Shown here piece after piece: positions 1 to 64,000 of a stretch of 64,000 nucleotides of DNA; position 1 is the stretch's first letter, and each line of letters opens with the position of its first letter. A program made the position numbers and the translations under genes. The stretch is from NCBI GenBank assembly GCA_904066235.2, contig CAJFCV020000004.1, positions 11,470,001-11,534,000 on the forward strand, given 5' to 3'. The notes below the pieces were generated by a model. That model saw nothing but the letters and a program-made list of their open reading frames with translations, was not told the DNA's origin and ran no database searches. The stretch is from Bursaphelenchus xylophilus (lineage: Eukaryota; Nematoda; Chromadorea; Rhabditida; Aphelenchoididae).

Positions 1-298
1 AATCCCAAATTTATTACCTAAAATCCCCTAATTTTTGCCTGACACGCTTCCCGCGCCTCCTACGCCCTCTGACCTTCGCTTTGTCTCGGGGACTCTTATT
101 CAAATCTCCCCGCGGCACGCCACGAAAAACGTAAGGCAAAATTGGAAATAGAGATTTCGAGCTGCGCCCAATATTTTTGATTTTTTTGAAAGAATGAATA
201 TTGTGTTAGATGGTATTGTAACTCTGCGATTTGGAATAATTTAGGGATGAATAGTATGTCAAAAATTACGTTGTTCTCAGTTTCAAGTGTTGAATATA

Positions 299-916
299 AT
301 GGATGAGTCCATCGAGCCCGGCCCATCGCGCTGTGACCCAAACATTGATCTTCCATCTATCGACGTGCCTCCAGAAAAGGTAAGATTTCTTTTTCTTTTG
401 AGCTCTTTAGTGGTACGTTGAACGATGGATATTGTGTGGAACATCCTAGCGCACGTTGTAAAAAAGAAATCTGGAAATTTGACAGTTGAAAAAGGGCACT
501 TGTCAGTTCATTATTGCATCATTTTGCAGGAACTGAGGGAGAAACGCAAGAAAGGGCTGGAGAAGGCACGAAACAAGCTGAAGCAGCTAAAGCAAAGGAA
601 GATAAAGTTAGCAGAGATCAGCAGGAACGTCTGGTTGTATAAAATGGATGAATCCATGGAGCCCGGCACATCTAGCAATGACCCAAACATTGATCTTCCA
701 TCTACCGACGTGCCTCCAGAAAATGTAAGATTTCTCTTTCTTTTGAGCTCTTTAGTGGTACGTTGAGCGATGGATATTGTGTGGAACATCCTAGCGGACG
801 TAATAAAGAAGAAATCTGGAAATTTCACAGTTGAAAAAGGGCACTTGTCAGTTCATTATTGCATCATGTTGCAGGAACTGACGGAGAAACGCAGGAAAGG
901 ACTGGAGAAGGCGTGA
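299..916 (+). CDS. Small gene built from a duplicated exon-intron unit, possibly a pseudogene
   Basis: I do not recognise this gene. Three exons can be spliced in phase: 299-379, 530-724 and 875-916 (105 aa). An acceptor (TTCTCAG) lies at about 280, just before the ATG. The first exon encodes an acidic, Pro-rich stretch (DPNIDLPS, DVPPE). The second encodes a Lys/Arg-rich helix (ELREKRKKGLEKA) followed by a second copy of the DPNIDLPS stretch. The third restarts the ELxEKRxKGLEKA helix and then meets TGA where the first copy has a sense codon. The introns after the first two exons are also near copies of each other. Reading continues open beyond that stop to a GTAAGT donor at 961 and an acceptor near 1062, so the last copy may once have been longer. 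Short, repeated and stopped early, it could be a decaying gene; the window edge may hide further 5' exons. Confidence 0.4.
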
Positions 917-960
917 GCGAAGCTGGATCAGAGGAAGCAGACGACGTTTAGAACATTTCA
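302..960 (+). repeat. Tandem duplication of a ~345 bp exon-intron unit
   Basis: The block at about 302-640 is repeated at about 645-960, including the same GTAAGATTTCT donor, the GGATATTGTGTGGAACATCC intron segment and the TTGCAGGAACTG acceptor. Copies differ by scattered substitutions, so the duplication is not brand new. Confidence 0.8.
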
Positions 961-1689
961 AGGTAAGTTTGTGACGTTGCCTTTTTGATTTTTTGTTTTT
1001 CTAGGCCATTGAGTTTATAAGCTTCTGTGGTTATACCTAAAATAATATAATTGATATTTCAGCCGGTCCATGTTGAAGTAGAATGTGAAAGCCGGCATAA
1101 TGTACCAATGGGTGTGGAGATTGAATTCCGAGTTCAGATTGCATCCGACAAATTCGATGGATTGTCGAAAATTTATGTAATTTTAATTATTCTTATTGGT
1201 TTGATGTTTAGGTGGAAATAAAGAAGATTCGATGAATTTCAATTTGGTAGTGGTCTGTTGTAGCAGGATCAAAGCCCTGCTACTCTTGTAAACCTCGGAA
1301 GAGCTCGAATTCGGTCAGATTCATCGATTTTGATCCAATTTTGCCTAGTACAATATAATTTCTTTTCTCTTCTTCGATCAATCTAAGAAGTTCGGGGTGC
1401 ACCTCCTAGATGCCTTTCGATGCTTTCTCGCCGGTTTCACACGTAATTTGTTGTTTATTAGAATTTTGGAATCATTTTTGTTATTTATTTGTAAAGGTTT
1501 CAGCGTATGAAATGTCGGAAACATTTTCCCGCGAATTTCTCTATTTCCACTTTTTTCGTGGCGTGCCGCGGAATCATAATATATTCCATTCTTTCAGCGG
1601 TTTCATTCTCCCATCGCTTCAAGGACGGAGGGGAAAAAGAGAGCGAGAAAAGGGCCGACCAAAAAAGTTGAGTCGCGTGAGGGCTGAAA

Positions 1690-2311
1690 AAGGAAGACTA
1701 TAATAAGAGAGAAGTTGGAATCTGCACCAGAAATTTTGCCTTTTTTTTTGGCGATTTTGAATGTAAGTTGATGAGGTGGGTTCGACGCATTTTTCCTCGG
1801 ATTTCACCGGATTTTTGGGGGGTTTTATTAATTATTTAGGAAGTTATAGGCAAAAACAAAGCTTGAAGTTAGGGTTCTGGGGTAAAATTGGGAATTTTTT
1901 AGTGAAACAATTGGGAAAATTATGTTGTTTTAGGTTCAAGTTGACTTTTTTTGATGTTTTCTCCAATTTGAAAAGCTTTAAGTGCCTAAAAAGGTCTTGG
2001 GAAAGAATTGAGAAGTGTTTTCATGTTGTAAAATACAAATTTGAAAAAGATTTTTGTAGTTTCTAGGTGAAGATTTTCAAAAAATACATTATTTTAGGTA
2101 TAGATTGGCGAAATTTTCATATTTTATTTTTTCCAAGCATTTCGAACACCTAAAATAGCTTTGAAATTGAATTTCCGACCTTTTTATCACGAGAAACGTC
2201 GAGTTACATTCCATTTTCATCGCTTTATGTAACTTTTTTATGGTTTGATCTAGTGTGCAAGACCAAATTTCGCCTTTTTTTTGAGCGTTGTAATATTTTT
2301 TTTGTTTTCAG
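1690..2311 (+). other. Probable 5' untranslated exon and intron, or trans-splice site, of the carrier gene
   Basis: A donor-like GTAAGT lies at about 1763 and a strong acceptor TTTTGTTTTCAG ends at 2311, 49 bases before the carrier start codon. This fits either a cis-spliced 5' UTR intron or an SL1-type trans-splice site. No coding sequence is evident between them. Confidence 0.4.
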
Positions 2312-2360
2312 ATCATTTCTCACGCCTTAATCAAGACGAATACGTGAGAATTCTGGAGCA

Positions 2361-3851
2361 ATGGGCAAATTGAAGGAGGCTTTCCAGCAAATTACGGCCG
2401 GAGGATCAGCGGGTAGGTGAAGGTTAATATTGGTCGATTTTGATATCGAAAGCTTGTTATTTTTGCTCTTGATGGGCTAATTATTGAATTTCGAGGCCTT
2501 TTGTGGCTTGGGAACTTGATTTTTTACAAATTTTGTCGTTAATTTATGTTATCCTTCAGGTCTGGTAGAAGTATGTGTAATGCACCCGTTGGATGTGATG
2601 AAAACCCGCTTACAACTTGGGAGTCAGTTCTACAAGGGACTGGGCGATGTTTTCCGAAAGACCCTAACGGAAGAAGGCATTCGCGGGTTTTATAAAGGCA
2701 TTATTCCACCGATTATTGCCGAAACCCCGAAAAGAGCGACGAAATTCCTGACATTCGAACAATACAAGCACGCTTTCCAAAGCTTCCATGGAATACCGGA
2801 GTGGGGTGTAAGTGTTTGAATAATGTTCTGAGGGTATTTTTTGTGGTTCCAGAATATTTTGACCTTATTTTAGGTAACAAGTTGAAAAATTTTAAATTTT
2901 TTTGAAATTTCTTGGTGATTTTGAATGTAGAATTTTAGACACAAATGAAAATGAGATTTGAACACTTTTGAGAGTTTTTTTTTTCGCATTTTCTCGGATA
3001 TTTTTTATATTATTTTAGGTATCATCTTGAAAATTTTTGCGATTTCTCTCTATTTTTGAATGGAAAATGTCAGAAAACCAAAGAAAATAAGTTAATTCTG
3101 CTGTTAGGTAAACGAACAAAATTTAATTTTGCTATTTTGAATTCATTTTTACCTTATTTTACTCAAAATTTCGAAAAAATCGTTGTTTTTAGCAAATTTC
3201 CTTGGCTGGAGCGGCAGCTGGGTTAACCGAAGCCTGCGTAAATACCCCATTCGAATTAGTAAAGGTCAGACTTCAATCGGATCGGTCAAAAACTAACGTA
3301 AGTTTACGAGTTGATTTTTATTTAGGCGTCAAATTGCGGTTTTTATATTTTTGATTTTTTCTCAATTTTTGTAAATTTTTTGCTTATAAATGCCTTTTCA
3401 GATCAAAACAAGTCGTCAGGTGGCGAAGGAGGTCCTAAACACCCGAGGGATTCGCGGGATTTACACCGCTTTGGGCGCCACGATGTACCGAAACGGCACC
3501 TGGAATTGTATCTACTTCGGTCTGTATCATAATGTCAAACCGCTCTTGCCCACGGATCCGGTCCAAAACTTGCTCTCTCGAATGGGTGTCGGGTTTTGCG
3601 CGGGCACAATTGCATCAGTCGCCAATATTCCATTCGACGTCGTGAAGAGTCGAATCCAAGCCCAAGCCGAGGGAACCCAATGGAAATACAGAAATACTTG
3701 GCAGGCAATTGGGCTGGTCTACAAAGAAGAGGGTATCGCCGCACTTTATAGAGGAATCGTCCCGAAAGTCATGAGATTAGGACCCGGCGGAGCGATCATG
3801 TTGATAGTGTTTGAGACTGTCAACGATTTCTTGAAGAAAATCATGGATTAG
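2361..3851 (+). CDS. Mitochondrial 2-oxodicarboxylate carrier (SLC25A21 / ODC family)
   Basis: Four exons splice in phase: 2361-2412, 2560-2807, 3193-3297 and 3402-3851, giving 284 aa, near the usual ~290-300 aa of SLC25 carriers. All three mitochondrial-carrier repeats are present, each with its P-x-[D/E]-x-x-[K/R]-x-R signature: PLDVMKTR, PFELVKVR and PFDVVKSR. The text ETPKRATKFLTFEQYK and the C-terminal VMRLGPGGAIMLIVFE are characteristic of the oxodicarboxylate branch. This branch exchanges 2-oxoadipate and 2-oxoglutarate across the inner mitochondrial membrane in lysine and tryptophan breakdown. The first exon is short (MGKLKEAFQQITAGGSAG), starting six helices. The ATG is the first after the TTTTCAG acceptor at 2311. 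The next gene is convergent, so no operon link is suggested. Family assignment is firm; substrate is inferred from family. Confidence 0.9.
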
Positions 3852-4955
3852 ATGTCGGGACAAGTCTAGTTAGAAGCAGAGAATAGAGAAAGAAGTGATT
3901 TGTCTTACTATAGGATGAATTTGGAGGTAATTTGTCTTAATGTAGGCGAATTTTGAGGTATTTTTTTCTTACTGTAGGAGTACAGTAGTCTTTATAGCCG
4001 TTTGATTTTTTTAGGAAGGTTATTGAGGTTCGGAACTCAGATTTTGATGAAATTTGGTAACAGTTTACAGAAAAAAATTTTTATTTTTTTTTTGTTTGCA
4101 AAAACAACCGAGGTTTTTTGCACGAAATTTGGGAATTTTTCCCTAATATCTCGGCTCAAATTACAAAATTCGAGCGAAATTTTTTGGGAAATTATATATG
4201 CCATAGGTAACACATACAAAATTTGAAGAAAATCTGAGCGTCTCGCCTCGAGAACTTCCATTTTTAGTTTTTATCGTACAAAATTGATGTCTAAAATAAG
4301 GTCAAAACTCGATTGTTTTGTCTAAATTTTCATCTAAATGTAGTCTAAACCACTATCTAGAATTTTATAGCCGTTCTTGGCCGAATATTTTGTTGTTTCT
4401 TCCCTAACCTTGCCCCAAAAAATACATATCATTTATGTTGTTATAAACGGGTCAAACCCCAAGAATTTTTCTTCAATAAAGAAAAACGTTTATACATTAA
4501 ATCAACATATTAACATAATACTGAATCAAAGATTTGTAATAGAAGTTTGCTTTCCAAACAACGGAAACAACAATTTCTTTGTTTCGACGGCCGAAAGTGG
4601 AGATTATTAGAGCGGCCGATCCAGTTTGGAGAAATATACGGACCAGTAACTGAAAAAAATATTGGAGAGTGGTGATAAAGATTTAATTTGTTAAAATTGT
4701 TTTTTTGAAATTTTAAGTTTTTGTTCGGCAGGGAAATCAATTACTTTTCTAAAAATAACAGAAAATGGCAACAAAATAAGCCTTTTTTAATGGCTAATCC
4801 CTGAAAGCCCTTGTTAATTAGCAGTTTTTCCGCTGTTTTTTATTGTTGGGTCGATAAAAAAATAAAAATAAAATAAATCAAAAAAAAAAAATTTTTTTAA
4901 ATTTTTTGGTGCTTAAATTTGCACTTTTTTCCGTGATTTCGCGAAAATTTAGGAC
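3852..4955. other. Intergenic region between convergent genes
   Basis: This holds the 3' ends of the carrier and the ion-channel gene. At 4010-4262 an imperfect inverted repeat (left AACTCAGATTTTGATGAAA, right GAAAATCTGAGCGTCTCGC) belongs to the CAAGTGCGACGCTCAGATTTT repeat family. The rest is A/T-rich with no supported gene. Confidence 0.5.
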
Positions 4956-6880
4956 CTACACGATGTTGAAGAAGAGGAAAGAAAGTGGGAACATCATCAT
5001 TGAGCATCTGTCGACCTGTATGGAAGTGATTTGGAAGTCGCGGTCCTGCCACCATTGATGCATCCGCCGCCGCCAGCCCTTGCAACACGTGCAGACCGCG
5101 AACCGCCTTCGGGCATTGGGGAAACGCATCGGCTTTGGGATGTCGTCGTTCTCGCCATTTCGGCCCGGCACCGCCAACGTCGTGGATTCGGGAGTTCCGG
5201 CCCGCAAACTGGGGCTCGGACTGCGACTGTGGTCAGCGACATGGTTGGCAACAGCACGAAGTTTTGGCCCCTCCTCGTCGGGCTTCTCTTTATTTTCCGT
5301 TTTTCCCTTTAGCAACGCCGCGAATCCGCCCGTCTTTTTGACTCCATTGGCTTCATTACTTTTACCATCGTGTTTGCGCGTTTTCCGGATCTGATTCAAC
5401 CAATGGCCGAGAACTTTGCTCCCAATTTGCTGTTCGCGCTCCCAACGACTCAACTGGCAGACGATGGCCATCTCCACCAAAGTGCAGAAGATGAAGATTA
5501 CACTGAAAATTCGAAGAGGTGTTTGATAGAAACTGTTGCAAAAAAACGGCTCCCGCGTTGCTTGCAGCTTACCTAATAATCATCCACACGTCCAGACACT
5601 TGATGTAACTGACTCGGGGAAGATGCCGCAACACGTTGCCGAATTGAAACGTCAACGCCAGTAGACTAAACTCAAGTTAAAATAGTCAAATCAATCGCTC
5701 ACCTCGAAACACCCAACGTGATCCTCGCCGACACTGATCGCACATCGAAGAAGAACCCAACCCAAGAGCTGATCACAGTCAATGATGTCGGGAAATACGA
5801 TTGAAAAAGGTAGAATCCGTAGCGCCGCGCGAATGTGAACTTGACCTGAGCTCGGTCCCAGACTCCATTCGGATATTCGAGACGTTGATGATCCGTTGAC
5901 CAGCCAATTAAGTCAAAATCCGGGAGTTCAACGTCTTCCATCATGGTCACTGGAACGTCATGCCAAAGAAGTCGAACCTCGTCAGTATTAAAGGAGTAAC
6001 TTTCGAAGACCAATTGACATTGAATGGAATCAAAGGGAAACATTTTCTGAAAGAGGGATGATGATTAAAACGAACAGACAAAGTCGATGCTCGCAATGCA
6101 AGGTGGGCTATGCTTCACGAAATGGTCGAAAAAGAGGTCGAACACTTCTCCTGTTTTTACTTACCAAGTCCATTTTGCAAGGCGCTTTGACTTTGAGCCG
6201 GAAATTCGACCATACCAACCCGTGTTCATACAGAATAACAAAAGTATTCTCCGATGGAGACTTGTGGATCGACGCTTCTTTACTACTGAAAATGAAGGAT
6301 GCAGAGTTATGCCTTTTTCGTCAGAAAACGATTTTTTTCGGCTTGTAACTTACTTAATAATACACGTATCAGGTGTCCACATTTTCTCCCGAAAATCGCT
6401 CTTTAACGTGATATTTGTTGTGCAGACATTCAAGTGTTTGAAGCTTAGTCTAGGATCCAGCCAGATCTCACTGTACATGACGTCTAGTTCGAAATCTCCC
6501 GTGATTTCCGAGATCCCCGACACTCCTTGAACGTGCAGCTCGATGGTGACGTTCACCCCATCGGCTTCGGGCAAAAGATGTGTATCGTAATCCTTGAGCA
6601 ATTGTTCAATAATACTTCCCAAATTCAGGCTGTTCCGTGTACATCGTTGGCCAGCCAGACGCGCCGTTTGCGCCGTTGGAAGGCATATGCAAATCAGCAG
6701 GAATAAGGTTAGATAAAACGAGGAGTTGACGTAATAGTTAACGAATTTGACAAGATTAAAGTGTTTGACATTGAATTTAAAGCTGTTGACGTGTACCCGT
6801 TGTTCGTCACTCGCTGCAATATTACTGTAGTTACATAGCGGAGGTATGCATTGACTGGCTTCATCACCCGGCTTCTTCAT
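4956..6880 (-). CDS. Cys-loop ligand-gated ion channel subunit (nematode LGC/ACC-like)
   Basis: Five exons on the minus strand splice in phase: 6880-6354, 6285-6165, 6046-5703, 5665-5573 and 5502-4956, giving 543 aa. The diagnostic Cys-loop is intact and is assembled across two exons: C-x-M-D-L, then FPFD, then C, with 13 residues between the cysteines. It is followed by M1 ([18 protein letters not shown]), the M1-M2 linker VRSVSAR, M2 ([18 protein letters not shown]), M3 ([14 protein letters not shown]), a long Lys/Ser/Pro-rich intracellular loop of about 140 residues, and M4 ([14 protein letters not shown]) at the very C-terminus. The SAR linker resembles the PAR motif of anion-selective members, so chloride permeability is a reasonable inference. 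The ligand cannot be told. The hydrophobic signal ([13 protein letters not shown]) starts only about 50 residues after the chosen ATG. The upstream exon 7179-7101 carries an in-frame stop, so 6880 is the only ATG I can support, but an alternative first exon is possible. Confidence 0.85.
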
Positions 6881-7100
6881 TATTACATCCAGAGGGCGGT
6901 GAGGTTGTGTGGAGCGTGCTGAGGCCAGCACCAACCCGCAGTTGTGCGAAAAAGAACAGTTTTTACGGATGCTTGTGTTGACCTGAAATTTTGAGACAAT
7001 TATTGCTTCTCCGTCATCATCATTCTGCTCTGTCGTCAGCCTGATGCAGAAATGTTTCTTGTAGACGTGTTTTGACGTTCCTTTGCTTCTGGTTACTTAC

Positions 7101-7179
7101 ACTGTCAGCTTGTGTACGCGCCGAACTGCCTTTTGCCAAACATCTGAGTGTTATTAGGACGAGTGGGCCGCAGGATTTT
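7101..7179 (-). other. Putative 5' untranslated exon of the ion-channel gene
   Basis: On the minus strand a TGTTGCAG acceptor precedes 7179 and a GTAAGT donor follows 7101. Another acceptor (AAATTTCAG) at 6984 starts the exon that contains the channel ATG. The frame joining the two has a TAA inside 7101-7179 and no ATG after it, so it would be non-coding. Confidence 0.4.
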
Positions 7180-7471
7180 CTGCAACACATACGTTGAACG
7201 GTGAAGTTGGCAAAAACAACATGAACACTGGAACTCTCGGCGCGAATATAATTAAGGGGCGAGATAGGACAGAGTTCACGTCACGGCAGAGGACGTTTGA
7301 GAGCTCAAAATGTGACCAGTTGTTCCTAGTTTGAAGGGCCGCAATATTAGGGGGATATTTTGACAAGTCTAATAGAGGAAGGACTTGTGTTCAGCGAATC
7401 GCGACTGAGCTGAAACGGAGACGAGGAGGCGGTTTATATAGCAGTACAGTTAACCGACGATTAGATTTTTT

Positions 7472-7953
7472 TGCAAGGAAATTTGGGTCTTCAACAATGT
7501 AACGCTCAAATCTTGATGATACTCGGCAAAAATCAATAAAAAGCTTTCCGAAGATTTTTAAAGCGGATTTTTAAGCTTCCGCTATGAAGAAACTACGAGA
7601 TATTGAGGTCAAAAGGTGCCAAAATTTGACTTTTTGGACAATTTATCCGTGAAAAATAATCATTCGTTACAATGAATAAAATGCAACGTTTGCACAGAAC
7701 ACTCAATTTTCTCACGCGTGCTCTTCATTTTTTTGCGCAAATTTGGCAGAGATATGGACAAAAAGTGTTTCTCTTCCCGATCAACTCTCTCATTTTGCGA
7801 GTTCTCTCTTCGACAAAGCCATTTGAATATCCTAGCTCCGAATGAAAGCGTGAGTCAGAATTGCCAGTGATGAACATGTGGACTAATGAAATTAGGGATT
7901 CAAAATTTCAAGCAATTCTGATCCTCGCGCCTTGAGAATTTCCTTGGAGAAAG
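7472..7953. repeat. Inverted-repeat element, CGCTCAGATTTT family relative
   Basis: Left end GCAAGGAAATTTGGGTCTTC with CGCTCAAATCTTGATGA; right end CAATTCTGATCCTCGCGCC then GAATTTCCTTG. The inverted ends and internal text (GATATTGAG, AGAGATATGGACAAAAAGTG) match the general plan of this family. It lies just upstream of the ion-channel gene. Confidence 0.4.
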
Positions 7954-8485
7954 TACGTTATATGAGAACTAATACAAATTAAAAACAAGCCTAGACGCAG
8001 AACATCTTCTCATTAAACGAGATGTTATTTTCCTTAAAATATACAGAGTAAGGCCATGTTCTTTACTTTGGCTTCTCATCTCCTTCCATGGCCAAGTAAA
8101 TCAAAAATTCTTTCGTGTGAGAACCTTGGCCAAACGGAATGAAATCCGTTGTTTCTTTCGAAGGTAGAAAATATCACACGTGAGAGGGGTACAGGTTCTT
8201 CGATGGAAGATAATCTCACGTACACAGCACATGTTACAAAGGAATGGAAGAAATCCGTTGAATAAATTTGAGGTTGAAAAAATGTTGCAAATCCGCGCTA
8301 CAATTTTTTTTGGAAAGACAGGCTAACAATGAAAAGTATCTCAAGGAACGACATTTAGCTTTTCTTCAAATTTCGTATTTGAAACCTCCAAAAACCTCAC
8401 AGAAAGGGTTAGCTCATGCTTTGAAAATCAAGATATTCAACGATCTTTGCAGACGTGAGAAAATGGGAAACAAGAAATCTCGCTT

Positions 8486-9144
8486 ATGAGTTCTAAACTT
8501 AATTATGCCGGGTTCCATCAAAATCCGCGTCTCTCATTCCGATGGCGTTTTCGACCAACCAAAAAAAACTCAATGAGAAGAAAGTCGTCTAAACACTGCC
8601 ATAACAAACTCAAAATCTCGAAACCTATTTACAAAACGTCTGAAACCAACGGTAATCTGTTTTTTACTCATCCCGGGTTGCTAGGAAGTCAAAATAAAAA
8701 GTTAGAGGGTCAAAACGCCGCTTCCAAACTCCAAAACAGAGATAAAATTTCGTGGTCAGAAGAGAGAATTCCAAAAAATAGGAGAAAATCAGCACAGATG
8801 TCGGGCTCGATTTACGAGGGCTTTGATATTATTCTTAAGAATATTCGGAAAAAATCGACTGAAATCATGTGTAACAGTTGAGACAATGGATGAGAAATGG
8901 GTTCAAAAGTCATTTGGAGAGGGAAAACAATGTGGGAAACAATATTGTTAGTAGAATAGTAAAAAGAGTGTTTTTGAGGGCGCTGTCTAGTTTAAAAGTC
9001 TTTGAAACTCGACGGAAAGTTAAGATTACGATTTTTGTAGGCACGTACGAGCTTTTTAGTAGCTTTTTAGCTGACGCTATGCAGAATGTTAAGGCTGAAA
9101 AAACTGGAAAAAGAGGGATATTGGATATTTTTGACGACTGTTAA
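8486..9144 (+). other. Two overlapping Lys/Arg-rich ORFs of unknown origin
   Basis: ORF 8486-8881 begins with ATG and encodes 131 aa rich in Lys, Ser and Asn (for example KNSMRRKSSKHCHNKLKISK). A second frame, 8878-9144, continues with similar composition (LERENNVGNNIVSRIVKRVF). Their ends overlap by four bases in different frames, so this could be one older reading frame broken by an indel. No splice sites, domain or family is recognised. The two-frame continuity and composition suggest a decayed transposon or virus-like gene more than chance, but I cannot name it. Confidence 0.25.
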
Positions 9145-11947
9145 AAAATCAATTTGAATTTGTCAACTAAAAGTTCATCTTTTCAGCGGAATACACAAAA
9201 AGAAAGAGGGGAAAAACATTTTCCTCTGTGACCATCTATCCACCTTCCCTACAGCCTCTGGGCTTCAAAACGCGTTGAATATTTGCGGCTCGCTTTGCAA
9301 ATTTCAATATGTCAAAGCTAAAACTTTGAAATATTGAAGCGTGGGTAGCAATTGCCGGCGAAATTTGAAGAAAATTGAGTTGTTGTGTCTGCCTGAACCC
9401 AACGCATTAGGAATTCGATGATTTTTCCCGTTCGTAATTTGCAGCGCTCCACAAACCCCACAGTAACCCTGTGATTTTTAGCAGTCTGAAAGTTCAGCTC
9501 TCTCAAATCCGCTCGCCGCAAAGTCCCGTTCTATTTTCGATCCAAAAGTTCGCATAAAGTCAGAAAAATTCCAAAAACCGAATTTCCCGTGCAGCGCCTT
9601 ATAAAGTGGAACAGAAAAACGAGAATCCCTTCCGCGAAGTTTCTGTGTGTCCCCACCACCTCTCCTTTGCCACTTCGCGCACGTTCCTCGAATAATTCGA
9701 CGTTTAGCACTCGAGGAGGAAAAAACTTTTTGCCAGCGGCAAAATTGCTTGTTTTAATAGAGTGCTAGACGGAATGGGGGGTGAGGGAACAAGTGATGTT
9801 TCAAAATTTGAGGGATATTTTGAAGCAACAAAAAAGAATCGAGAATGACAAATGCTGTTCCTTCTCTCCTCAGAATAGAAAATGATATTCGAGAGGAGGG
9901 GATTTGGGGGACGGCGAAAAATGGTCGGAGTAATAAGAAAATTCGAAATTAAGGAGCTCATGGTGTGGCGCACAGACCTTGGCGAAAGTTGGAATAAGTT
10001 AATGCTAAGGCATTCCAAAACATAAGGTAAAAAAATGTTTTTCTCTGGCCGCTCTCTGCGTTTTGCCTACGCGCTCGGCCGCAAAAATCGTTGAATATCT
10101 CGGCTGCCCCTGCAACCTGCGAGCTAAAATTTTTATACCCAAAATGTGTACCTAGTTTAAAGAAAATTTCAGCGTCGCAACAGAGCTACTCACGTTGTTG
10201 TTGAACAGCGAAAAATTGCAAAAGAAAGTGCAGAAAAATCCGAGCTTCCTGATAGCTATGTGATCTCTGATTTTTGTCCTCTCAAAACTATACTTCGTTT
10301 ACATTCCCTGATATCCTTCCAAATGGCTGATAATACTTCCAAAAACCTTATACAATCACATCGTTAGTATTCGAACTCTCCGCAAACCTTTGCATATAAA
10401 CTTTTCTCCGCACAATTTGGGGTAATTGTGGGGGAAAAAGCGGCCTATGACAACACCCGTTTTTCGCTTTTCAAATTAATCCGTTCATGAGAAAGTAGGG
10501 GGCCCTTGTGAATACCAATGTTTCCGGACAGGGAACTTTCGAACTCGCCAAATCTATGCCCAATGGAGCTGAAAAGAACATCCGCGATGTTTGCTCAAAT
10601 TTCCCGAAATTAGCAATTTTAGCGAATGCAAAAAAAATTTTTGTGGCAAATTTCTTTTTTTTGGGCAAATTGACGCCCTTTTGCCAAGAGTTGCGGTTCT
10701 TTGATGCTGAATTCTTGGAGATGGAGTAATAAGCTTACGCGAAAGTTGGGCAAATTTGGATTAATTTTTTTAAGCATAGTGTAACAGGCCATCGAGATTT
10801 TTTGATTAGAAACTGTCAAAAAAAATTTTTATTCACGAATTTCAGGCTGTGACATTCAATTTTCTACAAAAAATAGGATTTTAATAGGCGGGAACCGAAA
10901 AGTTACAAGTAAAAAAACGTTTTTCATCTCTCCGATTCTCCTGATTTCGCATGGTCTCTCGAAAACGCAATCGTTGAATATGTGGTCTATCGTAGTTTGG
11001 AGAACATGCTCACAGTTATTTTCACTGTTCCGAGAAACAAAACCCGCAATCTCCCAAAAAATAAACTTTGTACGACAATTATAACAAGTCTAAAACCGGA
11101 CCCAATTCCCAGAGGCTGCAAAACTGCAGACGTCAATCTTTGTCGTCCAGAGGAAAAATTAGTTTCCTAGGTATGGGCTGATATTATATTTAATACTGCT
11201 TTTTTTTTAGCTAAACAGCATGAAAAAAAATCTCTAGCACTTTTTGAAGCTTTGATAATGGCTATACAAGCTATAAGATGACTATACAAAAATTCTTTGA
11301 ACAGTAGTAAGAATGTCTTGACATTACCTTGCAAGGTGGTAATGTCAAAACATGGCCCTTCAAAATTCGCTTTTCGCTACTCGAAGACGGCTCTGTTTGC
11401 TACAAAAAGAACAAGACAAATTATGGAGAATGCACTTTACGTCAGCATCTGAATTGTTCCTCCTCGCCGTTGACGATAATTGGGTGGACAAAGGAATGGC
11501 TAAACACTGTGCTTTCAAGTCTCGCAAACAAGTGTTGAACCTCGGCGATCAAAAACTTTTTTTGAACAAACAAAATTTGATAAAACTTGTCCAAAAATAG
11601 AGACAGAGAGGTACTCTAGTCGATTGTGTCCGTACTTTTGCGGACATAATCTATGTCGCCGACGTGTGAATTTTTGAACATTTTAACAGACAGTCTGGCT
11701 CTTCAGCGGAGATTTTTTTGGGTAACGATGACCTCTGCATGGCTAAGAATGAATTAATTATATACACCCTAAGTTCTATGAAAAATGCAACATAAAAGCA
11801 AAATTCTTCTCGGATTCGTCGTAAACAAGCCCTCGGGCCCCAAGAACTAAAAGAAGAAACACTCAATTTGGCCCCAATTTTTGCCAACTAAATTGACATT
11901 GCACTTCTCATTTACATCAGACCACTAACTTGGCAAAACAAGTGTAC
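9145..11947. other. Gene-poor repeat-rich stretch
   Basis: No gene is supported. About 10035-10230 and 10470-10830 contain half-copies of the CGCTCAGATTTT family (GCTCTCTGCGTTTTGCCTAC, ATCTCGGCTG, AATTTCAGCGTCGCAAC). The rest is AT-rich sequence with short chance ORFs only. Confidence 0.4.
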
Positions 11948-11950
11948 TAA

Positions 11951-12681
11951 CTAGGGAAGTGTACAAACGAACCCTCACCAAATAGCAAGTGTTATACACC
12001 ATTGGAAAGCCCTTGAAAAATGGTGCAAGACACCATTTTCATTTTTTGCAGAATGCCTCAGGGCAAAAAATTATAAACGGTTGATTTGTCCCTTAAGTAG
12101 TTACAATATCTGCTGTGGGGCATAATAAATGTCATTTCAAAACGCTAAATGATACGGAATGCTACTAGGTTTGCATAAGGATCATTATGAAGTTTAGCGC
12201 TTGCCAGTAAGACCATTTTACCTATGATATTTACTGGTTTTAAGTACCCATAATGTGAAAAAACACTTTTCACTTTTTTTAATGTTGAAAAACATGTAAG
12301 TTTGATGGTTTTAACCGTAACCGACCGTCTTCCAGTAAAATTAAAGCGTTTTTAAAAGTTTAACGCAAATATTTTCCTAACTGTAAGAACGCAAAAATGA
12401 TTTTTCGCAAGCTGGGAACTGAACCCGGCTTGCTTTGGCTTATCAGCCTGCTCAGCAACCACTACACTATTGAAGCAACCCTCTTCGAGGATTTTTTCCT
12501 ACCCAAGAGAAAGAAAGATTTTTGTTGCAAAATGGCCTAAAAATAATACAATTTACAGTATGTCGTCGCGGAAAGTCATTCTGCAAAAAATGAAAATGCT
12601 GTCTTCTACCATTTTTCAAGGGCTCTTCAGTGACGTATGTCACTTATCATTTGGTGAGGGTTCGTATGTACACTTCCCTAG
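11951..12681. mobile_element. Tc4-like inverted-repeat element with tRNA-like insert (731 bp)
   Basis: The element begins CTAGGGAAGTGTACAAACGA and ends with the inverted complement (TATGTACACTTCCCTAG). It is flanked on both sides by TAA (11948-11950 and 12682-12684), a TNA target duplication as known for C. elegans Tc4/Tc5. The terminal repeats extend inward about 110 bp (ACCCTCACCAAAT left, ATTTGGTGAGGGT right; AATGGTGCAAGAC left, GTCTTCTACCATT right). There is no transposase, so it is non-autonomous. A tRNA-like sequence lies inside on the minus strand. Confidence 0.8.
12406..12480 (-). pseudogene. tRNA-like sequence inside the Tc4-like element
   Basis: Read on the minus strand: TCAATAGTGTAGTGGTTGCT resembles a tRNA 5' half with A-box, and GCCGGGTTCAGTTCCCAGC resembles a T-arm with B-box (four of five stem pairs). 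The anticodon arm (GGCTGATAAGCC) does not make a normal 5 bp stem and 7-base loop, and the acceptor stem does not close. I read it as a tRNA-derived pseudogene or Pol III promoter module rather than a working tRNA. Confidence 0.5.
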
Positions 12682-13725
12682 TAAGACGAAGATAAGACGG
12701 ACTTGTTGGCGGGGATCTTATAGACTATTTACCGGGTAAAGGGGGGAGTAAAGGGTTGCTTTAAGAAGGGATAATTTAAAGGAAAAAACAACCTTTGTAT
12801 TGTCTGGGTGGCCGCGGGATTGACGTTACAATTCTCAAAGCTTCCTCAAAAATATATACGCAACAAACACCTACGACATCCTATAGATGTTCCGGGAGAA
12901 AAATTAATCAATCACTAATTAATACGAAGTGTTTCAAAATGCTAAGCTTGTCATCGCGTTCTTCAATGTAGCAAATAAGGCTATACAACAAATAAGGCAT
13001 GATCCTCGAAGAGCTGTTCAGCCCTTAATCAAAGCAAACTTAGAGAAAAATATGTAAAAATTGTGAAGATAAGAAGGTCAGAAATATTAGAAATGAGATC
13101 GCAAACTATTCGTTATAGAAGGATTTTGGTATGTAGAGGGCAATTTGGCCTAAATTTGGCCGCTAAGACCTCTAAAAACTGTTCGTTACAGACAGCTTTC
13201 GCTTAATGCAAGTTGGTTATGCACAGGTTATACTGTGAGTAAATTTCTTCGCTGGTTTAAAAAAAATAATAATTATGTTGTCTTAAGAGTTCTGCCGCCA
13301 CTCATGCAGAAAAAACAGGTTGAAAAGGTTTTTTGAAACAAAGCAAGTTCAAAAAATGACGCACGAATTTCCTAAAATATTCTTATTATTATACGAAGAG
13401 GTCCAAGGTTGGACGGACATTCGTTTTGTTGCACGTGGCGCAAAAGTTCGTTTTCGATGCAGACATGGCTAGAAGGCCGGGCTTTTGTGCACTTTAGGCC
13501 GTACCCTAAGCCCGACCTTGGAATACCAAAAATAAAATTGTTCAGATCACCTGCGATCTCCTTAGCTTGCGACTCGCAGATACAATCAATATTTTTAGCC
13601 CAAAAGTTAACTAAAATCTGATATCTTTCCTGCAAGGATGTCCGTGAAAAATTTTTATGAATTGTTGTGGGGCTTAGGTCGTGCAAAATTTTTCGAAAAT
13701 CTTGGAATAGTTCCCATGTTTAATT

Positions 13726-13995
13726 ATGCACGCTGCTGAAAAATTGAGAAGAAAAGTAGTCGAAAAGCAGACGAAAAGTTACGGTCTGCACTCTAATTCC
13801 GGCACAACAACGATCAGCAAAGTGTATTTCCATAGAATGGGAAACAGCATGCGCAATTTGATTCCTAAAAGTTACATGTCTCGGAAGAAAAAGCGGGCTA
13901 GACATGTGTTAAGACGGCGCGGAATGAATTCGTTTTGTCTTGTCCGAGTCTTTAATCTCAAAAAAGGAATGGCAATTTTAGAAAAAACTATTTAA
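13726..13995 (+). other. Basic 89-codon ORF, unknown
   Basis: It has a true ATG and ends before a TTTAAAAG stretch. It encodes a strongly basic protein (MSRKKKRARHVLRRRG in its second half). No partner exons or recognised domain. It lies in a TE-rich desert and shares the composition of the ORFs at 8.5-9.1 kb; it may be a relic of the same kind of element. Confidence 0.2.
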
Positions 13996-14239
13996 AAGTA
14001 GAATAAAAATTTTGGTCTATCAAAAAGGATGACAATTTATTTCAAAAAGTCGGAAAACCCCTCAAAACTTTTGGTGGATCGAATTACTTGCCAGGATTTC
14101 AACCCGTTGCCGCTCTTTTCTTGCCCAAGAAAAAAAAGAAAAAGTGCAAGAGATCTGATAATAAGCACAGCTGATCAGTGAAACTTGGTGGCGATTTGAA
14201 TAATATGTACTTAAGTCACAAAAATGAGGGCTAAAGTTA

Positions 14240-14790
14240 CGAAGGCTTCCAAGTTTTGGCCTGGCGGCTCTTGCGAGAAACCTCTTTCGGCAGCCGACAT
14301 TTCCCGAATAGGATTACGATTTTCTCCCGTAACTTACGTAGCATGATGAAATCTTTGCATTGGAAACTGTCTGGTACTGAAAACTACACGAGTGTATTGA
14401 ATTCATTCACCGCTTTCCATGCTACGGGAATTTCTCTTAAAAAAAAAACGGTTTCTGAACCTTTAAGAATGTCTGTTTACCCTATGGTAACTATTCAAGC
14501 CAATTATACACTTGGAAACTCAATTTGCACATCTAACTGCCAAGTTCGTCGTTGCAATTTCCTGTTGTAAGCAAATGTTGGCTGATTTCCAAACATCCCC
14601 CGCAGAACCTCCGTGGCTGCCCGCAAAGCGGTTTCCCGCAAGCGTGCTTCGCCAGAAATAGGTATGAAACTTGGGATAAAAAATTGAGGGTTTTCGCCTA
14701 ACAAGCGAGCTGTGGCCTAAGCACAGTATGTTGTTAAAATTTGCCGTCCTAATTTGCACCACGTTTCATAAGAAGCCACAAATTTCTCCG
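14240..14790 (+). repeat. Diverged repeat with conserved reading frame, copy 1
   Basis: This block is a distant direct copy of 56075-56550. In one frame both encode related text: RNLRSMMKSLHWKLSGTE here and RDLRNMIEILHWQLPGTD there, followed by a shared VSEP. Several differences are synonymous (TTA/CTA, CTG/CTC). After the frame ends, both share the non-coding text CATCTAACTGCCA and TTTCCTGTTGTAAG / TTCCCTGTTGTAAG. There is no in-frame ATG. It is a relic of a coding repeat of unknown type. Confidence 0.5.
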
Positions 14791-15358
14791 CCAGAGCCAC
14801 TAAATCTTTTTTGCACCGCGCTTCTTCAAAAATGGGTAGACTTTTTTTCGCGGCACTATAAGTGAATTTTGTCTCTTTCTGCATAGTGCGAAAGATACAA
14901 AATGCGGTAACCTTTAGACAAAAAGTCTATACGCCCCTTTGAAGAAGCGTAGTAGCCCGAACCTCCTCTCCCTCAAGACAAATCTTGTCCTTTTTGAAGT
15001 CACAAAAGTGTGTTTCACATAAACGATTTATGCAAATTGAATCAAAAATGTTTGCAAAACTACAAAATCCAAGCCGCTTATCCTCAACGTAATCGAATTG
15101 TTGTCCTCTCGAACGCTACGAAATATAAAAAAAGAGTTCAGGAAATTAAATTTGAACTTGGGCGTGAGAGAAACGTCTCAGACTTCTTCAAACATTCATA
15201 AGTTTGCGTTTTGAGCGCTCACTTCATATCCGATACTACTCCGATACTATTGGCTGCAAGGCAGCTGAGAGTGAGGGATTGGTGGCTGGAGGCAAATGGG
15301 GAGTTTGCGGTTTGTTGAAAACACACAGAAGCATTGATAAATCAGCTGACTGTGAAGT

Positions 15359-15402
15359 ATCAGTTTGTCGTGAAAATAATGTGGACATATGCGAAATTCC
15401 TA
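15359..15402. repeat. CAGTCTGTCGGG MITE, partial left end
   Basis: The text CAGTTTGTCGTGAAAATAATG followed by TGGAC matches the left end of the TGGAT subfamily. The right end is missing. Confidence 0.5.
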
Positions 15403-15783
15403 ACAATAAGTCGCATTTTGCAGAAAAGGTTTTTTGCGATTTTTAGCATAAAAATCTCGTATTTATAGGCAAAATCAACCCAACATTTTCAAGATGTAAC
15501 TATTCAGACATCAGAATGGTAAATTCTTGTCACTCAAGTAATAATCCATTCCACAAAATAAATATTTGAGAAGCGACTCGGTTTTTTTTGCGAAAAATGG
15601 ATGATTCTCGAATTGTGGAGCGTAATTTTTCTGCAAGCAAATTAATTCTACATACTGTAAAAAAAGGATATCAAAGGAAAACTCGTCTTTTCCCTTTTCG
15701 ACAGTTTATCGTCGGCAACGATCGTTGAAAATCTGGCTTTGCGGGTAAAACGGGAGCTATGGATTTTCAGAAAGTTATAATAT

Positions 15784-16031
15784 AGTGGAGGACCTGATTC
15801 AGTGGCAAAAAACGTACCATTTTGCATCCGGGAAGTATCAAAATTGTGGCAAAATGTTTCCCTCTCCAAGTGAAAAAACTCCGATTTCAAAAGCTCTTTT
15901 TGTAGGGAATGGGCGCGCCCTTCAAAACGAAGTTTTTTTAACTTGGAGAGGGAAGCATTTTGCCACATTTTTGATGCTTTCCGGATGCAAAATGGTACGT
16001 TTTTTGCCACTGGATCAGGTCCGTCACTGTA
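15784..16031. mobile_element. Palindromic MITE, GGCAAAAAACGTACC family, full copy
   Basis: The left end GTGGAGGACCTGATTCAGTG and right end CACTGGATCAGGTCCGTCAC are inverted, followed inward by GGCAAAAAACGTACCATTTT and its complement. Both ends abut TA. Nearly the whole 248 bp is a palindrome; the centre contains GGGCGCGCCC. Other copies are at 23930, 26905/29994 (split), 46019 and 52868. Confidence 0.8.
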
Positions 16032-16994
16032 TCAATCTGTCAGGAAAAAACGGCCAGTTGTCGCAACAAAATGCTCCGGCGAGTCTGATTTTTGGCAGTA
16101 TTGGAGAAAATCACAGCGTCGACTGCTGAGCACTCCTCTCATCGAAAAACTCTTTTCCCACCAAAAACCTTTCAATTGCAAACCAATTTTTCTTTCGAAA
16201 CCCTTTTCAATTTTCAACTCTTCTTTTTTTCAACTCTACGCTTCTCAATTCTCAGCGTTTATCTGAGGCCGCTCTAAATCACAGGAGAATCGGTAAAAAC
16301 AAACTTTAGGGCAATCAATTAGGCCGAAAAAAGTTTCAACGACATAATGAGGAAAAATCAAAAAAAAAAAAAAAAGAAGTTTCGGCAAACTTAAAAAGGA
16401 AGAGCCGAACTTTGGGCCCTCAAGGCCCACTTTGGAAGTTTCGGAAAGCCGTTTCTTCGAACCCCTCCTTCCACTTCATGTCCATCCCCATTCGGCGGGG
16501 ATTTTTTGATTATTAAACAGCCGTGCTCCCGAGAATACGTTGCCGCCTCGGGGCAAGTAATAAAGCGGCGATAAAAATAATATTTTGGCCCGTTCGCATA
16601 ATTTTTTGTGTCATAAAGGAGGGACGAGGTGTCAAGTGGAAAAGATCAATGAGTTTGGGCCAAGAGGGAGGTAAAATGTAGGCTAATGATGTGTCAGGAT
16701 TAGGAAGGGGCAGGTAGACTGACGTGAGCTGAGAGGAAAAATGGCGGGGAATAAAACCGGCAACCTAAAACAGGTTGTTTTTTACGCAATTGGGCAAAAA
16801 ATCGGCTGAAAAAATTTAAAAAATTATTAATAAATTATTATATATTTCTAAAATGGGGCTCACTCAAAGGCCCAATAATTGAAATTTATTGAAATTGTGT
16901 AGAAATTTTCGCTATGTACCACAAACCAATCGCCGAAAATTTTAGCTTTTTCTACGCGGTAGCAGCCGAGATATTCAACGGTCATTGCTGAATT

Positions 16995-17530
16995 CCGTTG
17001 CGGCAGAACTCTACCCCTTTTCTGAACTTTACCCCAATCTGAACTTTACCCCTTTTTCAACTCTACCCCAAAAAAGGCTGAACTCTACCCCTTTTTTGAT
17101 TTTCGCCAAAAAATCTGAACTCTACCCCTTTTTGAACACTACCCCATTTTGAAAATTGAAAATAATAAGGTGTGACATCTTATACGATGAATTTTTTTTT
17201 CAAATTGAGAAAAATCAGGTGTGACATCTTATACGATGAAAAAATATTTTCAATTTGAAAAAATTTTTCATCGTATAAGGTGTCACACCTTATTCTTTTC
17301 AATTTGAAAAAAAATTTTCATCGTATAAGGTGTCACACCTTATTATTTTCAATTTGAAAAAAATTTTCATCGTATAAGATGTCACACCTTATTGTTTTCA
17401 ATTTGAAAAAATTTTCATCGTAAGGTGTCACACCTCATTTTTTCAATTTTCAAAATGAGGGGTAGTGTTCAAAAAGGGGTAAAGTTCATTCAATGGGTAG
17501 AGTTGAAAAAGGGGTAAAGTTCTGAAGGGG
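16995..17530. repeat. Nested inverted array: CTCTACCCC motif arms around ~55 bp units
   Basis: The outer left arm (16995-17157) has at least six copies of a motif like GAACTCTACCCCTTTT. The outer right arm (17452-17530) has the complement (GGGGTAAAGTTC, GGGTAGAGTTG). Between them lie about six units of some 50-60 bp. Two read AGGTGTGACATCTTATACGA and four read in the opposite direction TCGTATAAGGTGTCACACCT, each joined by CAATTTGAAAA. The whole block is therefore a palindrome of tandem repeats. Confidence 0.8.
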
Positions 17531-17606
17531 TATTAATTTCGTATTCGAAAAGTACGGCCTGCGCTCCATGATTTAACAAATCCAACTTTCTGAAAAGAAT
17601 TACAAC

Positions 17607-17801
17607 ATGTCCTACGAAACAGCAAGAATTGTCACCTCAATCGCCACCGACCCTTCCTCGAAGACACTCTTAAAACAAACACTAATCAAAAATTCAACCG
17701 CTCTCCAGGTCGCTTTGGCGAACCCTGTTCAGAGAACCGGCCTAAGGGCCCACACGGGGGCTGAATATGGAAAACGGTGCCGGCTCCAACCGCAAACTTA
17801 A
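17607..17801 (+). other. Orphan ORF or first exon, unknown
   Basis: A true ATG (MSYETARIVTSIATDPSSKT) opens a 64-codon frame with balanced codon use, unlike the surrounding AT-rich text. No consensus donor is obvious and no family is recognised. It lies directly after the 17.0-17.5 kb array. It may be a first exon of a lost or unresolved gene. Confidence 0.25.
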
Positions 17802-18421
17802 TAAACGCGAACGGAATCGATGGCGTCAGCGGTGACACGCACATCAAGTGAGATGTGTTGAGGAATTTTTGTCGAACAAAAAGGGACTAGAACATTGGCT
17901 GAGAGCTCGCAAATTGCGTGAGGGATATTATACATATAAAGTGTATGTTTCTGAGGTGGAGTGGGGATAAAATTAACTCAAGGAAAGCTGTTGTGGAAAC
18001 GATTAACAACCTTATAAATGCGAAACGTGTTGGAGAAAATACCGAAAGAATCGACTTGCAGAGACTTCAATGGAAGTTGATCAAACATTTAGAAATCTTC
18101 GCTAGCCATCCATAAAACGAACTAGAATTTTTATAACTGATTTCTGGCCTCGCTATAATGTGAGTGCAAAATCCCAAGAAAATCTGAGCCTCGAACTTCA
18201 AGGACTTGTCAGAATACAACGCCATAGCATGATGCGAAAACAGAGAAACGAAATTTTCAACGCCAAAATGGCATTAATCTATGATCAGGCACTTTCTCCC
18301 CCGGATAATGAAATCTGTCTACAATAAACAATTTTAGAGAGCTGAAGAGTCAATTTTAGGGCGAGGAAAATTTCCGCACCTCACAACTTTCTGCGCAATT
18401 TCCGAAAAAGGAGGATTTTTT

Positions 18422-18535
18422 ATCAGTGTGTCGGGAAAATAATGTGCACAATGTCGCATTCAAAATCGCGAGAAAATGAATTGTGTCGCGGAAAAATCGA
18501 AGAAATTATGCTCATTATTTTCCCGACAGGCTGAT
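18422..18535. repeat. CAGTCTGTCGGG MITE, AGCAC subfamily
   Basis: Left TATCAGTGTGTCGGGAAAAT, right ATTATTTTCCCGACAGGCTG, with the usual interior (AAAATGAATTGTGTCGCGG). It is shortened in the middle. Confidence 0.75.
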
Positions 18536-18954
18536 GCAATCGATAAGAAAAGAAATAATAAATCATCAATATGGTTTGCAAAGAAACCACGTTTTTCCCC
18601 CCAACGTATCATCCAAAACATTCGAAATGCAATTACCCTAAAGGCGACCTCCCGAAGCTGGCCGAGGCACATGTTTAAAATTGGATAATTTGTTTTGGGA
18701 TTTCACAAAAACGTGAGCAAATACTGTGGGAAAAATGATCAAAAAAAAAAAGGAATTCAGACGAAGTGAGACGTTCGAAAACGCTACGGCTAAAAATACC
18801 CTGATAAGCGACAAATTGCAGACCAGTCAAAACCGCAACTCCGGCCATTTTTTTGCAAAAATTAACTTTTCTTTGAGGGTTTAGAGGGAAAAAAGTAACT
18901 CAATAACCAACAAAAATGTAATGACTGGGATCATCTTCCGAAACTTCGAGCGGT

Positions 18955-19363
18955 TTAGGAAAAAAATGAATTGGAAAAGAAGGTAAAAATTGGACTCAAC
19001 GTGTAGCGGAGATATTCAACAATCTTTTTCCGAAAGAGTACGCATGATGCGGAGATGTAATATTTTGGGAATATCTTTGCTAATTTTGCATCGCTAGCCG
19101 ATTTTTGTTGTGAAAACGTTGAGATCACCTGTTCGAATAGACCTGAGATACGGTAAAAATAGCTGTGAAACTTTTTACGCCAGGATTTTCAGTGTCATAT
19201 CTTTTATCAAAAGTGCCATATCTTTGCCAACTTTCGACCTAATAATCTCGTTTTTTTTTTGCAAAACGCTCACTATGGGTCCCGTATATCTTCAACATTT
19301 TATCGGAATTTGTGAGAAATTTCATCAAAATCTGAGTGTCGCACTTGGAGTACTTCTCCTGTT
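18955..19363. repeat. CGCTCAGATTTT-family element, right end intact
   Basis: The right end AAATCTGAGTGTCGCACTTG then GAGTACTTCTCCTG is followed by TTA, consistent with a TNA target site. The interior carries the family phrases GAGATATTCAACAATC, GAAAGAGTACGC and ATCTCGTTTT. The left end is degraded. Confidence 0.45.
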
Positions 19364-20049
19364 AGTAAACCGGTTAATTCTCGGGCCAAGTTTCATCAAA
19401 ATCTGCGTATCAGACATTGAACACCTCGACTCCAAGTTTACTCGGCAAACTTCTCAATTTTTCAGCGTTGCAGACGCCAATTAGGAACAATTTTTTCTCG
19501 AAAAAAGCATGCGACATTCGTTGTAACAAAGAGACATGTCCTCACCAACATATGACTAAAAACAAATGCTAAAAAATTAGGTTAAGGTCCCTTCTTTGTT
19601 CCACAATTCTCTCCACGGGCAAAGTACTGGCCAGGAATCCGCAGGAAAGTGCGATTCCGCAGGGCTGCAAAGATCCCAGAAAAATTTTTCGGTTGAAAGC
19701 GGGCGATGATGGCAAAACGGAGGAATCTCCGAGCCTTCATTAAAGTTACTTGAGTTCATTGGGCTCTTCTCTTGGCCCACACCAAGGGAAAACTCATTTG
19801 GCCCAAAGGGTAATTGGGACGAGAGTGGAACAAGGTGATAAACCAATAATTTGATGGCTTCAATGGGAGTTAATCATGGCGTCGGCGGCGAGAATGGGCT
19901 TGTTTTTAGTGGGAGGTTTTATGGATGAGGTAGTGGTTGGCAATTTGATGGCGATAAATCAATAAGCGGATTTTTTCACTTGAAATATATATAATTTATG
20001 GCTAGAGGATCCTGTCGCTCTGCAGTTTCTGAAAAAGAGGTCCTTTTTA

Positions 20050-20208
20050 TCAGTCTGTCTAGAAAATAATGAGTAAAAATGCTGCGAAAATGCCGTCGCT
20101 GAAGTGAAAAGCAATTTGATTTTCCCGCGACACAATTTGTAATATTTTCTCGGCGACGGTGCAAGTTTGAATGCGGCAACGTGTTCATTATTTTTCCGAC
20201 AGCGTGAC
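20050..20208. repeat. CAGTCTGTCGGG MITE, AGCAC subfamily
   Basis: Left CAGTCTGTCTAGAAAATAATG and right CATTATTTTTCCGACAGCG flank the family interior (CGCTGAAGTGAAAAGCAATT, TCTCGGCGACG). Confidence 0.7.
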
Positions 20209-20440
20209 GATTTCATATCGTATACGTCGATTGGAGCGTTACGGATAAATCGAGTATCTTTGGTTTTATCCGAGCATGCTTCATCATCATTGCGCTCTAG
20301 CTAGAATTTACCGGGCTAATGAAGCATCACTCAGCTTCAGGACGCATCTATTGGGTTTGAACAGGTCACAAAATTTTCCAATACACCTCAATATAAACTT
20401 ATAACGCAACAAAAACATTCTTTTGATATCGACTTTCTAG

Positions 20441-20602
20441 AACTGTTTCTTTCAATCGTCAAGAGAGGGCAAGACACAAAACATCGATCAAGCCGACAGC
20501 ATCGCTTTCAAGATCCCAAACTGCACCTACTCGATCAAAGATCCGGGGTTCTCTGAGGCCTGTGCTATCTATACAACCAAAATTTTCAACGCGAAAAAAT
20601 GA
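20441..20602 (+). other. Possible terminal coding exon, unknown gene
   Basis: Starting after an acceptor-like GACTTTCTAG, a 53-codon frame runs to TGA at 20600-20602. It has balanced codon use and a protein-like sequence with regularly spaced Cys (CFFQSS, IPNCTYSIKDPGFSEAC). I cannot find convincing upstream exons or name a family. It may be a remnant of a broken gene. Confidence 0.25.
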
Positions 20603-21802
20603 ATCTAAAGCCGTATTTTATGAAATACAATATACCGCAAAACAATCCGCCGGAAAATGGTCAACAACCTGCGAAATGAGACGCACAACGGCCTGAAGGT
20701 GTGTTGAAAAGAAACAAAAAAAAACTTGATTACATATGGCACTGACATAAAAAGTATCAATCATGTTGTCTCCGGCCGAAAAAACGAGCAGATGTATCAA
20801 GGTGGATCGGCTCGGGAATAAAAACCTGACGCTATACCCGTCCTTTTTCTTGCTGTCATCAAGTTTGAGAAAGAAAAAAAAATATATTCTTTCAATGTTC
20901 TGAGGAGAAGGAAATATCAGATGGACTTGTCTATAAAGAACACAGGTCCGTCGGGTGATTTGGCATGTTACGTCTACAAATGACGTCAGGAAGTGTCCGA
21001 TCACGGTGACAAATTGAGGACGAAATCAGGGAACGATAACAAGGAAACAAAATAAGCCAATATTTTCATTTCATTTGGCTCAAATCTCGGGGGTATGCCA
21101 CGTTCCAAATCCTGAAAATTTTAGCCTGCGTTTTGTTGGAGTAATTGAGATATTCAACATTCACTGAGCCGAACATATCGCTTTTTTTGTAGAAAATGGC
21201 CCATACAGTAAAAATACAGCATAATTTTTTATATACATAACACCATGACGTTCAAATACAGCGTAATACCACGACGTACAGACAATGATAATGATTTTCG
21301 GGAAAAAAATTGCCAAAAATTGCATAGCCAGGTCTGAAAATCCACAGTAACCACAGTCTTGGTCGCGGAAGCGTGGGCTTAGTATGAAAAAATAGCTCGA
21401 GCCACACACTATTTTTCTAGCGTATTACCCGCCCAAATCCGCCACGACAAAAGTGTCAATGATATTACTGAAGTTAGGGTACGTTTTCAGGACATTATTA
21501 CGCACATACAGGATCAAAACGCGTCGCATTCTGGCCATCTCCCCTGTTAAAAAGTTTCTGTCCAAAAAGATTTCAACAAGCCCTTGAAACGACAATATTG
21601 GCTGCCCCAGATCCACAGTCAATTTATATACTGCAAGAAGTTAATCAGCAGCGTTTGAAGTGCCGCTAAAGCATAAATATTGCTCTTTCTGATCCGACCA
21701 ATTAATAAGGCATCGCTGACTGACTATTCGGCATTTCTCTTTGTCTAGTCATTTCCGGGAAGTTTGCAACAGTATGTATAATTTATGGAGCCTACTTTGT
21801 GT

Positions 21803-21992
21803 ACTAGTCGTTCCGGAATGTTGCCGAAGTGGTTTTTGACGTCTGCACTTTGCAAAAGGGCAGGTGCGAGCGACGGCCGAAAAAAGGATGTTGCGCGTTG
21901 CAAAAAGCAAGAAATATCACTGCATACATGTAAAATGTTTCTAACGGTGCGTGCCGCCGATTTCAACCTTGCGACTTTCTGGAAGGACTAGT
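21803..21992. repeat. ACTAGTC palindromic MITE
   Basis: Begins ACTAGTCGTTCCGGAATGTT and ends GACTTTCTGGAAGGACTAGT, inverted. It has the family interior with repeated GCAAAA / GTGCG motifs around a centre near GCGAGCGACGGCCG. Relatives are at 33908, 36936, 42030 and 60435. Confidence 0.65.
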
Positions 21993-22520
21993 ATTAACCT
22001 AAAAACCCAAGAATTTTTGAAAGTATTTTTATTGTACTTTGAACACAATGGGACCATAATCTTAATCACTGGTCAAAGAGTTGCCTCGAGCTCTTTCGTT
22101 TTTTGCCGAAGACATCAAAACAAATTTTGCTCAAAATTTTGCACGGAGCAAAAGCAGATAAAGCGTTGCAGGATTACGACAGGCATTGTAAATTCATAAA
22201 ACCCCTATCGCAACAATTCAAATGAATTTCGTAGACAGCATGGGGAAACATGACCGTAAAGATAAGGAATCGTCGAAAAACTTCGCCGTTTATAAGCGGC
22301 TAGCAAAAAAGTACAAAGCAGCCCATTGCCACTCACATTGGCGACATGTTCAACAATGTTTTTCCGTACACAAAGTGTGAAGAGTCTGTATGACAAAACA
22401 ATATTTTTTGACTGTTTTTTCGCGGGCTATGTCCTACAAAATAAGTATTTTTTGTAGAGCGGATATTGCTTTCATCTTGACGTCTAGTATTGAAAGAAAA
22501 TTTTATTTTTCCAATTCCAG

Positions 22521-22679
22521 ATCATCACACAGCCTAAAACAATGTCCTTGGCCTGCGCTGGAGTGAATTATTTGTCGGAGTTCTTTGAGGAACGGGAATT
22601 CGAAAGCTCCAGGAAGAACAGTGTGGCCAGTACTTCAAGTTCAAGCAGTTCTTGCGACTCTCTTCGACGAAATGGATAA
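22521..22679 (+). other. Probable terminal exon encoding a Ser-rich tail
   Basis: A good acceptor (TTTTTCCAATTCCAG) ends at 22520. The frame IITQPKTMSLACAGVNYLSE continues through an acidic patch (FFEEREFESS) to a run of serines (TSSSSSSCDSLRRNG) and TAA. It could be the last exon of a spliced gene, or a 45 aa gene from the internal ATG at 22542. Upstream exons were not found. It precedes the first Sre-like gene by 450 bp on the same strand. Confidence 0.4.
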
Positions 22680-23124
22680 ATCGTTCAAAAGAAACCCAAA
22701 AAATCAACGAACGAAAAAAGATCCAAGAAAATCTCTAATATTCTTTCAACTGTAACCTTAATTTCTATTTATAAATGTAATTATTTGCATTGATACTAAA
22801 GAATTAGTTTCTAACAAGGGACGGACATTGAACGCTATTTTCTAGCGAGCATATGTATGTAAACCAGAGCGCTAACACGAATATTCTGTGCTTCTGTAGC
22901 TGCACTTTCTTCGACGTGCAATCTGAACAATATAAAATTGTATTACACTTGAGCCACACTTCCCCCACTTGGTATATTTAACGCATTTCGCATTCGGAAC
23001 AGAACAACTTCGATATTAAATTAGCGGCTACAAAATTATTTACTACGAGACAAACGAGATTACCTGGAATCAGCGTTTTACTGCCTACGGCTTGTTTTGA
23101 GTCAAAACAACAAACGTCTTTACA

Positions 23125-26029
23125 ATGAAGGCGCTTTCCGGCGTTGACTTAAACGCCGTGCTCTTCTATTTTTCCATTATTGAGTTGGTTGTTGCCGTCC
23201 TGACGGCAGTCCTGAACATGTATTTCACAGTGCGAATTAGTCAGTTGTCAACGATCAGCCCGAACTTGAGGACAATCATGGTGAGTGTTAGTTTGAATTT
23301 GTTGATTGCAAGCCCCCACAAAGGGTGGAACCGAAATGAAACGCTGTCAACTTGTTGCTTAAAAGACGATTTTTGGCTGGCTGCGTCAGCGGTGGACATA
23401 GGAAAAAATCGATTTTGAGTTTTTTGCATAGAAATGACCGTCGGCATGTTCTAGGGAAAAGCGAACAACAAAATATGTTACAGTAATCTGAAAGGCTTAA
23501 TTTTCAAAAAAAAATGAATTCCCAATGGTCGAAAACGTATACAAACAAAATTTTGGGTGATTTGCTCTTTCTATGACGTCACCAGGTCGAAAATTCCAAA
23601 AAAGACAAACTTAAGCAAATTTATGCCCTCCGGGCAAAACTGAGAAAAACTGTTGTTCGCTTTTCCTTCGCACATGTCGACGGTCATTTTTATGAAAAAA
23701 CATGAAATTCGGGTTTTTAAATTAAAAAAATTTAAACTAATTGTTCCTTTTCAAAATGAATGATATTGCTTGATTGTTTGTTGTTAGATTCTGACACACT
23801 TTCTCCCAGTGCAAGCGCAGGATATCATGCGTTGGCACAAAAATTGTCGCACAATGGAATTTTGACTTCATAAGAAAGGAAGTCGGTTTTTTCAGCCTGC
23901 CAAACCTGAATTTGGGCTTACGCAACGGAAATGATCCATTGCCAAAAAACGTAACCATTTTCTATCCGGGAAGTGTCAAAAAATGTAGTAAAATGCCTCT
24001 TTCCAACTAAAAAGACTCCGTTTTGAAGGGGGCGCCCTTCAAAACGGTCCGCCACTGTAGCCTTTTTGACTTCTTTTGAGCGACTTTTCTAGACTTGAAT
24101 TTAAACTTGAACTTGAACCGAAGGTTTTCAAAACACCGAACTTGAACTAGCTTATGATCTTATATGAAAAACAATTTGATTTTGCCGCGACGCAATTCAT
24201 TTCCCGGCGATGATGTGATTTTCGATGCGACAAGTGCACAAAATTTTTTCCCGACAGACTGATAAAATTAGCCCACTTTGCAGACAATCCAAACAATAGT
24301 GGCGTCAGTACTGCCATTCCTTCACTTCACCGCAACTCAAATGCCCGAAACTCTCTACAGTTTCGAGAATGGAAATTACATTACGGGAACAGTCTTTTAC
24401 GCCGTCATGATATGCAATCAAATCATCGTGGTACTATTTGAAGGCAAATATCTGCTGATCGCATTGGAGAGATGTGTTGCTTACAACGCGCGAAAAGACT
24501 ATGAGACTCGTGGTTCCCAACTGGCTTACAAATTGATGGGAATTACGGTAATTCCGAGATTCTTGTCGAAGATGTAAACTTGATTTCAGCTCTTCATTAC
24601 GATTCCCGCACTGGTGTTGAAATGGACGATAATTTGGCAGATCTTTGAAGGCGCGCCGATAGATCTGCGGCTTCGAAAGACTTTTGTTTTGGACACGTAT
24701 TTCAACGGGTTACTTCCAAATTATGTTGCAGTACTTGCGTTTGTTGTGGGGGCCGTTGCAGTAAGTTTCGATTAGGAACATCATTTGTTGGCGTTGTCAC
24801 GCGCTGGGTTGGAACACGTGGATTGAGGGTCTTTATTCTAGCCTCTGTCTAAGGTCCCCATCCCTAATACATATATAGGATGCCGCGGGATACGATGAGC
24901 TGACTATACCGTACGGTAGAACACAGTAGACACAATAGAAATACAGTTTATTGACCAATCGAACAACCGCCACAGCGGAAAAAGGCACAGAAAGAATAAT
25001 TCACACTCTCTTTCACACTCCCATTGACTGGAAGATTTCCATTCCTTTTATACCAACTTGTCGGTCATTCTGTGGGAAAATGCAAATTCGCGTGCGAAGT
25101 CGTGGCATCGGTTCCACAACGCTTACGAAGCTTACGAAGCATTGTGGAACTCACTCATTTGCTCGGGGACAGCATGTTATGACCGTTTATAGCAAATTCA
25201 AATGTTTTCACAATACTTCTATGGTGTTTGCTCAAAATAGTCAACATACGGCCCAAAAGGCCCGATTGTTCTCTATCTCCACCGTCGGGCAGGATGTTTA
25301 AATGCCGGGCCTGCCTTTGCAACCAAAATATCAGACTGTCGGTAAAATAATGTGGGTTTGTCAGGCCTTGAAGCCGCCCATCGTGGCATTGCCACGTCCA
25401 GCCGCAACTGGAGATGGGGTGACTGCGACAAGGCGAGACACTTTTCTTTGACAAATCCACATTATTTTCGCGACAGACTGATAAAACTTCCTGAGGTGTT
25501 ACAATGATGATTCACAGTATCTTGTTTTCAGTGCTTTCTCTGGCTCAACAACAAAGTCTGCAATCACCACGCGTACGAGAGCTCATTATCCGAGCGCTAC
25601 GAAATTCGCCAAACAAAGGCTGTTCTTCACTACGTCAGGAGCCTGATAATTTCCTTTTTAATTCTCACGTTTATTTGTGGATTGGGCGTGGTAAGCATGT
25701 TATACGGAAAGCACGTTTCCCATATGGACGATGACTGTGTAGAGTTCAAGATTATCTACACTGTAAGTCGCGTAATTTTATGTAGATTCGCTCTGACAGT
25801 TTGATGTTTTATGCTCTTTTAGTTTCTCTATATTTGCCTGTCGATTTACAACTTTACCTCAATGTTGTTTATGATTAGTGCCTTTCCTCGGCTGCAAAAC
25901 GTCATCTTCAAGGACTTCCCTTTCCTTTATGGACGGCCCTCTGTCATCAACTCTCCCATGAAGCGCGACCACGTTGCAACGTCCCAAACGTACTTTCAAC
26001 AGCTGAAAGATGCATGGGATATTAAGTAA
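23125..26029 (+). CDS. Seven-transmembrane chemoreceptor, Sre-like (copy A)
   Basis: Five exons splice in phase 0 throughout: 23125-23280, 24284-24547, 24590-24760, 25532-25762 and 25823-26029, giving 342 aa. Seven hydrophobic segments can be traced, starting with LNAVLFYFSIIELVVAVLTA. After TM3 comes LLIALERCVAYNARKDYETR, matching the E-R-x-x-A and D-Y-E signature of nematode Sre receptors. The C-terminus is a short tail (LKDAWDIK). Such receptors act in sensory neurons; the ligand cannot be predicted. The paralogue at 31.1 kb has identical lengths for exons 2-5 (264, 171, 231, 207 nt). Introns 1 and 3 contain MITEs; the one in intron 1 ends about 20 bp before the exon 2 acceptor. Class assignment (Sre against related srab/srb) rests on motif memory only. 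Confidence 0.75.
23930..24061. repeat. GGCAAAAAACGTACC MITE, shortened copy in receptor intron
   Basis: Left CATTGCCAAAAAACGTAACC then ATCCGGGAAGTGTCAAAAA; right GGTCCGCCACTGTAG. The centre contains GGGGGCGCCC. The right arm lacks most of its length. It lies in intron 1 of the Sre-like gene A. Confidence 0.65.
24170..24262. repeat. CAGTCTGTCGGG MITE, right half only
   Basis: AATTTGATTTTGCCGCGACG leads to TTTTTTCCCGACAGACTGAT. The left end is lost. It ends 21 bp before the exon 2 acceptor of the Sre-like gene A. Confidence 0.7.
25330..25482. repeat. CAGTCTGTCGGG MITE, TGGAT subfamily
   Basis: Left TCAGACTGTCGGTAAAATAA, right ATTATTTTCGCGACAGACTG; interior GCCTTGAAGCCGCCCATCGT. It lies in intron 3 of the Sre-like gene A. 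Confidence 0.75.
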
Positions 26030-26050
26030 ACAGTTTTACATAAATTATGA

Positions 26051-26480
26051 CAGGGGATGTACTCCAAGTGCGACGCTCACTTTTTTTAAGGAGTGTGGCA
26101 CAAATTTAGACAAATTTCTTTGAGATATAGGACTCTTAGCTCGCGTTTTACAGAAACGGAGATTTTTAGACCGGAACTCGGTAAAAATGTGGCAAGTTTT
26201 TGAGGAGTCTGGGGATGAAAGGTACCATACTTTTTCTACCGTGTTTCCACAAAAAATTGAATTTTTCCGCGGGAAACTGGCAAAGGTACCCCCTAAAAGT
26301 TTTTTTCTCTGACCGCTCTCCGCGTTTTGCATTCTCTCCCGGGCCGCAAAAATCTTTGAATATCTCGACTGTGCCTATAAAACGCGAGGTAAAACCCTCA
26401 AGAATTGACATGTGGCGTGTGCCTTACTAAGTACAAATTTTAAAGAAAACTTGAGCGTCACACTTGAAATCTTTCCCTTG
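26051..26480. mobile_element. CGCTCAGATTTT-family foldback element, near-complete
   Basis: Left CAGGGGATGTACTCCAAGTG then CGACGCTCA; right TTGAGCGTCACACTTGAAAT then CTTTCCCTTG. It is flanked by TGA on the left and TAA on the right, so a TNA target site with one mutation is possible. The interior has CGGTAAAAATGTGGCAAG and CTCTGACCGCTCTCCGCGTT. It starts about 20 bp after the stop codon of Sre-like gene A. Confidence 0.6.
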
Positions 26481-27164
26481 TAATATGTATATGTAAATAC
26501 AAATAATGAGGGATTCGCAATAAAGTTATAATGATCTCTGTAATAATTTCTGCGACTGTAGCTGGAACGAAAGCATTGCCGTTTTGTAGTCATCTCAGGC
26601 TCTTCGTAAAAGTAGAGGAAGATATTATAACACCTCTTCAAGTGGTTCCCGGAAAGTCGTGGGCATTTCGATTTTACACCTGCAAAAATTCATAGAATGC
26701 AATGCTCTTTGAATATTAATCTTTACTTACGTTGAAACTTTGTTTCTTTTGTTATTATAAATACATTATGGGTTAACTTCATTTCTGAATAATTGTTTGA
26801 AGTTGACGTTTCTGTATAAGCAAATGCTATAGTGAAAAAAGCTGTTCAAGTTATTGTTGACATTTGGTAGAAAAAAACATGTTGTTTTCTTGCGAATGTT
26901 GACATCCAATGGCAAAAAACGTTTCCTTTTGCATCCCGGAAGGGACCAAAATGACTCGAAACCTTCCCTTCGCTAACAAGGGAAGTCACTTTTTTCGCAG
27001 ACGGACTTCGGAACGGGACCTAGTAAATTTCAAACCTGAAGCGTCTGCGATCATACAACTGATTTCCAAAAGTGTTTACGGGGCTTCTCGGCCGAGAAAA
27101 TCGACCGCAAAGTTTAGCCGGAATGAGCGACTAGCCTCCTCAAAAGAAACAGCTTATTTCATCT

Positions 27165-27232
27165 GCAGTGGTGGCCGAGTGGTCAGCGCGCTCGCTTTTT
27201 GCGCCAGAAGAGGCGGGTTCGATCCTCTGCGC
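27165..27232 (+). pseudogene. tRNA-like sequence in left arm of Tc5-like element
   Basis: GTGGCCGAGTGGTCAGCGCG is a good A-box/D-arm of the tRNA-Ser/Leu style, and GGGTTCGATCC a good B-box. GCAGTGG can pair with CCTCTGC at six of seven positions. The anticodon arm (CTCGCTTTTTGCGCC) is irregular. Probably a tRNA-derived module. Confidence 0.5.
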
Positions 27233-27929
27233 AGTTTATTTTCTTTTTTGGTTCGTAAATATTGATTTAGTATGTAAACATAAAATGTATACACTTTTGT
27301 AATTTTTTACAGTAATTTAAAACGCGTTTTATTACAAATCGTAGTTTGGCCCGGACATTGTTAAAATCGGTGTCTCAGAATTCAACGAAACATGGTAGAT
27401 TTAATCACTGCTAGGCGTAGAACATTCGCTTTCTTTAATTTTTCCCAAAATTACCATATGACGGATTACTGTAACTTTCTTCCTCAAAAAAGATGTGCCC
27501 TAATCGTGAAAACGAAGCTGTATTTTAGTGCAAATTGAGTTTAGGTGTATGTTTTCGACCATGTAGAACATTTTTGTAATTATCACCAAAAACTAAAAAT
27601 TACATCTAAGCTATGTTACACTTGAGGCAACATACCATTTCGGCTGCAAAAAATGCAGTTTTGAGATGACGCAGATTTTGAAACCGGAATATTAAACTTC
27701 AAGCCTTGTCTAATAAACCATAAAAATTTCAGAAAAATCAAATGTATAGTTTTTGAGAAATTGGACATTGAATGACTCATGTGCAATATCACCTTGACCC
27801 GAAAAAAACTGGCATTCTAGGGGTTTTGACCTGACGCAGATTTTGAAAGTTTCCACTACATTTTTATCACATTTTAGGAGGATTTGGGAAGTTTCAGAGG
27901 AAAAAAATGTATAGTTTTTGAGAAATCGG

Positions 27930-29110
27930 CCAAAATACCTTGTTTTAGGTCATCAGATGCCCGAAAAAAACTGGCATTCTTGGGGTTTTGACCTGACGCA
28001 GATTTTGAAAGTTTCCAATACATTCTTAGCACATTCTAGGAGGATATGGAAAGTTTCAGAGGAAAAAAATGTATATTTTTTGAGAAATCGGCCAAAATAC
28101 CTTGTTTTAGGTTATCAGATGCCCGAAAAAAACTGGCATTCTTGGGGTTTTGACCTGACGCAGATTTTGAAAGTTTCCACTACATTTTTATCACATTTTA
28201 GGAGGATTTGGAAAGTTTCAGAGGAAAAAAATGTATAGTTTTTGAGAAATCGGCCAAAATACCTTGTTTTAGGTCATCAGATGCCCGAAAAAAACTGGCA
28301 TTCTTAGGTTTTTGGCTAGGCGCAGATTTTGAAAGTTTACAATACATTTTTATGACATTTCAGGAGGATATAGAAAGTTTCAGAGGAAAAAATGAATAGT
28401 TTTTGAGAAATCGACCAAAATACCTTGTTTTAGGTCATCAGAACACAGAATCGTAGCCATCGGCTTACATTTGACAAAAGTTTTGCAGAGAGCTCGAATT
28501 TATTAGTGACAATTTGGAGAAAAAAACAGTAACACGCATATATCTCGGAAAAAAAGAGATGCCGAAGAAAATTGGTCGAATTTTCCAGCAACTTGACCTA
28601 TAACAGGTTCACCTTGGTCGATATCTCAAAAACTATTCACTGTTTTCCTCTGAAACTTTCTATATCCTCCTGGAATGTCATAAAAATGTATCGGAAACTT
28701 TGAAAATCTGCGCCTAGCCAAAAACCTAAGAATGCCAGATTTTTTCGGGCATCTGATGACCTAAAACAAGGTATTTTGGCCGATTTCTCAAAAACTATAC
28801 ATTTTTTTCCTCTGAAACTTTCCAAACCCTCCTAAAATGTGATAAAAATGTAGTGGAAACTTTCAAAATCTGCGTCAGGTCAAAACCCCAAGAATGCCAG
28901 TTTTTTCGGGCATCTGATGACCTAAAACAAGGTATTTTGGCCGATTTCTCAAAAACTATACATTTTTTTCCTCTGAAACTTTCCATATCCTCCTAGAATG
29001 TGCTAAGAATGTATTGGAAACTTTCAAAATCTGCGTCAGGTCAAAACCCCAAGAATGCCAGTTTTTTCGGGTCAAGGTGATATTGCACATGAGTCATTCA
29101 ATGTCCAATT
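27930..29110. repeat. 157 bp tandem repeats in opposite orientation about the element centre
   Basis: Units starting near 27930, 28085, 28243 and 28400 share GAAATCGGCCAAAATACCTT, GACGCAGATTTTGAAAGTTT and GTTTCAGAGGAAAAAA. The complement appears in units at about 28640, 28795, 28955 and 29110 on the other arm. Units differ mainly by GATATGG/GATTTGG and CTAGG/CACTTT type changes. Confidence 0.85.
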
Positions 29111-29730
29111 TCTCAAAAACTATACATTTAATTTTTCTGAAATTTTTATGGTTTATTAGACAAGGCTTGAAGTTTAATATTCCGGTTTCAAAATCTGCGT
29201 CACCTCAAAACTGCATTTTTTACACCCGAAATGGTATGTTGCCTCAAGTGTAACATAGCTTAGATGTAATTTTTAGTTTTTGGTGATAATTACAAAAATG
29301 TTCTACATGGTCGAAAACATACACCTAAACTCGATTTGCACTAAAACTGAGCTTCGTTTTCTCGATCAGGGCACATCTTTTTTGGGGAAGAAAGTTACAG
29401 TAATCCGTCATACGGTAATTTTGCGCAAAAACAAAGAAAGCGAATGTTCTATGTCTAGTGTTGATTAGATTGACCAAGTTTCGTTAAATTCTGAGACACC
29501 GATTTTAACAATGTCCGCCCCCTGTTAGGCTAAGCCCCAAAGTGTGGCAAAACGCGTTTTAAACATAAATCCAAAGCTGAATGTTCATGAATATTGTAAA
29601 GTCAAAACAGGGCTGGGTTAATGAAGATATAGTTCCTAAATTTGTGTTTTATTAAAAATTTCTAATAATTAGCATATGTGATGTTAACGGCATCTCTCTA
29701 TTTGATTCAATGGCCAAAAGAAATGCATCC

Positions 29731-29803
29731 GCAGGCGACCGAAGTCGAACTCACGTCTTCTGGCGCAAAAAGCGAGCGCGCTGACCACTCGGCCACCACT
29801 GCA
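29731..29803 (-). pseudogene. tRNA-like sequence in right arm of Tc5-like element
   Basis: This is the inverted partner of the 27165 copy. The minus strand reads GTGGCCGAGTGGTCAGCGCG, then GACGTGAGTTCGACTTCGG. The 3' half differs strongly from the left copy (GACGTGAGTTCGACTTC against GAGGCGGGTTCGATCC), while the 5' half is identical, so the arms have diverged or been partly replaced. Confidence 0.5.
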
Positions 29804-31106
29804 GATGAAGTAAGCCGTTTCTTTTGAGGAGGCTATTCGCTCATTTCGGCTAAACTTTGCGGTCGATTTTCTCGGCCGAGAAGCCCCGTAAACACTTTTG
29901 GAAACCAGTTTTATGATCGCAGACGCTTCACGTTTGAAACCTACTAGGTGCCGTTCCGAAGTCCGTCTGCAAAAAAAGTGACTTCCCTTGTAAGCTAAAT
30001 AAAAAACTCCGCTTTGAAAAGCGCGCCCTTTCCTTCAAGGCGGGCTCTTTAAAGCGGGGTTTTTTAGTTTAGATAAGGGAAGCGTTTGGAGACATTTTGG
30101 TCCCTTCCGGGATGCAATATGAAGCGTTTTTTGCCATTGGATCCGGTCCCTCACTGTATTTGTCCAAAAAAGCATTTTTCCTTATGGCCGCTCTCCACGT
30201 TTTGTATTCTCACGGCCGAGAAGATCGTTGACTTTTTTGGGTCTGCCATTGGAAAGATTGAGCTCAAATTGTCATTTATGTATCTGTGAACTATATCCAA
30301 TGCATTCGGAGAATTTAAACAAAATCTGACACTGGGGTTCTGGGTAAATTCAAATTTTTTTCGACCATGATGCTCGACCACGTTTTTTTGGCAAAATATT
30401 TTTTCTTCAGCATTTTTTTTCTGTACAAAGTACACAATAAGCAAAAAGTACGAGAGATGGGAATAGTTATTTCCATTGTACAGTTCAGGACATACAGGAC
30501 ACAGTCTTATATTGTCCTGAGCTCTGCAGTTGCAGGATATAAGATTAAATGTGGCCCAAACGCGTGGCCGAGCATCATGGCCGAAAAAGTCTGAATTTAT
30601 CCGAAACCGCTCTTAAATTCATAATTTCAAAAAAGATTACTATCTTTACAGGATCGGTGTAATGCTAAACTTTGGTTGAATAAAAAAAGCATTGAGCTGT
30701 GTTTATTTCCACAAGGAGCCGTTTTTTTCACCTGTTGAGCGTTCTAGACGTAGTGCTTAGTTAATGCATTATAATTATAAATATAAACATGAATTGGCTC
30801 CTTCCTCGTTCTCATTGCGAACAGAGCTTGCAACGGAACTTTCTTCCAAAAATTTTTCGGTCATTAATTCGGTCAGCTAATTCTATTGACCCGCCAAAGT
30901 GCAATTTGTTCATTGAGGTTTAAATACCCACCCCACGGACCCTTGACGCGTTTTGTTGCAAAACCTAATAAGTGAAAATGAATTTGCGGCTCAAGTACGC
31001 GCCTACAATATAATGGGCTACAAACCGGCGAAGTTATTCCAAAGTCTATGAAATTCTCAGCTTCCCGCCGGACCAATGAATTGGCCCGTACCGCTCTCCA
31101 GTCGCG

Positions 31107-33663
31107 ATGAGTGACAAACTTGACGCGGAAGCTTTCCTCTGCTATGTTTCCGCCTTGGAATTCGTGGTGGCCATCATCACGGCGATACTGAACATGTACT
31201 TTACATTGAGGATCAACCAGTTGTCAACGTTCAGTCCGAACTTGAGGACGATCCTTGTAAGTGTGCTGGGGTATTTAGCGGGGAGGACCCCAAGTGCAAC
31301 GTTCAGACTTTATTCAAATTTTTTATGTTTCGGGAATATTCTATACAACAATTCCTGAAAATTTTAGCTCCCGCTTGCAGGGGCTGCCAATATATCCAGC
31401 AATTTTTGTTGCTGAGCGAGTACACGAAACGCGGAGAGCGGTCAGAGAGAAAAACTCTTTTACACCATCTCTTTGCTATTTTGGTGCTGAAAAAATTGAT
31501 TTTTTGTGGAAACATGACTTTATATGGTAAAAATAAACAGAAAACTTATCATGCCAAAATTCTTAAAAAATGGCTCAGTTTTGCAGATTTAGGGTCTAAA
31601 AATCTCGGTCGTGTCTGTAAAGCGCCGGCTAGGAATTGTCAAAGAACAGCCGTACGTACCATTAGCTCTGCATTTCAGACAGTTGAAGCGATCCTGGCGT
31701 CAATCCTGCCGTTCTTACACTTGGCCACGTACCATATTCCGGAGCACCTGCACAGCTTCAAAGACGGAAATTATGTGTCGGGCGTCGCGTTCTATCTCTT
31801 GATGGCCCTGCATCAAGTTGTGATGGTCGTTTTCGAAAGCAAATACCTTCTAATTGCGCTGGAAAGATGGGTCGCGTACCTTGCCCGAAGAGATTATGAA
31901 AATCGCGGCTCAGAGTTGGCCTACAGATTGTTTCTGATCAATGTAAGTGGTTGGTGCGTTGAAAAACTTTCGTATTTATTTCCAGCTGCTGATAGGAGTT
32001 CCCATCTTGCTTTTTAAGTGGACCTCAATTTGGATGGTGTTTGATGGAGCGCCAATGGATTTGCGGCTTCGGCGGACGTTTGTCTTGGAGAACTACAACG
32101 ACGGTTTGATTCCAAGCTATCTTGGAGGCTTTGTGCTCATTTTTTCGGCAATTGCGGTAAGAGTTAATCCATTATCCTTGGCTAAAAACTCTTGGTGACG
32201 TGTTTTTCGGGGTTCAAGCTACCATGCTATAAAATCATGAAATTTTGAAGGCAAAGGTGAAAGAATTGTGGTCTAGGGGGAAGTTGATTTGTTGTTTTTA
32301 ATTTTTTGTACCTTCTTTACTTCCTCTTCAAAAACTGAGAGAAATATGAGGGGTCGAAGCTACATATAATATAAGTTTGACCTACAATTCGAGTTTTCTG
32401 CTAGCTACAATTGGCAGTATCAAGGTTTAGCTTGACGAAGGTTCATGTTTTGTATATATGCACGCTTTCCTCAAAGAGCTTGAAATCTCGGCATTAGTAT
32501 GGGTTTCCTCCTTTTGCTGAACGAATCAAAAAAAATCTTATGGCGCTAAGAGCATCCATAACGGTTGAGAAGCAGGGCTACATCTCTTACGAAACACAAA
32601 ACACAGGAAATATTGGTATTTTTTGGTCATTTCGGGAACGTCTTCCACCTTGATAAAAAATAAAACAATATCGGAAAACATCATGCGTCATTTTTTAACA
32701 GTATTAAAACAAAATTAGTCAGCATTTTTTTGTTCCGTTTGTGTGCACAAAAAACCATTAGTTTCCACAAGGAACGTACTGCAATAGTGAGGCAGAGACC
32801 TTTAGATCAAAAGCAAGGCAAAAATTTGGCGCTTTTTTGGCATGAAAAATAAAAAAAGTTTAAAAATTTATTCCTTGAGATGGTAGTGCTTTCACAAAAA
32901 ATCAATTTCTTCAAACTGGCAAGGATATGGGCAAAAAGCGTTTTTTCTATGTGAGCACTCTTCCCATCCAAGCATTCTTTTGGCGGAAAAGTAAATTGAA
33001 TAAAGACAGAAGTTGAAGAAAGTTGAATATATCGGATGCCGCTTGAAAGCGCGAGCTAAAACTTTGAGTAAATTATATGTGGCCTATGCTTCGACATGCA
33101 CAAAATTTAAAGAAGACCTGGGCCTTGCACTTGGGGTAGCTCCTCTATTCAAATTTCCAGACACTGAATATCCCTCCTTTTCAGATTTTCCTCTGGCTAA
33201 ACTCACAAGTCTCAAATTGTGAGACATACGCCAACTCACTGTCCGAAAGCTACGAAATTCGCCAAACCAAAGCCGTCCTGCACTACGTCAAGAGCCTGTT
33301 GGCTTCGTTTATCATCCTAATTTGTCTGTGTGGTGTCGGCTTGTCAACGATTGCATATTTGAAATCAGTGTCGCATCTGGACGACGACTCGGCAGAGTTC
33401 AAGATTGTCTTTACCGTAAGTCTTTATTCCCTTATTTGTACCCAAAATTCGCTCAGTTCCTCTACATGTGCCTGTCGGTCTACAATTTCATCGCAATGCT
33501 CTACATGATCAGAAGCTTTCCGCAATTGCAAACCGTCATCATCAAGGACTTCCCGTTCCTCGACAGTCGTGGAGTTGCAGTTCATCCGGCGGCGGAGTGC
33601 GATCACGCCGAAGCGGGGAGAATGTATTTCCAGCAGCTGAGGGATGCGTGGGATACAAAATGA
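31107..33663 (+). CDS. Seven-transmembrane chemoreceptor, Sre-like (copy B)
   Basis: Five exons splice in phase 0: 31107-31256, 31679-31942, 31986-32156, 33185-33415 and 33457-33663, giving 340 aa. The signature LLIALERWVAYLARRDYENR follows TM3. The N-terminal TM1 region (FVVAIITAILNMYFTLRINQ) and the loop GAPMDLRLRRTFVLEN closely match gene A. Exons 2-5 have exactly the same lengths as in gene A, so the two are tandem paralogues kept apart by about 5 kb of transposons. Intron 1 consists largely of a degraded CGCTCAGATTTT-family element (31277-31640), and intron 3 is about 1 kb. The tail ends QQLRDAWDTK, as in gene A. Ligand unknown. Confidence 0.75.
31277..31640. repeat. CGCTCAGATTTT-family fragment filling receptor intron 1
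   Basis: GACCCCAAGTGCAACGTTCA opens the block. The family phrases CACGAAACGCGGAGAGCGGT, AGAGAGAAAAACTC and GGAAACATGACTTTATATGG follow, then AAGCGCCGGCTAGG. The right terminal repeat is missing. Confidence 0.55.
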
Positions 33664-33907
33664 TTATAAGTGTATGACTATATGTATTTATTCGGGAAAA
33701 CTTTTCCATACGAGTAACAACTGAGGTCCGCAATAATAATTACTTAACAGCAATTGATGATATGTATATATATTTAATACAGAAAAGGCAGCGTAGATAC
33801 CAGTGGGTATCGTTTCATTAATTCATATTTACACTATGTACAAACAAGGCAGTAATTAGTAGGTCTAGTTCGTTTGCCAAGACTCTAATATGATTTTTGC
33901 GACCTGA

Positions 33908-34058
33908 ACGGTCCGAAAAAAGTCAGTGGAGCGACAGCCCAAAAAAGTCATTTGCACGGTGCAAGAAGCGACAAATTGCACAGTGCAAACTGAACTTTTG
34001 TTTTTGCACAGTGCATGTCGCAAAAATTCACTTCAGCGACTCTACGAACGGACTAGTA
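33908..34058. repeat. ACTAGTC-type MITE, partial
   Basis: GGTCCGAAAAAAGTCAGTGG at the left and CGACTCTACGAACGGACTAG at the right. The interior is a palindrome of TTGCACAGTGCAAA motifs. It lies immediately 3' of the acyltransferase stop codon. Confidence 0.55.
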
Positions 34059-34091
34059 CACTACTAGTAAGTGTAATATATTGTATATCCT

Positions 34092-37000
34092 CTAGTAGAA
34101 CTCGATATGAGTATCCTGACTCACGCCATACTTGGTCTTATGCGCTTCAAAGAGCGCTTCAAGCTTCTGTTTGTAGGTTTTGTGGAGTTCATCAATTTGC
34201 TCCCATGTGGGATGCTTCGTCTTTGTGACTGGTATGGGCTCTCCAACTGTAAAACAAAGGCTTTTAGAGGGCTTGGGGTTTCAGATTACGGTTAATATCA
34301 GTTTGTCGGGAAAGTATTGCGGATTCGTCGCGCCTTGGAATCGCCCATGATCGCTTTTTGACGATTAGCTTCGTCTGGAAATTTGATGCGGCGAGGCAAG
34401 AAATATCTCGCGAAAAGTCCACATTATTTTCCCGACAGACCGATAAGACGCCCCTTAGGGTCTTACTGAACGTAGTGTAATAGTCTGTCGGGAAAATAAT
34501 GAGCAATCTCGCTGAAGTAAAAAAAATTGGTTTCACCGCGGCACGATTCATTTTCTTGACGGCGATTCGATTTTCGATGCGACAGAGTGCTCATTGTTTT
34601 CCCGACAGCCTGATAGAGGAGAAAAAAATACAAACTTACAGACAACATTGATCTCGGTCCTCAGCGGTATTACACCGGGAACAAATGGGATGATATTGGT
34701 TCCGTACGCCATGACCGGACTAATTCCCGTCATGTATTTTACCTTTGTCTGGATCGCTCTTATTAACGAGCCTTTGGGATTGGGGACCTGGCGGTATGTG
34801 TCGTTCTCTCCGAACGCAAACACGGGCACCAAATGCGCACCCGTCACCAGGGCCGCCCGACAGAACCCTCTTCGCCGATTGATACACAACTTGTAGGTCT
34901 TGGGATGGCATTCCATGGCCTCGTCGGCTCCGCCAATAATAACCGTCACTCCATTGCCTCCGCCGGGTCGGGAAAGCACTCTGGTCAGGGGTTTGAAAGA
35001 GACCGGGATCACTCCGAAAGCATTCATGATATGCCGTCGAAGGGGGAATTTGAAATGCCAGGTGAGGGTGGTGACGTAGCGGGTGATCCCCGGGAACTTG
35101 TCACGGAACCCAGCACCGTCTGTGCACATTACAGCAACAGCCGAGACACCGACAATTCCGTGGGGATGCCAGCTGAAAGTGAATTTTAATTGAGTTGGTT
35201 GTTGTAGGGTTGCTTTCGATGTTGTGTTAGGAAATTTTATGAACCGTCTGTCGGGAAAACAATGAGCAAAATTTTACTGCGCCGATGACGCGCTGAAGTT
35301 AAAAGAAATCTGCGACAGAATTCATTTTCTCAACGGCGATGCGATTTTCCATGCGACTGAGTGTTCATTATTTTTCCGACAGACTGATAATATGTATTTT
35401 CATAAAGTGCATGGAAATTATTTTTCTTTTGCACAGTGAATTGTGAGCTTTTTTCCCACGCTAGTCGCTAACGTATATCGATATTTCGATGCAGTGCAAA
35501 ACCAAAAAAAAAGAAGATAACCCGTTTTTTTCACTTTCCCGACATGAAAACACTATTTAACATTCTCGCCAGCTCTTGCGCACGTCAATCTAGTGTAGCT
35601 GAGATTATTTTCTGACCAATATCAACGTAACGTTTGGTCATAAATAACATTTGGAGAAATATTTGAGACTGTTTTTGTATACAAATTGTCGATTACTGTA
35701 AGATCATTGAATTGCAAATTACAGAAGGTTAATAAAGGAATTGGGCAAAAATATTTCAGCATTATTTTTACCCTATATAGTCATCTTAAAATTAAAAACT
35801 CAAAATTGGTTTTTTACTAACATTGTACATATTTCCATGGCTGATCCAGTGACTCAGAAATCGTGTTTTAAAGTCTAATGTTTCAAGACATTCTTGGTAG
35901 TTTTTGAGACCATCTTAAACAAAAATGTCAGAAAACATTGATCTGTAAAATCTCTTCGTAAATTGACAGTGTCTGGACTAAACGTCCGAACTAGTCAGGA
36001 AGCGCGTCACATTGAGTAATTTTCTGTCGCATCAGATGATCCTAGTGGCCCCAAAACTTTGCAAAAACATGTTGTTTAGAGGTTAGAAACCGAACAGCGG
36101 AAGATTGTGTGAATTCCCTGATAAGAAGAGAATCAAAAAACAATTTTGCGCTCGAGAAATTAGGGGCGACGCCCACGCTTACCCAAACAAATAATTGTTC
36201 TTCGGCGACAACTCGGCGGTCTTCACAATCTTCAGCGGGAAATAGTCGGCAGTGTGGTCCCAAAACGGATGATTTCGCATCGCTTCCCATGGTGGATTCA
36301 TGCTAGCTTCAGAATCGACGCCAACGAACGCCCAGACAAGGTAGAGCAGGGCCAGCCACCAGAACGAAGTGTAGAGGATGAGATAGGTCAAGGTGATTGG
36401 AACAACGAGTGTGAAGAATCCGAAGATGAAGAGGAAAAAGCAGATCTGCGAGGTCTCCAAGGTCCTTTTGAAGATTGATTTTTGGAATAGGATGGCGGAC
36501 ATTGTTCGCTGAAATTGACAATATAGGCCTGTGAAAAAAATTCTAATATGACTTTTAACTACAGTATACTCTTTTATTTGTAAGTATACTGTGGAAGGTT
36601 TCGGTCTGTCGGGAAAATAACGTGGATTCGCCGCGCCTTGAAATCGTCCATCATTGGTCCCTAACCGTGGCTGGAGATTTGGTACGAAACTGCGATGAGG
36701 CAAGACATTTCTTACGAAAAATTCACACCATTTTCCCGACAGACTGATTTATACAAAAAACAAGTCGTTTTACGGCTGAAACAAATTAGCCAAAAAACGA
36801 AAAATTCTTTTTCAATGGTATCAAAAGTCAGTTCAATCAACCTCCATACAATAAAACCCTTTAATAACGAGTATTTTCCGGACCACCGTTGTACACAGCG
36901 TTTTCAAAAATTAGGCAAAACTCATGTCTACAGAACACTAGGAGGGTCAAAAAGTGTTGATATGGCAGCACGGAGCATTGTCGTGTGTGAAAAACTTGTC

Positions 37001-37326
37001 GCACCGCGACGAATAAAATTCACAGTTCACGGACAGTGCAAAAGGAATCATTTTGAAAAGGGTCATCAAAGAACGGTGCATTTTTCATTCACACTGTGCT
37101 TATTGTCGCGCAAAGACACTTGTCTACCGCAAAAAATGTATAATACATGTCAAGACTTTTTTGGCCCGCCTAGTATACTACTGTAGACATGTGTTTAATC
37201 AAATTTTGTAAATCAATCAAGTTCTCATCGTTAACTTACCGTGATCTTGCGAAAAACATCCGCGACTCTCGACTCAACGTCGAACATTGCTAACTTCTCC
37301 TCCACTAGTTCCTTTGTCACCCACAT
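34092..37326 (-). CDS. DGAT2/MOGAT-family acyl-CoA acyltransferase
   Basis: Core exons on the minus strand splice in phase: 36502-36183, 35172-34640 and 34246-34092 (335 aa from the ATG at 36502). Two N-terminal membrane helices (FFLFIFGFFTLVVPITLTYL, FWWLALLYLVWAFV) are followed by the catalytic YLFG-WHPHG box, split by an intron. Then come TDGAGFRDKFPGI, NAFGVIPVS, GGADEAMECHP, RRGFCRAAL and the C-terminal PTWEQIDELH with HKTKYGV. These mark the ER enzyme family that acylates mono- or diacylglycerol. The exact acceptor is not predictable. An extra upstream exon, 37326-37240 (MWVTKELVEEKLAMFDVESR...), has an ATG, a GTAAGT donor and matching phase, and would add 29 aa plus two codons; its membership is uncertain. 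All three introns carry CAGTCTGTCGGG MITEs. Confidence 0.88.
34298..34614. repeat. Composite MITE: TGGAT unit, spacer, AGCAC unit
   Basis: Unit 1 is 34298-34444 (CAGTTTGTCGGGAAAGTATT ... TTTTCCCGACAGACCGATA) and unit 2 is 34481-34614 (TAGTCTGTCGGGAAAATAAT ... TTTTCCCGACAGCCTGATA). The spacer ACGCCCCTTAGGGTCTTACT then GAACGTAGTG recurs next to other units. It lies in the last intron of the acyltransferase. Unit 2 ends about 20 bp from the donor of the preceding exon. Confidence 0.75.
35244..35388. repeat. CAGTCTGTCGGG MITE, AGCAC subfamily
   Basis: CCGTCTGTCGGGAAAACAAT at left, ATTATTTTTCCGACAGACTG at right, in the acyltransferase intron before the HPHG exon. Confidence 0.8.
36602..36748. repeat. 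CAGTCTGTCGGG MITE, TGGAT subfamily
   Basis: CGGTCTGTCGGGAAAATAAC, GTGGATTCGCCGCGCCTTG, and right end CATTTTCCCGACAGACTGAT. Just upstream of the second acyltransferase exon. Confidence 0.8.
36936..37175. repeat. CTAG-ended palindromic MITE, ACTAGTC-like
   Basis: ACACTAGGAGGGTCAAAAAG at the left pairs with TTTTTTGGCCCGCCTAGT at the right. The interior has the CACAGTTCACGGACAGTGCA style shared with the ACTAGTC family. Confidence 0.5.
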
Positions 37327-37757
37327 TTGGCGTAGGCAGTCAGGCAACAATGCGTGTTCGTCCGGTCACTAATTCCTTTTAAGTCTCCAAAAACTTTCAC
37401 AACAACAGGCCCCGTATCAGCGATCAAAAAAACGTCAAAACAAAAAATTAGCAGCCCTTCTTCGGAAATTTCTCGAACACAACGACTCGTCGATAAAAAG
37501 CCGCAAGGTGGTGTTTGCCCGCTTAATTCGGAGAGCGCTGATAAGAATAGAAATTGTCGAATATTTTAGGAAGGTTCGGGATGTTTTGATCTTTACTATA
37601 GGTCGTTTTGGAAGTACATAGTGATTGACATTGGGCCGCCGGAAGTAACGTGACTTGAGCCGGTGTTTTGAATGATTTAGGAGTAAACAAGCCTTGGATA
37701 GGTAATTGTGGAAATGATACAATGCAGCGGGCCCTTGGATCGCTCGAGACAACAAAA

Positions 37758-37913
37758 TCAGTCTGTCAGGAAAATAATGAACACTTTGTCGCATCGAAAA
37801 TCGCATCACCGCCAAGAAAATGAACTGTGTCACGGCAAAATCAAATTTCTTTTCACTTCAGCGACGTGCTTGGCGCAGCGACATTGTGCTCATTATTTTC
37901 CCGACAGACTCAT
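37758..37913. repeat. CAGTCTGTCGGG MITE, AGCAC subfamily, well preserved
   Basis: TCAGTCTGTCAGGAAAATAA, interior TCGCATCGAAAATCGCATCA, right end ATTATTTTCCCGACAGACTC. Confidence 0.8.
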
Positions 37914-38164
37914 ACAACAAATATTATTTTTTAATTTTCCACCCTTAGGGTTAGTTGTACAAAGTTTCTTCAGTTTGGTGCATCACGGAAATCGACAAAG
38001 ACCTGTGTATTTTGAGCGCCATTAAGTTTTATATGTTTCTAAAATTGATGTGCTTCCTTTGAGAGTAAGCAACTTTACAGGGTAGAAAATACAAGGTCAT
38101 TTATAAATATAATAATAGTCTTCCCATGGCTAGAAGCGTCGTTATTAATCACCGGCAAAATGCA

Positions 38165-38870
38165 AACCGGCCTGAAATTCTTGAAATTCTCAGTAGTAGC
38201 TAACCTAAAAGCAATGCTGCTGATTGCAGAGAATTTTTAAAACGTTTTGCACCAAAGGCTCTATTAATCCATGAAACTTCTTCTTTGGTAGTTTGATGCA
38301 TTGTTCTGCTGATAAAATCAATGTTGCTTCTTGGAAGTTGCTATTTCATCTGAGGACATTGTTGTTGTTTTTTGGACATGAAATACTTTTAGAGATAACT
38401 TCTAGCGGAAAATCAGTCGACCGCTGGGCCTTGGCTACTCGAAAAATCAACGGATTACCAGAACAATTAAATTTCACAACTATATACTTCATTCGGAGAC
38501 CATATTCATTGACAGCCTTTACTGTACGAACTTTAGTTGTGCATTGGTTTTACGGTACTTCTTGGCGATTTTACGACCCTTTCCCAACCGAACAATCTCA
38601 TTTCTCCCCGGGACAAAGAACGGAGTTTCTGCTACAGGTTATCTTTAATTATTTCACGTCCAAAAACAACAACATCGTTTTCGGACCAAAGAGAAACTTC
38701 CGCAACATTGGCTTCGAAATCAGTGGAATAATGCATCAAATTACCACAGAAGATTTTTGATTTCTCATGGATTAATAATGCCGTTGGTGCAAAGCGGGGT
38801 AAAAATTTTCTGCAAAAAGCAGCAGCTCTGTTCGTTGGCTGCTGCTGAGAATTTGGAGAAAATTTAGATC
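38165..38870 (+). mobile_element. TIR element enclosing a 154-codon ORF
   Basis: The left arm (about 38165-38278: AAATTCTCAGTAGTAGC, ATTGCAGAGAATTTTTAAAA, TTTGCACCAAAGGCTC, TATTAATCCATGA) is inverted at the right (38760-38870: TCATGGATTAATA, GGTGCAAAGC, TTTTCTGCAAAAAGCAGC, GCTGCTGAGAATTTGG). Between them a single ATG frame, 38296-38760, fills the interior and encodes 154 aa, ending in QITTEDF. Text such as VDRWALATRKINGLPEQLNF does not match a transposase I know. It may be an unusual non-autonomous element with captured gene sequence. Confidence 0.5.
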
Positions 38871-39506
38871 GGATAGCGATTTAACGAACCTTCTAGCCAT
38901 GGGCAGATTTATTGATGTCGCCAATGCACGACGGATGTGCAAAATTGAAAGAAAATCTGAGCGCCGGAAAGGTGTTTGTTGTCTTTATGTCTTCACCGGG
39001 GATGAAGAAAGGAAAAATTATAGGGCACATCAATTCAGCGTAGTTGAACTTATTACCTGGTCAAAATTTAATCGCTGGGGCGTTTCGTCACAGAAGGGAT
39101 TTTGCAAACGACCTTTGGATGTTTTTTCTTGGCTGGCCAGAGCAAGGACTTGCTTTGTGCTCGCAAATCAGCGTGCTAAATGTTTTTAGCTTTTTAGGAT
39201 CTATTTTTGTCCTCCAAAAGTTCTTCCGAAAGGGATTTTGATACCTAAAATCGTAGTCTTCCTGTAGTAACGCCGGCGTCCCAATTTTGGCCGTTTTTCT
39301 TGCCAATTTTCTTACAAGGAAAGTACTTTTATGGGGGCTCCTACTTTTTGACGGGACATATCTCAAAAAATCAGAAAAAATGTGCTGATCAAGGATATAT
39401 AAATCCTAGCTGCCCATTTTGGGTTTTTTGGCATGTTTTGGCCGTCGAAAGTTTTGAAATTCGCAAGAGGAAAGAATAAAAGACGATTTGAAAGGTAGGG
39501 AAACCA

Positions 39507-39580
39507 ATGAGTGAGTGGCGCAGTTGGTTGCGCAGAAGACTGGGGTTTGTGCGGAGGGGGGTTCGAGTTCCCTTTTGTGA
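39507..39580 (+). pseudogene. tRNA-like sequence in left TIR
   Basis: GAGTGGCGCAGTTGGTTGCG gives a good A-box/D-arm and GGGGGGTTCGAGTTCCC a good B-box with T-stem pairing. The anticodon region reads AAGACTGGGGTTTGT. It differs in type from the tRNA-like sequence in the 26977-29990 element. Confidence 0.5.
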
Positions 39581-39746
39581 TTTTTTTTTTATTTTTTGTA
39601 TTTTTGCTGTAAAATACAAGTAAGGATGTTCAAAGATAATTTAAGAGGCTTTTCGAAATAAAAAATGTTTTTTCTGGCTGTTCAGTTCATCTCCTACGGA
39701 GATTTAAGCCGAAGCAGTAAACTGACAATATCGGTCAACCATCTTC

Positions 39747-40567
39747 TCACCTTTCAAGGGTTCGGTTAGAGTGCATCTCCTTGTATATTGGGGTCTGGTC
39801 GCAATTTAGCACACAATCGAATGGAAATTTTTGCATTTCGGCCTTGACTTCATTCACAAACTTTTTTTTTCCTCGGCCGTGAGGGCATTTTTGCGTTTTT
39901 TGGAGGCGACCCATCGGGTCACTTGTCTTGAACATATTTTTGTTTGTTTTTTTAAGTTTTGAATAAAATTATGACTAGCTTTAAAATTTTTTAATCCCAG
40001 ATCATTAGCTATTTGAAGTGCTTCACTGCGGATCCAGGAATCATGTAGGATCTTTTTTGAGTTAATTTGGTCCAAAACACGTTTTTTGAGGGAAAATCCG
40101 AGGGTTCGAAAATTGGACCTCAGTCTACCTTTTAACCCCCCAGTTTGTTCAAATTCTCGAAGTTTGTCCAACTCTTTCTTTTTTTTTATATAGCGAAAAT
40201 GATGGTTTACCAATTTTAACGGGCGACAACGTTGTGTCTTTGAACCTCGGTAAAAGTTTAAAGCTTTACTTGCCTGTTCCAATGATGCGATGCCTCCGTC
40301 ACTGAGTTGAACTTGATCTTCTGGTGGCAAGCAATCAGGTTCGTCTTCTTCCAAGTCTTCATAATCCGGATCACTGTCATAGTTGTCAGTTTCAACTTCG
40401 GCCTCTTCATTCTCCTCTTCTAACGTCATCCCATTCTTACATTGTTCAATACAATACGCAAACCGATCCGCCATCTTCTGTTCTTCTCTGGTAGCGGCTT
40501 TAGCATCCCCAACACCATATTTGTCCAACAATATGGACACAACATTTTGCGGCGAAAATTCGGACAT
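39747..40567 (-). pseudogene. Pogo/Tigger-type transposase, frameshifted and truncated
   Basis: From the ATG at 40567 (MSEFSPQNVVSILLDKYGVG) the first frame runs 237 codons to 39854. It has an acidic middle region (EDLEEDEPDCLPPEDQ) and then a CENP-B/Tc5-type helix-turn-helix region (SEALQIANDLGLKNFKASHN, then CSRQVTRWVASKKRKN). A run of nine A at about 39866-39874 shifts the frame. In the next frame VNEVKAEMQKFPFDCVLNCD leads to QTPIYKEMHSNRTLE, which looks like the first acidic motif of a DDE domain. The rest of the DDE domain is absent. A GTGAGA that could be a donor follows at about 39752. The size and missing catalytic half say the protein is inactive as it stands. Confidence 0.75.
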
Positions 40568-40756
40568 TTTATGACTGCACGTCACAGGGAAATGAGTGTT
40601 TCTTGACACCCTTCCGTGATTTTTTGGCTTCGTTTATGTTTTTAAGTCGCGTTTTTGACTTCTAATTAATAGCCAACGGGAAATGAAAAGCCTCAATCAA
40701 TGTTTTCTAACTTTATTTTGTATTTTTCAGCAAAAATACAAAAAATAAAAAAAAAT

Positions 40757-40830
40757 CACAAAAGGGAACTCGAACCCCCCTCCGCACAAACCCCAGCCTT
40801 CTGCGCAACCAACTGCGCCACTCACTCATT
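40757..40830 (-). pseudogene. tRNA-like sequence in right TIR
   Basis: This is the inverted partner of the 39507 copy, nearly identical (AAGGCTGGGGTTTGT here). The minus strand reads GAGTGGCGCAGTTGGTTGCG, then GGGGGGTTCGAGTTCCC. Confidence 0.5.
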
Positions 40831-41304
40831 GGTTTCCCTGCCTTTCAAATCGTCTTTTATTCTTTCCTCTTGCGAATTTCAAAACTTTCGACGGCCAAAA
40901 CATGCCAAAAAACCCAAAATGGGCAGCTAGGATTTATATATCCTTGATCAGCACATTTTTTCTGATTTTTTGAGGTATGTCCCGTCAAAAAGTAGGAGCC
41001 CCCATAAAAGTACTTTCCTTGTTAGAAAAAGACACCCGCTCATACCAACAAAAGCCGTAACACTCAAACATTATTATGAACTTCACGGGCTCCACGCGAT
41101 TCCGGAGTCCGTTGGGTTCCTCTAAGGTATCAAAGGGGCAACCCCTTTTGATCTCTCTCCCAATGCCGACTCCCAATGTCTACGTTGATATATTTATTGA
41201 TGGCCGTTTCGTACAATACAATGCTAGAAAAGAATAAGCCTACGTCCTTGCCCAGTAGGCTGCGCGTTGCCGTTGCGGGACCAAATATGGGTCTGGGCGC
41301 GGTT

Positions 41305-42605
41305 CTACTCATTCCTGCCGTATGGGTTCCATAGCACACCTTGATTTCCACCTATGACCAAACTTCCATCCCACTTGCCAATTGGAGTGCCACGCGGAGG
41401 GTAGTTTCGAAACTCCGACGGACTTCCGAGTCGACTCCGGCTTGATTTCCACCTTTGACCGAAGTTCGGCCGAACGCTTTCATCCGAATTGCACCGGAAG
41501 GCACTGAAAAAAGTATGGCAAAAATTATTATAATCAAAATATTACCCGCTAAAAACTCACTCATATACCAATCAAACAGATACTCCTAGCGTACAAAAAA
41601 CGAGTATCAATCAAGACAACGAAAACTTACCAAAACGCCCGTTCCACCTTGAAGCGACCATACCAGCCAACAGTCAGCAGATTGGCAAAGTCCCATGCGC
41701 TCTTCGAAGCACCAGTCCGCCATTCAAAAGGTCGGCTTGCTCTCGTCGACCTTGATTGTTCCAGAACGGCTGCCGGACGACCGAGCGTGATTTCCACCTT
41801 TGACCCTGGTTCAATTAAACGCCTGGCCAGCTTTGTTGGGCCCTAAATGAATGAATGATTAATAATAATCAAGATAAAAAAACTGGAGCCGCAGACAATT
41901 CATTTCCGCGGCAGGGGAAATGAATCAATGCGACAGAATACCAATACTATCATATTTTCCTGATAGGTTTTTTGTTGCCTACTTTCACCCCGGTCTAGTC
42001 TATCCTAATGTTGGCAAAGTCCATTCAATACTAGTCTTTTTGGAAAGTCACTGGATTGATTACGGCGACATGCACTGTGCAAAAAAGTCAGGATGGAAGC
42101 GACAGCCGAAAAAAAGCCAATTCCACAGAACAAAAAGCAAGAAATTGCACAGCGCAAAGTGAGCTTCTTTTTTCACAGTGCATGTCGCCGAAATCATTCC
42201 AGCGACTTTCCGAAAAGACTAGTGTTGAATGGGCTGCTAAAACAATTCACAAAAAGGAGGGCTCTACGTATTTTATAATACACAAAAACAGACTCGTATT
42301 TTGCCTTGCATACAAGAAGGGCAAAGCAGCCCCAAAGTTACGCAAGCCTCAAAACTAAATCAAAATTTTTGCCAAATTAAGCCGGCTTAAAACTAAAACT
42401 AACCTTCAAAAAAATCTCCCCCGCACTTACCAAGCAACAATGGGCCACCTTTTGATAAGGCCTTTTCCCAGCCTTCTTCAGATGAACCACCGATCTTCCC
42501 GCGATGAGCAAGTTCAAGATGCTCGGCCGGCGAAGGGAACAATCCGACCGTCCATGGGGTCTGCGGACACGCCGACTGAGCAAGAAATGGGAATTTTGGC
42601 TCCAT
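41305..42605 (-). CDS. Predicted three-exon gene, unknown function
   Basis: I do not recognise this protein. Exons 42605-42431, 41805-41631 and 41503-41305 join in phase (1 then 2) to give 182 aa. The first exon starts with ATG (MEPKFPFLAQSACPQTPW). The middle exon encodes EITLGRPAAVLEQSRS and then FANLLTVGWYGRFKVERAF. The last is Arg/Ser/Gly-rich, ending GVLWNPYGRNE. The introns have proper GTAAGT donors and CAG acceptors. No signal peptide or membrane segment is clear. A 17-base text (GATTTCCACCTTTGACC on the plus strand) recurs in exons 2 and 3 in different frames, which weakens the case. It could be a different splice form or a non-coding locus. Confidence 0.35.
42030..42223. repeat. ACTAGTC palindromic MITE, full copy
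   Basis: ACTAGTCTTTTTGGAAAGTC at left and GACTTTCCGAAAAGACTAGT at right. The interior has GACATGCACTGTGCAAAAAA and its complement TTTTTTCACAGTGCATGTC. It lies in an intron of the unknown minus-strand gene. Confidence 0.75.
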
Positions 42606-42798
42606 GAAAGGTTGGGGTTGAACTTATGCAAATTTGTTTTGGGGAAAAGTTTTGGGTTTTTTATGGGAAAACTTATTCAAATTTTTTGAAAAAAAAAATT
42701 TTATGATTTTTTTATTTTTTATTTTTTTTTTCAATTTTTGAAAGGAAATTTTATTATGCCGCAATCAAATCCAGGCCTAAACTTGGACTTACACTTTC

Positions 42799-42954
42799 AT
42801 CAGTCTGTCGGAAAAAAAACGGCGGATTGTCGCAGCGAAATGTCTCGCCTCACCGCTGTCGCGCACCAAATCCCAAGCCGCGGCTTCCAGTCGCACAGCG
42901 ATGATTGGCGATTTCGAGGCGCGACGATCCGCCGTTTTTTTCCCGACAGACATA
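42799..42954. repeat. CAGTCTGTCGGG MITE, TGGAT subfamily variant
   Basis: TCAGTCTGTCGGAAAAAAAA with GGCGGATTGTCGCAGCG, right end TTTTTTTCCCGACAGACATA. A long palindrome. Confidence 0.75.
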
Positions 42955-43227
42955 CTTAGGACTTTTAAAACCCCGAATTTGTACTTGAGCTTGAATTTTT
43001 TTTGTTTTTTGGAACCTAAGTCGACTTTTTGCTTTAGCTGCGCCCGAGGCCCTCAAGTACAAAGGCTCAGCCGAACGTTTCTCCACTGCCAGTCGAAAAA
43101 TCTCAACCTTTAACGCCCCGTTTAGATGAAGCTCCATTTTGTTGTGTTGTTTGCACAGACGCCATAAATTACGCAATGTGACAACCGACGTTCTTGAGTT
43201 TGTTTTATTGAGACTTTCCCGCCGGCA

Positions 43228-45748
43228 ATGAATCAGTTGGGCGTTTTGATTCTGCTCTCTTGCTCTTTGATTCAGGCCAAAGAGGAGTTGAAATTTGTCC
43301 AAGTCGTTTGGCGGCATGGAGATCGTGCGCCCGGAGATTTGCCCTACCCAAAGGACAAGAATGGAGAGGAGAATTGGCCCAGAGGCTGGAACCAGCTAAC
43401 TAATGTAAGGGAAATCAAAAATTGAGTTTTTTTCTGATAAAAGGATTAAAAATGTTGTGTAACTACTCTCGAATTGCGCTTTGACGTCTTCGGAAAAACA
43501 TTTGCAAAACAAAATGTGATTTATTGCAACAAAAATTGATGAGAAAACAGCTATCATAGAGTTTTACAAGCATTTTTTAACTGGTCTAGCAGGTAAAAAA
43601 TTTTCGTGCGTAAAAATTCTATTTGCTATGTATTTGAATCAGTCGGGAAAATAATGTAGATTTGTCTCTTATTGGTGTCATTGCGTTGTGAAGGTTAGCC
43701 GCGGCTGGAAATTTGATGCGGCCCACGGGAGAATTTTTACTGTGCAAACCCACATTATTTTCCCGACAGACTGGTATTTTCATTTTTCAAAAGGTGCGAC
43801 ATTTTGTTGCGGTTCTCACTTTGCACAAAAAACACCTCATTTTGCACCGTGCACTCCACATTTTTTTGGGTTCTCGCACAGTGCACGGACCATTTCGAAC
43901 TATTTCGCACTGCGCTATGCATTTTTGAAAAAAATGTGATGCTTAAAAAAGAGCTACAAGCACACCTCAATGATAACATATTTTAGGAGGGAATTCTCCA
44001 ACTCCGAGAGCTTGGCGAGTTCTTTCACCAGCGCTATGTCGGTTCGTTCCTGAAGGAGAGTTTTCATCATAAAGAGGTATGCAAAAAATTCTCTTATCAC
44101 TATCCATTATCGTTTCTCAGGTCTACATCCGCTCCACCGACAAAGATCGGGCCCTAGTGAGCGCACAAAGCATGCTGAGCGCAATGTTTCCGCCAACGCA
44201 GTCGGAGATGGCGATCAGTGGAATGGCCTGGCAACCGATTGCTGTTCATGGGGCTGAGCCCGGCGCTGAAGATCCGGTAAGCGATGAACTGAACAGCAAA
44301 GCATTATAGCTTTGATCTGAAGAGCTATTGAAACGTTGACGAAATTTTTAGCTCCTAAAACCGACCAAGTTCAAATGCCCCGCCTATGACAAGATCTACA
44401 AGCCCCTTCGCGAGGAGAAAAAGAAAAAACTGGGTTTGAAGTACTACGAGCTCTTCAAATTCTTGGGGAACAACACTGGTATTAGCAATTTCACCCTGGA
44501 TGACATCAAAGCCGTTGAGGAGATCAACAAAGAATTTTATCATAAAATTCCGCAACCCGACTGGGTTTACCAAAATTGGCCAAAGTATGGGGTAAGACGA
44601 GAAATGTGAAGCGATAGCACCAAATTCAGGGTAAAACAACTCTGGAGCTGATCATGGAAATCAACATTGAAGAAAGAGCGGTTCGTTTTAGCACAACAGA
44701 GCTGTCGAGACTTCGAGGCGGATTTTTGTTGGGTGACTTTATGCAAAATGCGAAGAAAGCGGGGAAAGGGAAAATGAAGAAACCGAAAAAGATGTTGCTG
44801 TATTCTGCGGTAGGTATCAACTGCTTCTGGGTTTGAGACAGTGATAAATTGGTTATCAGTCAGTCGGGAATATAAAAAACTGTCGCATCGAAAATCGCAA
44901 CACCGAAGAGAATGTGAATTGTGTCGCGACAAAATCAAATTGCTTTCCACTTCAGCGAGGTAACTCAGCGCAGTGACGTTTTGCACATTATTAGCCTGTC
45001 GGGAAAATAATGTGGATTTTTCGCGCCTTGGAATCGCCCATTATCGTTCTGTGACGGCAAACCGCGGCGATTTGGTGGGCGACTGTGGCAAAACGAGATA
45101 TTATATTTTTCTGCGAAAAGTCCACATTTTTTCCAACCGACTGATAAGACGTCCATTAGGGCGTCGCTGAACGTAGCGTAGCAGCCTGTGGGGAAAATAA
45201 TGGGCACTCTGCCGCTGCGCCCACCACGTTTCTCTTCAAAAAAATTTTTAATTTTGCCGCGACACAATTCATTTTCTCGACCGCGATGCGATTTTCAAGG
45301 CAATAGAGTGCTCATTATTTTCCCGACAGACTGATATCAGAGTGATTACAAATAACTATAAGTAACCAAGTTTTTCAGCACGAAGGAACTCTCCAATCCA
45401 TTATGAACGCGTTTGGATTTGAAACCATGACCAAAATCCCGTATGCTGGATGTTTGATCATGGAAGTCAGAGGGAAGAAAAACAAAGCAACAGTTGAGGT
45501 AAGAAACCATAACCTTTTATGCCTGAACCTTGCAGTTTCTATTCTACGGCGACAAAAAGTTAACCCCTCTAAAATTGCGGGCCTGTCAGGAAGTTTGTCC
45601 GTTGGAAAAGGCCGAGAAATTGATGGAATACAGATCGATAAAGGACAAGGTCCAGCTTTACCAAGATTGCGGGAGATTCCATTGTGACGACGGTGAGGAA
45701 AGTGACGATGATGAAAAGCCAAAGAAGGGAAATACGAAAAAACGTTGA
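43228..45748 (+). CDS. Secreted histidine acid phosphatase
   Basis: Seven exons, all in phase 0: 43228-43404, 43987-44076, 44121-44276, 44352-44591, 44630-44809, 45379-45498 and 45536-45748, giving 391 aa. A signal peptide (MNQLGVLILLSCSLIQAKE) precedes the catalytic FVQVVWRHGDRAP, the RHGxRxP motif whose His becomes phosphorylated. Other family text follows: WNQLTNEGILQLRELGEFF, and RSTDKDRALVSAQSMLSAMF (second catalytic Arg region). At the usual HD pair near the C-terminus this protein has HEGTL, so the general acid is Glu instead of Asp, which could alter activity. The tail is acidic and lysine-rich (CDDGEESDDDEKPKKG), unusual for the family. Introns 1 and 5 hold CAGTCTGTCGGG MITEs. It probably acts in the gut lumen or lysosome. 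Convergent with the PGAP2-like gene. Confidence 0.88.
43639..43775. repeat. CAGTCTGTCGGG MITE, TGGAT subfamily
   Basis: TCAGTCGGGAAAATAATGTA at left and CATTATTTTCCCGACAGACT at right; in intron 1 of the phosphatase. Confidence 0.75.
44855..45336. repeat. Three adjacent CAGTCTGTCGGG units, including the composite
   Basis: An AGCAC-type unit lacking its right end (44855-44992) abuts a TGGAT-type unit (44993-45146). Then comes the spacer ACGTCCATTAGGGCGTCGCT and GAACGTAGCG, then an AGCAC-type unit (45183-45336). The last two units plus spacer match the 34298-34614 composite. All lie in phosphatase intron 5, making it nearly 600 bp. Confidence 0.75.
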
Positions 45749-45828
45749 AATGTATTCAAAACATGGCGTTTTGGAAGATAAAGTCGCATTTATTCTATGA
45801 TTTTGCTTATGATGACTAAAAAGGGAAG

Positions 45829-46000
45829 TACTCAAAGTGCAACACTCAGATTTTGATGAAACTTGGGGCAAAGTTAGATTAATTTTTAAGACATGCGAAA
45901 CTTTTAGCTCGTGATTTGTAGAAATTATCGAGATTTTTACGTCGTAACTTGGCATAAATTTGTCATTTTTTTGCAATTTTTTGGCTTACAATTAGAAAGT
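45829..46000. repeat. CGCTCAGATTTT-family left half
   Basis: GGGAAGTACTCAAAGTGCAA then CACTCAGATTTTGATGAAAC, then TTAGCTCGTGATTTGTAG. The right half is missing. Confidence 0.5.
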
Positions 46001-46018
46001 TCAAGGCCTATGCCTGCA

Positions 46019-46160
46019 GTGGAGCATCTGTTCCAGTAGAAAGAGCGCGCCCTTCAAAGCAAAGCTTTTTCACTTGGAGAGGGAAGCATTTTGCCACATT
46101 TTTGATACTTCCCGGATGCAAAATGGTACGTTTTTTGTCACTGGATCAGGTCCGCCACAG
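46019..46160. repeat. GGCAAAAAACGTACC MITE, right arm
   Basis: GAGCGCGCCCTTCAAAGC, TTTTTCACTTGGAGAGGGAA, CATCCGG complement, and right end GTTTTTTGTCACTGGATCAG then GTCCGCCACAG. Most of the left arm is gone. Confidence 0.6.
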
Positions 46161-46356
46161 CACAGACGACAATTATTCCTCAAAAACGCAATTTTGCTTT
46201 GAGAAGCCGGCAAAGGCAGCCCAAAGAGTGTTCTTCTCTCTCCGCATTTTTTGACCTACTCTCCCAGCAGTAAAAACCATTGAATTTATATGCGACCTAT
46301 GTCTGCAAAGTTTAAAAAAAATACGAGCGTCGCGCTTGAAAACCTTTACTTGTAAA

Positions 46357-48566
46357 TCAACAAGAGTCATTGTCGATTCCACTAAATTTCCCGCCTTCAA
46401 AGTTCTTCGGCTCTAACGGACAGCACTCTCCGGAGCTTGTTCTTGGATACATCATCATCCGATTGTCCTTCATCTCATAGACTTTGATCAACTCGCTAGT
46501 GAAATACGCCCCGAGAACTGCATATTCGGCGAAGGCGGCATCAAAGCTCACAAACGAATGACATGAAGGAAATCGCATAAAAGCTGCGTGAAAATTGTAG
46601 AGAAATGGGGCCTGCCACAGAAAAAAGATAGTAGAAATTGCTTTGAGGTAAAATATTATTCGGTCGCAGTGATTTTCAATGGTCCTAAAGGTTCCCAAGA
46701 GACCGTTCAGTGCGATCGCTGCCGCAGCAGTTATGATCCACGTGGTGAATGCGACTTCGTAAGCTTCTGAAAGGATCTTTTTCATGTGAGTGTCAACGTG
46801 AGTGATGATAAAAAATATCAGTTTGTCGGGAAAATATTGGACAGAGTGCTCTCATTTTCCCTAGAGACCATTACAACAATTCTATGACGATCTAAGAGGC
46901 GTTTTATCTGCCTGTCGGGAAAATAATGTGGAGTTGTCGCAGCAAAGTATCTCGCTTTGTCGCAGACGCGCGCCAAATCGCCAGCTCCGCTAGCCGCCGC
47001 AAAGTCATGATGAGCGATTTCAGGCCGCGACAAATCCACATTATTTTCTCGACAGACAAATAATGAGCTCGATATCGCGCCGTTGAAGTGAAATAATAGG
47101 TGTTACCATGACACAATTCATTTTCTCGACGGGGATGCGATTTTCGTCGCGACAGAGTGCTCATTATCTTCCCGACAGACTGATAGCTATATAGTAAAGT
47201 GGTCTGGCGTCCACAAAATCATAACGCCACGACTTCGCAGACTTACTGGGCATATCCAAGATGATATGAATGATTGCAACCAACGTCAATGCCATTACAT
47301 CGACAGTAGAAAGCAACAACGCCAGCAAATTCAGGATGCGATAGCTGAGGTTTTCGGGCCGCAGATTAAGTTGCAGGTCATGGCTAAGGAAAGGAAAACA
47401 CCTTTAAAAATTTACATGTTAGTACTCACAAAATAATAAGATTGATGGCCATCCGGTACGGCATACTTAGACAGCATGCCAAGCGGAACGAGACGTTGTT
47501 CCAGACGTAAAGAACGGCCCGTCGAAAGATGGAAATGTATTCCGATGGAATATGGGCGTCCGTATTCTAAATGAACAGTAAGCGACGTCTGCGTGTATGT
47601 TAATCTGTCGGAAAAATAATGAGCACTCTGTCGCATCGAAGGTCGCATCACAAATGAATTGTGTAGCGGCAAAGTCAAATGTCTTCTCGCTTCAGCAACG
47701 CGATCGGAGCAGCGACATTGTGCTCATTATTTTCCCGACAGGCTATTACACTGCGTTCAGTGACGTCCTAAGGGGCGTCTAAACAGTTTGTCGGGAAAAT
47801 AATGTGGATTTATCGCAGCAAAATGTCTCGCCTCGTCACGGCCGCGCACTAAATTCCAGCTGCAGTCAGAAAAAGCATCCCTGGCGAGAATAAAAAAAAA
47901 TGAAGGTGGAATGCACGGTGCATGTCCGGGGTTCGAAAAAAGGTCCATGAATTTTATGAAAAGACTAAATATCAATCTGTCGGGAAAAGAATGAGCGCAA
48001 TGTCGGTGCGTCAATCGGGTCGCTGAAGTGAAAGAAGTTTATTTTGTCGCGACGCCGAAGACAATTAGTTTTTCTCGGCGGTGATGCGATTTTCGATGCG
48101 ACTGAATGCTCATTATTTTCCCGACGGACTGATATACTATATATAGTAAAACCCATCCGAAGTGTTTTCCCGGCTCGTTTCGACGCTTCGCCCATCGGTT
48201 GAAACTTTGACACAAAAAAAAATGTTCTGTGTGGTTTTCCGATGTTTTGCGATACAAAAGAATGCTCATTATTTTCCCGACGGTCTGATTCAAATATTAC
48301 GCCTAACATACATAACAAAATGCATGTTCTTTTCCGTACTGATAAAACAGTCTCTTTGGTTCGAATTTCTCAAATGGATTCCTCTCTTCCGGCACTGGTA
48401 TGCCAATCGCGAGTAAAGTAAACCCAAAAAATATCGAGTAGTTGACCAGGAAGACACTAAACGTCTAAAACAACGTCAACTCTTTTCTCACTCACTGTAT
48501 CAGACTCAGATTCAGGTAAGCGATATCCTCGTTGTCATCCTCCACCCTATGGCGTTTTGAGGCCAT
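46357..48566 (-). CDS. PGAP2-like membrane protein (Frag1/DRAM/Sfk1 family)
   Basis: Five exons on the minus strand splice in phase: 48566-48496, 48456-48312, 47566-47430, 47383-47247 and 46766-46357, giving 299 aa. After a charged N-terminus (MASKRHRVEDDNEDIAYL) the first helix is VFLVNYSIFFGFTLLAIGIP. A lumenal loop follows, then YVWNNVSFRLACCLSMPYRM, the counterpart of the YIWR...PR region of PGAP2. Further helices are ILNLLALLLSTVDVMALTLV, WIITAAAAIALNGLL, AISTIFFLWQAPFLYNFHAA and AEYAVLGAYFTSEL. PGAP2 acts in GPI-anchor lipid remodelling in the Golgi. The C-terminal tail is Cys/Asn-rich (GECCPLEPKNFEGG). The family call rests on overall pattern rather than a single motif. Introns 2 and 4 are stuffed with MITEs. 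Confidence 0.7.
46818..47184. repeat. Fused CAGTCTGTCGGG units in PGAP2-like intron 4
   Basis: A short AGCAC-type left end (46818-46862) is followed by a spacer (ATGACGATCTAAGAGGCG), a TGGAT-type unit (46908-47056) and, sharing the junction GACAGACAAATAATGAGC, an AGCAC-type unit (47057-47184). This is the inverted order of the composite with one extra unit. Confidence 0.7.
47601..47876. repeat. Composite MITE in inverted orientation, right unit truncated
   Basis: An AGCAC-type unit (47601-47747), a spacer CACTGCGTTCAGTGACGTCC then TAAGGGGCGT, and a TGGAT-type unit cut at about 47876. The spacer is the reverse complement of the one at 34445-34480. It lies in PGAP2-like intron 2. Confidence 0.7.
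47972..48133. repeat. CAGTCTGTCGGG MITE, AGCAC subfamily
   Basis: CAATCTGTCGGGAAAAGAAT at left and ATTATTTTCCCGACGGACTG at right, in PGAP2-like intron 2. Confidence 0.75.
48190..48290. repeat. CAGTCTGTCGGG MITE, right end only
   Basis: GCTCATTATTTTCCCGACGG then TCTGAT, preceded by a degraded interior. It ends about 22 bp from the donor of PGAP2-like exon 2. Confidence 0.6.
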
Positions 48567-48961
48567 CAGTTGTGACAAAATTAGCGCTTATCGTAGTAAT
48601 TAATAGTTTTAATGTTTGTAGTGACAGTCAATTGAGTCTTTCCGAATTAGCGAATACGACATTGCTTTGTAGAACGGGTAAGATGACAAGAGGGCTCGAA
48701 CGGGTTCTCCTTTGACTGTTTTTGTACATGCCGAGATAAGAGAGTAAAACAGGAATTGATGGTTTTGATTAGAGGGTTTCGTCTAGGGCGCCGATATGAT
48801 CATTCAAATGTTTTTGCTGTGAGAAGACGCGCGAAAGATGGAGAGTCGGCTAGACAAAAAATGTTTTTAATTATGATAGTTCAACATTTTTCGCCGCAAA
48901 AGTTTTTTGCTTCCAAGCGGAAAATGTTTCAATGTAATATTACCAGTCTAAATACTAAGGC

Positions 48962-49092
48962 TCAATGTCGCTACGTCGATCGCGTCGCTGAAGAGAAAGG
49001 AAACTTGATTTTGACACGATGCAATTCATTTTCTCAACGGCAATGCGATTTTCGATGCGGCAGATTGCTCATTATTTTCCCAACATACTGAT
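48962..49092. repeat. CAGTCTGTCGGG MITE, AGCAC subfamily, left end lost
   Basis: TCAATGTCGCTACGTCGATC then CGCTGAAGAGAAAGG, right end ATTATTTTCCCAACATACTG. Confidence 0.65.
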
Positions 49093-49206
49093 ATGCACGT
49101 ATGGACAGGAACTACTGATTTGGAATAAAGACACACCATATTCCTTGCTGAAACGAAAAATCCGGGATTCTTTGTACTCGCCGATCATATGTCGATCAAA
49201 ATTTGG

Positions 49207-49310
49207 CTGAGGCGAGACATTTTGTCGCCATAAATCTACATTATTTTCCCGACATGCTGATATTTTTTCGACATGCTGATAAGAACCGTCTGAGCTTGTC
49301 ACTGAACCTA
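49207..49310. repeat. TGGAT-type half unit with composite spacer
   Basis: GAGGCGAGACATTTTGTCGC leads to CATTATTTTCCCGACATGCT. After a short TTTTTCGACATGCTGATAAG duplication the spacer text GAACCGTCTGAGCTTGTCAC then TGAACC follows, matching the composite spacer. Confidence 0.55.
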
Positions 49311-49864
49311 CTCCAAGAAATAAAAAAACGGCCAGGCCGGCCCGACTCAAATTCGTTTCGGACCGGTCTGGGAGCCATGTCTACACCTTGCAAAACTCCA
49401 AAAACTGCAGTTTGCTTCTAGCTTGGTTAGTCATCAAAATAACCCCATTGTAAAAACAACCCTATACACAGTCACATTTCCTTGCAAAAATCTTATGAAT
49501 CTAATTCCAACCATTTTAATGAGCATGATCCTCGTACCACAAAAGTATTAATAATTTCCAATTTTACGATACGCTCGATAAGGTTCTTTTACAACGAACC
49601 ACCTTTAATGGTGAAAGTTATAGTCTTCTGCGTTTCCATTGATAAACTCGTTCGCCGAAAGAGTCATTCTCGCCCATAATTTATGTCATTTGCGGGGTGC
49701 AAAATGGCTAATGATCTTGGGGGTTCAAAAAGGTGGGATCGAAACGTGGAAGGGCTGAAAAGTTGGGAAAGGTGAATGGTATTTTGGAAGACGAATTTTT
49801 ATCTTTTTGGGCAATGTTTTTATTGTTCTTTGATGATATACTTTTTTTGGTTCGGGACTTATAA

Positions 49865-50450
49865 ATCATTGTGTGTCCAGAAAATCTGTCACGATGACAT
49901 TGGCTTAAAAATGTCAAGGTGTTATGAACAACGGCTGTATACGGCTTGGAGCGCTCATTAGAGCATTTCAAAAAATCTATGGCCTTACAAAGGTTAGCAA
50001 AAAAATCGAAAAAGTCCAGAAAATCCGTCATCCCGTTGCTCATTGCAAAAGTTTGGAGCCAAAATTTTCTTGTGGGCTCTTGGAAGTATTCCTGGCCATA
50101 TATACAGCCGTTATTTTTACCAGTTCCACATTTAAAATAAGTGTCATCGTGATACATTCTATCAAAGCATAAGAATTTTTAGCCCGCGATAAATGTCCCA
50201 GTGTTATAAAGGGCGGATGTATATGACTAGGAGTACTCCCTCAAGCACGTCAAGAAATTTGTGGCGTTGTAAAGATCCTAAAAAAATCCAAAAAATCCGT
50301 CATCCAAATCGCTTTTTGCAAAATTTTTGAGCCAAATTTTTTTACAGATGGCCTAGGGAGTATTCCTAGCTATATAAAGCCAACATTTTTAATACTGGCA
50401 TCATTAAAACGTATGTCATCATGACATATTTTCTGTACGTATACAATTAC
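49865..50450. repeat. Inverted-end element with two tandem ~290 bp copies
   Basis: The ends are inverted: CAGAAAATCTGTCACGATGA at 49878 and TGTCATCATGACATATTTTC at 50413. The interior repeats itself: 49920-50160 and about 50205-50410 both contain AAAATCCGTCATCC, GCAAAA, TTGGAGCC / TTGAGCC and AGTATTCCTGGCCATATA / AGTATTCCTAGCTATATA. The AGAAAATCCGTCAT motif also occurs near 59380 and 60900. Confidence 0.5.
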
Positions 50451-50464
50451 ACACAATTTTTTAA

Positions 50465-50575
50465 CTCCCGACCAATACATGGTAGATTTTCCCATCCAGC
50501 GAACGGACACTAATCCCTTTATCACTTTGTCAAACCCATCTTCAGCTTCCGTATGAGTAAACAAGCCGTCAGTGG
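50465..50575 (-). other. Possible orphan coding exon next to the repeat
   Basis: On the minus strand, after an acceptor-like CTTACTTCTAG, a frame with good codon balance reads GLFTHTEAEDGFDKVIKGLV and SVRWMGKSTMYWSGVKK before running into the repeat at 50450. An ATG-led hydrophobic stretch (MLTTQVTITLFAFHVIIPLT) lies just upstream in another frame. Perhaps a gene fragment cut by the repeat insertion. Confidence 0.25.
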
Positions 50576-50863
50576 AAACTAGAAGTAAGCGGGATTATCA
50601 CGTGAAAAGCGAAGAGAGTTATTGTGACTTGCGTGGTGAGCATAAAGGCTAAACGTTCGCAATGTTCGGGGCAAACAATGTCAAAGGGAATGCGGAGTCG
50701 ATTATGATTTTTCGACGATGACGGGTGTTGTTTGACGCTTTGTTTGTTGCATTGTGAGGGCGATGCTTCAGAGGGATTGGAGGGGGGTTTTTTATGGTTT
50801 ATGTAAAAGAAAAGAGGCCAAAATGCGGCCTCAGACTTTGATAAAATTTTGGCTAACAGGGGT

Positions 50864-51290
50864 AGTACCCCAAGTGCGACGCTCAGATTTTCTTTAAATT
50901 TTGCGGACACGTCGGGCATAGACTAGGTGTCAATGCCAAAAGTTTTAGCTCGCGCTTTGCAAGTTCCGCCGAGATATTGAGCAATCTTTGCCGCCGAGAG
51001 AGTACGCTTAACTCGGAGAGCGGTCAGAGAGAAGAACACTTTTCGGCCATAACTTTGCCAGTTTCACGCGGAAAAAATTTATTTTGTAGAAACATTACCC
51101 CTTACGGTAGAAATAGGTATGAAAATTTCCGTGCCAAAATTCGGCAAAAAATCCTAAATTTTCGCCGACTTTCGATCTAAAAATCTCGGTTGTTTCTGTA
51201 AAGCGCGAGCTAGGATTCTCGCATATATCTTAGAAAACGTTATTCTAAATTTGTGCCAAGTTTCATCGGATACCCTGAAAAAGGTAGCAA
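50864..51290. repeat. CGCTCAGATTTT-family element, left end intact
   Basis: After TAA, the left end CAGGGGTAGTACCCCAAGTG then CGACGCTCAGATTTTC. The interior has TTAGCTCGCGCTTTGCAAG, AACTCGGAGAGCGGTCAGAG and GGTAGAAATAGGTATGAA. The right end stops at CAAGTTTCATCGGATACC. A second, overlapping partial copy in the other orientation occupies about 51300-51680. Confidence 0.55.
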
Positions 51291-52450
51291 CAAGTGCCTA
51301 CAAGGGCTGGCAAGCCGTTGGATGACCGGTGACTCTGCGAAGGCTCGGCGGAGACTCTGCGAAGGCTTTTTCCAATTTTACAATTGAGCTGTTTAAGTCG
51401 AAAGTTGCCAAAAATAGGGAAATTTGTTTCTGTGAGCTTTGTCACGAAAAATTTCGTACCTATTTCTACCGAGAGAGTGAATTTTCAACAAAAAAAACTG
51501 TTTTTTCCGCACGAAATTGATAAAGATATGACCAAAAAGTGTTTTTCTCTTACCGCTCTCCGCATTCTTCGCACTCTTTCGTTATCAAAAATCTTTGAAT
51601 ATCTCTACTATCAGCTGCGCCAATTTCCAAATTTAGCCGCAGAAATATTCATTTGTTCCCACAAAATTCCGTAAATTCTCATCGGATTGTTGTGACCACC
51701 GTTATCAACACTTTTCGCTCGTTGAGCGAAAGTCTTCCGTGCTCTATGTGTACAAAAAAACCGATAACTTCAATTGATATGGAGTACAACTTGCGATAAA
51801 GAAGTTACGCCACGAGATCAACATTCAAAAAAAGAGCAATAAAACGATTGGAGTTCTCGGTACGATAATGAAAGCCATTCATTTTGTGTTTGCCAAAAAT
51901 ATAGTAGTTGTTGTTTGGTTTGAAAAGGCACACAATGGCGGTGGAGGTGTGGTGCGGTTGTTGTATTTGTTGTATTTGAGATTTGATTTGTCGCGTTTTT
52001 TGACAAGTGAAATGTGGGAAAATTTCTTATACCAAGATATACGATATTTTTGCAGTCGATCCAGCTCTAAAAAAGCTGAGAATATGTCTTTTGTATCACT
52101 GAGCCTAGTTCGGCCTGTTAAGGTTAGGTTGGTGCATAATTATCCGGCGTTTTTATTGCCTTCTTACAGTGGACGTCTTTTGGTATTCCCTTGGCGAAAC
52201 ACCTGGCGAATTTTTTTTTGTTCCTTCGCCGAAAAGATCGTTGAGATCGCGGAATGACCGTGCTGACTTCCAACTTTTCTGGAAGTGGTAGAGCATAATA
52301 CGCGAATATGAGTATGGTTTTCGACAGTCATTTTATTAACTAAACAGAGAAGATCATTTTTACAAAAAAAGGTTAACAAAACGCGAGTCTTAACTAGCAA
52401 AAAACGCGCCAATAAAAACGCCGGATAATTATGCATCAACCTAAGAAAAA

Positions 52451-52560
52451 TATCCTGGATTTTTCGCGCCTTGGATCATCGTTTTGGCCAGTCGCGGCTG
52501 GACATAGGGATGAGAAATTATGCTGCTACAAGCCCACATTATTTTCGCGGCAGGCAGATA
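52451..52560. repeat. CAGTCTGTCGGG MITE, TGGAT subfamily, degraded
   Basis: TGGATTTTTCGCGCCTTGGA and CCACATTATTTTCGCGGCAG then GCAGATA. The left TIR is lost. Confidence 0.55.
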
Positions 52561-52793
52561 TTACTCAATTTTCTAACAATAAGGCATATGTTTCTAGCTT
52601 ACCCTTTAGCGAAGCGAGAGAAATTAATAAATAAAGAGTTTTCAAAAATGTGACTTTTTTGCAAATTTTGATGCAACAAGTTTCATGTCTATTTCTACCG
52701 TAGTACGGAACCAACATTATCCCTTCTCTTCTCGATGTGATACCGCTGAGAACGAAAATCAATCTGGCCTGTAATTTGTCACACCCCTCTATA

Positions 52794-52868
52794 AGTCTGT
52801 CGGGAAAATAATAAGCGGTCAAATTGCTTTTCACTTCAGCATTGTGCCCATTATTTTTCTAACTGACT
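52794..52868. repeat. CAGTCTGTCGGG MITE, internally deleted
   Basis: AAGTCTGTCGGGAAAATAAT at left, GCCCATTATTTTTCTAACTG at right, only about 75 bp long. Confidence 0.65.
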
Positions 52869-53117
52869 GTATGGGGACTTGATTTAGTGGCAAAAAACGT
52901 ACCATTTTGCATCTGGGAAGTATCAAAAATGTGGCAAAATGCATCCCTCTTCAAGTAAAAAATTTCGTTTTGAAGGGCGCTCACAAAAAAAAAGCGAGCG
53001 CGCTTTTGAAATCGGAGTTTTTTCACTTGAAGAGGGAAGCATTTTTCCACATTTTTGATTCTTCCCGGATGCAAAATGGTACGTTTTTTGCCACTGGGAT
53101 AGGTCCCCCACTGTAGC
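52868..53117. mobile_element. GGCAAAAAACGTACC MITE, full copy
   Basis: GTATGGGGACTTGATTTAGT then GGCAAAAAACGTACC at left; GGTACGTTTTTTGCCACTGG then GGTCCCCCACTGTAG at right. The centre AAAAAGCGAGCGCGC differs from the 15784 copy. It directly abuts the deleted MITE at 52794-52868. Confidence 0.8.
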
Positions 53118-54080
53118 CTCCTTTCTTAGCTCCGAACAAACAAAGTTTAACGTTTTTTTCCTAACTGATCTTTTTTTGAATTTTCAACAGCATCGCGCTA
53201 CAATCAAGCGTTGTTTTGTTCCCATACAAATGTGACTTTTTTGCTCATCACCAATCGATACCCCTCGTACATTATCACGTTTTGACTGTTTCTAAACTTT
53301 TGATGTTTGTCTGTGTTATTGAATGCCCCACCGTGCAAATACCATGAGTATTGTTGCGTGGAAAGGTCGAAACACGCTCCGTTTTGATCTCAAACTTTGC
53401 TGATTTCTGGATTCCCAACATCAAAGCTGCAGTCACATGTAGCGCAGATCTCGTTCACGACGCGAACACCTGACAAAAGCGTTGCGAAAAAATTCCTCGC
53501 GCTCGCCGAATTAGTTGAGAAAACTTTGTTTTCGACTGTTTTCTTTAGATGTTCTCTGTACCCCACTTGCTAAATGTTGCTATTTATAATACAGAGAGCA
53601 TTTGTAGGTTTAATAATAACAAACGTGGCGGCCAAAAATATTTGGAATGAGCGGCTCAACAAACTTTATTTGTCTTGCGGGCGGATTATGATTGGGGTAT
53701 AAACTGGAGAATGTTTTTATTATAAACGCAGGAGCAGTTGCAACTGCAGATTTGCCCTCATGCCTGCAGGCCTGAGGGCAAATAAATACGGCAGCGGCGG
53801 AGGTAGGCTTAGCTCCCAGCCGTTTTTTTTTTGCTCGACGGAGGTGTCTTTGCCGTAAGCCTTTCAGTGTTTCAAGGATGCCTTGCAAGGGAAGTCCCCC
53901 AAGTGCGACGCTTACAATTAGATTGTCTTTACATTTTGTTCCCAGTCCGGGAATAGCCAAACGCACGTCAAACTGAGACAATCTAATAAAACGGTCCTGT
54001 GAATGGACAATTCGCCAAACAAAGACGCGAAAACCCCTTTTGTCGGGTAAGAAATGGGGAATTTTTGGACGAGAGAGAAG

Positions 54081-54807
54081 GCATGGCTCCGGGCCGGGCT
54101 TTCCAAAATTTTCCGGCCCGGGCCGGGCCGACTAATTTCTCGGCCCGACCCCGGGCTTCGATTTTCAGGCCCGGCCCGGCCCGGGCCGGCCCGGTTTTTT
54201 ATGAAATCTGAGTTTTGCCCGGAAAAAAAGGAAAAAATCAGCTTTTTCGATAAAATTTTTCATTTTTTCGAACACAATGCTGATAGCGAACGTAAAATGA
54301 CCTTATTTACCACTCGCCCAAATGAAAAAATAATTTTCAAGTCAATTTGAAAAAAAAAATCAGAAATTTTTAAGTGCGACCTCATAGTTAATACGCTGGC
54401 AAAAAAAGCAAAAGGAAAAATTTTCAAAAATACGCAATACGCTTGTAGGTTTTTTCAAATTCAATAAAAGATCTGTGATAAAACATTTTTGCTAAAATTT
54501 GGGTGACTATACACAAAATTTTATGATTTTTTGTAACCAGATGGCAAGACAATTTATGGCGACTTAGTAATTTATAAAAATAGTCAAGCGGCAATTGAAC
54601 TATGTATATGTTTTGCTAAATTATCTTTTACATTTTGCGAATTTTCCCTTTATTTCCTGCTTTGTTTCTTTCCAGCGTAGTACAAAAAATTTCCGGGCCG
54701 AACCGGGCCGGGCTTTCCAAATTTTACAAGCCCGGGCCCGGGCCGGGCTTGGAGATTTAGGCCCGGCCCGCAGGCCCGGGCCGGGCTGGCCCGGTTTGCA
54801 GCCATGC
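54081..54807. mobile_element. GC-rich-ended palindromic element, copy 1
   Basis: Left GCATGGCTCCGGGCCGGGCT; right CCCGGTTTGCAGCCATGC, inverted. The outer ~110 bp of each end are strings of GGCCCGGGCC-type text, while the interior is AT-rich (TTTTTTCGAACACAATGCTG, AGCGAACGTAAAATGACC). The extreme base-composition contrast is intrinsic to the element, not a CpG island. Confidence 0.75.
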
Positions 54808-55274
54808 TTACGAGGGAGTATGTTTTTGCGCGTCCTTTCTCTGTCTTCTCTGTGCAAACAAGACAAAGTGTCAAAAACCGATGGCGAAGAGTCTATTCCA
54901 GTCACCGGACTCCTCAGTTTGAGGTGCAAGGCACCTCTCTTCTTTGATTATAAAGTACCAAACTCCACCAATTTTTGTACCGGCTTACGACAGAAAAATA
55001 AAAATCTAGGAATTCGTCTTCGTATCATACTATAATATAAATTGAGAGCTTCACTTATGACTTTAGCAGAACACATAGGCGCTTGTGTTTTCAAAAAATG
55101 TCGTAAAACTCGGACATTATACCCTGCTCTCTTGGTTTAGTATATGCCAATCGTCTGGCGTCACTCGATTATAATCGTGTGAAATATGCAAAACTCACAG
55201 GATTAAATTTCAGCAAGACCAAAGTTTCGATGGCCTGTGAGTAATTCTTTTTTTAGACGCTGCGGCTGCAGTCT

Positions 55275-55675
55275 GTGAGGGAAGTACTCCTTTTGAAGAA
55301 CCTTGTCAGAAATTTAGAGTAGTACTTTCTAAGACAAAGTTTTTTTGGTCGAAAGTTTGAAAAAATGTCGCGCTTTTTGCGAACTTTGGCAAGAACAATT
55401 TTGTGTCTATTTCTACCGCAGAGTATAAATTTTCCATAAAAAATCATTTGTTTCCTCACGAAGCGTCCAAAGATGTGCCCAAAAAGTGTTTTTCTCTCTG
55501 ACCGCTCTCCACGTTTTGCGTACTCTCCCGGCCCCAAAGATCGTTGGATATCGCGGCTGCCTCTGCAAAACGCCAGCTGAAATTTTCAAGTATTGTTTTA
55601 TGGTTTGTGCCTTTAGTATGTGCAAAATTTAAGAAAAGTCAGCATCGCCCTTGGGGTATCTCTCTTGAAGCTCTA
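55275..55675. repeat. CGCTCAGATTTT-family element, inverted orientation
   Basis: GAGGGAAGTACTCCTTTTG at left; GTCAGCATCGCCCTTGGGGT then ATCTCTCTTG at right. The interior has TTTTTCTCTCTGACCGCTCT and GTGTCTATTTCTACCGC. Confidence 0.5.
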
Positions 55676-56074
55676 AACTTTGTGCAAAGCTTACTATACT
55701 AGAAAAAACGTCAAGGCCGTTCTAGTTTTGCATGCCCAGACAAAAACCCTCTAACCTTCAAACTAGTAAGGCTACATTGCGCAATCCTTTTCCGTATACT
55801 TTAATTAGCCAAGTTTTGTTTGCCCAACTGTTGGACATCCAATATATTTTCAATGGAAATCATAAATCGTCTTTTCTATTATAATATAATTTTTCTCGCA
55901 TTTTTTTTCGTTGGGTGAAATATGATGTGGACAAATTGACAAGGGAGTGGGATATATCAGAGTTACAAGTCTGTTTTCTGTGAGTCAAATGTAAAAGTTT
56001 CGTATTATCTTTAATTCCTGCTATTTATTATGTTTTTAATACATGCATCCAGTGTTGTTCAAATAGCTGCTTCA

Positions 56075-56550
56075 CAATGCGTCGCGACACTTGCGGGCAA
56101 CCACTTTGCAGGCAGCCGAAATTTTCCGATTAGAATTACAATTTTACACCCGTGATCTACGTAATATGATAGAAATTTTGCATTGGCAACTCCCTGGTAC
56201 TGATAAATCGAATCTATTGAATCCATCCACAGCTTTCAAAGTTATAGGAGCTTGTTTTCAAAAAAAAGAAATGGTTTCTGAACCTTTCAAAGTGCATGGT
56301 TTATCTTACGGAAGCTATTTAAGCCGCTTATGAACAAGAGAACTTAATTTGCAACATCTAACTGCCAGATCCATTATTCGAATTCCCTGTTGTAAGTAAA
56401 TCTTGGCTGGTTTCCAAACATGCCCGCATAAACCCGGCGCTACTTCTACCTGCCCCCTTTTTGAAGCACTTCACTGACTGTATATGCCCTACAGTCAAGT
56501 TGCACTTCTTCCGCACTTGAACTGAAATATCCGGCAATGCCATCTGAACG
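56075..56550 (+). repeat. Diverged repeat with conserved reading frame, copy 2
   Basis: Partner of 14240-14790. The frame RDLRNMIEILHWQLPGTDKS then LNPSTAFKVIGACFQKKEMV aligns with the first copy and ends in a stop. There is no in-frame ATG and no flanking gene structure. Confidence 0.5.
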
Positions 56551-57102
56551 TCCCAATGACTCAAAAAAATTGATTACAAAACAACCTGCTGATCCGTTGT
56601 TTTTGGATAAACATCCTTTCAAATCTCAAAAAAGGTCATATTTTTTTTTAATTGCACGGGAAAAAGGTTACGCAACGGCTTAAATAAATATTTTCCCAGG
56701 GTTCTCGAATCAGTTACGCAACTGGTCATGAGTAATGTTTTTATTTATCGTGTGGTAACCTTTATGTGTAGATTGTTTGAAACTTGTGTGTCGTACAAGT
56801 CAGAAGGTGGGGTCGTGCCTATAAATTGATTTATTTGTTTTCCTTTACAGGGTTAGCGGAATTGCAAGGGTTGTATCAGGCTGTTTTGAGGAGCTGTTTT
56901 GATTTGTCGAATGTAGTCCGGGAGTTTTGATGGTTGTAATGGCTTACCAGGAAAGCATTCCTAGTGCAACGCCCAGGTCTTCTTTAAATATCGCGAGACC
57001 GTAGATCATGTCTTTCAATTTTAGCTCGCGCTATACGGGGAAATCTGCGTACTCTGCTAGCGCTCTATTGCGACACAGAGAGTACTGATGCTTTTTGGCC
57101 AT

Positions 57103-57573
57103 ATCAGTCTGTCGGGAAAATAGTGGTGGCCCGGCCCGGGCCCGGGCTTGGAAAATTTGGAAAGCCCGGCCTTCGGCCCGGAAAATTTCTATACTAGGTT
57201 GGAAAGAAAGAAAGCGCGAAATGAAAGGAAAATTATGGCAAATTTTCGCAAAATGTAAAGAAAAATTTAACAAAACCTAGGTACATAAGGTCACTTTACG
57301 TTCGCTATCAGCAGTGTGTTCGAAAAAATGAAAAATTCTATCGAAAAAGCTTATTTTTTCCTTTTTTCCGGGCAAAATTCAGATTCCAAAAAACCGGGCC
57401 GGCCCGGGCCTAAAGATCGAAGCCCGGAGTCGGGCCGAGAAATTTTTCAAAACCCGGCCCGGAGCCATGCCTGAGCAGGCACGCCGAATTTCCAGCTGCG
57501 GCTAGCCGTCGCAAAGCGATGATGGGCGATTCAAAGGCACGGCAATGTTCATTATTCTCCCGATGGACTTGTA
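57103..57573. mobile_element. CAGTCTGTCGGG MITE interrupted by a GC-rich element
   Basis: TATCAGTCTGTCGGGAAAAT at 57102-57121 is the left TIR. The matching interior (TTTCCAGCTGCGGCTAGCCG) and right TIR (TTCATTATTCTCCCGATGGA) resume at about 57472, on the far side of the GC-rich element at 57127-57471. Confidence 0.7.
57127..57471. mobile_element. GC-rich-ended palindromic element, copy 2 (nested)
   Basis: It is oriented opposite to copy 1. It opens GGCCCGGCCCGGGCCCGGGC and closes GGCCCGGAGCCATGCC. The shared interior is inverted (GGTCACTTTACGTTCGCTAT then CAGCAGTGTGTTCGAAAAAA). Shorter than copy 1 (about 345 against 727 bp). Confidence 0.75.
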
Positions 57574-57874
57574 GATACTCGCAATTCTTCGGGCTTTATG
57601 GCCCGGCGCGTATAAAGTTGAAAAAATGAAACCGCCCCGGTTTTGGAAGCAAATCGCTAAAATCGCTTTCCAAACTTTTTTCGAAGACATATATATTTCG
57701 AACAGAAAAGAATAGGCCGGCCTTGTGAAAAAATCACAAATTTACTGTCGTTTTCAAATCAAAGCTTGGACCTTTTCCGTCATCTTCTTTGGAGTGTTTG
57801 CGAAGAAAAAATAGCGTGTTTACAAAAAGGTTCGCATAGGTCAACTTCACTTCCTACGCCACCGTTTTTCATTA

Positions 57875-58445
57875 CAAGGAAAGTACTTCTATGGGGTGTG
57901 GAATTACCGGTCGAGATATATATCAAAAAATTCGCAAAAATTTTCTGATTCAGAATATATAAAAATTAGCTGCCTAATTTTGGTCTATTAACGAGTTTTA
58001 TCAATAAATGTTTTTCTCGAGGAAAAAAATCTGCGGCAACAAAAGCGCGCTCGGTCTCTTCCTTCGGAAGAGAGCGGTGTGGCCGAGTGGTTAGAGCGCT
58101 AGATTGGGAATCCGAAGGGGACGGGTTCGGTTCTTTTTGCCACACTAGAACCCATTTTTTACATTGGAACTACTTTTAAGGTGTAGTTGTAATCCAATTT
58201 GATATTTTAAGGCTTGTCAAGGCCTCAAAATTTATTTTAGCACAAAACAAAATTTTTTTATCGGTAAAAACACGGTCAAAAAGACACTTGCATTGTGTCG
58301 CGAGAAAACTTCTGAGGACAAAAACATGTCATCAGACCAAAATTAGGCAGCTAATTTTTATATATTCTGAATCAGAAAATTTTTGCGAATTTTTTGATAT
58401 ATATCTTGACCGGTAATTCCACAACCCATAGAAGTACTTTCCTTG
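57875..58445. mobile_element. Small Tc5-like element with tRNA-like centre (571 bp)
   Basis: CAAGGAAAGTACTTCTATGG at left and AGAAGTACTTTCCTTG at right are flanked by TTA on both sides (57872-57874 and 58446-58448). The terminal repeats, about 115 bp, include ATTACCGGTCGAGATATATA and ATATATAAAAATTAGCTGCC and their complements. These ends are the same family as the 39315-41021 element. There is no transposase; the middle is a tRNA-like sequence plus about 150 bp. Confidence 0.88.
58077..58145 (+). pseudogene. tRNA-like sequence inside small Tc5-like element
   Basis: The first seven bases GTGTGGC pair perfectly with the last seven GCCACAC. GGCCGAGTGGTTAGAGCGCT is A-box/D-arm-like, GATTGGGAATC resembles an anticodon arm, and ACGGGTTCGGTTCT the B-box. 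The D-arm register and T-stem are imperfect (CGGG opposite CTTT), so I call it tRNA-like rather than a functional tRNA gene. A homology search or covariance model would settle it. Confidence 0.5.
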
Positions 58446-58506
58446 TTAAATCAACAGAGCTTTACGCCCACTATGATACTTTCTAAGACAAGTTGTCTTT
58501 CATATT

Positions 58507-58620
58507 TGTCTGTCGGGAAAATAATGTGGATTCGTCGCCATCACCTTTTTGCGACGACCCTTTGACAAACAGGGAAATTTTGTTGCGAAAAATCCACATT
58601 ATTTTCCCGACAGACTGATA
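58507..58620. repeat. CAGTCTGTCGGG MITE, TGGAT subfamily, short
   Basis: GTCTGTCGGGAAAATAATGT then GGATTCGTCGCC at left, CCACATTATTTTCCCGACAG then ACTGATA at right; the ends are nearly perfect complements. Confidence 0.8.
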
Positions 58621-58624
58621 TTTT

Positions 58625-60430
58625 TAGACACACGTTTTTTTCTACGTTTTTTTGATCATCTGAATCGCCATTTCCTAGAAGCGAAAAAGTAAAAACTATA
58701 AACTTGTTGGTTCAAGCGTATCATGTAAGAAATACGCCTTCATGTTGGTTTTAGACCGCTGAACAAACCTTGCGGACCAGTATTCTTAATTATAATTTAA
58801 TTGGCTTTTCGATTCGTTATGATCAGTTGTAATGTTACATCATAAATGGCGAGTGTTTCAATATTTTTGACAAATTATGGCTCACTTTTCAAAGGGTTAA
58901 AGGGTTTTTTGCATTTCTAAAAAAAAAATACAAGTATTCGTAGGGTTTGTGGTTATACTTTTGTTTTGCCCCGATTGACCTGATTTTTGGCATGGTGGTT
59001 CTTTTAGATGCTCTCTTTGAGTATTTGAAAAAAAATTTCGAAATTTTCAGCTTTGAGTGACCTATGACGTCAGGAAAAGTCGAAACTTTGAGCTACCATA
59101 TCTCGCTTCGTTTTATAGGTATCGACTTGATTTTTGGTTTCGTCGCGTATGGTACATAATGGGACAATCACTGTCGAGATTTTTTCGAAACTTCAAATTT
59201 TACGAAAAAAATCTCAAAAAAAGACCTTTTTTCGTATCTTTTAATTAGACCGGGGAATATTGAAATGCAAGCTTCTACAGGTCCATATCGGGAAAGCAAA
59301 TTCATAACTAAGAGATATCTCAATGTATGTGTAGATACGGCCATGTACAAAGTTACACTTCCAGAAAACCCCGTCATGATGACGGATTTTCTGGATTTTT
59401 TTGATTCCATTGAATTCTACGTACCCGACTTCCTATTACGTCGTGTCTTTCTTTTTTGTAGTGCACTTCGTATTTTAGCTATGGCTTACTGTAAAAAATA
59501 CGATTTGCACAGTGCAAATTTCAAAAAAATCGTTCTTGGCTCCCAGATCGAAATTCGAAAAAACGGCTCGCTGATCTTAGTTTTTTTGCCCGAAGATAGT
59601 CCCTAAATTTTTTCAGAACATTCTACGTGGCCATCGTTTCAGAAAATCTACATACTTGAAAACGCAATTTTTCGAAATTTTCAAAATTTTGACTTTTTCA
59701 CTCCCTGATGTACAACAACAATGTCAAAAATGTCCAACAATAGATTGTAGAGCTCGAAGAGCTCTACAAATTACCCGCTTACATCTTCTTCGTATCTTTA
59801 AAATTACGGCCGTCAGAGCCGCCGGAAATTTTGGTCGATTTTTGGTGCACCGTGCGAAAAAAATCGCCCTCAGGGCAATTAGCGGAGTTGAACAAATTGA
59901 TCATATGGGTGCTATAGGACACAAAATGAACTACCATCGTGCCAAGTTTCAGCTTTCTACCTTCAATATTCCGTGCGCACCGTGCGGCCGAAAAAAAATT
60001 TTGAAATTTCGGCCAAAATTCGGCCCTGAGGGCTTGAAAAGGAATTTTTTCGGATTTTAATTTCGTCCATCGTATTCAGCACGTTGAACTGCTATAGAAA
60101 CAGGTATCGATTCCTAAAATACGGACAAGGTCAAAAGGCAGTATTCGAATTACAGAATTTTTGGATTTTACTTTATTGTACGAAAGTGGAATTATTTCGG
60201 GAACAAGGTCGAAATTCAAAAATCCGGCTCTAACATCCCCTCGGGAATTTTGCTGGGTTGACGATGCCGCTTGAATTACACCTGTCGATGTAATCCCCAT
60301 GGCAGAATCTTTCGGCGAGTTTTGACACCAAAAAATTTAAAATTTTTAAAACCGTCAAAACTTGAAAATTTCTAACTACAATCGGTCTAAAGGTTGCATA
60401 TTCGGAATCTCCATGTCATTTTGGATATAG
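58625..60430. other. Long AT-rich stretch, no gene supported
   Basis: Short ORFs are present but lack splice sites or recognisable domains. Motifs AGTTTCAGCTTTCTACC and GGATTTTCTGGATTTTTT suggest unresolved repeats. CCGTCATGATGACGGATTTT at 59374 is itself palindromic. Confidence 0.4.
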
Positions 60431-60434
60431 TTGT

Positions 60435-60630
60435 ACTAGTCGCGGCAAAAAGTCCTTAGAATTTTTCGCGGCCCCCAAATCTCGTCGCACCCCGAAATGT
60501 TGATTTGTCGCGGGAATCGCGCGCGACAATAAGGCAAAATCAACAAAATTGCACAGTGCAAAATGTGTTTTCGGGTGAATGCACAGTGCGGAGTCGCAGA
60601 AAATTCTAAGGACTTTTTGCCGCGACTAGT
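60435..60630. repeat. ACTAGTCGCGG palindromic MITE
   Basis: ACTAGTCGCGGCAAAAAGTC then CTTAGAATTTT at left, and the exact complement (AAAATTCTAAGGACTTTTTG then CCGCGACTAGT) at right. The interior has TTGCACAGTGCAAAATG. Confidence 0.8.
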
Positions 60631-61129
60631 ATCTTTTTTCTCGGTACGTTTAGTGCAACAAGTGCCAGTTTTGAAAAAACGCCGACTTCCACGGACGAAA
60701 ACACAAAAAAAGAGCGCGGCGAAGAGAGAGAGCGGGCAGAGAACCGCTTCCTTCTTCGTTTGGCGGGAGAAAAGAGAGAGTGGGAACTGGGTGGAGGGTG
60801 GTTAGATAAAGGTTTTCTCTTTCGATTTCGGTCAGAGATAAGACGGAGAGAATGCTGAGTGTGAAGAGGGCGGTTGAGAAACGGTCATCATGACGCGTCA
60901 TGACGGGATTTTCTGGATTTTTTCGAGAAATTTTTGTAAAAATTTTTTTTTGGTCCTGGATTCTCGGGATTTGGCCGTTTTAGGGCCAAATTTGACGGGG
61001 AGTTAGGGAAAAATATTATCTAAGGATACTTTTGAGTGCTGAGTCCATTTTTTTTTGATTTTTTAGTTGATTTTGGTTACTGGATGGGTTTCTGAGCAAT
61101 TTTTGAGGAAGAGAAATTATTTTAGGTAA

Positions 61130-61480
61130 CAAAATGTAGTCTCGCGGCGGCCGTAGGCCGTCGCCTCATGCCGGCGGGCTCTTTAACCGAGCTTAGCGAT
61201 CTGGGACTGACCTGAGCTTAGCGATTAGGTGAAAGCTTAGCGATCTTAACTTCTCGATCTAAAACAAGGTCGGCTTAGCGTTCCGAACGCCACAAGTTGC
61301 TACTAGGCTCAGTCTAACGCGTAGCGTTTTTCTGCCGCGGCCGTCGGCAAAGCTTTGGCGAGCGTTTGTGCTGTTTTCGACGTTGAACAGATCCAAATCG
61401 TTGCCTTTATCCGCAGCGCCGCCCGAGAGACGGTAGCAGCCGCAGGCTGCGTTAGTCTCGAGCCCTAGTCTTAAAAGTTG
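61130..61480. repeat. GC-rich repeat with GAGCTTAGCGATC motifs
   Basis: Four copies of a motif like GAGCTTAGCGATC lie between 61190 and 61290. They are bordered by CTCGCGGCGGCCGTAGGCCG on the left and CAGCCGCAGGCTGCGTTAGT with CTCGAG on the right. It sits directly upstream of the amino-acid transporter and is much richer in G+C than its surroundings. Probably another transposable element. Confidence 0.5.
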
Positions 61481-61613
61481 AAGGTTATTTTTGAATGCCT
61501 TGTTGTCATATGGGGGGACTTTTGAGTTTGTATTGCAACTCGCCGTGTTTATTTTTACATTGTATTTTTACCTTTACAACTAAATTTGCAAAAGATAAAG
61601 TATTTCAGACAAG

Positions 61614-63898
61614 ATGACAATTAAAATAGCGGCTTGCGACTTAAACGACGACGTTTTTAAACCCAAGGGCAGAGTTCATGAGCGTAAAGAAGAAGGGGAA
61701 TTTGTGAATGGAGTGTACGTACGGTACAAGGGCATGAGTTGGTTTATCACGGGCTTGTTCATGATCGGAGAGCTCGCTGGAGGTGGACTGGTCACATTGC
61801 CGGTGGCAACAGTGCGAACAAGTAAGCTTTGACGAGCTCCGGAGTTCATCTACAGACACTTTTTCACACATATGTCCATGTTGTTGCAGGTATATACGCT
61901 TGTGTGATGTTCACGGCATTTATGGCTATTTCGATGACATTTACAGCCATCTTGATAGGGAAATGTTGGGTGATGTTGGTGGAGCGTTTCCCCGAATACC
62001 GGTATCATACGAGGAAGCCGTATCCGGAAATCGCGAGACGGGCGTTGGGGCCAAAATTCAAGTAAGTTGTAGTAGTCAACGCCACAAAAATATCTCTTTT
62101 ATTTTCCCGACAGACTGATGTTATCAGTGACTTATACAAAAAATGTAATCTCAACTTTCAGACTCATAGTCTCGATCTGCATCGACATTGCTCAATTTGG
62201 AATGACAGTGGTCTATGTGCTTCTTTCCTCGCGCAACATTTGCGATTTGCTCAAGCTCTTCTTTGCGTTCGAATTCAGCTACTGCTACATGGTAGTGATC
62301 CTGGCGGCGGTCCTCTTGCCCGCCACATTCCTCAAGTCTCCGCAGGACTTTTGGCCAGCCGTTATTGTGGCCATGTTCACCTCAACATTTGCGGCTGCAT
62401 TCATTTTGGCCGGCGGAATTATTGATCATGACACTTGCGAGCCGGAGAAGCAAATGCCTCCGTTTCTGTTGGACAATCATTTGCTGGCGGTGGGGACCTT
62501 CTTCTTCGCGTACGCGAATCATCCCAGCTTCCCGACGCTTCAGCACGACATGAAAGTTCCGCAGGACTTCAACAAAGCAACGCTGTTTGCTTTTGGACGT
62601 AAGTTGTGGGCGCAGTTTGCGTACGTGGCTGTCGGGAAAATAGTGAGCAAGATGTCGCTACGCCAATCGCTGAATTTAAAAGCAATTTGATTTTCTCGCG
62701 ACACAATTCATTTTCTCAGTGGCGATGCGATTTTCGATGCGACAATGTGCTCATTATTTTCCCGACAGACTGATAAAACCATCGTTTTTTCCATTTTCAG
62801 TAACAACTGCTCTTTATCTCCCCGTCTCGGTGCTGAGCTACTACGCTTATGGCGACTCGGTAAAGGACTCAATCATCAACTCCATACAGACGAAATGGCT
62901 TCAAATTGGAATCAACATCATGATCACTCTCCATTGTATCCTCACAATAACAATTGCATCCAATCCGCTAAATCAAGAGGCTGAAGAGGTCTTCAAAACC
63001 CCGCAAAGTAGGCTTGACAAGTTTGTGATTGAAGCCTAGCAAGAAAATATATTTTAATTGATGTTATAGTACTAATTGAATCGTTTCAGCTTTCGGAATC
63101 AAGCGAGTAATTGTCCGAACGGGCATGATGATGATAGTCGTCTTTGCCGCGCTTTCTGTGCCTCAGTTCGGTGCTTTAATGGATCTTTGCGGCTCGACAG
63201 GAAATATGCTGACGGCGCTGGTATTCCCATGCCTATTCTACCTTCGACTAAAGGCTGGAGAGGATCCTGAAGCCAAATCCGGCTTTGTGGACAGCGATCA
63301 ACTCACTTGGAGCGAGTAAGTCAAACGCTTAGAGTTTTTGAAGCCTTGCTTCTTTAGCCCTTTGTTTCAAGCTCAAATTTCAACACATTTTCTTTCAGGG
63401 TAATCCAAAGGAGTCCCAGATACAGAACAATTACATGTCTATCAATTGCAAGTAAGTTTAGGTGGCAAATCAAAGTCCTCAACAAATTATACCATCAGTC
63501 GGTCGGGAAAATAATAAGCACAATGTCGCTGCGCCGATATTATCGCTGAAGCAAAAGGAAATTTTGCCGCGACGCAATTCATTTTCTTGTCGAATACGAT
63601 TTTCGATGCAACGGAGTGCTCATTATTTTCCCGGCAGACTGATATTTCACTAGGCATTAAGCAACACCTCCTTTCAGTTATCGGGTTGGCCGTCGGAGCC
63701 GCCTCGACCTTCTCCGCAATCAAACAGATCTCCGTAACGCATTTTGTTACACCCTGCTATTTACGGCCCTTCATCGCGAACAACGAACCGCTCTTCAGCG
63801 ACAAGAATGTCAGTGCCGTCGACTGTTGTGGCCATTTCCAAAACATCTCCGTCTACGAGGGCACGCATTGTACGCCGTTTGTCTCACACGTGTATTGA
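61614..63898 (+). CDS. Amino-acid transporter, AAAP/SLC32-36-like (Aa_trans)
   Basis: Seven exons join in phase: 61614-61821, 61890-62061, 62162-62598, 62801-63007, 63090-63315, 63399-63451 and 63654-63898, giving 515 aa. After a hydrophilic N-terminus the first helix reads WFITGLFMIGELAGGGLVTL, with the small-residue-rich break typical of helix 1 in Aa_trans proteins. Further helices include ACVMFTAFMAISMTFTAILI, ICIDIAQFGMTVVYVLLSS, YMVVILAAVLLPATFL, FTSTFAAAFILAGGII, LAVGTFFFAYANHPSFPTLQ (a family hallmark), LYLPVSVLSYYAYGD, INIMITLHCILTITIASNPL and LTALVFPCLFYLRLK. An acceptor (TATTTCAG) ends at 61609, four bases before the ATG, consistent with trans-splicing. Introns 2, 3 and 6 contain MITEs; exon 7 begins only ten bases after one. 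Substrate is not predictable. Confidence 0.85.
62095..62120. repeat. CAGTCTGTCGGG MITE, solo right end
   Basis: TTTTATTTTCCCGACAGACTGAT only, in transporter intron 2. Confidence 0.6.
62629..62773. repeat. CAGTCTGTCGGG MITE, AGCAC subfamily
   Basis: GGCTGTCGGGAAAATAGTGA at left, ATTATTTTCCCGACAGACTG at right. It fills most of transporter intron 3. Confidence 0.8.
63495..63643. repeat. CAGTCTGTCGGG MITE, AGCAC subfamily
   Basis: TCAGTCGGTCGGGAAAATAA at left, TATTTTCCCGGCAGACTGAT at right. Its right end is ten bases from the exon 7 acceptor, TTTCACTAG. Confidence 0.8.
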
Positions 63899-63980
63899 GA
63901 GCCTTCAAAGTGCCGGAAAGACACTCGGTGACGATTTTACATATACATATTATACATATCCGATATTTCGTTTACTTTGT

Positions 63981-63986
63981 AATAAA
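63981..63986 (+). promoter_or_regulatory. Poly(A) signal of the amino-acid transporter
   Basis: AATAAA lies 83 bases after the stop codon, followed by AT-rich sequence. Confidence 0.6.
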
Positions 63987-64000
63987 TTAATGGAGCCTTA

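What the first reader, a model, noticed from the sequence alone, without database searches (positions are those of the whole stretch)
11951..58445. A group of Tc4/Tc5-like elements that all carry tRNA-like sequences
Four separate elements (11951-12681, 26977-29990, 39315-41021, 57875-58445) have inverted ends starting CTAGG or CAAGG and are flanked by matching TAA or TTA trinucleotides. Each contains a sequence with tRNA A-box and B-box. The tRNA-like texts are of at least three different kinds, so they were either acquired more than once or diverged greatly while the Pol III promoter boxes were kept. Known Tc4/Tc5 elements of C. elegans make TNA duplications; I do not recall tRNA cargo being described for them. 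A Pol III promoter could drive transcription through the arms, give a hairpin RNA source, block heterochromatin, or help targeting.
Basis: partly seen in the sequence, partly recalled or inferred. Interest (0 to 1): 0.78.

Follow-up and report, generated by a model that had tools for sequence, protein, structure and literature searches.

The report
Jumping genes with built-in tRNA boxes
Several families of jumping DNA in what is probably the pinewood nematode carry a worn-down tRNA gene, with mainly its two protein-docking boxes kept, at a set distance inside their ends, which suggests that the elements may use a host tRNA-gene factor for their own purposes.

Summary
Each holds inward-facing tRNA A and B boxes: one copy in two elements, one copy per arm in the other two. 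The host is a 78 Mb genome, probably Bursaphelenchus xylophilus. All 12 loci found there by a Tc5 transposase C-terminal domain (4 families) have an inward tRNA-like in at least one arm; where the end was in the stretch, the A box starts at base 199-202. Sampled short copies mostly carry it: F1 16 of 20, F2 9 of 10, F3 9 of 10. A TTAA-duplicating family has another tRNA-like in 20 of 20 sampled ends, at 427-432. Across six families only the end and the boxes stand out. The cloverleaf is mostly broken; five of eleven kinds have TTTT between the boxes; ARAGORN calls a tRNA in 1 of 13 element loci. Best reading: TFIIIC-docking DNA from a captured tRNA gene, kept in the source elements, perhaps as an insulator. 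Binding, transcription and function are not shown. Against: within families the boxes are not significantly better conserved than the rest, and some moved copies lack them.

The parts
11951..12681 (.). F3 element, CTAGGGAAGTGTAC ends, TAA duplication, no coding part seen
   Evidence: 154 exact ends in genome
12414..12469 (-). F3 tRNA-like, A box to B box, facing inward from the right end
26977..29990 (.). F2a element (3.0 kb), CAAGGGAAGTCAC ends, TAA duplication, long palindromic interior
   Evidence: 129 exact ends in genome
27172..27226 (+). F2a tRNA-like, left arm, inward
29741..29795 (-). F2a tRNA-like, right arm, inward; A box intact, B box two mismatches
   Evidence: not in the strict scan
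39315..41021 (.). F1c element, CAAGGAAAGTACTT ends, TTA duplication, holds part of a transposase gene
   Evidence: 1181 exact F1 ends in genome
39516..39570 (+). F1c tRNA-like, left arm, inward
40766..40820 (-). F1c tRNA-like, right arm, inward
39854..40609 (-). N-terminal part of a Tc5-type transposase (251 aa open frame, HTH_Tnp_Tc5 just under its cut-off)
57875..58445 (.). F1a short element, CAAGGAAAGTACTT ends, TTA duplication
58080..58134 (+). F1a tRNA-like, single, inward from the left end

Best explanation
These are Tc5-type (TNA-duplicating) DNA transposons and their short non-autonomous copies. Early in their history, before the transposases fell to about 30% identity, their inverted repeats took in a tRNA gene. 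The tRNA itself has mostly decayed; what stayed are the A and B boxes, which in tRNA genes dock the host factor TFIIIC, about 200 bp inside the end and facing inward. The source elements kept them because TFIIIC docking at the arms helps the element as DNA: most likely by making an open, insulated unit (a barrier to flanking heterochromatin, or a road-block to read-through transcription that would turn the arms into double-stranded RNA), possibly also by helping to bring the two ends together. A TTAA-duplicating family gained a Glu-like tRNA box pair in its arms separately. Shown by sequence: the elements, the boxes, their position and orientation, the mostly broken cloverleaf. Inferred: TFIIIC binding, selection on source elements, the insulator role.
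For: 12 of 12 loci chosen by transposase domain and not by boxes carry inward tRNA-likes, A box at base 199-202 wherever the end is in the stretch, 9 of 12 in both arms. Over six families ungapped identity is 0.83 in the A box, 0.88 in the B core, 0.28-0.35 elsewhere beyond the first six bases. Acceptor stems are near random (2-5 of 7 pairs; random 2.7, real 6.9) and five of eleven kinds have TTTT between the boxes: the boxes outlast the tRNA and a full transcript is unlikely in those. The TTAA family shows the same layout in 20 of 20 ends. The 11-mer A box TGGCCGAGTGG occurs 773 times, reversed control 7. Known precedent for docking without Pol III: 44.6% of C. elegans extra-TFIIIC sites overlap repeats, 95.1% of those CeRep3, suspected tRNA pseudogenes, with both boxes (PMC6950938, passages).
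Against: No binding data. Within families the boxes are not in the best-conserved 5% of same-shape windows in any group; F1a boxes diverge more than the rest (0.068 against 0.045). Some moved copies lack the boxes (L055, L057, L058, L128; L131 keeps only an A box). One F1a copy still passes Rfam and ARAGORN. Box identities are raised by the motif used to place them. Shared descent of the TIRs (common motif in F2a, F5, F9) explains part of the constant distance. Family F8 has similar ends and no boxes.
Confidence: 0.5

Rival explanations
1. A Pol III transcript is the selected product: a short RNA running inward from each arm, used as a small RNA, a decoy or a promoter-coupled signal.
For: Complete A and B boxes at tRNA-like spacing in most kinds; TTTT within 30 bases after the B core in F1a, F1b, F1c, F2a, F3 and F7.
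Against: TTTT lies between the boxes in F2a, F2b, F4, F5 and F9; TTTT within 35 bases after B is at background (7 of 13, background 0.46).
Confidence: 0.18
2. Passenger: an ancestral tRNA gene was caught in the TIR and has been carried along without function.
For: Within-family copies show no significant constraint on the boxes; the Tc5-type TIRs share other old motifs too; copies without boxes exist.
Against: Between families nothing else in the outer 200 bp except the first bases is as alike, at 12 of 12 transposase loci; a second, TTAA-duplicating kind of element has the same layout.
Confidence: 0.22
3. Functional tRNA cargo that benefits the host or the element.
For: One F1a copy passes the Rfam cut-off (32.6 bits) and ARAGORN (tRNA-Ala GGC); F1a copies keep part of the cloverleaf.
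Against: ARAGORN finds none in 12 other element loci and none in the window while calling 4 of 4 tRNA-Ser genes; acceptor stems near random; TTTT right after or before the B box.
Confidence: 0.04
4. tRNA-derived SINEs that inserted into the transposons.
For: A published survey lists SINE/tRNA-Deu-I for B. xylophilus and not for the other nematodes surveyed (PMC11118728, passage), which could be these boxes.
Against: The boxes lie at a fixed distance in both arms of several families, transposase-bearing ones included, and I saw no SINE body or separate duplication around them; the SINE label may be a misfiling of these elements (inference). I made no dedicated SINE search.
Confidence: 0.04
5. 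The boxes steer insertion towards tRNA genes.
For: Retroelements of yeast and Dictyostelium target tRNA genes (PMC5911963 and PMC5006619, search listings only).
Against: 1 element end in 92 kb around 30 real tRNA genes, 1.8 expected; small sample.
Confidence: 0.02

Closest known systems
Tc5 (and Tc4) DNA transposons of C. elegans
   Same: Tc5 transposase domains, TNA duplications, CAAGG or CTAGG ends (ends of Tc4/Tc5 recalled, not looked up), long inverted repeats.
   Different: tRNA A and B boxes at a set place in the inverted repeats; I could not examine C. elegans Tc4/Tc5 DNA, so whether they have them is open.
C. elegans extra-TFIIIC sites and the CeRep3 repeat
   Same: Repeat-borne sites with both A and B boxes in a nematode, suspected tRNA pseudogenes (PMC6950938, passages).
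   Different: The passages do not describe CeRep3 as a transposon with inverted ends; here the boxes lie in TIRs of Tc5-type elements and no binding was measured.
tRNA-derived SINEs
   Same: Decayed tRNA with the boxes kept, in many copies.
   Different: Here the boxes sit inside inverted repeats of TNA- or TTAA-duplicating elements, often in both arms.
Kolobok / piggyBac (for family F6)
   Same: TTAA duplication with a clean empty site.
   Different: No transposase identified: PF13843 gave no match, but no control rang either; a Kolobok transposase was not searched for.

Membership tests
Tc5-type transposon (F1, F4, F5, F7) | Tc5 transposase domains | tested here: met
   Transp_Tc5_C above cut-off in L064 (F1c) and L068 (F4) and at 11 of 12 places (F1c, F4, F5, F7); the coding copies may not be intact: L064 lacks about 97 aa present in the window fragment, L068 is in two frames
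Tc5-type transposon | TNA target duplication | tested here: met
   16 of 20 F1, 20 of 20 F2 and F3, matching ends also at F4, F5, F7, F9 loci
Tc5-type transposon (F2, F3, F9) | own transposase | tested here: inconclusive
   Filed by ends, duplication and layout only; no coding copy of these families was identified, and longer F3 pairs were not read
tRNA gene | complete cloverleaf | tested here: not met
   Acceptor 2-5 of 7 pairs; ARAGORN 1 of 13 element loci; exception is the F1a copy at C4:2112950
Extra-TFIIIC site | A and B boxes | tested here: met
Extra-TFIIIC site | TFIIIC bound without Pol III | not testable with these tools
   No ChIP data
tRNA-derived SINE | common 3' body with tail, own target duplication | not tested
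   None was seen around the boxes in the sequences read, but no dedicated search was made
Kolobok/piggyBac (F6) | TTAA duplication | tested here: met
   Empty and filled site; TTAA before the end in 20 of 20
Kolobok/piggyBac (F6) | superfamily transposase | tested here: inconclusive
   PF13843 no match with no control ringing; Kolobok transposase not searched

The most novel reading that the evidence does not exclude
DNA transposons of at least two kinds in a nematode have separately recruited the Pol III assembly factor TFIIIC by keeping A and B boxes of captured tRNA genes at a set place in their inverted repeats, as a chromatin insulator or end-pairing device; such elements may be the source of the repeat-borne extra-TFIIIC sites of nematode genomes.
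Probability: 0.38. Interest if true: 0.85.

Novelty: new variant of a known kind. Interest (0 to 1): 0.68.

Why it matters
If true, cut-and-paste transposons exploit TFIIIC, a host factor I know of mainly from tRNA genes, SINEs and insulators (recalled), and this would show how a nematode genome gets hundreds of TFIIIC-type sites away from tRNA genes. C. elegans has such sites, many in a repeat of suspected tRNA pseudogenes; the passages I read do not say where that repeat comes from, and this gives a testable origin. It also suggests that tRNA-SINE labels in nematode genomes may hide DNA transposons.

Tried and rejected
Intact tRNA cargo: rejected for most copies, with one F1a exception. Targeting to tRNA genes: no sign in a small sample. 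Selection on boxes within families: tested and not found; box divergence was lower than the rest in F1b, F6 overall, F6-1, F6-2, F2a and F2b, higher in F1a and F3, equal in F6-3, never within the lowest 5% of same-shape windows. Terminator enrichment: not found. A first identity measure with free end gaps was useless, because shuffled sequence scored the same; replaced by ungapped profiles. A loose mismatch scan gave 9 hits with about 12 expected by chance; replaced by the strict rule. Control elements: 5 of 8 DDE_3 (Tc1-like) places were fetched; none has a strict box pair in its arms, one (L087) has a loose two-mismatch hit, one (L086) has an unrelated F1a copy and an F6 copy nearby, and inverted repeats of more than 30 nt that look like element arms were seen at only two of the five, so this control is weak. 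PF13359 gave no match, PF03184 one, in F4. Relatives in other organisms: no DNA found in viral contigs or genome contigs; four related proteins only, among them one of C. remanei at 34%. I first took F6 for a TA element, then for piggyBac; the duplication is TTAA and no piggyBac domain was found.
Full report
Observation. The window lies at C4:11470001-11534000 of a 78.25 Mb, 8-contig genome. Its size and a protein hit named Bursaphelenchus xylophilus point to that species; a published survey gives 78.2 Mb for it (PMC11118728, passage). The strict box rule (A: T[AG]G[CT]..A[AG].{1,2}GG; B: GGTTC[AG][AG]; 28-70 apart) gives 5 hits in the window, all inside these elements, against 0.16 expected; a sixth has a weaker B box. 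In 92 kb around 30 real tRNA genes the same rule gives 9 further hits, and all nine are tRNA genes by ARAGORN.

What the elements are. The element at 39315 holds the N-terminal part of a Tc5-type transposase (HTH_Tnp_Tc5, E 1.6e-4, just under the cut-off). A relative near the start of contig C7 (L064) has a 441-aa frame with Tc5 HTH, weak DDE_1 and Tc5 C-terminal domains, but lacks about 97 aa that the window fragment has, so it may not be intact. Family F4 (L068) has a transposase in two frames, about 30% identical, with the same C-terminal domain. A search for that domain, which does not look at boxes, gives 12 places in four families: F1c 2, F4 1, F5 8, F7 1, eleven of them above the cut-off. 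All 12 have an inward-facing tRNA-like in at least one arm, 9 of 12 in both arms within the fetched stretch. Counting the first base of the end as 1, the A box starts at 199-202 wherever the end was found.

Short copies. Exact ends: F1 1181, F3 154, F2 129; reversed-pattern control 0 each. I fetched 20 of 34 F1 pairs (both ends exact) among the first 100 listed places: 16 have the boxes and 16 have a matching TNA duplication. Of the 16 with a duplication 15 have boxes, and the last (L046) has the tRNA-like with a mutated B box. Four F1 ends without an exact partner were also seen: 2 of 4 have boxes (L001, L008). F2: 9 of the first 10 pairs listed on C1. F3: 9 of 10 pairs of about 0.72 kb; longer F3 pairs were passed over. 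Duplications in 20 of 20 of these. F2 has two subfamilies with different tRNA-likes, at 196-197 and 199-200; F3 has one tRNA-like per element at 209-213. One search scored only 63 of 6207 tRNA candidates; seven of its 62 matches score under 33 bits, six of these were fetched, five lie between exact F1 ends and the sixth in an F1a copy split by an F6 insertion.

Genome-wide. The 11-mer TGGCCGAGTGG occurs 773 times, its reversed control 7 times. Of the 81 listed places up to 5.39 Mb on C1, 39 lie 195-228 bp inside an exact F1 or F2 end in the same orientation, 4 are in F1 elements with only the far end exact, 38 are other. Of those 38, six were fetched: two are the arms of a further TNA family, F9 (A boxes at 202 and 196), and four are tRNA-Ser genes by ARAGORN. 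One more (399300) lies in L008, farther inside an exact F1 end.

A second kind of element. F6 duplicates TTAA: one F1a copy reads straight through the site, another carries the insertion. Its ends occur 37 times exactly. All 20 ends fetched hold a tRNA-like at 427-432, facing inward, grouped by similarity with a real tRNA-Glu gene; two elements read across have it in both arms, in one of these one arm is shorter (about 278). Kolobok is a candidate, from the TTAA duplication (recalled for Kolobok) and a published note of Kolobok-T2 in this species, but no transposase was identified.

What has been kept. Over six families (F1a, F2, F3, F4, F5, F7) ungapped identity is 0.89 at the first six bases, 0.83 in the A box, 0.88 in the B core, 0.58 in the four bases after it and 0.28-0.35 elsewhere. 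The box values are raised by the motif used to find them; the facts free of that are presence at 12 of 12 transposase loci, the low null rate and the narrow distance (six A boxes within 17 bp, chance 5e-6 under a uniform model that treats the families as independent, which they are not). F2a, F5 and F9 also share GCCGAGAAAATCG at 114-115, so descent from one ancestral TIR is likely for much of the Tc5-type group. Acceptor stems are near random (2-5 of 7; random 2.7; real 6.9), T stems intermediate. TTTT lies between the boxes in F2a, F2b, F4, F5 and F9, five of the eleven kinds seen (F1a, F1b, F1c, F2a, F2b, F3, F4, F5, F6, F7, F9). TTTT soon after the B box is at background. ARAGORN finds no tRNA in 12 of 13 element loci and calls tRNA-Ala(GGC) in the thirteenth, an F1a copy that also passes Rfam.

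Against. Within families the boxes are not significantly better conserved than other windows of the same shape: F1a 0.068 against 0.045 and F3 0.055 against 0.052 are worse; F1b (5 copies), F6-1 (7) and F6-2 (8) show no box change, which few copies make uninformative. Copies thus look neutral after insertion, and any selection must act on source elements. Some moved copies lack the boxes. The DDE_3 control is small, and family F8 shows that similar ends exist without boxes.

Mechanism. I favour DNA-level docking of TFIIIC: two inward A+B units around the transposase gene look like an insulated cassette, and C. elegans has many TFIIIC sites without Pol III in tRNA-pseudogene-like repeats (PMC6950938, passages). 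Binding, insulation and any benefit are inferred. A Pol III product and a pure passenger remain live. I ran ten literature searches and read passages of two papers; none of the listings shown described tRNA boxes in Tc4/Tc5 repeats, which does not prove that no such report exists.

Noticed in passing
L077:528-2112; L139:27-817; L132:5-780: A motif GCCGAGAAAATCGRC followed by CAAAGTTT or similar lies at 114-115 bp in the arms of F2a, F5 and F9 (15 of 15, shuffled maximum 12) and in weaker form in F7 and F4: perhaps a transposase-binding site or part of an upstream element.
   Followed up: partly
L042:243-1763: Inside an F1b copy sits another inverted-repeat element (arms 570 nt, 98%) with, near its centre, two histone 3' UTR stem-loop matches (RF00032, 28.0 and 23.1 bits, both below the cut-off of 34) and frames ending in a histone H2B-like tail (by eye): a captured histone gene piece in inverted copies.
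   Followed up: no
L077:2386-2831; L097:3366-3770; L094:149-1149: A short family (F8) with Tc5-like ends (CAAGGGAAGYAC..CAAGTGCGACG) has no tRNA-like by scan; in L094 an F1a element is inserted in it.
   Followed up: partly
17147-17410: Palindromic repeat built from units like AAGGTGTGACACCTTATACGATGAAAA; it gives spurious matches to several miRNA families, all below cut-off.
   Followed up: no
15780-16032: Inverted repeat (99 nt arms) around CTCTCCAAGTGAAAAAA-like sequence; similar hairpins appear in L001 and L098, so probably a separate short repeat family.
   Followed up: no
L064:1-2910: The F1c relative with most of a transposase lies within 3 kb of a TAAGCC telomere-like array at the start of the 15 kb contig C7.
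   Followed up: no
39854-40609: A database protein named myosin motor domain protein of B. xylophilus matches 20% of this transposase fragment at 90% identity (P0001): a chimaeric gene or gene model.
   Followed up: no
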